This document shows positions 1-32,598 of a stretch of 32,598 nt of DNA, in pieces. The DNA comes from Lentilactobacillus sp. Marseille-Q4993. Its GTDB lineage: Bacteria > Bacillota > Bacilli > Lactobacillales > Lactobacillaceae. Where the stretch lies: the NCBI RefSeq assembly GCF_951230165.1, contig NZ_CATNVB010000029.1, forward strand, positions 1 through 32,598, read 5' to 3'. The notes beneath the pieces were generated by a model. That model worked only from the letters and a program-made list of their open reading frames with translations. It searched no databases and had not been told where the DNA came from. Both the position numbers and the translations under genes were made by a program. Position 1 is the first letter of the stretch; the number at the start of each line of letters is the position of its first letter.

Positions 1-50
1 AATTGGCTTTGATGATGGCTATTTTATTTCCTTGCTTAGCGGTAAAAGAA

Positions 51-103
51 AAACTGGACCATATTTTCCGAAGAATCATGGAAAATATGGTCCAGTTTAT
101 TTA
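51..103. terminator. Long inverted repeat, probable terminator
   Basis: A stem of about 17 bp (ACTGGACCATATTTTCC and its complement) closes a loop of about 10 nt. It is flanked by A-rich sequence on the left and TTTATTTAT on the right, so it could terminate transcription in either direction. It probably ends a gene lying left of the window. Confidence 0.6.
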
Positions 104-305
104 TCGGCGTGACTTATGTCCCAGCCTCGATTTTTGTTTTTATTCGACTGGATGCAGTACGCAGTTACCGTCAGGATTGAGGACTATTATTAGTTTGATT
201 GGTCGTTGCTTGATACATGGCTGAAATGTGTTCGCCCTTTCGCTTGCTACATAGCTAAAATGTGTTCGGAGTTTTAATTCCCTGCAATTTTTTTATCCAA
301 GAAAT

Positions 306-369
306 TGCTACACGCAGTAACCGTCAGGACTGAGAGCCATTATTCATGGCTCCCAGTTACTGTCGGTCT
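306..369 (-). repeat. 3'-UTR cruciform element, copy after the aldo/keto reductase gene
   Basis: Read on the minus strand (downstream of the aldo/keto reductase), this holds a hairpin with loop TGAATAA closed by CCA/TGG and flanked by CAGT..ACTG, then GACGGTTACTGCGTGTAGCAA, here broken as GACGGTTACTGCG and TGTAGCAA, then TTGGATAAAA. The same order and orientation relative to the gene recurs after pyrP (16856-16935) and gntP (19160-19232). Stem bases differ between copies but mostly still pair. Confidence 0.65.
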
Positions 370-432
370 GCAGTAAACATCAAGAGTGAATCCCGCTTTT
401 CGCAGAATTCACTAATTGTTGTTCTTGCTGGG

Positions 433-465
433 GCACTAAGACGAAATCAAAGATTTCTGTAGTGC
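433..465. repeat. Hairpin sharing its design with 477-516
   Basis: The outer stem is GCACTA/TAGTGC and the inner stem is GAAATC/GATTTC, with CTGT-like sequence after the inner stem. The neighbouring hairpin at 477-516 has the same layout with different paired bases (GTGAGA/TCTCAC outside, GAAAGCAT/ATGCTTTC inside). It sits in an insertion that the pyrP copy of this 3' region lacks. Confidence 0.5.
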
Positions 466-476
466 TCTCTGCGGGG

Positions 477-516
477 GTGAGAAAACGAAAGCATCTTCGT
501 ATGCTTTCTGTCTCAC
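477..516 (-). terminator. Repeat-family hairpin right after the aldo/keto reductase stop
   Basis: The stem is GTGAGA/TCTCAC outside and GAAAGCAT/ATGCTTTC inside with a CTTCGT-type loop. It starts 3 nt past the stop codon on the minus strand. A near-identical hairpin follows pyrP (16808-16852) and a degraded one lies at 12579-12620. No U-tract follows, so termination is uncertain; mRNA 3'-end protection is an alternative. Confidence 0.45.
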
Positions 517-519
517 TCC

Positions 520-1497
520 CTACCACTCATACCCCGCGGGGTTCTTAATATACTTTTCGTACACGTCCCGCACAATTCCAATTTGTTCATTAGTCAATGC
601 AGGCACCTCCGCCGCACTTGTATTTCTCACAATTTGGTTTGGATTACTTGCTCCTGGAATCACAGCTGAAACTGCGTCCTGCATGAGAATAAAGCGAAGG
701 GCGGTAGCTGCTAAATTGTCAGAGCCAAGTTTTTCCTTCAATATATTTGCTGCATCGACCCCCGTATTGTAATCAACACCTGAGAAGGTTTCACCCTTAT
801 CAAACTGCTCACCATTTCGGTTATTAGTCCGGTGATCTTCGGGTGAGAACTTGGTGTCTTTTGTGAACTTACCCGTCAACAAACCACTGGCAAGTGGGAC
901 CCGAGCTAAAACACCGATGTCATGCTTCTTAGCAAGGTCAAAGAACAGTTCTTCTGGCCGCAATCTAAACATGTTGTAGATAATTTCAACGACGGTGATG
1001 TCATAATCCATGGCCTTGATTGCTTCTTCAACCTTTTCAACACTAACCCCGTAATTATGAATCTTTCCCTCTTTTTTTAGCTGATCAAGAGTAAAGAAAG
1101 TTTCTGGAGTGTAGTAAATTGAAGTTGGTGGACAGTGAAGTAGAACAACGTCTAAAGCATCTGATCCCATGTTTGTTAGGGACTCATCAACGTAACGCTT
1201 GATATGCTCGGGGTCGAAGTGTTCAGCAGCAAGCGGAACCTCTTTTCTACCAATCTTAGTCGTGAAGTGAACATCAGGATGGCTCTTTAAAAATTGACCA
1301 ACGGTGTGTTCACTATTGCCATCTTGATAACCATCAGCGGTATCAAAAAAGTTAACTCCTTGATCATAAGCAGCTTCGAGAGTCTCGATCGCGCCTTTTT
1401 TATCAAACGGATCTCCCCATTTACCACCAAGTTGCCAAGTTCCGAGTGATACTTCGCTGATGTTATAACCAGTATTGCCAAGTCTACGGTATTTCAT
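520..1497 (-). CDS. Aldo/keto reductase family oxidoreductase
   Basis: A 325-residue NAD(P)H-dependent aldo/keto reductase, a cytosolic TIM-barrel enzyme that reduces aldehydes or ketones; the substrate cannot be told from sequence. The start is ATG at 1497 (MKYRRLGNTGYNISEV), preceded by AAAGGA; the frame stays open upstream but has no better start. The family pattern is clear: FFDTADGY near residue 50 supplies catalytic Asp and Tyr, TTKIGR supplies Lys, and LLHCPP supplies His. The C-terminal part has the usual AVIPGASNPNQ cofactor-binding segment. Length is normal. It is divergent from the matrixin-like gene and is followed within 3 nt by a repeat-family hairpin. Confidence 0.88.
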   Translation of the reverse strand: MKYRRLGNTGYNISEVSLGTWQLGGKWGDPFDKKGAIETLEAAYDQGVNFFDTADGYQDGNSEHTVGQFLKSHPDVHFTTKIGRKEVPLAAEHFDPEHIKRYVDESLTNMGSDALDVVLLHCPPTSIYYTPETFFTLDQLKKEGKIHNYGVSVEKVEEAIKAMDYDITVVEIIYNMFRLRPEELFFDLAKKHDIGVLARVPLASGLLTGKFTKDTKFSPEDHRTNNRNGEQFDKGETFSGVDYNTGVDAANILKEKLGSDNLAATALRFILMQDAVSAVIPGASNPNQIVRNTSAAEVPALTNEQIGIVRDVYEKYIKNPAGYEW

Positions 1498-1646
1498 TGT
1501 TGAATTCCTTTCTAAACCAAAAATTACTTGTGTACTATTAATTAAAGCCCGTTTCAAATAAAAGTCAACAGCCATAAAATGACATTTGGTGGTCAAAAAA
1601 TATGGCAATCTAGTTCTTTCCGTATTTTTAGTATATTCTTGAGGTA

Positions 1647-1652
1647 TATAAT
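1647..1652 (+). promoter_or_regulatory. -10 box of the matrixin-like gene
   Basis: A perfect TATAAT lies 29 nt before the ATG at 1681. No convincing -35 box is visible at 17 nt. The ribosome site GGGGGAA follows at about 1669. Confidence 0.45.
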
Positions 1653-1680
1653 ATAGAAAAAGATTGCGGGGGAATATTAG

Positions 1681-2589
1681 ATGAAGACAAAACATTTACG
1701 TCAGTTGGGAATGGCCCTGGTTTCGACCATCGGGTTGGGCGTTGTAGCTCAAATTGAAGCACCGGTTGCAACTGCGGCAAGCAAAAACGTGACGCCAAGT
1801 ACTGCTGTCCTAAAAAAGAGTAGCAAGTATTATCGGAAATATTCAATGACACTAGCTAAGAAGTACAAATTGGGGTACGATTTGCAGACTGGCTTTAATA
1901 AGAAGAATCGGGTTAAGGTCTACTTTAATAGTAAGAGCAAACCACTAAAGAAGAGTCTTACCGCTGCAATGAAGTTCTGGAATAAGAAATTAGGGAAATC
2001 AGTATTCTACTATGGTAGTAAAAAGAGTCATACGATTTCTTTCTCGATTGCGAAGGATAATCCAAGCTCTGCTACTGACTCAGGAGATGCTTGGTGGATT
2101 CCCGCTCAGAAAAAAGTTCAAGTCAGTTCTTACTATTATAAGCACTCGACTCACTCAATCAAAAACGAAATGCTCCATGCTAGTTTGAATGAGCTAGGCA
2201 AGGAAGCGACTGAGAAAGTTGCAGCTTATGCTCAAGAAGTTGGCCAGAGTGATCCGGACTATAAGACCAAAGTTGAGGCATTTCGGCAAGACCAAATTAC
2301 TGTTGTTCAGGGTGAGTTGACGGATATTGAAAATAAAATTGATGTCGACGGAATCGCTAAAAAGGGAACTCAATTTGAATACGCCAACGTGCTGACTCAT
2401 GAATTAGGCCATGTTCTTGGGCTGGAACACTCACCAAGCAAGTCTGACGTTATGTATTACGCTGCTCAGTGGAACTGGATTTTTGATTATAAGAAAGTTG
2501 CTGCAAGCAAGTCTGGGTATGATCCAATCACTAAAGCGGACCAAAATCGGGGTAAACTAGCATGGAAAATATATAACGCAAGGCATTAA
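1681..2589 (+). CDS. Exported matrixin-like zinc metalloprotease
   Basis: A 302-residue secreted protein. Residues 1 to about 33 form a signal peptide: Lys-rich start, hydrophobic stretch ALVSTIGLGVVA, then APVATAA-S as the probable cleavage region. Near residues 240-250 is the full metzincin zinc motif HELGHVLGLEH, followed by SDVMYYA as a Met-turn, so it fits the M10-like matrixin families. Between them is a Lys/Ser/Tyr-rich N-terminal half and a helical, charged stretch (about 170-225). The ribosome site GGGGGAA precedes the ATG. Substrate is unknown; lactobacilli often carry such proteases at the surface. The downstream GyrI-like gene begins 14 nt after its stop and may be co-transcribed. 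Confidence 0.85.
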   Translation: MKTKHLRQLGMALVSTIGLGVVAQIEAPVATAASKNVTPSTAVLKKSSKYYRKYSMTLAKKYKLGYDLQTGFNKKNRVKVYFNSKSKPLKKSLTAAMKFWNKKLGKSVFYYGSKKSHTISFSIAKDNPSSATDSGDAWWIPAQKKVQVSSYYYKHSTHSIKNEMLHASLNELGKEATEKVAAYAQEVGQSDPDYKTKVEAFRQDQITVVQGELTDIENKIDVDGIAKKGTQFEYANVLTHELGHVLGLEHSPSKSDVMYYAAQWNWIFDYKKVAASKSGYDPITKADQNRGKLAWKIYNARH

Positions 2590-2603
2590 TTCGGGGGATT
2601 ATT

Positions 2604-3230
2604 ATGAAGCATGAATGGCGAAAATTAGAGAAGCAGATTTACCTTCCTAAATCAGTAGCAGTCATAGAGGTTCCAAACTTCAAGTTTCTTACGCTCACTG
2701 GGAATGGTAATCCAAACGAATCTGAGTTTGGTGATAGGGTTGGTGCGCTTTATGCATTAAGCTATGCAGTTAGATTTGCTTTGAAGAAGGGCGAGTTAGG
2801 AAATGATCCCTACGAGTATACCGTTTACCCGTTAGAGGGAGTGTGGACGCTACCGGATAAACCGACAGGTGAAATTAATAAAGATGACTTAATTTATAAG
2901 ATAATGATTCGCCAACCTGACCAAGTAACCGCGTCCATGATTGACGATTTGCAGGGAGCAACCGCTACTAAAAAACGAAATAATTTAATAAATGATATTA
3001 AATTTGAAGAATATACTGAAGATAAGTCGATTCAGGCTTTACATGTTGGCCCGTACGACAGTGAAACTGCAACTTTTTCGATGATGAATAAGCAGCTCGA
3101 TGAGCTAGGCTTGAAGCAGGTGCCGACGATGGGAAAGTACCAACATCGTGAAATCTATCTTTCTGACCCCCGTAAAGTTGCCCCGGAAAAACAAAAGACG
3201 GTTTTACGTTGGCGCGTAGCTGAGAAGTAA
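2604..3230 (+). CDS. GyrI-like small-molecule-binding domain protein
   Basis: A 208-residue cytosolic protein resembling the GyrI-like (SHS2/AraC-effector type) family. Seen are VIEVPNFKFLTLTGNGNP near the start, a central EYTVYPLEGVWTL segment and, near the C-terminus, ALHVGPYDSETATFSMMNKQ followed by HREIYLSDPRKVAPEKQKT, a pattern typical of this family. Members bind small or toxic compounds; the ligand here is unknown. The ATG has GGGGGATT before it. It follows the matrixin-like gene closely and ends before a terminator at 3276-3314. Confidence 0.72.
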   Translation: MKHEWRKLEKQIYLPKSVAVIEVPNFKFLTLTGNGNPNESEFGDRVGALYALSYAVRFALKKGELGNDPYEYTVYPLEGVWTLPDKPTGEINKDDLIYKIMIRQPDQVTASMIDDLQGATATKKRNNLINDIKFEEYTEDKSIQALHVGPYDSETATFSMMNKQLDELGLKQVPTMGKYQHREIYLSDPRKVAPEKQKTVLRWRVAEK

Positions 3231-3275
3231 ATCTAAGTGTAAAAAATCTGAATTTATTATAGTAATAAGTAGCTA

Positions 3276-3314
3276 GAGGTGACCATAAAGTACGTTATGG
3301 TCGCCTTTTTTTTG
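3276..3314 (+). terminator. Rho-independent terminator after the GyrI-like gene
   Basis: The stem is AGGTGACCATAA paired with TTATGGTCGCCT around an AGTACG loop, followed by a run of eight T. Confidence 0.88.
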
Positions 3315-3365
3315 TGGTCAAAACAATGTAATATAAATAGTGATGAAATTTTTGGAGGATTAATG

Positions 3366-4760
3366 ATGGCAGAAGAGGCAAGTACGAATCGAGATGGGCA
3401 AAAAGCCTTTCTTGTAATAACAATTATTGCGTTAATGACGTTCCTAGGGGTTTTGGTTGAAACGTCAATGAACGTAACTTTTCCAACAATAATGAAGCAA
3501 TTTAATGTTTCGTTAGATACGGTTCAGTGGGTAACGACGGGATACTTATTGACGGTTGCGTTGACAATGACAACGTCAGCTTACCTAAAGAGAAAGTTTA
3601 CTAACAAAACATTATTTTTGGCTGGAACCATTTTGTTTATCGTTGGTGACTTGATGAGTGGCCTAGCTCCTAATTATTGGATCCTATTGCTTGGACGGCT
3701 AATTCAGGCTGGTTGTGTTGGAATCACCGGTCCCTTAATGAACAACATTATTCTGGAGATTGTGCCACGTCATAAGTTGGGAACGTATATGGGGATGGCA
3801 AACCTGATTGTTTTGGTTGGACCAGCTCTGGGTCCCTCGTTTGGTGGATTGATGGTATCAATTTCAGATTGGCGGATGATTTTCTGGGGGACACTGCCAA
3901 TTGCAGCGATTTTACTTTTGCTTGGTGCAAGTCAAATAAAGCAGTATTCGAAGCTAAAGACCGGATATGAGTTTGACTGGGGTGGCTTTGTCGCTTTATC
4001 AGTTGCCTTGGTTGCGTTGATGCTCGGTATTAATTCGATTAATCGGGCAAACGGGGTAATTGCTACCATTATCGGCTTAGCGATTAGTATAGTTGCATTT
4101 GTCACGTTCTATAAACAGTCCAAGCGGACAAGTCGGAAATTATTTGAAATTAGTACGTTTAAAGATAAAGTTTTTCTTTACAGTTTTTTGCCATATATTT
4201 TTCTTCAACTAACCAATATTAGTATTAATTTCTTACTCCCAAGTTACGTTCAAATCGTTAACCATGCTAGCTCGTTTGTTGGGGGCCTAATTTTATTGCC
4301 AGGTAGTGTTATTAATGGATTTGGTCAACCAATTTATGGCTGGATGCTTGACAGGTACGGCGCAAAATTGCCTTTGTACCTGGGCAACTTTCTATTTGCG
4401 TCAACCCTTGCGATCTATGTCTTATTTATTAGGAGTATGGATGTTGTGATGATTGCAGTTATTTATACGGTGTTTGCGGCTGGTCGCTCAATGGCCTTTG
4501 GTAACAGTATGACTTATGGACTGAAGAAAATTGATGATCGGGTTCGAAGTGACGCAAACGCAATCTACGGTACTGGGCAGCAAGTCGCCGGCTCGATTGG
4601 AACCACAATTAGTGCTGCGTTGATGAGTTCCATTAGTATTGCGGGAATGACCCATGCTCAGAACATTGCGGTGGGTAGTCAATTAACGATTGGTTTGTTT
4701 CTAGTTCTAGGACTAATAAACTTTGGCCTGTACCGGAAGTTGTTTAGGGTAACTGATTAA
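3366..4760 (+). CDS. MFS multidrug transporter, DHA2 (EmrB/QacA) type
   Basis: A 464-residue proton-driven major facilitator, a cytoplasmic-membrane exporter probably of drugs or toxic compounds. The start is ATG at 3366 (MAEEASTNRDG): GGAGG sits 6 nt ahead, while the ATG at 3363 is too close. About 14 hydrophobic segments can be counted. Family marks are VSLDTVQWVTTGYLLT in the first loop, LLLGRLIQAGCVGI, and the motif-C-like GPALGPSFGG after helix 5, typical of drug:H+ antiporters. It is monocistronic between two terminators; no regulator gene is adjacent. Confidence 0.86.
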   Translation: MAEEASTNRDGQKAFLVITIIALMTFLGVLVETSMNVTFPTIMKQFNVSLDTVQWVTTGYLLTVALTMTTSAYLKRKFTNKTLFLAGTILFIVGDLMSGLAPNYWILLLGRLIQAGCVGITGPLMNNIILEIVPRHKLGTYMGMANLIVLVGPALGPSFGGLMVSISDWRMIFWGTLPIAAILLLLGASQIKQYSKLKTGYEFDWGGFVALSVALVALMLGINSINRANGVIATIIGLAISIVAFVTFYKQSKRTSRKLFEISTFKDKVFLYSFLPYIFLQLTNISINFLLPSYVQIVNHASSFVGGLILLPGSVINGFGQPIYGWMLDRYGAKLPLYLGNFLFASTLAIYVLFIRSMDVVMIAVIYTVFAAGRSMAFGNSMTYGLKKIDDRVRSDANAIYGTGQQVAGSIGTTISAALMSSISIAGMTHAQNIAVGSQLTIGLFLVLGLINFGLYRKLFRVTD

Positions 4761-4808
4761 AGAATTAAAAATAATTAATATCAAAAGTATGAATAATATA
4801 CAACGAGT

Positions 4809-4844
4809 AAAAGCTGATTATTGCTATATAGTCAGCTTTTTTTA
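4809..4844 (+). terminator. Terminator after the MFS transporter
   Basis: The stem is AAAGCTGA/TCAGCTTT with an AT-rich loop, followed by seven T. Confidence 0.8.
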
Positions 4845-4853
4845 ATATGGGTG

Positions 4854-4902
4854 TATGCATAAAAATATAAAATATTAAAATTAAATGGAATAAACATTAA
4901 AA
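4854..4902 (+). promoter_or_regulatory. Probable ArgR boxes upstream of argC
   Basis: TATGCATAAAAATATAAA (4854-4871) matches about 13 of 18 positions of the Bacillus ARG box CATGAATAAAAATKCAAK as I remember it. A second site GGAATAAACATTAAA lies at about 4887-4901. The pair lies just upstream of the -35 box, as expected for arginine-dependent repression. The match is approximate in very AT-rich DNA. Confidence 0.5.
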
Positions 4903-4908
4903 TTTAAC

Positions 4909-4937
4909 TTGCTAACTTTAATCTTTTGGGGTAATAT
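4909..4937 (+). promoter_or_regulatory. Promoter of argCJBD
   Basis: -35 TTGCTA (4909-4914), a 17-bp spacer and -10 TAATAT (4932-4937). Transcription would start near 4944, giving a leader of about 40 nt. Confidence 0.65.
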
Positions 4938-4987
4938 ACATATCAATTAATAAAAATACTTAATAATGTATATTTGGGGTGATTGAT

Positions 4988-6016
4988 TTGGATGTTGCAT
5001 TAGTCGGAATGAGTGGATATGCTGGAAAAATTTTATATAGTCTTTTGAGTGACCACAGTAGTATAGATACTATAAATGTGTACGACCACAACTTAAGCGA
5101 ACCAATTCAATTTTCAAAAATATATCCGGAAATGGTTGGTAATGATACCCTTGCTTATCCATATGATTATACAGAAATAATGAATAATAATACGGCGGTT
5201 TTCTTTGCGACATCCGCAGGAGTAACTTCTAAATTGGGAGAACCGTTTATCGAAGCCGGTTTTCCAGTTATCGATCTGTCGGGGGATTATCGTCTCAAGA
5301 ATTCAGCCACATATGAGAAATGGTATCAGAAGCCCGCAGCCAAAGTTGGTTTGGCAACTGCTCAGTATGGACTAGCTGATTTTGGTGGCATAAATCCAGA
5401 GACCAAGTATGTTGCTAACCCAGGTTGTTACGCGACTGCAACGTTGACTGGCCTTGAACCCGTGATGAATTCAGCAATGTTCCAACTCGACAGTATCATT
5501 GTTGACGCTAAGTCAGGAACTTCTGGTGCTGGGAAGAAACTAACCGATGGCAGTCATTTCATCAACGTTAACGAAAATTTTTCGGTGTATAAGGTTAATC
5601 ACCACCAGCATATCCCAGAAATCATGCAACAGTTAAAGCAGTGGAATTCGGATGCCAAACCAATTCAGTTCACCACTTCTTTGCTCCCAATCACTAGGGG
5701 AATTATGGCGACGATATACGTTAAAACTAAAGCTGGCGTCAGCTTCGACGATATTGATGAATTGTTCTCATCGAACTTAGCTAGTGCGCCGTTTGTTAGG
5801 TATCTTGGTGCAAAATTACCAGATATCAAGGAAGTTACTGGAACCAACTTCTGTGATGTGGGGGTTGCCTATAACGAAACGACCCAGACTCTAATGATTG
5901 TCAGTGTGATCGATAATTTAATTAAGGGTGCCAGTGGTCAAGCCGTTCAGAATTTTAACCAGATGTTTGGTTTTCCAGAAAACGAGGGATTAAAGCTGAA
6001 TCAAGTTGCCATTTAG
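4988..6016 (+). CDS. argC: N-acetyl-gamma-glutamyl-phosphate reductase
   Basis: Reduces N-acetylglutamyl-5-phosphate to the semialdehyde with NADPH, the third step of ornithine/arginine synthesis. The dinucleotide-binding start VALVGMSGYAGKIL is clear. The catalytic Cys lies in NPGCYATA (about C147) and the active-site His in NHHQHIPEI. I place the start at TTG 4988: the only good ribosome site, GGGGTG (4976-4981), overlaps the alternative GTG at 4979 and lies at the right distance for 4988. The GTG start would add three residues. Length, about 342, is normal. It is first in the argC-argJ-argB-argD operon, with 14 nt to the argJ start. Confidence 0.93.
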   Translation: MDVALVGMSGYAGKILYSLLSDHSSIDTINVYDHNLSEPIQFSKIYPEMVGNDTLAYPYDYTEIMNNNTAVFFATSAGVTSKLGEPFIEAGFPVIDLSGDYRLKNSATYEKWYQKPAAKVGLATAQYGLADFGGINPETKYVANPGCYATATLTGLEPVMNSAMFQLDSIIVDAKSGTSGAGKKLTDGSHFINVNENFSVYKVNHHQHIPEIMQQLKQWNSDAKPIQFTTSLLPITRGIMATIYVKTKAGVSFDDIDELFSSNLASAPFVRYLGAKLPDIKEVTGTNFCDVGVAYNETTQTLMIVSVIDNLIKGASGQAVQNFNQMFGFPENEGLKLNQVAI

Positions 6017-6030
6017 AGAGGATGATAAGA

Positions 6031-7236
6031 ATGCAAGAATTAGATGCTGTGATTAAGAAAATCGGGTTTACTTGGCCCCAGGGATTTCACTCTGATGCGA
6101 TGAACGTTGGTATCAAGGCAGATAAGTTGGACTTTGGTTGGCTGGTTTCTGAAGTGCCTGCGAGTGCTGCAGGAGTATACACAACGAATCAGTTTCAAGC
6201 TGCTCCAACTAAGCTGACTAAGGAAACAATTAATAATGGGCACCAACTTCAAGCCGTAGTTATGAATAGTGGTAATGCTAACTCTTGTACCGGCCCTCAA
6301 GGCGAAGCAAATGCCAAACAGGTTCAGGAACAGACTGCTAGTAAATTAGGGCTGGATTCTTCGATGGTTGCAGTTGCTTCAACCGGAATCATTGGTAAGC
6401 AGTTGCCAATGGCCAAGATTGAGGCGGGAATTAGCAAATTACAGCTGACTGATTCTACTAAAATCACCGAAGCGGTTCTCACGACCGACACTCACGCTAA
6501 GACGATCTCAATCGAATTAAATTTGGGTGGTAAGAATATTATTATCAGTGGTTTTTGCAAGGGTTCAGGAATGATTCACCCTAACATGGCGACCATGCTT
6601 GGGTTTGTGACAACAGATGCTAACGTTGATGCAGATTATCTCCAGTCACTTTTGATTGATGAAACTAACCAAACGTTCAATCAGATTACCGTCGATGGTG
6701 ATACTTCCACCAACGATATGGTGGTGATCATGGCAAACGGAATGGCAGGTAATTCTGAAATTAACCAGAACAATGAGGACAAGGCGATATTTGAATCTGG
6801 GTTAAAAAGCGTTATGACCTATTTGGCAAAACAAATTGCCGAGGACGGTGAGGGGGCAACCAAGCTTGTTGAGGTCAATGTCAATTCCGCCTTGAACCAG
6901 TTGGAGGCGCAGGAAGTTGCTAAGGAAATCGTTGGCTCCAGTTTGGTCAAAGCAATGCTGTTCGGTGAGGATGCTAATTGGGGCCGAATAATGGATGCCA
7001 TTGGTAAGACGGATGCTCACTTGGATGTAACTGGGGTAAGTGTATGGCTTAACGGAATCCAGTTAGTCGAGCAAAGCCAGCCGGTTGATGGAATCGATTT
7101 AGAGGCTGCTCGGAAATCACTCGCCACCCATAACGTGGTGATTGACGTTGACTTAGGAGCTGGAAATGCCAGCGGAACAGCATGGGGATGCGATTTAACT
7201 TATAAATATGTCCAGATAAACGCAGCGTACGAATAG
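6031..7236 (+). CDS. argJ: Bifunctional ornithine acetyltransferase / N-acetylglutamate synthase
   Basis: ArgJ moves the acetyl group from N-acetylornithine to glutamate, recycling acetyl in the arginine pathway, and in bifunctional forms also uses acetyl-CoA. The self-cleavage site is visible as GSGMIHPNMATMLGFVTTDA; cleavage falls before Thr of ATML (about T188), giving alpha and beta chains. The C-terminus GNASGTAWGCDLTYKYVQIN is typical. I prefer ATG 6031 (MQELDAV): GAGAGG at 6016-6021 lies 9 nt ahead, while it abuts the ATG at 6022. Length is about 401. Whether it is mono- or bifunctional cannot be read from sequence; no argE or argA is in this operon. Confidence 0.93.
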   Translation: MQELDAVIKKIGFTWPQGFHSDAMNVGIKADKLDFGWLVSEVPASAAGVYTTNQFQAAPTKLTKETINNGHQLQAVVMNSGNANSCTGPQGEANAKQVQEQTASKLGLDSSMVAVASTGIIGKQLPMAKIEAGISKLQLTDSTKITEAVLTTDTHAKTISIELNLGGKNIIISGFCKGSGMIHPNMATMLGFVTTDANVDADYLQSLLIDETNQTFNQITVDGDTSTNDMVVIMANGMAGNSEINQNNEDKAIFESGLKSVMTYLAKQIAEDGEGATKLVEVNVNSALNQLEAQEVAKEIVGSSLVKAMLFGEDANWGRIMDAIGKTDAHLDVTGVSVWLNGIQLVEQSQPVDGIDLEAARKSLATHNVVIDVDLGAGNASGTAWGCDLTYKYVQINAAYE

Positions 7237-7248
7237 GAGGAAACCATC

Positions 7249-7992
7249 ATGAAACCAGATGTAATTATTGTCAAAGTTGGCGGTCAAGCCGTTGAAGAAT
7301 TGGATGAATCATTTTTTGATCAAATTAAGACATGGCAAGTTTTGGGAAATAAGGTAATCATCGTTCATGGTGGTGGCCCTCAAATTAGCTCATTGATTAG
7401 TGCATTGAATATCGACGCTCCTAAAATTGATGGGGTCCGGGTAACAAACGATGCAGCAATTTCAATTGTGGAGTCGGTACTGATTGGAATGGTTCAACCC
7501 AAGTTGCTGGCAAAACTTGGTAGTAACGGAATCGATGCTAGTTCTCTCAACACGATGAATTTTAATCACTTCGAAGGGCAATACCTCAATTTTGAAAAGT
7601 TTGGGTTGGTTGGTGAATTGACCAAGGTTTGGATCAAGAATGAAGAATTGAATGATCCAAGTGTTGTGAGTGTGGTTGCGCCAATTATTAATGGTACTAG
7701 CGGAAAGAAACTCAATGTTAACGCTGATACTTTTGCGGCTGCTTTGGCTAAATTGATTGCTGCGGACAAACTATTGTTTTTGACGGACGTCCCAGGGGTG
7801 ATGAAGGAACACAAGACAATCGCTAACTTGTCTGAAACGGAGGCAACTCAACTTTATGATTTAGGAATTATTACCGATGGCATGATGCCGAAAATTCAGG
7901 CTGCCATTGATGCGTTTAAGGCTGGGGTTGGTTCGGTTCAAATCAAAGGGAACGTTATGGGCGATGGTACTGAAATCGTTGCAATGGGCTAG
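7249..7992 (+). CDS. argB: Acetylglutamate kinase
   Basis: Phosphorylates N-acetylglutamate with ATP, the second step of arginine synthesis. This 247-residue amino-acid-kinase-fold protein has IVKVGGQAVEE at the N-terminus, VHGGGPQISSLI for substrate and phosphate binding, a central NVNADTFAAALA segment, and LFLTDVPGVM toward the end. It is a little shorter than the roughly 260-300 residues of many ArgB proteins and lacks the N-terminal helix linked to arginine feedback in hexameric forms, so feedback inhibition may be weak (inference). TAGGAGGAAA lies ahead of the ATG, 12 nt after the argJ stop. Confidence 0.93.
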   Translation: MKPDVIIVKVGGQAVEELDESFFDQIKTWQVLGNKVIIVHGGGPQISSLISALNIDAPKIDGVRVTNDAAISIVESVLIGMVQPKLLAKLGSNGIDASSLNTMNFNHFEGQYLNFEKFGLVGELTKVWIKNEELNDPSVVSVVAPIINGTSGKKLNVNADTFAAALAKLIAADKLLFLTDVPGVMKEHKTIANLSETEATQLYDLGIITDGMMPKIQAAIDAFKAGVGSVQIKGNVMGDGTEIVAMG

Positions 7993-8003
7993 GAGGTAGG
8001 AAT

Positions 8004-9158
8004 ATGAGTAATTTGTTTCATACATACAATCAGTTTCCGATGGAAATCGTTGATGGCCATGACTGGACTCTGATTGATAATCAGCAAAAAGAATATCTAG
8101 ATTTTACTAGCGGTATTGGGGTTTGTAGTTTTGGTTACAGTAATGAGTTGATCAATCACCTGGTTACTAACCAAATTGGTAAAGTGTGGCACACGTCAAA
8201 CCTTTACCCCAGCCAGGCTCAAGAAGAAGTGGCTAAGCTCCTCTGTCCAGACGGGATGGTTGCCTTTTTCTGCAATTCAGGAACTGAGGCGAACGAAGCA
8301 GCTTTCAAACTAGCTCGCAAAGCCACTGGCAAAACTAATGTGATTGCCTTCAAGAACGGTTTTCATGGCAGGACGTACGGATCGATGTCGTTGACTGGAA
8401 ATTCCCACATTTCTGAAGGCTTTGCACCATTGGTACCAAACGTTGAATTTGCTGAGTATAATTCTGAATCTGCCTTTGAGCAGGTCACGGATGATACTGC
8501 TGCTGTCATTCTTGAAGTTGTTCAAGGTGAGGGTGGGGTGGTTCTCGCTGATAAGCAATGGTTGACGGAATTACAGGAAGTTTGTCACCAATGTGGTGCG
8601 CTAATGATTGTTGACGAAGTTCAGACTGGGATTGGCCGGACGGGAACGAAATTCGCTTATGAGCAATTTGGAATCGAACCGGATATTATCACCTGTGCTA
8701 AGGCGTTGGGAAACGGGCTTCCGGTTGGAGCGATGTTAGGGAAAGAGAAATTAGTACCGGCGTTTGGACCGGGGAGTCACGGCACGACCTTTGGTGGTAA
8801 CAAAGTTTCAATGGCAGCGGCTAAGGGGGTATTGCAGCAGCTGACACCTGAGTTTTTAGACAGTGTTAGCCAGAAGGCCAACGTTTTGAAAGAAGAATTA
8901 GCGGTGCAAATCAAACCATTGCCAGTTGTGAAATCAATCAGTCAGCTTGGAATGATGGTTGGGATTAAACTTGATGACCAGGTGGCGGTTGCTGATGTGA
9001 TAGCTGATTTACAAAAAGCGGGGATGTTGACGTTGAGTGCTGAGCACAACACGTTACGGTTGTTGCCACCACTGATTATATCTGAGGGAGACATAGTCTT
9101 TGGGGTTGAGAAAATAAAGAGTAGTTTAAAAAATGTAATGGTTGTTGAGGAACAATAA
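8004..9158 (+). CDS. argD: Acetylornithine aminotransferase
   Basis: A PLP-dependent class-III aminotransferase that makes N-acetylornithine from the semialdehyde with glutamate as donor. Of 384 residues, key marks are FCNSGTEANEAAFKLARK (PLP phosphate binding), IVDEVQTGIGRTG (the Asp contacting the PLP ring) and ITCAKALGNGLPVGAML, whose Lys (about K233) should form the Schiff base. GTTFGGNKVSMAAA completes the phosphate site. The ribosome site GGAGGTAGG is strong. It is last in the operon, and its transcript ends at a symmetrical terminator. argF is not in this window. Confidence 0.93.
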   Translation: MSNLFHTYNQFPMEIVDGHDWTLIDNQQKEYLDFTSGIGVCSFGYSNELINHLVTNQIGKVWHTSNLYPSQAQEEVAKLLCPDGMVAFFCNSGTEANEAAFKLARKATGKTNVIAFKNGFHGRTYGSMSLTGNSHISEGFAPLVPNVEFAEYNSESAFEQVTDDTAAVILEVVQGEGGVVLADKQWLTELQEVCHQCGALMIVDEVQTGIGRTGTKFAYEQFGIEPDIITCAKALGNGLPVGAMLGKEKLVPAFGPGSHGTTFGGNKVSMAAAKGVLQQLTPEFLDSVSQKANVLKEELAVQIKPLPVVKSISQLGMMVGIKLDDQVAVADVIADLQKAGMLTLSAEHNTLRLLPPLIISEGDIVFGVEKIKSSLKNVMVVEEQ

Positions 9159-9190
9159 AAAAGCTGGCGGAATTTTCCGCCAGCTTTTTT
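9157..9190. terminator. Two-way terminator between argD and the APC permease
   Basis: AAAAAAGCTGGCGG and its exact complement surround AATT. Six A on one side and six T on the other suit both converging genes. Confidence 0.92.
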
Positions 9191-9191
9191 A

Positions 9192-10790
9192 TCATTCTTC
9201 AACAGTATCGTTTAATTCTTTTGCCTGATAAAAATCCGCAAAAATATGGCTGCTCTTAACGCCCCAGTGATAGAAAACCAGTGAGGCAACGGCAATCACT
9301 AAAAAGTCGTAGGGATAATGAATCCAGTTTTGACCGTGGAACTCAGTACTCCCACCATAAGATATGACTGAGAGAAAGACCAGGTAAGTCACCATCCAGA
9401 GACCTGACCAGAACGCCTTTCGGGTGTTAACAAATTCAGCTCGGTATTCGTAGTAGAAATAGAATGGTAGTCCGAGTACGATTACTAAAATAACTTGAAC
9501 TGTGGTTGGCCACATTGCCCAGTAAATAGCGAGTGAGGCCAACATGAATGAAAATGGAGCCATGAAGTTTAAATGTTTTAGTCTAATTGGTCGTTTGAAA
9601 TTGGGTGCCATTTTTCTGAATGACATTGCAGTGACTGGACCGGTCAGGTACGCAATTAAAGTTGACGTACAGATAACGGTCGCCAAAGTTGCCCATGATC
9701 TAAAGATTGATACCATCAACATGCTCAAGACGGCGTTTACCACCAATGCTACCCGAGGAATGCCGTACTGTTGGTTGACCTTCCCGATAAAACTAGGGAT
9801 GTGTTGGTTGGCCTCCATTGCGTAGAGTGCCCGCGCAGTTGATGCTGCGAAGGAAACTCCAGTTCCAAATGGTGAAACGAACGCATCCATGTATAGTAAC
9901 ACTGATAACCAGTGAATACCTAGCAAAATTGCCAAGTCAGCAAATGGTGAGTTAAACGAAATTCCGTTCCAACCATGTTGGTGCAGAAAGCCGGGAGCCA
10001 TTGAGGTGATGAATGTACTTTGCAGTACGATGTAGATAGCTCCACTTATTAAGAGTGAAATCATGATTCCCCGCATGATGTTGTGCTTGGAATCTTTGAT
10101 CTCGCTTCCCATGTTAATGACAGTTTGAAATGCGTTAAATGAAAAGATAATTCCCGCAGTCGCGGTGGCCGAAAAGATTGGGGCTGACCCGTAAGGCATG
10201 AACTCATGAAGAGTATGACCATAGTTTTCGGGATGAAAACCAGACACAGTCAGCATAATAATCGTCAAGATGGGAATCCCAATCTTGAATACTGAAATCA
10301 GACTAGTAAAGCGAGTTAGCAGACTAACTGACCAGTAGTTTAGTAACGTGAAGATGATGATAAAGAGAAACACCATCAGCAGTCCCACGTTAGTTATCGT
10401 TCCGTTTTGTAGGAATCCATGGGTCCATTTAGCAAACGACCAAGGCCAGGAGCTCATGTACTGTACTGCGGCAACGGCTTCAATTGGAATTAGGGTAATT
10501 AGCGATATCCAGTTCGCCCAGGATGAGATGAACCCGAGAAGTGGACCGTGGGAATACTGAGCATAACGGCTCATTCCCCCAGCCTCAGGGAACATCGCCC
10601 CTAATTCGATGTAATTATAAGCAATTGTAGCAATTACGACGCCACCAATTATCCATGAGATGATGGCCGCGGGGCCGGCAACAATTGACGCCTCCCACGA
10701 ACCAAACAGCCACCCGGAACCAATCAGTGAGCCTAAAGTTAACATAATGAGCTGAAACAAACCTATCTTCGTTGTGTTTTCAGAATCCAT
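9192..10790 (-). CDS. APC-family amino acid permease
   Basis: A 532-residue, roughly 12-14-helix membrane transporter of the amino acid-polyamine-organocation superfamily. The N-terminal LGSLIGSGWLFGSWEA is the substrate-binding helix-1 motif, followed by PEAGGMSRYAQYSHG typical of the family. Size and the start of the sequence recall the YveA-like aspartate:proton symporter group, but the substrate is inferred only. The ATG at 10790 has GGAGGT ahead of it. It has its own promoter (10818-10845) and shares the symmetrical terminator with argD. Confidence 0.85.
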   Translation of the reverse strand: MDSENTTKIGLFQLIMLTLGSLIGSGWLFGSWEASIVAGPAAIISWIIGGVVIATIAYNYIELGAMFPEAGGMSRYAQYSHGPLLGFISSWANWISLITLIPIEAVAAVQYMSSWPWSFAKWTHGFLQNGTITNVGLLMVFLFIIIFTLLNYWSVSLLTRFTSLISVFKIGIPILTIIMLTVSGFHPENYGHTLHEFMPYGSAPIFSATATAGIIFSFNAFQTVINMGSEIKDSKHNIMRGIMISLLISGAIYIVLQSTFITSMAPGFLHQHGWNGISFNSPFADLAILLGIHWLSVLLYMDAFVSPFGTGVSFAASTARALYAMEANQHIPSFIGKVNQQYGIPRVALVVNAVLSMLMVSIFRSWATLATVICTSTLIAYLTGPVTAMSFRKMAPNFKRPIRLKHLNFMAPFSFMLASLAIYWAMWPTTVQVILVIVLGLPFYFYYEYRAEFVNTRKAFWSGLWMVTYLVFLSVISYGGSTEFHGQNWIHYPYDFLVIAVASLVFYHWGVKSSHIFADFYQAKELNDTVEE

Positions 10791-10817
10791 ACATACCTCC
10801 TTAACAAAGTATTTTCC

Positions 10818-10845
10818 AGTGTAACAAAAATAGAAAATATGTCAA
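10818..10845 (-). promoter_or_regulatory. Promoter of the APC permease gene
   Basis: On the minus strand, TTGACA (10845-10840), a 16-bp spacer, then TACACT (10823-10818). It sits just before the permease ribosome site. Confidence 0.6.
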
Positions 10846-10869
10846 AAGTAGCTATGGAATTATAAGCAC

Positions 10870-12483
10870 TTACTCTTCAATAATAACGGCTTTAATTCCC
10901 TCACTAGCAAGGATTCGGGACGCATTGTAAGGGCCAATTCCTTTTCTGAAAGTAATGTAAACCGGTTGTTCCCTTGGCAGTTCGTTGATGCGATCTCGTA
11001 ATTCATTTAATGGGATGTTGAGAGTAGGCTGGATATTTCCCATGGTAGGCTTGCCTGCTTCCTTGATATCTAAGAAAACCGCGTTGCTTTTAATATCATC
11101 GGGAATATCAGATTCCTTAATAGTTTCAACGCCGTCAGTCAGTGAGTGCATAGCGACGTAACCGGCAATGTTGAGAACATCGCGGGTCGATGAATAAGGT
11201 GGGGAATAAGGAATTTCCAAGGCTGGTAGGTCAAACACACTTAAATTACCAGTGATGGCGACAGAAAGTTGTGAAATTCGTTTATCAACTCCTTGTGTTC
11301 CGATTGCTTCGCCACCGAGAATCTTACCCGTTTTGTCTTCGTATAATAATTTGAAATTAACTCGGTCTGCTCCCGGGTAGAAGTAGGCGTGATCAAAAGG
11401 TGTGATGAAGACGGTCTTGTAGTTTGATACCCCTTTGGCTTTCAGCATTAGTTCGGTGTAACCGACGAAACTAGCGGTTAGGTCGAAAAGCTTTGAAGCT
11501 CCCGTTCCGATAAAGCCGTTGTATTCCAAAGGTTCACCGTTCAAGATGTCGGCAAGCAGGTGACCTTGGCGATTAGCAGCACTTGATAGCAAACTAGGAA
11601 TTGGTTGGCCGTCAATTAAACTAGTGGTTTCGATCACATCGCCAATTGCGTAAATATTGTTAACGTTGGTTTCAAATTGATTATTGACTGGAATATGGCC
11701 ATCTGCTGTAGTTTTGACTCCAGTGGCGGCCGCAATTTCTGAGTTTGGTTTGACACCCGTTCCCAGAAAAACCATGTCAGTTTGATGAACCGTTCCATCA
11801 GCATAGTTGATGGTGTGACCATTATCCTCAATTGAGGCGACTGTTTGATTTAGATATAGTTTGACACCCTTATCCTTTAGATGGTCTTTGAGAATATCAG
11901 TGATTTCTGAGTCGTACGGGGCAGCAATTTGATCACTCTGTTCAACAATTGAGACATCAATTCCCCTGGTGATGAAACTTTCGGCAAGCTCAATCCCGAT
12001 TGTACCTGCCCCAACGATGGTGACTTGTTTTGGGGATTTTTCGTCAATGAATGATTTTATTTGGTCGGCTTGACTTAAACTCCGTAAAACGAAGGCATCG
12101 TCTGCATCCTCGATTCCGGGAATTGGTGGGAAGGTGGGAGACGCCCCAGTTGCTAAAATTAGTTTGTCATATCTTTCGGTGTATTCCTCACCAGATGAGT
12201 GATCAGTGACGGACAGCTGTTGGTTATTTGAATCGATAGCAGTGACTTCGTTGTTTAGTCGAACGTCGATGTTGTTTTTAGCTTTTAACACTTCGGGCGT
12301 TCTCTCAATCAGAGTATTACGATCATCGATTATGTTGCCAAGGTAGTAAGGAATGGCACAGCTGGCAACGGAAATAGCGATGTCCTTTTCGAGAATGATT
12401 ATCTCTGCATCTTTGTCGATACGTGATAGGCGGGTGGCAAAGGATGGTCCGCCGGCGATGCCACCAATGACTACGTATTTCAT
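10870..12483 (-). CDS. CoA-disulfide reductase / NADH oxidase-like flavoprotein with degenerate rhodanese domain
   Basis: A 537-residue FAD/NAD(P)H pyridine-nucleotide-disulfide oxidoreductase, cytosolic, resembling CoADR-RHD and water-forming NADH oxidases. FAD binding shows as VVIGGIAGGPSFATRL. The redox Cys lies in SVASCAIPYYLG (C42), where the family usually has SFANCGLPYYIG. NAD binding is VTIVGAGTIGIELAE and a second FAD motif is NNIYAIGDVIE. The last 90 or so residues have a rhodanese fold (FLDIKEAGKPTMGNIQ, then ITFRKGIGPYNASRIL), but the expected catalytic Cys is Phe. Role: oxygen or disulfide reduction, inferred. The ribosome site is GGGGGAAA; GTAAC-N6-GTTAC lies about 20-35 nt upstream of the start. 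Confidence 0.85.
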   Translation of the reverse strand: MKYVVIGGIAGGPSFATRLSRIDKDAEIIILEKDIAISVASCAIPYYLGNIIDDRNTLIERTPEVLKAKNNIDVRLNNEVTAIDSNNQQLSVTDHSSGEEYTERYDKLILATGASPTFPPIPGIEDADDAFVLRSLSQADQIKSFIDEKSPKQVTIVGAGTIGIELAESFITRGIDVSIVEQSDQIAAPYDSEITDILKDHLKDKGVKLYLNQTVASIEDNGHTINYADGTVHQTDMVFLGTGVKPNSEIAAATGVKTTADGHIPVNNQFETNVNNIYAIGDVIETTSLIDGQPIPSLLSSAANRQGHLLADILNGEPLEYNGFIGTGASKLFDLTASFVGYTELMLKAKGVSNYKTVFITPFDHAYFYPGADRVNFKLLYEDKTGKILGGEAIGTQGVDKRISQLSVAITGNLSVFDLPALEIPYSPPYSSTRDVLNIAGYVAMHSLTDGVETIKESDIPDDIKSNAVFLDIKEAGKPTMGNIQPTLNIPLNELRDRINELPREQPVYITFRKGIGPYNASRILASEGIKAVIIEE

Positions 12484-12578
12484 GTTGTTTCCCCCTTAGA
12501 TGTAACCGCTTTGTTACGTTAAGAATATCGAGTTTGGGGGCAAACGGCAAAGAATTGGTCTTTGGGTATTTGGTGGTG

Positions 12579-12620
12579 GGACAGAAAGCATACGAAGAAG
12601 CTTGATGGGATGTCTGAGCG
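12579..12620. repeat. Degraded copy of the GACAGAAAGCATACGAAG hairpin
   Basis: Shares GACAGAAAGCATACGAAG with the hairpins at 477-516 and 16808-16852. The second half is altered to AAGCTTGATGG..ATGTCT, but AAGC/GCTT and GACA/TGTC still pair. Eight T follow on the plus strand. Confidence 0.45.
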
Positions 12621-12677
12621 TTTTTTTTGAGAAAAAACGAGTTGCCTGTGCAGGACTATGCGTAATCGTTCAAAAGG

Positions 12678-12796
12678 CAATGCCTATCAGTGGTGTCGTT
12701 ATAGTTAGGCGTATTCGCCTTACTATAAGACTCGAGTTTGAAATTTTCGTTTTTTGAAAAGTTCAAACCGATGTCCACCACGTTCCATAGGTATTG
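12678..12796 (+). ncRNA. Structured repeat element A (candidate RNA)
   Basis: A 119-nt fold: stem 1 CAATGCCTAT/ATAGGTATTG, internal loop CA/GTTCC, stem 2 GTGGTG/CACCAC, then two hairpins (ATAGTTAGGCG/CGCCTTACTAT and GTTTGAA/TTCAAAC). Outside stem 1, pairing continues after an A-rich internal loop (ATCGTTC/GAACGAT) to about 12643-12838. Copies B (31042-31160) and C (23410-23524, minus) have the same plan with different paired bases. No promoter is obvious. Whether it acts as RNA or as a DNA hairpin is unknown. Confidence 0.6.
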
Positions 12797-13010
12797 CCAA
12801 AGAACGATACATGGTTCCACGGGTATTGCTAAAGAAATAATTACTGAAAACCGATGTCCACCACGTTCCATAGGTATTGCCAAAGAACGATACATGGTTC
12901 CACGGGTATTGCTAAAGAAATAATTACTGAAAACCGATGTCCACCTGGTTCCATAGGTATTGCAAAACAGCGATACATAGTTCCACAAGTATTGCTTAAG
13001 AAATAAATAC
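12768..13010. repeat. 83-bp tandem repeat, three copies, made from the 3' part of element A
   Basis: Units begin at 12768, 12851 and 12934, each at CCGATGTCCACC. The first two are nearly identical and the third has diverged. Each unit contains two sub-copies of the motif GTTCCA-NN-GGTATTGC (in the third unit as GTTCCATAGGTATTGC and GTTCCACAAGTATTGC), so the locus carries six copies of the element's 3' arm. Confidence 0.85.
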
Positions 13011-13013
13011 ATA

Positions 13014-13047
13014 ATAAAAAGGCCTCTCTCACGTTTCCGTAGGAGGG
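13014..13047 (-). terminator. Terminator of the usp gene
   Basis: On the minus strand, GGCCCCTC and GAGAGGCC (one imperfect pair) enclose a CTACGGAAACGT-like loop, followed by TTTTTATT. Confidence 0.75.
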
Positions 13048-13061
13048 GCCGTCATTAACCA

Positions 13062-13541
13062 TTATTTTTCTGGTGTAATTGGTGAGTTATCAGCATTCGT
13101 CCGAACTACGATAACGTCACAAGTTGCGTTTCTATTTACAAATGAAGAAACTGAACCTTCAAGCACTCGTTGCAACCGGCTCATACCAGTAGCCCCAATT
13201 ACTATCAAATCAGAGTCATGATCCTTTGGAAATTCAAAGGCGATAACCGTCTTGGGATTACCAAATCGAATATGGATGTCGATATCTTCAAAACCAGTTT
13301 CCTTCTTGATTCGGTCAACAAGTTTGTTTAAGTAATCGGTGGTGTCCTCAACTAAGTTGTTGATAACGTCACCATCAACCATTCCACCGTAATTGTAACC
13401 ATATTGTGTGGTGCTAAGAACGTGCAGTACGTCCAAATGAGCACCGTTTACTTTAGCGACCATTGCGGCCTTTGTTAATGCTGTTTCAGCTTGTTTGGAC
13501 CCGTCAACGGGTGCCATAATGTTTGTGTATTGAGCTTCCAT
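13062..13541 (-). CDS. Universal stress protein UspA family
   Basis: A 159-residue single-domain Usp, a cytosolic nucleotide-binding stress protein. I place the start at ATG 13541 (MEAQYTNIMAPVDGS), with GGAGGGG ahead; the frame extends 14 codons upstream without a good site. NIMAPVDGSKQAETAL is the first strand and helix, and GATGMSRLQRVLEGSVSS is the G-2x-G-9x-G-S/T ATP-binding motif, so it should bind ATP. Its promoter shows an extended -10 (TGATATAAT on the minus strand, near 13582-13590). A U-tailed terminator follows. The role in acid or stress tolerance is a family inference. Confidence 0.9.
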   Translation of the reverse strand: MEAQYTNIMAPVDGSKQAETALTKAAMVAKVNGAHLDVLHVLSTTQYGYNYGGMVDGDVINNLVEDTTDYLNKLVDRIKKETGFEDIDIHIRFGNPKTVIAFEFPKDHDSDLIVIGATGMSRLQRVLEGSVSSFVNRNATCDVIVVRTNADNSPITPEK

Positions 13542-13581
13542 GAATCTACCCCTCCGATTTGTATTCGAATTATCTTTGTTC

Positions 13582-13590
13582 ATTATATCA
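13582..13590 (-). promoter_or_regulatory. Extended -10 promoter of usp
   Basis: TGATATAAT reads on the minus strand about 45 nt before the ATG; the -35 region is weak. Confidence 0.5.
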
Positions 13591-13613
13591 CTATGCTTTT
13601 TAAAAACCGATAT

Positions 13614-14117
13614 TTAATTCCTAGAAGGCAAACTAACGACGGCTTCTTCAAGTACGTGGCCGTTCATTTGCTTTTGCATTTCATTCAACCAAAAACCATC
13701 CTTTAGGTCAAGACTAGAATCTAGCGCATAAACGTGGAGATGGTAATCGTGAGTTGCATCAGGTGGCTGAGGACCGTTGTAGCGCCAAGCTGATGCGGGG
13801 TTGGTATTTCCAACCAGACCGCCAGCAGTACTATTAGCCCCTTGAATCATTGGGACAATCAATTTACGACTGTTATCCTCGGGGATCTCTTTTGTGTCAC
13901 CCGGAATGTTGGCTGCGGTCCAGTGAATCCAAGCAAATCCACCAACTGGAATTGCGTCCCAGTCAATTAGTAGCAGGGCAAACGTTTTGGTGTGGGCAGG
14001 GCCGTCTTCAATTGAGATTGGAAATGAAACGATTGGCTTATCATCTAATTTTTCAGTGGCGTGCTTACCATACTTATCAGGTAAGAGGCCATTTTCTAGT
14101 GGAACAGAAATTTTCAT
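13614..14117 (-). CDS. YbhB/YbcL-type phosphatidylethanolamine-binding protein
   Basis: A 167-residue PEBP-family protein, cytosolic by lack of a signal peptide. The ligand-pocket signatures are visible: FALLLIDWDAIPVGGFAWIHW near residues 47-67 (the family's D-x-D-x-P..HW pattern) and YNGPQPPDATHDYHLHVYALD near 112-132 (GPxPPxxxHxY). Family members bind phosphorylated or lipid head groups; no bacterial role is settled. The ATG has GGGAGGAATAAC ahead. It ends 73 nt before the usp start and starts 24 nt after the upstream membrane-protein gene, so the last two may be co-transcribed. Confidence 0.88.
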   Translation of the reverse strand: MKISVPLENGLLPDKYGKHATEKLDDKPIVSFPISIEDGPAHTKTFALLLIDWDAIPVGGFAWIHWTAANIPGDTKEIPEDNSRKLIVPMIQGANSTAGGLVGNTNPASAWRYNGPQPPDATHDYHLHVYALDSSLDLKDGFWLNEMQKQMNGHVLEEAVVSLPSRN

Positions 14118-14141
14118 ATGTTATTCCTCCCTTATTTATCG

Positions 14142-14750
14142 TTATTTTACAAATGTGAGGGTGTAGTATCCTTGACCATTAGTTGTGATCGTGAAGTTGT
14201 TGTAACCAGCCCGGAGCCAGTCAGCTTTGGTTGCTTGAGCCCAATTCCGAGCATCACTTATGGATGCGAAGGTGTGTGGTTGGGTAAACTGATCTGCCGA
14301 AGAGTTGACTTTAGGTTTGGCTGGCTTTTTGTTAGGGATAGTTTTGGATGGAGTTTCATTTAAAATCGATTGCTCATCCTGTTTTACAGATGAATCTTTT
14401 TCGTTGTCAACTTCGGACTGGAATGAACTTCTCTGTTGTGAGGTCAAACCATCGTTGTTGGCTTTACTCAATCGACTTTCGAAACTTTCCACTTTATGAC
14501 TCTCTTCATTGTGGTCTAACTTTTTCTTGATTGTTTTAGTGATTGGTGACTTGTCTGAGCTGCCTTTTTCGTGTTGTTTACCGGCAGACTGTTGAAACCA
14601 ACTAATTCCCAGAGCAATCATCACGGCAACCACGAGAATTAGAACTGCAAACCACCAGCCACGAAAGTTATTTCTCTTTTGGCGCCTGGAGCTATCATCC
14701 TCACTAAAGTCGTATTTTTTATATTGCGGCTTATCATCTTTGTTCTGCAA
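14142..14750 (-). CDS. Single-pass membrane-anchored protein of unknown function
   Basis: 202 residues. The N-terminal 30 or so are charged and hydrophilic and end in RRQKRNNFRG. One membrane helix follows (WWFAVLILVVAVMIALGI, about 31-48), then a long Ser/Lys/Glu-rich low-complexity stretch (50-150). The folded C-terminus is about 50 residues, with PHTFASISDARNWAQATK and then YNNFTITTNGQGYYTLTF. Topology suggests an outward-facing C-terminus. The tail has the size of a small SPOR-like or surface domain, but I do not recognise it. The start is TTG at 14750 with GAGGG 6 nt ahead; no ATG is available. Similar anchored proteins are common in lactobacilli. Confidence 0.7.
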   Translation of the reverse strand: MQNKDDKPQYKKYDFSEDDSSRRQKRNNFRGWWFAVLILVVAVMIALGISWFQQSAGKQHEKGSSDKSPITKTIKKKLDHNEESHKVESFESRLSKANNDGLTSQQRSSFQSEVDNEKDSSVKQDEQSILNETPSKTIPNKKPAKPKVNSSADQFTQPHTFASISDARNWAQATKADWLRAGYNNFTITTNGQGYYTLTFVK

Positions 14751-14821
14751 TGCAATCCCTCATTTTAAATGTGCCTTGAAAGTTTTCGCTATCGCTCTTA
14801 TTATAACAGAATACCAAAAAA

Positions 14822-15295
14822 GTGTATTTTAAGGGTGTGAACGATATCGAAATTAACTTTCAAAAACTTTCGGATTTAGGTGTTATTGAATTATATAACA
14901 TTTATCGGCTCCGGGTCGATGTTTTCGTGGTGGAACAAAATTGTGCTTACCCAGAGGTCGATGATGAAGACCTAACGGCGTATCATTTATCGATGTATGA
15001 GGGAGAACACCTGGTAGCGTATTGTCGGGTTATTCCTAATGATAATCAAACTATTGCTAGGATTGGCAGGGTAATTGTTGCGAAGGAATATCGGCGCAGG
15101 CATCTTGGCAGTGACCTCATAAACGAGGCAATGGATCGGGCTAAAGTAGCGATGCCGAATCTGACTAAGTTTGTCCTGGCAGGGCAGGTTTACGTTAAGG
15201 ATTTTTACCATTCATTCGGATTTAAAGACGTTAGTGATGAGTATCTTGAGGATGGCATTCCTAATATCGACATGGAACTTGATTTGAAAAACTGA
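14822..15295 (+). CDS. GNAT-family acetyltransferase, ElaA-like
   Basis: About 150-157 residues, a cytosolic acetyl-CoA-dependent N-acetyltransferase of the ElaA group. LRVDVFVVEQNCAYPEVDDED is the group's early signature, here at about 30-50. RIGRVIVAKEYRRRHLGSDL is the acetyl-CoA-binding strand and R-R-x-x-G loop, and FYHSFGFKDVSDEYLEDGIP is the C-terminal motif. The substrate is unknown. The start is unclear: there is no ATG, GTG 14822 lacks a ribosome site, and GTG 14837 has AAGGG too close ahead. The pyrP promoter begins immediately after its stop. Confidence 0.83.
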   Translation: MYFKGVNDIEINFQKLSDLGVIELYNIYRLRVDVFVVEQNCAYPEVDDEDLTAYHLSMYEGEHLVAYCRVIPNDNQTIARIGRVIVAKEYRRRHLGSDLINEAMDRAKVAMPNLTKFVLAGQVYVKDFYHSFGFKDVSDEYLEDGIPNIDMELDLKN

Positions 15296-15323
15296 TTGAC
15301 AAGGTTAATCAAACCAGTATAAT
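15296..15323 (+). promoter_or_regulatory. Promoter of pyrP
   Basis: TTGACA (15296-15301), a 16-bp spacer and TATAAT (15318-15323): a near-consensus promoter starting one base after the GNAT stop codon. Confidence 0.8.
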
Positions 15324-15339
15324 TAGTCGTTAAGAAATG

Positions 15340-15440
15340 AATCTTTAACTCTGGTCCAGAGAGACTAGCAAGAACCGATATGAAATGGACATTTTGTGTG
15401 CCCAATAACGCCTATCACTTGCTAGTGGTGGGCGTTTTGT
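15340..15440 (+). promoter_or_regulatory. PyrR-binding attenuator of pyrP
   Basis: The PyrR-binding loop GGTCCAGAGAGACT (about 15354-15366) matches 12 of 14 positions of ARUCCNGNGAGGYU. CTAGCAAG (15365-15372) can pair perfectly with CTTGCTAG (15418-15425) as antiterminator. The competing terminator is AACGCC..AGTG/..GGCGTT (15407-15436), followed by a T-rich tract. With UMP, PyrR should hold the binding loop and allow termination. This is the standard pyr attenuation layout. Confidence 0.88.
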
Positions 15441-15474
15441 TTTGGATTCAAATAATAAAAAGGTGGCACATTTT

Positions 15475-16797
15475 ATGTCGAATCAAAAAGATTATCATGA
15501 CGACGAAGCGTTGTTGGATATTCATGACAAACCCAAGTTTTTCCCTTGGATCGGTCTATCACTCCAACACATGTTTTCAATGTTTGGCTCAACGGTTATC
15601 GTTCCGTTATTGGTGGGATTAAGCCCAAGTATTGCGTTGTTCTCATCTGGTGTCGGAACGTTGCTTCACATCATGATTACTCAGCGAAAGATTCCTGCCT
15701 ACATGGGATCAAGTTTCGCATTTATTTTACCAATGACGGCTTTGATGAAGACGACTGGATATCCAGGAATCGCTCAAGGGGTTGTTGGAGTTGGTTTGGT
15801 ATACCTATTGGTCGCAGCGATTATCTGGGCAATTGGTTCTGCGTGGGTTGATAAAATATTGCCACCAATCGTTGTTGGACCAATTGTTATGGTTATCGGT
15901 CTTTCACTCGCTGGAAGTGCCGCTCAAGATGCCATGATGAAAGACGGTAAGTACAGTTTGACCTACTTCTTGATTGCATTAGCCACATTATTCTTAGCTA
16001 TTTTCTTCAATATGGTTTTCAAAGGCTTTATTGGTTTGATTCCAGTTCTACTTGCAATTGTCTGTGGATACTTACTATCTGTCTTTTGTGGCTTGGTTGA
16101 TTTACATGCCATTGCTGCAGCATCTTGGTTTAAGATTCCGCAATTTGAATTCCCAGGTATTTCATATAAGTTCAAGCTAAACTGGGGTGCGATTATGTCG
16201 ATTGCCCCAATTGCGTTTGTCACGATGACTGAGCACATGGGTCACATCATGGTGCTTGATGAATTGACTCACAGAAACTTTTTCAAGGATCCAGGTTTGA
16301 ACAGAACCCTTGCTGGTGACGGTGCTGCATCACTTTTTGCTGGATTAGTTGGTGGTCCTGCGGTTACTAGTTACGGCGAAAACATTGGGGTTATGGCAAT
16401 TACGAAGATTCACAGTGTGTACGTATTGATGGGTGCAGCTGTCTTTGCAATTATCTTCTCCTTTGTTCACAAACTAAACGTGTTGATTATGCAAATGCCA
16501 TTGCCTGTTATCGGTGGAATTAGTTTCCTATTATTTGGAACGATTGCCACTTCCGGAATTCAGGTTATGGTTGAAAACAAAGTTGATATGGGCTTGAAGC
16601 GAAATTTAATGATTGCTTCCTCAGTTATGGTTATTGGAGTTGGTAATGCCTATCTTCAACTTGGTGATTTCCAATTTACCGGACTTGCTTTTGCAACGAT
16701 TATCGGAATTGTTCTTAACCTTGTATTGCCACAGAAGGCTGCGAGTGAGAAGGAGCATGAGATGAGGTTGGCGCGTAAGGCGGCGGGAAAGGATTAG
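15475..16797 (+). CDS. pyrP: Uracil permease (NCS2/NAT family)
   Basis: Uracil:proton symporter in the cytoplasmic membrane, 440 residues and roughly 14 helices. The start is ATG 15475 (MSNQKDYHDDEAL) with AAGGTGG at 15460-15466; the in-frame TTG 15442 lies in the terminator tail. Family marks are GLSLQHMFSMFGSTVIVP in helix 1, SSFAFILPM, and GGPAVTSYGENIGVMAITK, the NCS2 signature around helix 10 with a Glu typical of uracil transporters. TMTEHMGH contains the substrate-binding Glu. PyrR control upstream supports uracil as substrate. It is followed by a repeat-family hairpin and then a terminator. Confidence 0.92.
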   Translation: MSNQKDYHDDEALLDIHDKPKFFPWIGLSLQHMFSMFGSTVIVPLLVGLSPSIALFSSGVGTLLHIMITQRKIPAYMGSSFAFILPMTALMKTTGYPGIAQGVVGVGLVYLLVAAIIWAIGSAWVDKILPPIVVGPIVMVIGLSLAGSAAQDAMMKDGKYSLTYFLIALATLFLAIFFNMVFKGFIGLIPVLLAIVCGYLLSVFCGLVDLHAIAAASWFKIPQFEFPGISYKFKLNWGAIMSIAPIAFVTMTEHMGHIMVLDELTHRNFFKDPGLNRTLAGDGAASLFAGLVGGPAVTSYGENIGVMAITKIHSVYVLMGAAVFAIIFSFVHKLNVLIMQMPLPVIGGISFLLFGTIATSGIQVMVENKVDMGLKRNLMIASSVMVIGVGNAYLQLGDFQFTGLAFATIIGIVLNLVLPQKAASEKEHEMRLARKAAGKD

Positions 16798-16807
16798 AGT
16801 GTGAGGG

Positions 16808-16852
16808 AGTGAGACAGAAAGCATACGAAGATGCTTTCGATGTCTCACCCCC
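16808..16852 (+). repeat. Repeat-family hairpin after pyrP
   Basis: GTGAGACA/TGTCTCAC encloses AAGCAT/ATGCTT. It is nearly identical to the hairpin after the aldo/keto reductase (477-516) and lies in the same orientation relative to its gene. Confidence 0.6.
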
Positions 16853-16855
16853 GCG

Positions 16856-16935
16856 AGACCGACAGTAACTGAGGACCATGAATAGTGGTCCTCAGTCCTG
16901 ACGGTTACTGCGTGTAGCAAGGATTTGGATAAAAG
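16856..16935 (+). repeat. 3'-UTR cruciform element, copy after pyrP
   Basis: A perfect stem ACTGAGGACCA/TGGTCCTCAGT surrounds TGAATAG, then CTGACGGTTACTGCGTGTAG and TTTGGATAAAA. It has the same order as after the aldo/keto reductase and gntP. The stem bases differ from those copies while pairing is kept. Confidence 0.7.
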
Positions 16936-16938
16936 CAA

Positions 16939-16990
16939 AGAATGCAGCAATAAATTTCACGAAACTGAAATTTATTACTGCATTTTTTCG
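16939..16990 (+). terminator. Terminator of pyrP
   Basis: AATGCAGCAATAAATTTC pairs with GAAATTTATTACTGCATT (one mismatch) around ACGAAACT, followed by TTTTT. Confidence 0.85.
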
Positions 16991-17079
16991 ATATGTGAAC
17001 TATTTAGTATCTTAATATTTTATAGGCGCATGGAATTGAAACTCCGAACACGTTTTTTGCTGGCCTTTCATAGTTTTAA

Positions 17080-18402
17080 CTACTCCGCACGTTCCGTCCG
17101 CTTAATATCCGCTCTCATATCCCTCACTAATAATGGCAAGAATAACAAAATGTAGATAAACAAAAATAGTCCCGTACTAATGAAAATATACGCACCATTA
17201 CTGATGAATTTAAAAGCAAATGTAAACAACAATGATCCTAGTGGCGAGATGCAAGTTACAAGGGCAATAAACGTTGACATTACGCGCCCTAGCATGTGGG
17301 TTGGTACCGTTAGCTGCATGTAAACAGAACTGGAAATATTAAGCACTGAATTGAATACCCCGGCGGTTGCCAGAGTTCCAGAACAGAGAACCGTAAAGAG
17401 CAGTGGAGTGGTGTAAGTTAGGTTGAAAATTCCAATTAAGAAAATTGCCACACTCATGATTACAAGTGGAATTACGATTTTAACTAGCAGATGTTTCCTA
17501 CCTGGAAAGATGCTGAGCAAAATGCTCCCGGCCAAAATTCCTGCTGAAAAGAAACCGTCTATGATACCGACGGCTGAATTGCCAGCGTGAATTTGGTGGA
17601 CGATTGTATATGGAAGGCCAACCGTGACCGCAACAAATAGAAAATTAATCATGCAGGCAATCAAGATAAGGTCTCTCATCATTTTTCGATTGAGGATATA
17701 ATGAAGCCCCTCCATGAATTGAGTGAGCTGATTTTTCAGAGAGTTATTGGTTCTTGAGATACTCTTGTTTTCGTTGCGTTGATAGTGAAACTTCATTGAA
17801 AGAGTTATTCCAAGCCAAGCAATTGAAGCAATGATTGAAATTAAGACAAATGTGTCAAATTTAACTGCAGAGTATAGAGCAACACCAACAATTGGAGCAA
17901 GAACTGATGATAGGGAAGAAGCTGACTGAGTCAGTGATCCTAACCGGGGGATGAAGTCTGGACTTACCAATTCTTTCACGGAGGCGGTGTAGGCAGTGGT
18001 TGAAAAGTTTCCGGTTGTAGAAAGGATAACTAGCAGGATGGCCACCGGAACTAGTTTTGAGAAACCGGAAAAATAGTCAATTGTAAGCCAAAATATTGTC
18101 AAAGCGATAATCTTTATTAAAGAACAAAAAATGATGATTCGTTTGTGGGGATACCGATCAGTAATATTACCAACGGGGATCATCGTTAAAATACTAACAA
18201 TTGGCGTAATTGCGGACTCTAGGCCAAACGCAATTGGTGAATGGGTCTCACTTAATAACATCAGCCCGAGGGCGAGCGAAAACATTCCGCTACTAAACGA
18301 GCTGATTAGATTGCCAGTAACGTCTTTCACGATTTGAACTTTTGATTCTGATACAGTGATTGCTTGAATGGTTGAGTTTTCCGGATCAACATTGTTTGTC
18401 AT
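17080..18402 (-). CDS. MFS transporter (MFS_3-type exporter)
   Basis: A 440-residue, 12-helix major facilitator resembling the MFS_3 / enterobactin-exporter-like group, a probable drug or metabolite exporter. The start is ATG 18402 (MTNNVDPENS), with AAGGTG 6 nt ahead. IPVGNITDRYPHKRIIIF in loop 2-3 is MFS motif A, with the Asp and basic residues present. It is divergent from a winged-helix gene at 18515; the 112-nt spacer holds a palindrome. This suggests local regulation, but the substrate cannot be told. Confidence 0.83.
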   Translation of the reverse strand: MTNNVDPENSTIQAITVSESKVQIVKDVTGNLISSFSSGMFSLALGLMLLSETHSPIAFGLESAITPIVSILTMIPVGNITDRYPHKRIIIFCSLIKIIALTIFWLTIDYFSGFSKLVPVAILLVILSTTGNFSTTAYTASVKELVSPDFIPRLGSLTQSASSLSSVLAPIVGVALYSAVKFDTFVLISIIASIAWLGITLSMKFHYQRNENKSISRTNNSLKNQLTQFMEGLHYILNRKMMRDLILIACMINFLFVAVTVGLPYTIVHQIHAGNSAVGIIDGFFSAGILAGSILLSIFPGRKHLLVKIVIPLVIMSVAIFLIGIFNLTYTTPLLFTVLCSGTLATAGVFNSVLNISSSVYMQLTVPTHMLGRVMSTFIALVTCISPLGSLLFTFAFKFISNGAYIFISTGLFLFIYILLFLPLLVRDMRADIKRTERAE

Positions 18403-18428
18403 ATTGGACACCTTCAAAAAATAATTAT

Positions 18429-18448
18429 CGTTAAAAATAATTTTAACG
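18429..18448. promoter_or_regulatory. Palindromic operator candidate between MFS and regulator genes
   Basis: CGTTAAAA-ATAA-TTTTAACG, 8 bp each side. Next to it are two direct copies of an ACGTTNNATAT-like block about 20 bp apart (18446 and 18465). It is a good candidate target for the divergent winged-helix protein. Confidence 0.5.
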
Positions 18449-18514
18449 TTGATATGAATTTAGACGTTTGATATTATTTTGTCAAGAGCATATTATGAAT
18501 TCGAGGTGAAATAA

Positions 18515-19093
18515 ATGGCAGCGAAGAAAGTATCCCAGTTTGCAAAGTTAATGAGCGATGAAAAAGTTGGGGCAATCTTAAAAGTGACAAACGTTCCAGA
18601 GGGACTAACCACTAAGCAAATCGCAGAGAAAGCTGATATTCCAGCGAATCAACTGTACTATAAACTTAAGAAGTTAATTGATGCCGGCCTGCTTGAAATT
18701 GTTAATGTTAAGAGTGTTAAAAATCTGCAGGAGTATTATTATTCAAGCACTGGTTTTAGAGACACCAGTGAATCACTTGATGGTGGTGAGATGAACATCT
18801 CAGCTGAATGGGTGGCAGATCACAGCGATGAAGTTGCTCAGTGGCTGATATTCAACAATCAGCAGTTTTTGGAATCAATGGAGTCTGAAACCAAAAAGTA
18901 TGGTAAATCAAAAGAGAATAAGAATCAGATCCACAGTTCTTATCTGACAGATAGTGTTCAGCTTAGTAGAGAGGCAGAGGATAAACTGCTGATGGATATC
19001 CGTCAGTTACTCCGGGATGCAGAAAAAAACGACCAGGGAAAAGATAAGAAGAAAATTAACTTTATTTTTGAAAAGTGGCTGGATAGAGGATAA
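18515..19093 (+). CDS. Winged-helix transcriptional regulator, ArsR-like
   Basis: 192 residues. The N-terminal 75 or so form a winged helix: GAILKVTNVPEGLTTKQIAEK, then ADIPANQLYYKLKKLIDAGLLEIV as helix-turn-helix, then a wing. The C-terminal 110 residues are helical and highly charged, with a basic stretch KSKENKNQ and ending DKKKINFIFEKWLDRG; they may bind ligand or mediate dimerisation. No Cys-pair metal site is seen, so metal sensing is unlikely. The ribosome site is GAGGTG. It probably controls the divergent MFS exporter through the palindrome at 18429-18448, and ends at a strong terminator. Confidence 0.8.
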   Translation: MAAKKVSQFAKLMSDEKVGAILKVTNVPEGLTTKQIAEKADIPANQLYYKLKKLIDAGLLEIVNVKSVKNLQEYYYSSTGFRDTSESLDGGEMNISAEWVADHSDEVAQWLIFNNQQFLESMESETKKYGKSKENKNQIHSSYLTDSVQLSREAEDKLLMDIRQLLRDAEKNDQGKDKKKINFIFEKWLDRG

Positions 19094-19111
19094 GGGTATA
19101 GATTCAAAAAA

Positions 19112-19150
19112 AGCAGCGATAATTTTTCATGAAAATGAAAATTATCGCTG
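19112..19150 (+). terminator. Terminator after the winged-helix gene
   Basis: GCAGCGATAATTTTTCAT and ATGAAAATTATCGCTGC enclose GAAA (one bulge), with A7 before and TTTTGATTTT after. It could also serve the converging gntP. Confidence 0.85.
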
Positions 19151-19159
19151 CTTTTGATT

Positions 19160-19232
19160 TTATCCAAATTATTGCTTTACGCAGTAACCATTGAGAATGC
19201 GACCCATTATTCATGGTTCGCAGTTATTGCTA
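19160..19232 (-). repeat. 3'-UTR cruciform element, copy after gntP
   Basis: On the minus strand it begins at the gntP stop: AGCAATAACTGCGAACCA, loop TGAATAA, TGGGTCGCA, then GGTTACTGCG, AAGCAA and TTTGGATAAAA. The stem TGCGA-CCA/TGG-TCGCA differs fully from the other two copies, yet pairs; loop and flanks are conserved. Confidence 0.65.
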
Positions 19233-20585
19233 ATGAACGATTGCGTTCAGAATCAATACCATCAGCAACCCAACCACTGACAATACTGTTTCCAATACCG
19301 TCCAGATTTGAAGAGTTTGTTTAACTGATAATTCAAAGTATTCGTTAACCATCCAGAAACCAGCATCATTAACGTGAGATGCGGCAACTGAACCAGCACC
19401 GATTGCTAACGTGATCATAACTGGATCAGCGTGAGTTGCGGCAACTAGAGGCATAACAAGACCAGCAGCGGTCAAAGATGCAACGGCAGCTGAACCAAGG
19501 GCAACTCGCAAAATAACGGCAATCAACCAAGCTAAGATGATTGGTGATAAGTTAACATGGGCCATTGCGTGTTGAATAGCAGTACCAACACCACCATCAA
19601 GTAGAACTTGCTTGAAGGCAGCCCCACCACTGATGATCATCAGAAGCACAGCAACCGACTTAATGGCTTCGTTCAGAGTATTACCAATTTCTTTCATCGT
19701 CTTCTTTTGGTGTGAACCCATTGCCCACATTGCGAAGAGAAGAGAAGCAAGCATGGCAACAGTTGGAGTTCCCAACATTGTCATAATTGCGTTGAAACCA
19801 TGACGCTCGGCGGCTTTAGAACCGTGCATCACCACAAGCTGGTAGATAGTTGAAGCACCCATGAAGATAACTGGGAAAAGGGATGTCAGCATTGAAATCC
19901 CAAATCCTGGTGTTTCGTCAAGGTTAAACTTCTTCATTTCACCAAGTGCAGGTAATTCGCGCTTAACTTCGAAAGCCTCTGGGGCATATTTTTTAGCAAG
20001 TCTTGAGAACAGAGGACCAGCGATAATAATGGTTGGGATAGCAGCGATGATTCCAAAAATCAACACTTTACCAATATTTGCACCCATTGCCAAAGTAACA
20101 GCAGTAGGAGCTGGTTGTGGTGGTAGGAAGGCTTGGGTAGTAGATAATGCAGCCAACATTGGAATTCCTAAGTATAGGAAGGGAATTTCAGCTTCCAAAG
20201 CAACGGCGAAGATGATTGGAGTCAACAGAACCAAACCAACTTCGAAGAACATTGACATTCCGATGATAAACGAAGCAATCACAACGGCAAGTTGGAGCTT
20301 GTTTTTACCAAAGAAACCAATCAACGTTTCGGAAATCCGGTATGATCCACCAGCATCTGATACGAGTCGGCCAATCATTGCACCAAACCCGAAGACGATT
20401 GCTAGGTCACCCATTGAATTACCAATTCCTTTGGTAATCGTGGTAGCAACGTCTGCAGGGTTCATTCCAAGACCCAAAGCAACAACGAAGGCAGTAAGAA
20501 CCAACGCAACGAAGGTATTCATTTTAACCTTAATAATCAAGAATAATAGTAAGGCGATACCTAAGAACAAAACTAAAAATTGCAA
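19230..20585 (-). CDS. gntP: Gluconate:proton symporter, GntP family
   Basis: A 451-residue membrane permease with 12 or more helices, importing gluconate or a related sugar acid. Family marks are FGFGAMIGRLVSDAGGSYRI near residue 65-85, PPQPAPTAVTLAMGANIGKV near 155-175, and SHVNDAGFWMVNEYF near the C-terminus. The start is TTG (20585) with GAGGAAG ahead. It has a near-consensus promoter (20625-20653) and a cre-like site further upstream. No gluconate kinase or dehydrogenase gene is adjacent, so the catabolic partner must be elsewhere. Confidence 0.9.
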   Translation of the reverse strand: MQFLVLFLGIALLLFLIIKVKMNTFVALVLTAFVVALGLGMNPADVATTITKGIGNSMGDLAIVFGFGAMIGRLVSDAGGSYRISETLIGFFGKNKLQLAVVIASFIIGMSMFFEVGLVLLTPIIFAVALEAEIPFLYLGIPMLAALSTTQAFLPPQPAPTAVTLAMGANIGKVLIFGIIAAIPTIIIAGPLFSRLAKKYAPEAFEVKRELPALGEMKKFNLDETPGFGISMLTSLFPVIFMGASTIYQLVVMHGSKAAERHGFNAIMTMLGTPTVAMLASLLFAMWAMGSHQKKTMKEIGNTLNEAIKSVAVLLMIISGGAAFKQVLLDGGVGTAIQHAMAHVNLSPIILAWLIAVILRVALGSAAVASLTAAGLVMPLVAATHADPVMITLAIGAGSVAASHVNDAGFWMVNEYFELSVKQTLQIWTVLETVLSVVGLLMVLILNAIVH

Positions 20586-20624
20586 CTTTCTTCCTCATTT
20601 CTATATTTAAAATCGAACTTTAAA

Positions 20625-20653
20625 ATTATATTGGTAAAAGAAAGCGCAGTCAA
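20625..20653 (-). promoter_or_regulatory. Promoter of gntP
   Basis: On the minus strand TTGACT (20653-20648), 17 bp, TATAAT (20630-20625). Confidence 0.8.
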
Positions 20654-20706
20654 TTTTTCCTTATAGGTCTCATAAGATATGTAAAAACAAGTGCGAAATA
20701 AAACTG

Positions 20707-20720
20707 TGAAACCGCTTAAA
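20707..20720. promoter_or_regulatory. cre-like site upstream of gntP
   Basis: TGAAACCGCTTAAA fits 13 of 14 positions of the CcpA consensus TGWAANCGNTNWCA. It lies about 54 bp upstream of the -35 box, a position that could mean activation or weak control rather than simple blockage. Confidence 0.5.
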
Positions 20721-20799
20721 CCGTTGTACCGATTGATGAAAATAATTTTCGAAATTTGTCCGATAAATTTTCAAAAAGATAATGGTATATACAAAAAAG

Positions 20800-20838
20800 A
20801 TGGCTAAAAGTCAAGGAATAAGGCTTTTAACCATCTGA
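20800..20838 (-). terminator. Terminator downstream of the hrt operon
   Basis: AGATGG-TTAAAAG pairs with CTTTTAG-CCATCT on the minus strand, followed by TTTTTTG. A second, weaker hairpin (AAACTAAA/TTTAGTTT, about 20871-20905) lies between it and the hrtA stop. Confidence 0.75.
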
Positions 20839-20918
20839 AAAATATTTTTATTTTTAAATAATCTTAAGAAAAACTAAAGAATTCGATAACTGTTTTAGTT
20901 TCTTTTCACGCATCTTAG

Positions 20919-21602
20919 TTAATCGTTTTGTTCATCCTTTGTAATTTTACCGTCCATAATGTGATAAACGTTATCGGCAAATTCAATCAAACGCACATCA
21001 TGAGTAACAATAACGATCGACTTTTCTCTGGAATGGGCTAAATCACGGAAGAGCTTGCCGACTTCTAGTACTCTTTCACTATCGAGAGCAGCGGTTGGTT
21101 CGTCAGCAAGGACGATTGCAGAATCAGTGTAGAGAGCTCGGGCAATTGCAACTCGTTGATTTTGACCGCCTGATAATTCGCTAGGATATTTGTTAACTAG
21201 CTTTTCAATTCCAAGTTGTTGGAATAAATCAGCTAGCTCATTTTTATCCAAATTCCCAGATTTTCTAACCTTGTCAACTAACGTGAATTGTTCTTTAACT
21301 GTAAGATACGGAACCAAATTGTATGACTGAAGAATGAAGCCGATATTGTTCAGGCGAAGCTGATCTCGTTGCTTGGAGGACATGTGGTCAATTTGCTGAT
21401 CATCGATGTAAACTTGACCTTCAGATGGAGTTTGGAGGCCGCCGGCAATGGTAAGAAAGGTACTCTTACCTGCCCCGGAAGGACCAAGAATCAAACTGAG
21501 TTCCCCTTTTTCGGTACTCATGTTGATGTCTGAAAGGACTTGGATGAAGCTGGAATCTTTACCAAATGATTTACTGATATTTTCTAATTTAATTGCTTGC
21601 AT
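20919..21602 (-). CDS. hrtA: Haem-efflux ABC transporter ATPase, HrtA-like
   Basis: A 227-residue ABC ATPase of the MacB/LolD-type class. Walker A is GPSGAGKS (40-47), Q-loop LQSYNLVPYLTV, signature LSGGQNQRVAIARAL, Walker B IVLADEPTAALD and H-loop IVTHD, so it is intact. It should power the FtsX-like permease encoded 4 nt upstream, whose end overlaps its GGAGG ribosome site. Gene order regulator-permease-ATPase and the TGACAC palindromes match hrtRBA of Lactococcus, where the pump removes excess haem. The haem substrate is inferred from that context. Confidence 0.85.
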   Translation of the reverse strand: MQAIKLENISKSFGKDSSFIQVLSDINMSTEKGELSLILGPSGAGKSTFLTIAGGLQTPSEGQVYIDDQQIDHMSSKQRDQLRLNNIGFILQSYNLVPYLTVKEQFTLVDKVRKSGNLDKNELADLFQQLGIEKLVNKYPSELSGGQNQRVAIARALYTDSAIVLADEPTAALDSERVLEVGKLFRDLAHSREKSIVIVTHDVRLIEFADNVYHIMDGKITKDEQND

Positions 21603-21606
21603 GTTA

Positions 21607-22665
21607 TTAACCTCCGATTACGGTAACAGGGTCGACTTTAAGTATTGAACGAACGGGGATAAGGGCAGCTAAGAGTGACAGAGCAATCAATGCTGCTGAA
21701 ACGGCTGCGAGAACTGGAACATCGAAGAAGATCGGCACTGCTGCTGGGAGAACCAAGGCAGTTGCGGTTGCAAGAACGGCACTAATCAATAGGCCAGCGG
21801 CAACAATGATGAATGATTGGGCAATAGTTGCCTTAACCAGAACATTTGCTGGAATCCCTTGAGCTCTCATGACGGCATAGTTCTTAAGTTTCTGCATTGT
21901 GAGAATGTACAGGAATACCGCGATAACGATGACCGAGATAACCATTAGGAAGCCAATCATTAATTCAAACGTTGTGTTTTGAGCGGAGTAACCAGGAAGC
22001 TTGTTGATCACAGTACCAACTTTGTAGTTTTTGAGGTGCTTATCACTGATGTTGATGCTATTAGATTTTGAGATCACAGCACTACCAACGATGTTTGAGT
22101 TGTAATTCTTTAGGGTGTTCCAGTGAGAAATGTCTCCATAGATGATTGGGGCAATATCAATTTTGGCATCCTTTGTAAAACCAACGATTTTAAACTTTTG
22201 GTTTGATGAATTAAGTTTGAGCGTATCGCCAAGTTTGTAACCATTTGTTTTGAATGCTTCATCGACGATTACATCACCCTTAGCTAGTGACTTCTTACCT
22301 GAAGTTACGTCCAAAGTTTTGTAAATGTATTGGTCATCTGATAGGCCAATATAACGGGCAGATTGTTTGCTTTGGCCAGTGGTCTTAGCGACGACTGGAG
22401 TTTCACCAATTACCGCATCATTCTTCTTATCAAGGCTGTTAATATCGCCCTTCATTAGAACTGACTGGTCAAGATTTATATTCGAATCTTTGTTTAGCGC
22501 AACTGTCTGGGTGTTCCAGGATTCGATTGCGGTAGTGTTTTGACGAGCTAATCCGATTGACAAACTAGTTAGAACGTAGATTAAGTAACCAATCAGGACA
22601 ACCATTGAGATGATGAGTGAGTATCTGAATTTTTCGTGTTTCATTTCCTTTAGGGCTAAAAACAT
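21607..22665 (-). CDS. hrtB: FtsX/MacB-type ABC permease, HrtB-like
   Basis: 352 residues. One N-terminal membrane helix (FRYSLIISMVVLIGYLIYVLTSL, here about 14-36), an extracellular domain of about 190 residues (40-230), then three helices near 235-345, the usual four-helix type VII exporter layout. It pairs with the ATPase next door. In lactococcal HrtB the outside domain and membrane face take haem from the bilayer; no ligand residues can be assigned here by eye. The ATG has GGAGG ahead and begins 14 nt after the regulator stop. Confidence 0.83.
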   Translation of the reverse strand: MFLALKEMKHEKFRYSLIISMVVLIGYLIYVLTSLSIGLARQNTTAIESWNTQTVALNKDSNINLDQSVLMKGDINSLDKKNDAVIGETPVVAKTTGQSKQSARYIGLSDDQYIYKTLDVTSGKKSLAKGDVIVDEAFKTNGYKLGDTLKLNSSNQKFKIVGFTKDAKIDIAPIIYGDISHWNTLKNYNSNIVGSAVISKSNSINISDKHLKNYKVGTVINKLPGYSAQNTTFELMIGFLMVISVIVIAVFLYILTMQKLKNYAVMRAQGIPANVLVKATIAQSFIIVAAGLLISAVLATATALVLPAAVPIFFDVPVLAAVSAALIALSLLAALIPVRSILKVDPVTVIGG

Positions 22666-22678
22666 AATGATTCCTCCA

Positions 22679-23188
22679 TTATTTAAATGCTGATAGGGAC
22701 TGACGAAGTTTGGCCACGATTGCGGCTGTGTCTTCTGGGTAAGTTAGCGCTTCTTTGATTGCTTGATGGCTGAGAATTGCAATTGACCATATCTTGGGGG
22801 GCATGGTCGATTGACTCTTGATCATCTTTTCATCGCTATAAACCATTTCGTTGTATTGGTAGTGCAGCTTGAGTAAGTTGTAATACTGACTGTTGGTCAC
22901 GTTAGCAACAAACCGTTCAACTGAGTTTGCGTATTCTTCAGGATCAGTTGTTTTATAATCCGGAATGTCTTTGTGAAAGTTGATCATCGCCTTTTTGAAG
23001 ATGAAGCCGTAAGCATCCGTTAAATCTTCAAAGTATTTGTAAAACGCACCGCGGGCGATTCCGGCTGATTTGATGATTCGTGCTACTTGAGATTGCTCGA
23101 GGGGGTGTTCGGAAAACTCTTTTAGTAAGGCGTCTTCGATGAGTTGTTGTTTGTCGGGGTTAAGGTTTTCAAAGGTTGTGCTTGGCAT
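22679..23188 (-). CDS. hrtR: TetR-family regulator, HrtR-like haem sensor
   Basis: 169 residues. The start is ATG 23188 (MPSTTFENLNPDK) with GAGGTG ahead. The N-terminal helix-turn-helix spans about 12-58 (QVARIIKSAGIARGAFYKYFED). The rest is the helical ligand and dimer domain. His72 (INFHKDIP) sits at the same number as one haem ligand I recall for lactococcal HrtR (H72, H149); His141 (LSHQAI) is a candidate for the second. Two palindromes of the HrtR type bracket its promoter, so it should repress its own operon until haem binds. Confidence 0.83.
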   Translation of the reverse strand: MPSTTFENLNPDKQQLIEDALLKEFSEHPLEQSQVARIIKSAGIARGAFYKYFEDLTDAYGFIFKKAMINFHKDIPDYKTTDPEEYANSVERFVANVTNSQYYNLLKLHYQYNEMVYSDEKMIKSQSTMPPKIWSIAILSHQAIKEALTYPEDTAAIVAKLRQSLSAFK

Positions 23189-23210
23189 GTAAGCACCTCG
23201 TTTCTTTCTG

Positions 23211-23227
23211 AGTGACACCGTGTCACT
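23211..23227. promoter_or_regulatory. HrtR-type operator 1
   Basis: AGTGACAC-C-GTGTCACT is a perfect 17-bp palindrome just downstream of the predicted start of transcription. The core TGACACnGTGTCA equals the lactococcal HrtR operator core as I recall it. Confidence 0.78.
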
Positions 23228-23241
23228 TATTGATTGGTTAT

Positions 23242-23270
23242 ATCATAGCAGGGTGGTGACACCGTGTCAA
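23242..23270 (-). promoter_or_regulatory. Promoter of hrtRBA
   Basis: Minus strand TTGACA (23270-23265), 17 bp, TATGAT (23247-23242). The -35 box lies inside operator 2. Confidence 0.82.
23256..23270. promoter_or_regulatory. HrtR-type operator 2
   Basis: GTGACAC-C-GTGTCAA repeats operator 1 with one arm base changed. Its centre is 44 bp from that of operator 1, and it covers the -35 box. Confidence 0.75.
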
Positions 23271-23320
23271 CGCCTTTGCGTTAAAAAAGATAAAAAGTCT
23301 GTAAATGCTGATATGACGGG

Positions 23321-23365
23321 GAAATGATGCTTATCACAACTTATATTGACCTTGGAACGCTGTGC
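23321..23365 (-). repeat. Extra copy of the 3' arm of element C
   Basis: Matches the 3' arm of element C (the minus-strand block with GCGTTCCAAGGTCAATAT) with a few changes, about 68 bp away. Reiteration of the 3' arm is also seen at element A. Confidence 0.7.
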
Positions 23366-23388
23366 AAGCAACATTTTATTTACGGTAA

Positions 23389-23545
23389 GAAATAATGCTC
23401 ATCACAACTCATATTGACCTTGGAACGCCATGGGGATAGGTTTGAGCCTGTAGTCTCAAACTCTACCCTTGTTCTAACCAAGCTTATAGCTTGGAAGAAC
23501 AATTTCATGGCTGAAGGTCATATGAGTTAATGTGATTCGCATTTC
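23389..23545 (-). ncRNA. Structured repeat element C (candidate RNA)
   Basis: On the minus strand the core (23524-23410) folds as: stem 1 CATATGACCTT/AAGGTCAATATG, internal loop CA/GTTCC, stem 2 GCCATG/CATGGC, hairpin 1 TTGTTCTTCCAAGCT/AGCTTGGTTAGAACAA, hairpin 2 GTTTGAG/CTCAAAC. Stem 1 goes on outward through AACT/AGTT and TCACA/TGTGA blocks to 23389-23545. It follows elements A and B in order and loop sequence but not in stem sequence. Confidence 0.6.
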
Positions 23546-23629
23546 CCATTCGCAAATACATTCTAAGGTTTATTTTGAATATTCAATTCGGTTATCCAAT
23601 GAGAACTTTTAACATAGTTAATAAAAAAA

Positions 23630-23663
23630 CACCAACAATCTCACGTCATCGAAATTGCTGGTG
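23630..23663 (-). terminator. Terminator of the TrpXYZ-type operon
   Basis: Minus strand CACCAGCAAT/ATTGTTGGTG (one mismatch) with a 14-nt loop, followed by seven T. Confidence 0.85.
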
Positions 23664-23712
23664 CTTAGTATCTAATTCGTATTAACATTCAAAAATAACT
23701 TGTAGGGGATGT

Positions 23713-24486
23713 CTAGCCATCAATATCGCCAAAGAACGTCAACATCTTTTCCTTGGTTAAATTACTTTTTTCTTCTGCTGAGAAATCATACTTAATCTTA
23801 CCATGTTCCAAAACCACCAATCGGTTTCCATACTTCAAAGCATCCTCCAAGTGATGGGTAATCATTAGGCAGGTTAGCTTATCTTCGGTGATTCGTTCGT
23901 TGGTTGCGCGCATGAGGTCCGCTGATGTTTGCGGATCAAGAGCAGCGGTATGCTCATCAAGCAGCAAGATTTCTGGCCTTTTAATTGTAGCCATTAAGAA
24001 ACTAAGGGCTTGCCGTTGCCCACCAGATAAGTCGCCGGTTGGGGTGTCCAGTCGTTCGTCCAAACCGTTGTTCATGGTTTGAGTTAACTTATGAAATTCA
24101 GCCATGTTTTGTTTAAGCTTTCTTGTACCTAACCCGCGGTGTTGGCCACGTTTCTTAGATAGTAGTAGGTTTTCTGCCACCGTCATCCGGGGAGCAGTTC
24201 CCATTTTTGGATCCTGGAACACCCGACTAAGGAAACGAGTCCGTTTTTCAACCGACATGTTGGTAATATCCTTACCGTGGAGGAGTATCTGGCCGCTGGA
24301 AAGGTGGAGGTCACCACCGATAATGTTGAAGAGGGTGGATTTACCAGCTCCGTTCGTCCCTAAAATGGTGATGAAGTCACCGGGATTAATTTTGAAGTTA
24401 ACGTGGTCCATGATGTTGATTTCTTCTGGAGTACCAGCGTTTACCTTCACAACGGCATCTTTGATTTCAAATATTGGTTCACTCAT
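23713..24486 (-). CDS. ABC transporter ATPase (TrpXYZ-type, COG1101 class)
   Basis: 257 residues. Walker A GTNGAGKS (43-50), signature LSGGQRQALSFLMA, Walker B ILLLDEHTAALDP and H-loop ITHH are all present. The Glu after Walker B is followed by His rather than the usual Pro (DEHTAALD), as in this class of LivF-like ATPases. It overlaps the permease gene by 8 nt. It energises uptake of the ligand caught by the binding protein; the class is described as tryptophan/tyrosine-type, but the substrate is unproven here. Confidence 0.85.
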   Translation of the reverse strand: MSEPIFEIKDAVVKVNAGTPEEINIMDHVNFKINPGDFITILGTNGAGKSTLFNIIGGDLHLSSGQILLHGKDITNMSVEKRTRFLSRVFQDPKMGTAPRMTVAENLLLSKKRGQHRGLGTRKLKQNMAEFHKLTQTMNNGLDERLDTPTGDLSGGQRQALSFLMATIKRPEILLLDEHTAALDPQTSADLMRATNERITEDKLTCLMITHHLEDALKYGNRLVVLEHGKIKYDFSAEEKSNLTKEKMLTFFGDIDG

Positions 24487-25372
24487 TGCGGGTTGCCCCC
24501 TTTGCGATAGTTCTTCTTACTTTGAAGCGTTTTTCAAACGCGGGAAACATCATGAAGATTGCGAGAACGATTGCTGAAATGAGGTTCAGGTCGTTTGCGT
24601 TGAAACCGAGTTGAAGCACGATGAGGATAACAAACCGGTAAAGAATACTACCAATTGTTACGGCAATTAATCGCTCATTCATCGTCAACTCACCGAACAC
24701 GACTTCGCCGATAATAATAGAAGCAAGGGCGACAACGATGATTCCAATTCCCATGTTAACGTCCGCAAAACCATTGTTTTGAGCAACCAAAGCACCACCG
24801 AGGGCGATAAATCCGTTTGATACGGAAAGACCCATAATTTGCATGGTATCGGTGCTGATTCCCAGGGACTTTGCCATGACGGGATTATCACCAGTAGCGA
24901 TAAATGCTTGGCCAAGGTTAGTTTGGAGGAAGTAGATTATTAGTCCTGTCACCACAAAGATTACTAACATGCCTAAGAAAACGCTGTTGAAATAGGGTGG
25001 GAGACCTTTGAATGAATCAAGCAAGGTGGACTTACCATATAATGATAAGTTTGCTCGGCCCATGATTCTAAGGTTGATTGAATAAGCAGCGGTCATGGTC
25101 AAAATCCCGGCAAGTAGCACGGGAATCTTGCCCTTGGTATAAAGCAAACCGGTGACCAGTCCAGCCAGCATTCCAACAATCATTGCTAGGAGGGTTGCGA
25201 GAATTGGTGGCACGCCGTTGTAAATAGCGGCCACGCAGGTAGCTGCTCCCATTGGGAATGTTCCTTCAACGGTCATATCAGGGAAATCAAGAATCCTAAA
25301 TGTTAGGAATAGGCCGATACCAACGACACCCCAAGTGAGGCCCTGGCCAATTGCAGATACGATTATACTCAT
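24479..25372 (-). CDS. ABC transporter permease (TrpXYZ-type, COG4120 class)
   Basis: A 297-residue LivH-like (BPD_transp_2) permease with 8-10 membrane helices; IGLFLTFRILDFPDMTVEGTF, here read in pieces, marks the start, and GDNPVMAKSLGISTDTMQIM is the cytoplasmic loop that should touch the ATPase. It overlaps the binding-protein gene by 4 nt and the ATPase gene by 8 nt, so translation is probably coupled. The starts of both downstream genes lie inside the preceding gene. Confidence 0.85.
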   Translation of the reverse strand: MSIIVSAIGQGLTWGVVGIGLFLTFRILDFPDMTVEGTFPMGAATCVAAIYNGVPPILATLLAMIVGMLAGLVTGLLYTKGKIPVLLAGILTMTAAYSINLRIMGRANLSLYGKSTLLDSFKGLPPYFNSVFLGMLVIFVVTGLIIYFLQTNLGQAFIATGDNPVMAKSLGISTDTMQIMGLSVSNGFIALGGALVAQNNGFADVNMGIGIIVVALASIIIGEVVFGELTMNERLIAVTIGSILYRFVILIVLQLGFNANDLNLISAIVLAIFMMFPAFEKRFKVRRTIAKGATRNE

Positions 25373-26379
25373 TTGACGATTTCTCCTTTCGCTTTGGCTT
25401 CCTTCATTAAACTAGCGGGGATGGTAATGCCCATCTTATCAGCCTGTTTTTTATTGATGATCAATTTACCGTGGGTGAAGTATTTGATTGGGGTAGTGGC
25501 TGGTTTCTTATTACCCTTGAGAATCTGGGCACTCATTTTACCAGTTGCAACACCAAGTTTATATTGGTCAACCCCGTAAGTAGCAACGCCCCCGTCACGA
25601 ACCATTGTGTCAACGGCTGGAAATACCGGAACTTTAGCTTGGTTAGCAGCTCCGACTAAGGTCTGCATTGCTCCAGCTATCGTGTTGTCGGTAGGTACGT
25701 AAATGGCATCGACTGAGTTAACGGCTTGCTGAGCTACTTGGTTTAAATCATTGGTGTTCGAAATTGAGTAAGCTTTAAGCGGAATCTTTTCTTGTTTACA
25801 GATTTTTTTGAACATTTTGTACTGAGCGACCGCCGAATCATCACTAGAGGTATAGATGATTCCGAGGGTTTTCATCTTCGGCATTAGTTTTTTGATCAAA
25901 CCAAGTTGTTCTTTCAATGGGGCCTGGTCAGAAACACCGGTAATATTACCCCCAGGGCGTTTGTTATTCTTAACTAAGTTAGCTCCCTTTGGGTCGGTGA
26001 TGGCACCCAGAATGATGGGCTTATCTTTGATGGAATTGGCGAGTGACTGAGCAGATGGGGTGGCAATTCCGATTGATAAATCAAGGTTTTCGTTGGCAAA
26101 CTTACTACTCATTGTTTTCAAATTACTCTGGTCGTTCTGAGCGTTTTGAAAATCAATTTTGATGTTCTTGCCAGGGGTATATCCCTCCTGCTTTAGGCCG
26201 GCGATGATTCCCTTGTGGATTGAATCAAGGGCGGGGTGGGACATCAACTGGAGAATGCCAATCTCCGGGGTTTTCTTAGCTGGCTTAGCCATTTGCGATT
26301 TCTCGTTAACAAAGGCGTAACCCAAGAATGCGAATAAAATAATGATGGCGATTAAAAGTGGGTAACTACGTTTTTTCAT
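25369..26379 (-). CDS. ABC substrate-binding protein (PF04392, TrpX-like)
   Basis: 336 residues, a periplasmic-binding-protein-like type I fold with EIGILQLMSHPALDSIHKGI at the start of the mature part and IYVPTDNTIAGAMQTLVGAA in the middle, both typical of this family. The N-terminus (KKRSYPLLIAIIILFAFLGYAF, split here) has a hydrophobic helix but no Cys lipobox, so it is probably held by an uncleaved anchor instead of lipid. GGAGAG precedes the ATG. It is first in a three-gene operon with overlapping genes. Ligand: aromatic amino acid by family label; not proven. Confidence 0.83.
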   Translation of the reverse strand: MKKRSYPLLIAIIILFAFLGYAFVNEKSQMAKPAKKTPEIGILQLMSHPALDSIHKGIIAGLKQEGYTPGKNIKIDFQNAQNDQSNLKTMSSKFANENLDLSIGIATPSAQSLANSIKDKPIILGAITDPKGANLVKNNKRPGGNITGVSDQAPLKEQLGLIKKLMPKMKTLGIIYTSSDDSAVAQYKMFKKICKQEKIPLKAYSISNTNDLNQVAQQAVNSVDAIYVPTDNTIAGAMQTLVGAANQAKVPVFPAVDTMVRDGGVATYGVDQYKLGVATGKMSAQILKGNKKPATTPIKYFTHGKLIINKKQADKMGITIPASLMKEAKAKGEIVK

Positions 26380-26419
26380 TCCAATCTCTCCTTAAAAAAT
26401 TTTCTAACTTGATATGAAA

Positions 26420-26451
26420 AAAGAGCAACTCGCTAGGCCGAGTTGCTCTTT
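26420..26451 (-). terminator. Leader terminator before the TrpXYZ-type operon
   Basis: AAGAGCAACTCG/CGAGTTGCTCTT with a GCCTAG-type loop, then six T on the minus strand. It lies between the promoter and the first gene, so it is an attenuator unless read through. Confidence 0.85.
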
Positions 26452-26455
26452 TTGC

Positions 26456-26630
26456 TGCCGGCCTGCGGTTCGTTACTGAACAGGCCTCTTTATTGAAGAT
26501 TACCGGTTCAGATGCGTCTTTTATCATCGCAAAAGATCAAGTCGCATCTGTCCGTTTCCGTAGACGTAACTTGATTACCGGCTTTGCCAACTTCTGATTG
26601 TAATCAATTTTTCCATGGGATAATCTTCCT
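26456..26630 (-). promoter_or_regulatory. Unrecognised structured leader RNA
   Basis: Minus-strand pairings: outer stem GAAGATTA/TAATCTTC (26628-26621 with 26502-26495); CAGATGCG/CGCATCTG (26550-26543 with 26516-26509) enclosing TCTTTT/AAAAGA; ATCAAGT/ACTTGAT (26575-26569 with 26542-26536), which interlocks with the former as a pseudoknot or alternative; and GGCCTGTTC/GAACCGCAGGCC before the terminator. I do not find T-box, SAM, lysine, purine, TPP, FMN or c-di-AMP signatures. Confidence 0.55.
26575..26616 (-). CDS. Leader peptide candidate of 13 residues with one Trp codon
   Basis: ATG..TAA encodes MEKLITIRSWQSR. A proper ribosome site AAGGAAG lies 9 nt ahead, and it sits between promoter and leader terminator of the TrpXYZ-type operon. 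The Trp codon is tenth. The ribosome site overlaps one arm of the outer leader stem and the last codons overlap an alternative pairing arm. It could be a true attenuator peptide or a chance short frame. Confidence 0.4.
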   Translation of the reverse strand: MEKLITIRSWQSR

Positions 26631-26649
26631 TTCGTATTAGATGTATTTA

Positions 26650-26679
26650 ATAATAATCTAACAAATTGGACAGTGTCAA
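26650..26679 (-). promoter_or_regulatory. Promoter of the TrpXYZ-type operon
   Basis: Minus strand TTGACA (26679-26674), then TATTAT or TTATTA (26656-26650) at 18 or 17 bp. The leader would be about 260 nt. Confidence 0.7.
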
Positions 26680-26775
26680 GAACAGAATTTGTTGTTTATT
26701 GACGAAAATTAAGGCAAAAAAGGGTAAATATCGAAATGTTTTTCGATAATCGGTCTAAGTAAAAGCTTAAAATGA

Positions 26776-26902
26776 GCAAAACACGAACATTAAACTGAAT
26801 TTAATTGAAAAGCACCTTGTAAAATCGAAAAAATCGTTTTATACTTAATTCATTCTTTTACGAACTATTGAAATTCGACCATATTTAATGTTCGGGTTTT
26901 GC
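26776..26902 (+). promoter_or_regulatory. PurBox-like sites around the guaD promoter
   Basis: Box 1 ACACGAACATTAA (26781-26793) and box 2 TTTAATGTTCGGG (26884-26896, opposite strand) are part of a 19-bp inverted repeat with one mismatch. A third, weaker site TTTTACGAACTAT lies at about 26857-26869. All resemble the PurR consensus AWWWCCGAACWWT. The genes they precede handle purines. Confidence 0.65.
26817..26845 (+). promoter_or_regulatory. Promoter of the guaD-permease operon
   Basis: TTGTAA (26817-26822), 17 bp, TATACT (26840-26845); flanked on both sides by PurBox-like sites. Confidence 0.7.
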
Positions 26903-26923
26903 TAATAATCGGAGGCGATTTGC

Positions 26924-27004
26924 ATTAAAGAATCAACTATTATTGAGGGAAGTTATTATTCATCAAGTAATTCCAATAGCGTCACATTCAAACAAAAGGC
27001 ATAG
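26924..27004 (+). pseudogene. 5' fragment of guaD ending in an in-frame TAG
   Basis: GGAGG (26911-26915) is followed 8 nt later by ATT AAA GAA, opening a 26-codon frame (IKESTIIEGSYYSS...FKQKA) that stops at TAG 27002-27004, exactly in frame with the guaD frame that resumes at GTG 27005. The residues look like the normal first strands of a guanine deaminase. Either ATT is a rare start and TAG a nonsense mutation, or the gene is expressed in two parts, or the sequence has errors. Confidence 0.6.
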
Positions 27005-28264
27005 GTGTGCATCACTAACGGTGTTATCGACCAAATCGTTGAACCGAGCGATGATAAATATCTTGCAATTAGGCGTCAAGCCGAGGAAGCCAACGAGTTG
27101 ATCGTGCTAAGCGAGAACCAATTCTTATTACCAGGGTTCATTGATCTTCACGTTCATGCCCCTCAGTGGCCTAACGCGGGGGTGGCCTTAGACAAACCGC
27201 TTAATGAATGGCTCAATGATTATACGTTTCCACTTGAAGCTAAGTTTGAAGATACCGAGTTTGCTAGCAAGGTCTACCACAATCTAGTTGAAGAACTGAT
27301 TGCTGAAGGAACTACCACCGTTCAGTATTTTGGAACGATATATAAGGACAGCAATCTTGAACTTGCCAAAGCGTGTATCGATGCTGGTCAGCGAGGTTTC
27401 ATCGGCCAGGTGGTCATGGATAACAAGGAAGAGTCGCCTGATTATTACCGGAACGAAAGCGGTGATGAGGCGGTTGAAAGTACCAAGCAGTTTATCGCTG
27501 AACTAGCAAAGCTTAATCAAGACGGTGCTGTTAAACAAACGCCTGTCATTACGCCGAGATTCTTACCGAGCTGTACGATTCCAACGCTCAAACGATTGGG
27601 AAAGCTAGCCCAAGAATTAGACTTACCGATTCAATCCCACTGTAGCGAGAGTGACTGGGAAAATGGTTATGCCATCGAGCATTATGGCAAACGAGATTCA
27701 GCAGTGCTTGAAGAGTGTGGCTTGTTGACGGCTAACTCGGTAATGGCTCACGGAACGCTACTTAATGATGAAGATTTGGATCGATTCAAGCATCGCCAAG
27801 TTGCCGTTGCCCACTGTCCGGTATCGAACGTCTACTTCGGTAATGCAGTGACAAAGGTTCGCCAAATCCTTGATTCTCACGTTAAAGTGGGAATGGGAAC
27901 TGATATTTCTGGTGGCTTTTCACCAAGTATTTACCGGAATATCAGCCAGGCGGTGATGTCATCCCGAATGTTGGCTGATGGAGTCGATAGTGATTTGGAC
28001 CCAGCCGACCGAGGAGTTGCCAACAGTGCAATTTCCGCCAAAGAAGCATTTTACCTAGCAACCGCAGGTGGAGCCGAGGCCTTGAACCTAAACGCCGGCA
28101 AAATTGAAGTGGGAAAGCTAGCTGATTTACAAGTTGTTAGTTCCGCCTATCCATCCTTCACCAAGGAAAGTTCTGATGATAGGTTTGAAAAATTAATGTA
28201 CCAAACGACGAAGGCAAACGTCGACCGCGTTTTTGTAAACGGAAAGCAAGTAAAGGGAGAATAA
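27005..28264 (+). CDS. guaD: Guanine deaminase, N-terminus interrupted
   Basis: Converts guanine to xanthine and ammonia; a zinc amidohydrolase of the cytosol. The catalytic barrel is whole: PGFIDLHVHAPQWPNAG carries the HxH pair, then HCSESDWENG, AHGTLLNDEDL, AHCPVSNVYFG and GMGTDISGG supply the further His and Asp ligands. The frame opens at GTG 27005 straight after an in-frame TAG and lacks its own ribosome site; the true gene should begin about 27 codons earlier. Loss of the first strand of the small beta domain may impair the enzyme. It is followed 6 nt later by a purine permease. Confidence 0.85.
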   Translation: MCITNGVIDQIVEPSDDKYLAIRRQAEEANELIVLSENQFLLPGFIDLHVHAPQWPNAGVALDKPLNEWLNDYTFPLEAKFEDTEFASKVYHNLVEELIAEGTTTVQYFGTIYKDSNLELAKACIDAGQRGFIGQVVMDNKEESPDYYRNESGDEAVESTKQFIAELAKLNQDGAVKQTPVITPRFLPSCTIPTLKRLGKLAQELDLPIQSHCSESDWENGYAIEHYGKRDSAVLEECGLLTANSVMAHGTLLNDEDLDRFKHRQVAVAHCPVSNVYFGNAVTKVRQILDSHVKVGMGTDISGGFSPSIYRNISQAVMSSRMLADGVDSDLDPADRGVANSAISAKEAFYLATAGGAEALNLNAGKIEVGKLADLQVVSSAYPSFTKESSDDRFEKLMYQTTKANVDRVFVNGKQVKGE

Positions 28265-28270
28265 ACAGTA

Positions 28271-29638
28271 ATGAGAAAAGATAACGGTTTACTTTACGGA
28301 CCAGAAGACAAGGTTTCATATTTCCAATCAGGACTATTAGGATTGCAACACGTACTTGCAATGGACGTGTACGTGCCACCGTTGATCATGGCAGGATTAT
28401 TATCAATGACCTTGGGCCAAAAGACTGGTTTCTTACAAGCAGCATTTCTAGCCTGTGGGATCGGAACGATTTTGCAAACTAAGTTCTTTATGAAATTACC
28501 AGTATCTCAAGGACCTTCATTCGTTCCAATTGGTGCGGTAGCTGGTGTATACGCTGCCTATGGTGCTGGTAACGGCGGAATGGCCACGGTACTTGGTTCT
28601 CTGATTATCGGTTCGCTAGTCTTGATTGCGTTAGGGGCTTCTGGAATTTACCAAAAAGTGATCAACGCATTGGTGCCAGCTATCGTTGGTGGAACCATCA
28701 TTACCTGTGTTGGGTTGTCATTATTACCAACTGCTTTAAACGACAATATTTTCAACGCAACTGGTAACATTAATCAAAATATCGAAATTGCTTCAATTAC
28801 CGCAATCACAATGTTAGTTGCAATCACCATTGGAATTCGCATTCCTCAATTACAACGATTATTCAGAGTTAGTTCAATTGTTATTGCATTAGTTGCCGGA
28901 ACAATCGCTGCTTCAGCAATGGGTAAGTTTGATTGGTCATCAGTTAGCAAGGCTGCCTGGTTCAGTTTGCCTAAATTCACAGCATTCCATTACGGAGTGC
29001 ACTTCTCATTACCAGCAATTTTAACTTTTATCGTTATTTACATGGTGTTGACTACTGAAACTACTGGTACTTGGTTTGCAATGAGTGCCGTGGTTGATGA
29101 AAAGATTTCCAAGAAACAATGGAACCAAGGAATCATCGGTGAGGGCCTTAGCTGTCTTGTATCAGCTGTGCTTGGGGCTACTCCAATGACTGGTTACTCA
29201 ACCAACGCCGGGGTGGTTTCAATTACCGGAGTTGCCAGCAAGCGGGTCTTCGTTTCAGCCGGAATCTGGTTCATCATTCTTGGATTCTTTGGCAAACTAT
29301 CTGCATTCTTGTCAGCCGTTCCCGCTCCAGTGATCGGTGGTATCTTTGCCATCATCTGTGTCATCATTATGCTTAATGGTTTGAACGTTATCAGAAAGAT
29401 TGAAACAACTGAAAGTACCCTTTATGTTCTTGGTATTCCAATCGTTTTGACAATGGCAACTGTGCTCTTGCCTTCAAAGGTAACAACTGAATTGCCACAA
29501 ATGGTTCAATACTTGTTGGGTTCGCCAATCACGGTTGGTGCCATCAGTGCGATTATCCTTAACATAGTTATGGGTAGTGGATCAAAAGAAGAAAAAGTAG
29601 CAAAAAAACCCGTGGCTAAGGTCGCGGAAGCAAAATAG
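28271..29638 (+). CDS. NCS2/NAT purine permease
   Basis: A 455-residue nucleobase:cation symporter with about 14 helices. SGLLGLQHVLAMDVYVPPLI, SQGPSFVPIGAVAGVYAA and TPMTGYSTNAGVVSITG are family signatures; VLTTETTGTWFA holds the substrate-binding Glu. The partner guaD and the PurBox-like sites point to xanthine or guanine as substrate, unlike the uracil permease at 15475. The tail is Lys/Ala-rich. The start is ATG 28271, 6 nt after guaD, with GGGAGAA in the end of guaD as ribosome site. Confidence 0.88.
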   Translation: MRKDNGLLYGPEDKVSYFQSGLLGLQHVLAMDVYVPPLIMAGLLSMTLGQKTGFLQAAFLACGIGTILQTKFFMKLPVSQGPSFVPIGAVAGVYAAYGAGNGGMATVLGSLIIGSLVLIALGASGIYQKVINALVPAIVGGTIITCVGLSLLPTALNDNIFNATGNINQNIEIASITAITMLVAITIGIRIPQLQRLFRVSSIVIALVAGTIAASAMGKFDWSSVSKAAWFSLPKFTAFHYGVHFSLPAILTFIVIYMVLTTETTGTWFAMSAVVDEKISKKQWNQGIIGEGLSCLVSAVLGATPMTGYSTNAGVVSITGVASKRVFVSAGIWFIILGFFGKLSAFLSAVPAPVIGGIFAIICVIIMLNGLNVIRKIETTESTLYVLGIPIVLTMATVLLPSKVTTELPQMVQYLLGSPITVGAISAIILNIVMGSGSKEEKVAKKPVAKVAEAK

Positions 29639-29645
29639 TTTATGA

Positions 29646-29672
29646 GGCTATCCAGAAATGGATAGTCTTTTT
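29646..29672 (+). terminator. Terminator of the guaD-permease operon
   Basis: GGCTATCCA/TGGATAGTC with a GAAA loop and five T. Confidence 0.85.
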
Positions 29673-29719
29673 AATACCATTCCAGCAACGTTTTTTGGTA
29701 GACTTGAGGTAATAAATGA

Positions 29720-29977
29720 ATGGGGATGAAACGAATGGCAGACGATAACTTAAAGGAATTCACTAAGGAAGAATTAGCTCAGTATGACGGCAATGGTGTG
29801 CGGGCTTACGTTGCAATTGACGGGATCGTTTACGATGTTACCAAGGAAGAGTCTTGGGAATACGGTAAGCATTATGGTCAATTAGCAGGCCGTGACTTAT
29901 CTAAGGAAATTGAGGGTACCCCTCATGGTAAGTCGATTTTAGGCAAACTGCCGATTGTTGGTAAGTTGGTGGATTAA
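29720..29977 (+). CDS. Cytochrome b5-like haem/steroid-binding domain protein
   Basis: An 80-85-residue single-domain protein: FTKEELAQYDGNGVRAYVAI, then DGIVYDVTKEESWEYGKHYG, then AGRDLSKEIEGTPHGKSILG. This is the b5-like pattern found in many Firmicutes, with two His (about 54 and 69 from the first Met) in place of the classic HPGG pair. It may bind haem or a hydrophobic ligand. No signal peptide. GAGG lies 10 nt before ATG 29720; ATG 29735 is an alternative. It is monocistronic with its own terminator. Confidence 0.82.
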   Translation: MGMKRMADDNLKEFTKEELAQYDGNGVRAYVAIDGIVYDVTKEESWEYGKHYGQLAGRDLSKEIEGTPHGKSILGKLPIVGKLVD

Positions 29978-29984
29978 TTGTTAT

Positions 29985-30025
29985 GCGGTAGCTCTCAGAA
30001 AATTCTGTGGGGGTACCGCTTTTTG
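29985..30025 (+). terminator. Terminator of the cytochrome b5-like gene
   Basis: GCGGTA/TACCGC outer stem and CAGAA/TTCTG inner stem, followed by TTTTTG. Confidence 0.8.
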
Positions 30026-30107
30026 TTTGTCCAAAAGCTAAAAATTCTCTAATCACATACTGATTAACAATGGAAAAGTAGTATGCTAAACATGAGGTGA
30101 TTTTTAA

Positions 30108-30812
30108 ATGAAAATTGAATCAGTTTCACTTGAAGAGAAAAATAGTTCTTTAGATATGTACATTAGTAATTCGGATGTTAAGTTGCCCGGAATTGTAATC
30201 ATTGCCGGTGGTAGCTACAATCCAATCAAGGAACGGGACTCCGAACGAGTTGCCTTATCGTATGCTACTCACGCTTACCAGGCATTTGTTGTTCAGTACC
30301 CAGTTGGTGAGAACAAGAGTTACGCTACAGCAAAAGTGGCTATTGCTCAATCGTTTGATTACATAGTGAGCCACGCTGACGAACTCAATGTTGATACTGA
30401 TAATTTGGGGATCATTGGGTTTTCAGCTGGTGGCCAGCTTGCTGCGGCATACGCAAATAGTGAAGGCAATCATGCCAAGTTTGAAATTCTAGGATACCCC
30501 GTTATTAAACCAACGTTGGATGAAAAGATGGGCGTTACAACTGAGGATGTCAGCAAGATGGTATCTGCTAATACTCCTCGGACATTTATCTTTGGATCAA
30601 TCAATGATGAACTGACGCCGTTTGGTAACCATATTTTGAGCTATGTGCAAGAGCTTGATAAGAATAACGTTAAGTTTGAATTGCATGAGTTTGGAACGGG
30701 TAATCACGGAATTAGTTTAGCTAATAAGTACACTGGAATTGTGAATGGTGACCGGACTGATGAGCACTTTTCAAAGTGGTTTGAGTTGAGCGTTGACTGG
30801 TTAAATAATTAG
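30108..30812 (+). CDS. Alpha/beta hydrolase, esterase-type
   Basis: 234 residues, cytosolic, close to the BD-FAE/Axe1-like carbohydrate or small-ester hydrolases. GIVIIAGGSYNPIKERDSER holds the oxyanion loop (GGSY in place of HGGGW). The nucleophile elbow is GFSAGG (about Ser106). The acid is probably Asp in INDELTP, and the His lies in GNHGIS. The ribosome site is GAGGTG. The substrate is unknown; acetylated sugars are possible. No operon partner; the following 445 nt are repeat-rich and non-coding. Confidence 0.85.
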   Translation: MKIESVSLEEKNSSLDMYISNSDVKLPGIVIIAGGSYNPIKERDSERVALSYATHAYQAFVVQYPVGENKSYATAKVAIAQSFDYIVSHADELNVDTDNLGIIGFSAGGQLAAAYANSEGNHAKFEILGYPVIKPTLDEKMGVTTEDVSKMVSANTPRTFIFGSINDELTPFGNHILSYVQELDKNNVKFELHEFGTGNHGISLANKYTGIVNGDRTDEHFSKWFELSVDWLNN

Positions 30813-31041
30813 AGTGCTGAGCTTCTCGGTTGACTTCGAGCATTAATAAAAAAATGGGGTTGAGCAAACGAAGTGCGCAAAGCCATTTTTGAAATTAAGC
30901 GGAGGAGTCAGAGAAGGGAAGCCGATTTAAGCTAGAGTGCTAAGCTTCTCGGGAGTTACCGATAATTAAGCCAGATTTTTTGAGCGAGCAAACGAAGAGC
31001 TGATCCTTTCGGAAGTTGCCGACACCAAAGCCATGAAAAAG

Positions 31042-31160
31042 CAATACTTATCAGCCCTGTCGTTGTTGTTAGCCATTTATGGCTTACTACAAGACCAGAC
31101 TTTGAGACTTTTGGTTTGTAAAAGGCTCAAAGCTGTGTCCAGGGCGTTCCATAAGTATTG
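31042..31160 (+). ncRNA. Structured repeat element B (candidate RNA)
   Basis: 119 nt, the same length as element A: stem 1 CAATACTTAT/ATAAGTATTG, internal loop CA/GTTCC, stem 2 GCCCTG/CAGGGC, hairpin 1 GTTGTTAGCCAT/ATGGCTTACTAC, hairpin 2 CTTTGAG/CTCAAAG. Past an A-rich internal loop, GCCAT/ATGGC pairs outside stem 1. A U-tailed terminator lies 42 nt downstream on the same strand, which would suit a small RNA. Confidence 0.62.
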
Positions 31161-31201
31161 TAAATGAATGGCTTAATAAACTAATCGTATCAAGTAATCA
31201 A

Positions 31202-31232
31202 GGCAGACCGTCCCCACGACCGTCTGCTTTTT
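31202..31232 (+). terminator. Terminator between element B and the DUF2075 gene
   Basis: GCAGAC-GT/AC-GTCTGC with a short CCCCACG loop, then TTTTTAT. It lies about 25 nt before the DUF2075 ATG, so it either ends a transcript through element B or attenuates the ATPase gene. Confidence 0.75.
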
Positions 31233-31257
31233 ATAACCAATCAAGGGAGATGTCACC

Positions 31258-32427
31258 ATGCCATCACACACTTTAGATTCCTTTTCAACCGACATAAAGC
31301 TAACTGATCATCAAAACAAGGTTCTTGATCAGATCATTGATTTCACCCGAACCAACGTTAACCAAGATGGGCACGCTGTTTTTGTTTTGATTGGTGATGC
31401 GGGTACCGGCAAAAGTTTGATATTAAACCAAATGTTTACCAAACTTGCCCAAGAGATCGACAACACCTATTTCATGGTCAACCATCCTGAGTTACTCAAG
31501 GTATATCGTGAACTAGCAGGGCAGACGCCGGGGATGCTGAAGAAGTATTATCAACGGCCAACTTCGTTTATCAATCAAATGCACAAAAAACAACAAACCG
31601 CCGATTTGTCGGTAATTGATGAAGCTCACTTGTTGTTGAGCAAGCCTGACCACTACAATAACTATTACGGTGACAACCAGTTAGTTGATATTGCTAATCT
31701 GGGTAAGGTCACAGTGGTTGTGTTCGACCCCAAACAGGTTCTGAAAACGAAGAGCTTTTGGACTGAGGAACGCCTTGAAAAGATTTTAAAACCATATCCG
31801 CACAAAATCGTTCATCTGAAGGAGCAATTTCGAATGCAGGCGAATCCCGCCACGATGGAGTGGTTGGACACGTTTGTCAGCGGAAAGCCAATTCCATTAG
31901 CTCCTAAAAATCGGGGCGATTACGACCTACGGGTATTTCACGATGCCCAAAAATTGTATGAAACGATTATCGCCAAGAATGCTAGTCAGGGATTAGCCAG
32001 GATGACCGCAACAACGGGATATCCCTCTGTCCTTGATGGTGGCAAACACTACGTTGACGAGGGAAATTTTCACTTGCCGTGGGATCAGTACAACTTCACC
32101 GCAACTCCGTGGGCTGAACAACCGCAAACAATCAATGAGGTTGGCAGTATCTACACCGTCCAAGGGTTTGACCTTAATTACATTGGGATAATTATTGGAC
32201 CGCCGTTTTATCTAACCGATAAGAATGGGCTTGGGGTTGATCCAAGTAAGGTGACGGATATTGAAGTGTTTAAACAGCGCCAAGATTTGACGGGTGACGA
32301 CTTTGAAAGTAGTAAGGAGACGTTACTAAAAAACTCGCTAAACGTATTGCTGCGAAGAGGAATCAAGGGAATGTATTTGTATGCTCATGATTCGAAGTTG
32401 CAAGCGTATTTGGAAAAAATGGTTTGA
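31258..32427 (+). CDS. DUF2075-type ATPase (superfamily-1 helicase-like)
   Basis: 389 residues. Walker A GDAGTGKS (46-53), Walker B LSVIDEAHLLLS, then a third motif VVVFDPKQVL, LKEQFRMQ with the Arg/Gln sensor, and near the C-terminus GSIYTVQGFDLNYIGIIIG, equal to helicase motif V/VI regions. It is compact, with no added nuclease or DNA-binding domain, and shows no signal peptide. Function is unknown; related proteins may act on nucleic acids and some stand in defence loci, but nothing here shows that. GGGAGATGTCACC precedes the ATG. A terminator hairpin stands just upstream. Confidence 0.82.
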   Translation: MPSHTLDSFSTDIKLTDHQNKVLDQIIDFTRTNVNQDGHAVFVLIGDAGTGKSLILNQMFTKLAQEIDNTYFMVNHPELLKVYRELAGQTPGMLKKYYQRPTSFINQMHKKQQTADLSVIDEAHLLLSKPDHYNNYYGDNQLVDIANLGKVTVVVFDPKQVLKTKSFWTEERLEKILKPYPHKIVHLKEQFRMQANPATMEWLDTFVSGKPIPLAPKNRGDYDLRVFHDAQKLYETIIAKNASQGLARMTATTGYPSVLDGGKHYVDEGNFHLPWDQYNFTATPWAEQPQTINEVGSIYTVQGFDLNYIGIIIGPPFYLTDKNGLGVDPSKVTDIEVFKQRQDLTGDDFESSKETLLKNSLNVLLRRGIKGMYLYAHDSKLQAYLEKMV

Positions 32428-32436
32428 TGGTATAAG

Positions 32437-32469
32437 AAAACAGCAGGCACTTCAAATGCCTGCTGTTTT
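32437..32469 (+). terminator. Terminator of the DUF2075 gene
   Basis: AAAACAGCAGGCA/TGCCTGCTGTTTT, perfect, with a CTTCAAA loop. Confidence 0.9.
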
Positions 32470-32485
32470 TATGGAACTATACTTT

Positions 32486-32521
32486 CTGGTATTGATGAAC
32501 ATCATCAATGCCAGTTTTTTT
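32486..32521 (+). terminator. Second hairpin with U-tract before the next gene
   Basis: CTGGTATTGATG/CATCAATGCCAG (one wobble), then seven T. It is independent of the preceding terminator and may back it up. The window ends at GAGGTGTATG (ATG 32595), perhaps the start of another gene, too short to name. Confidence 0.7.
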
Positions 32522-32598
32522 ATCCAAAACAAATAGGACATCACTGTCCCATATGCTAAGATTTAAGCGTCTAAACAAAAAACAAGCGAGGTGTATGT

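Follow-up and report, generated by a model that had tools for sequence, protein, structure and literature searches.

Three copies of a structured element in the window (the whole 32,598-nucleotide stretch of Lentilactobacillus sp. Marseille-Q4993 DNA analyzed here) are members of a large, apparently undescribed family of three-armed repeats of about 120 letters, which moves, at least in part, within small transposons. We put at roughly one-half the probability that these are mobile structured repeats of the Lactobacillaceae, in which a three-way-junction module is a component of small-transposon ends.

The three copies, E1, E2, and E3, are listed in Table 1 with their outer stems and adjoining repeats. 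The fold described in the earlier note, comprising stems 1 and 2, a CA/GTTCC internal loop, and two hairpins, was found at all three loci as placed there; two cores were indeed exactly 119 nt, and the third, E3, was 115 nt. Folding energies were -50.3 (E1), -48.3 (E2), and -51.3 (E3) kcal/mol, none of the 200 dinucleotide shuffles of each copy folded equally well, and the complementary strands folded nearly as strongly. Outside stem 1 came a further, outer stem, about 10 bp long, and similarity among the window-genome copies stopped about 15 nt beyond the core. Partial 3′ repeats adjoined E1 and E3. Half-unit repeats lay downstream of 6 and upstream of 4 of 15 window-genome copies and were found at 0 of 106 copies elsewhere, so that they were rejected as a general mark of the family.

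Table 1. Coordinates of the three window copies and adjoining features (z, folding energy against dinucleotide shuffles)
Feature	Positions	Strand	Description
E1 core	12678..12796	+	Stem 1, CA/GTTCC loop, stem 2, three-way junction, two hairpins; z -9.7; 128.3 bits (model R1, built partly from E1)
E1 with outer stem	12662..12810	+	12662-12671 paired with 12802-12810; read from the sequence
Three 83-nt tandem repeats	12765..13013	+	Start within the 3′ half of E1
E3 core	23410..23524	-	z -7.7; 85.0 bits (model R1)
40-nt repeat of the E3 3′ end	23321..23428	-	Spacing 68 nt
E2 core	31042..31160	+	z -6.2; 128.9 bits (model R1)
E2 with outer stem	31027..31174	+	31027-31034 paired with 31168-31174; read from the sequence

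Further copies keeping the pairing, as anticipated in the earlier note, were retrieved by model searches of Lactobacillaceae genomes. The window genome itself held 17 matches at E below 0.001, and the unit was present in 123 of 397 Lactobacillaceae genomes, which represented 15 of the family's 40 genera, reaching 103 matches in one genome (G163) and 145 in another, all 145 on one chromosome. Its distribution was patchy, with 3 of the 24 genomes in the genus of the window genome carrying it, and order-wide and phylum-wide scans at E 1e-4 found no unit in any other family. Many copies were bare units between genes, and they occurred in every orientation to the neighboring genes; a leader or riboswitch was rejected because of this mixed orientation.

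The compensatory changes claimed earlier for stems and hairpins were confirmed: both sides were altered at 29 of 47 pairs among 10 copies of the window genome and at 44 of 47 among 56 copies from many genomes. In the latter set, 98.4% of the pairing cells were paired versus 68.7% after shuffling, and the covariation score was 0.784 versus 0.198, with none of 500 shuffles scoring as high; sliding the partners by 1 to 3 columns gave at most 0.107. This very strong covariation supports the selection on structure that had been proposed, though exchange between copies may account for part of it. The CA/GTTCC loop proved invariant as stated, and further unpaired letters, namely a T·T mismatch, an A·G mismatch, and a bulged T, were fixed as well, all being constant at 95 to 100% in 118 units.

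Alternatively, the covariation could be mostly mutational, exchange between copies and hairpin-templated repair rewriting both arms during neutral spread. Two genomes sharing orthologous sites, G348 and G357, bear on this explanation, which we regard as improbable. Double Watson-Crick changes between their orthologous units numbered 33, above the single changes between Watson-Crick and G·U (14) or between Watson-Crick and mismatch (26), and 9 of 20 units were closer to a nonorthologous unit than to their own ortholog, both as a mutational origin would predict; however, repair copying one arm from the other would erase the asymmetric unpaired letters that are fixed throughout, and the family extends over 15 genera. 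One in situ inversion of a unit was also observed within the family.

The same two genomes are relevant to a still less probable explanation, that bare units were adopted by the host for a site-specific job at mRNA 3′ ends or in chromosome organization. Mapped by their flanks, 21 of 22 G348 units fell at unit-bearing G357 loci (L282 was missing), and identity at the orthologous sites was 92.7% in the units versus 75.1% in the adjacent 20 to 120 nt, which would fit adoption, although concerted change could likewise be at work. In G163, 55 of 77 insertions lay within the half around an assumed origin, but no origin bias appeared in G347 (76 of 137); the patchy presence within the family and the lack of a favored gene orientation also argue against a host function. 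Single units divided between the strands relative to replication as 21 versus 30 in G163 and 49 versus 80 in G347, from which no conclusion was drawn, the origin being assumed.

Of the two possibilities raised in the earlier note, a noncoding RNA or a mobile hairpin element, the mobile one was supported by transposon ends, by target duplications together with an empty site, and by the copies that ISLre2 insertion sequences contain, whereas mixed gene orientation and rare G·U pairs left the RNA as a candidate. Terminal inverted repeats bounded the short elements of G135 and G163 and some of those in G087. In G135, 8-bp target duplications were perfect at L230 and matched at 7 of 8 positions at L229 and L233. 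L051 was flanked by the 8-bp duplication AAAAATAA, and the corresponding site was empty in C. suantsaicola (L222); no clear duplication was seen at L082, L075, or L232. In the terminal-repeat forms that were read, the 3′ side of the module pointed toward the nearer terminus, and all 26 close pairs in G163 were head-to-head, as expected if 3′ sides face element ends. Neither terminal repeats nor target duplications were seen at the window-genome copies, and no ISLre2 transposase was found in that genome. Given the absence of this transposase and of terminal repeats, these copies appear to be stripped-down remnants left by earlier spread. No autonomous partner for the G163 or window-genome forms was identified by shared ends. 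ORF clustering around 61 loci, which looked for a partner gene beside arbitrary copies, revealed, on reading, no transposase in the 15 largest clusters listed; the top ones resembled translated repeat DNA. By blastn, plasmids gave no match for the L075 composite, E1, or L080, and phages none for L075 or L046.

Autonomous carriers were found among ISLre2-family insertion sequences, four of which, on plasmids (L334 and L335) and chromosomes (L338 and L339), contained the unit downstream of the transposase stop codon and ahead of the right terminal repeat, always in sense orientation just past the gene; no clear target duplication was seen for these four copies. Among 32 ISLre2-related loci scanned, 4 had a strong unit match, 2 a weak one, and 26 none, so the ISLre2 transposase does not need the unit. 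Most units, in turn, do not adjoin an ISLre2 gene, and a strict link was rejected, units occurring in 10 of 27 genomes with ISLre2 versus 113 of 370 without, on the assumption that both draws of 397 genomes are the same set, as their handles suggest. Ends of the G087 short elements resembled those of ISLre2 by loose matching (left at 3, right at 4, and both at 2 of 6 loci). In L356 and L358, unrelated long hairpins followed the transposase gene, and L351, L360, and L361 had strong folds downstream of the gene, inside or outside the insertion sequence; L357, which ends at a contig end, was left out of this downstream comparison. L351 and L354 were rejected as exact empty sites within ISLre2, their transposases having only 45% identity with the L338 enzyme.

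The sense placement after four transposase genes and the unrelated hairpins at the same place would suit a unit acting as RNA, that is, as a 3′-end structure of transposase mRNA serving protection, processing, or damping, and likewise on host mRNAs cotranscribed with bare copies, an effect reported for ERIC and NEMIS. We consider this possible but unlikely. The covariation and an excess of G·U over A·C (78 versus 48) are in its favor. The excess, however, is slight, and G·U made up only 1.4% of paired cells, versus 8 of 148 in a small control of 7 tRNAs. Given the rarity of G·U, covariation does not establish an RNA function. Moreover, units in sense, transcribable from the upstream gene, had no G·U excess (34 versus 26), whereas antisense units had one (22 versus 9), and the mixed gene orientation is likewise unfavorable.

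A second insertion sequence family was indicated by the short elements of G135, whose ends had 16 to 19 of 28 letters in common with an ISL3 insertion sequence of G163, the two ends of the latter sharing 17 with each other. A strict ISL3 link was rejected, G087 and G120 having no ISL3. In the preferred reading, a module at the ends of small transposons, the short forms would be served in trans by transposases, of ISLre2 type in Lacticaseibacillus and perhaps of ISL3 type in other genera. The module would fold as a single DNA strand and so help in cis, and a protein may read the invariant unpaired letters of CA/GTTCC, T·T, A·G, and the bulged T. The low wobble content, with its small G·U excess over A·C, would fit this reading, but the strand preference is weak, neither kind of mismatch being common. 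A broader version, in which the machinery of more than one insertion sequence family (ISLre2-type and possibly ISL3-type) recognizes the module, a structured nucleic acid encoded by the transposon, as a folded single strand of RNA or DNA, seems to us a long shot. The structured noncoding ends of IS200/IS605 or IS110 elements would be a functional analogue of such a module.

In line with the earlier failure to recognize a known family, none of 4227 Rfam families matched over the gathering threshold in the window, and four matches on 18 unit-bearing loci all lay away from the units; permissive scans gave chance-level matches only. Searches of an open-access library found no description of the repeat, though one may have appeared in a subscription journal or with the repeat named differently. 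An integron attC was rejected: its R box is GTTRRRY and it is located next to an integrase, and the invariant GTTCC does not fit that box. Movement of REP/BIME-like palindromes by a Y1 (RAYT) transposase, suggested by intergenic palindromic repeats in head-to-head pairs, is extremely improbable, PF01797 having been detected in just 2 of the 8 unit-bearing genomes examined, and in neither G000 nor G163; for the 103 copies of G163 this mechanism is refuted.

A unit found in nearly a third of the sampled Lactobacillaceae genomes (123 of 397) has no Rfam model, and the open-access searches found no description of it. Because strong covariation, orthologous sites, an in situ inversion, and an autonomous carrier insertion sequence come together in this family, it would be a suitable system in harmless food bacteria for testing whether dispersed palindromes act as parasites, have been domesticated, or arise through hairpin-templated repair.

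The kind of repeat is known from BOX, ERIC, RUP, and NEMIS; the present family looks new. According to PMC3049150, BOX, RUP, and SPRITE of Streptococcus pneumoniae are nearly restricted to pneumococcus and S. mitis, and BOX and RUP have the terminal repeats and target duplications of MITEs. Our units resemble those three in being short, intergenic, and foldable, at about 100 copies per genome, with MITE features and low present activity, but differ in sequence and host, in spanning 15 genera of one family, and in their three-way junction, fixed unpaired letters, and presence inside autonomous ISLre2 elements. ERIC, NEMIS/Correia, and other small bacterial repeats, for which effects on mRNA via RNase III or RNase E are reported in PMC2229807, are likewise structured, MITE-like, and intergenic, but have other sequences and hosts, and lack the arrangement of a module at transposon ends with paired copies turning their 3′ sides outward. 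The ISLre2 family is linked to the units by the four carriers and by some G087 short elements with matching ends, yet most of its scanned loci have no unit and most units lie away from its genes. With the ISL3 family, the G135 short elements share GGYTCT ends and 8-bp duplications, whereas visual inspection of the ISL3 ends that were read turned up no unit, and the inner ends of the G163 and G087 elements differ.

The three window loci (see table) folded into the shared structure described by the earlier note, on either strand and with z of about -6 to -10, and their cores measured 119, 119, and 115 nt. The core of this repeat, hereafter the unit, runs from stem 1 through an asymmetric internal loop (CA versus GTTCC) and stem 2 to a three-way junction with two hairpins, and stem 1 is itself enclosed by an outer stem (about 10 bp). 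The window copies were located between long ORFs; a mechanical ORF of 118 aa spanning E1 and its repeats was not taken for a gene. The suggested comparison with Rfam returned no family at gathering score anywhere in the window, and permissive scans yielded low-scoring matches only. Separately, an imperfect direct repeat, its copies about 123 nt apart, lies just upstream of E2 and is unrelated to the unit. An inverted-repeat-like 14-nt sequence, GTGACACCGTGTCA, occurs in two identical copies, one at the start of a TetR-like ORF and the other just upstream of it; they look like putative operator sites of this regulator.

Coordinates of the units and other features in the window and in plasmid locus L334
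Feature	DNA	Position	Strand
Unit E1	window	12678-12796	+
Unit E2	window	31042-31160	+
Unit E3	window	23410-23524	-
Mechanical ORF, not taken for a gene	window	12656-13012	-
TetR-like ORF	window	22679-23218	-
GTGACACCGTGTCA, two copies	window	23212-23225 and 23256-23269	
Imperfect direct repeat near E2	window	30810-30846 / 30933-30969, with 30862-30876 / 30986-31000	
ISLre2-family IS, ends	L334	950 and 2684	
Transposase of this IS	L334	1063-2460	
Unit within this IS	L334	2492-2606	

Additional copies were found by blastn of the window's genome, and a covariance model built from ten of its copies (R1) gave 17 matches there at E < 0.001, including one partial and one weak match (28.7 bits). Across the same family, with at most nine candidates scored per genome, R1 detected units in 123 of 397 genomes and 15 of 40 genera. 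In the window's genus, 3 of 24 genomes had them. When a broader model (R2) was used at E 1e-4, 21 of 345 genomes in an order sample were positive, every one in the window's family, and the only positive among 348 in a phylum sample was the window's own. A pattern scan of named genomes included, among the matches listed, Companilactobacillus, Lacticaseibacillus, Schleiferilactobacillus, Lapidilactobacillus, Lactiplantibacillus, and Pediococcus, as well as MAGs labelled Lactobacillus and Limosilactobacillus. Matches per genome reached 22 in G348, 30 in G357, 103 in G163, and at least 145 in G347 (150 candidates scored). The element of the earlier note belongs to a genuine, large family of structured mobile repeats in Lactobacillaceae, apparently undescribed so far, whose further copies keep the pairing. 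Two observations stand apart. Genome G025, from another family of the order, gave 15 weak R1 matches at E 0.01 (about 139 nt each, 25-29 bits; L031, L033, L035-L045), suggesting that it carries a structured repeat of another kind; and a contig labelled as a Bacteroidetes MAG (L132) matched the 24-letter pattern of the scan exactly, possibly by chance or mis-binning.

Compensatory change in the stems, claimed from three copies, was borne out in larger sets. A set of 56 copies was drawn from 43 chosen loci with an E cutoff of 1e-20. Of its 2613 pair cells, 98.4% held standard pairs, compared with 68.7% in shuffled data; changes on both sides were seen at 44 of 47 pairs, and the covariation score was 0.784 versus 0.198 shuffled and at most 0.107 for slid structures; this alignment was fitted to the model and so leans towards structure. 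A ten-copy MAFFT alignment showed 29 of 47 pairs changed on both sides. The loop noted as invariant was nearly so in 118 distinct units (CA, 99 and 100%; GTTCC, 97-99%). Hairpin 1 has a T·T mismatch that is likewise nearly fixed (95 and 99%), hairpin 2 an A·G mismatch (97 and 98%), and a bulged T reaches 96%. The G347 copies that were read (L323-L330) belong to a subfamily of their own, with one more hairpin and with a continuous lower stem in place of the CA/GTTCC loop.

To a unit-bearing locus of G357, 21 of the 22 G348 units could be mapped by their flanks, L282 being the exception; L276, L286, and L311 rest on a single flank, and L292, second in the pair with L284, falls at the same G357 locus as the L284 ortholog. 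In 19 aligned pairs, identity was 92.7% within the unit (2.3% gap columns), 75.1% in the adjacent 20-120 nt (21% gaps), and 88% at 120-300 nt, which is partly coding. Among 940 pair cells of 20 ortholog pairs, 841 were unchanged; the changed ones comprised 33 double Watson-Crick, 26 Watson-Crick/mismatch, 14 Watson-Crick/G·U, 5 double changes with a mismatch, 3 others, and 18 with gaps. This pattern looks like selection on structure. Sequence exchange between copies may also contribute, as G348 paralogs average 84% similarity, and 9 of 20 units are closer to a non-orthologous unit than to their ortholog. L050 and L055 mark an orthologous site of two species at which the flanks are collinear, whereas the element as a whole lies in opposite orientations between its outer repeats and has a diverged centre.

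All 26 close unit pairs in G163 were head-to-head, spaced by 88-351 nt, and 15 loci with two nearby units (one from G163) had the same order; exceptions were G347, with 5 of 8 pairs so arranged, and G117, with neighbouring same-strand units. A full G163 element reads GGTTCTTTCTTAA... - unit - centre with a long hairpin - unit - ...TTAAGAAAGAACC. Elements of this kind in which one unit is internally deleted account for L079, L082, and L097, which had at first been taken for single units. L051 is flanked on both sides by AAAAATAA, and the corresponding site in C. suantsaicola (L222) is empty; the C. suantsaicola counterpart (L183) of L047 also lacks the unit, with no clear duplication. Duplications of 7-8 bp with a one-letter offset occurred at L081 and L079, and none was clear at L082 or L075. 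Elements of G135 carry GGYTCT-like terminal repeats and 8-bp duplications (perfect at L230, 7 of 8 at L229 and L233, unclear at L232); their ends have 16-19 of 28 letters in common with those of an ISL3-family IS of G163, whose own ends have 17. In every form read that has terminal repeats, the unit's 3′ side faces the nearer terminus, which explains the head-to-head pairs. As to chromosomal position, 55 of 77 insertions in G163 contig C1 fell in the half around the assumed origin, with no such bias in G347 (76 of 137).

A plasmid search with the unit locus L046 matched 4 of 72,556 records, all confirmed by R2 (two strong, two at 54-57 bits). These rare copies (L333-L336) occur in L. paracasei, L. 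brevis, and L. plantarum, and the PLSDB gene table, itself incomplete, lists no feature in the matched stretches. In the L. brevis and L. plantarum plasmids (L334 and L335), the unit lies within a complete ISLre2-family IS, and the chromosomes of G348 and G357 (L338 and L339) showed the same arrangement. Scanning 32 ISLre2-related loci gave four strong and two weak (23 bits) unit matches; in several others little sequence separates the stop codon from the right end, and long hairpins unrelated to the unit take its place in L356 and L358. By loose matching to the IS ends, six G087 loci were left-like in three cases, right-like in four, and both in two. Most scanned ISLre2 loci are unit-free and the two do not co-occur (10/27 versus 113/370 genomes), which counts against a strict requirement. 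The window's genome has one ISL3 gene and no ISLre2 transposase was found in it, and neither terminal repeats nor visible duplications were seen at its copies; these therefore look like old, stripped units. The target duplications, the empty site, and the units inside ISLre2 elements uphold the mobile-element reading of the earlier note, and that the unit is a transposon-associated structured module is well supported.

G·U pairs exceeded A·C (1.4% versus 0.9% of cells; 78 to 48, p 0.0095), and further sets overlapping with this one gave a larger excess (43 to 19, 16 to 2, and 38 to 13), which suggests that folding takes place on the strand as read here, though wobble pairs are rare; seven distinct tRNAs of the same DNA, a small control, had 8 G·U of 148. 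The excess was present in units antisense to the upstream gene (22 to 9) and absent in sense units (34 to 26). With the unit as plus, a crude ORF caller placed 73 loci as both plus (27), both minus (20), convergent (16), or divergent (10); the 118-unit set, in which orthologs of two species are counted twice, gave 52 both plus versus 24 both minus. We favour a role in cis at the transposon end, where the unit would presumably act as folded single-stranded DNA, because it is retained in short derivatives, points its 3′ side at the terminus, contains few wobble pairs, and has fixed letters at its asymmetric unpaired positions.

As far as the literature was searched, the unit's shape, family-wide spread, carrier IS, and outward geometry are new. 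A listing of stem-loop clusters for Lactobacillus johnsonii (PMC2267715) draws no link to the unit. BOX, RUP, and SPRITE (PMC3049150) and ERIC and NEMIS (PMC2229807) are of the same kind as the unit, namely, short, intergenic, foldable, and MITE-like.
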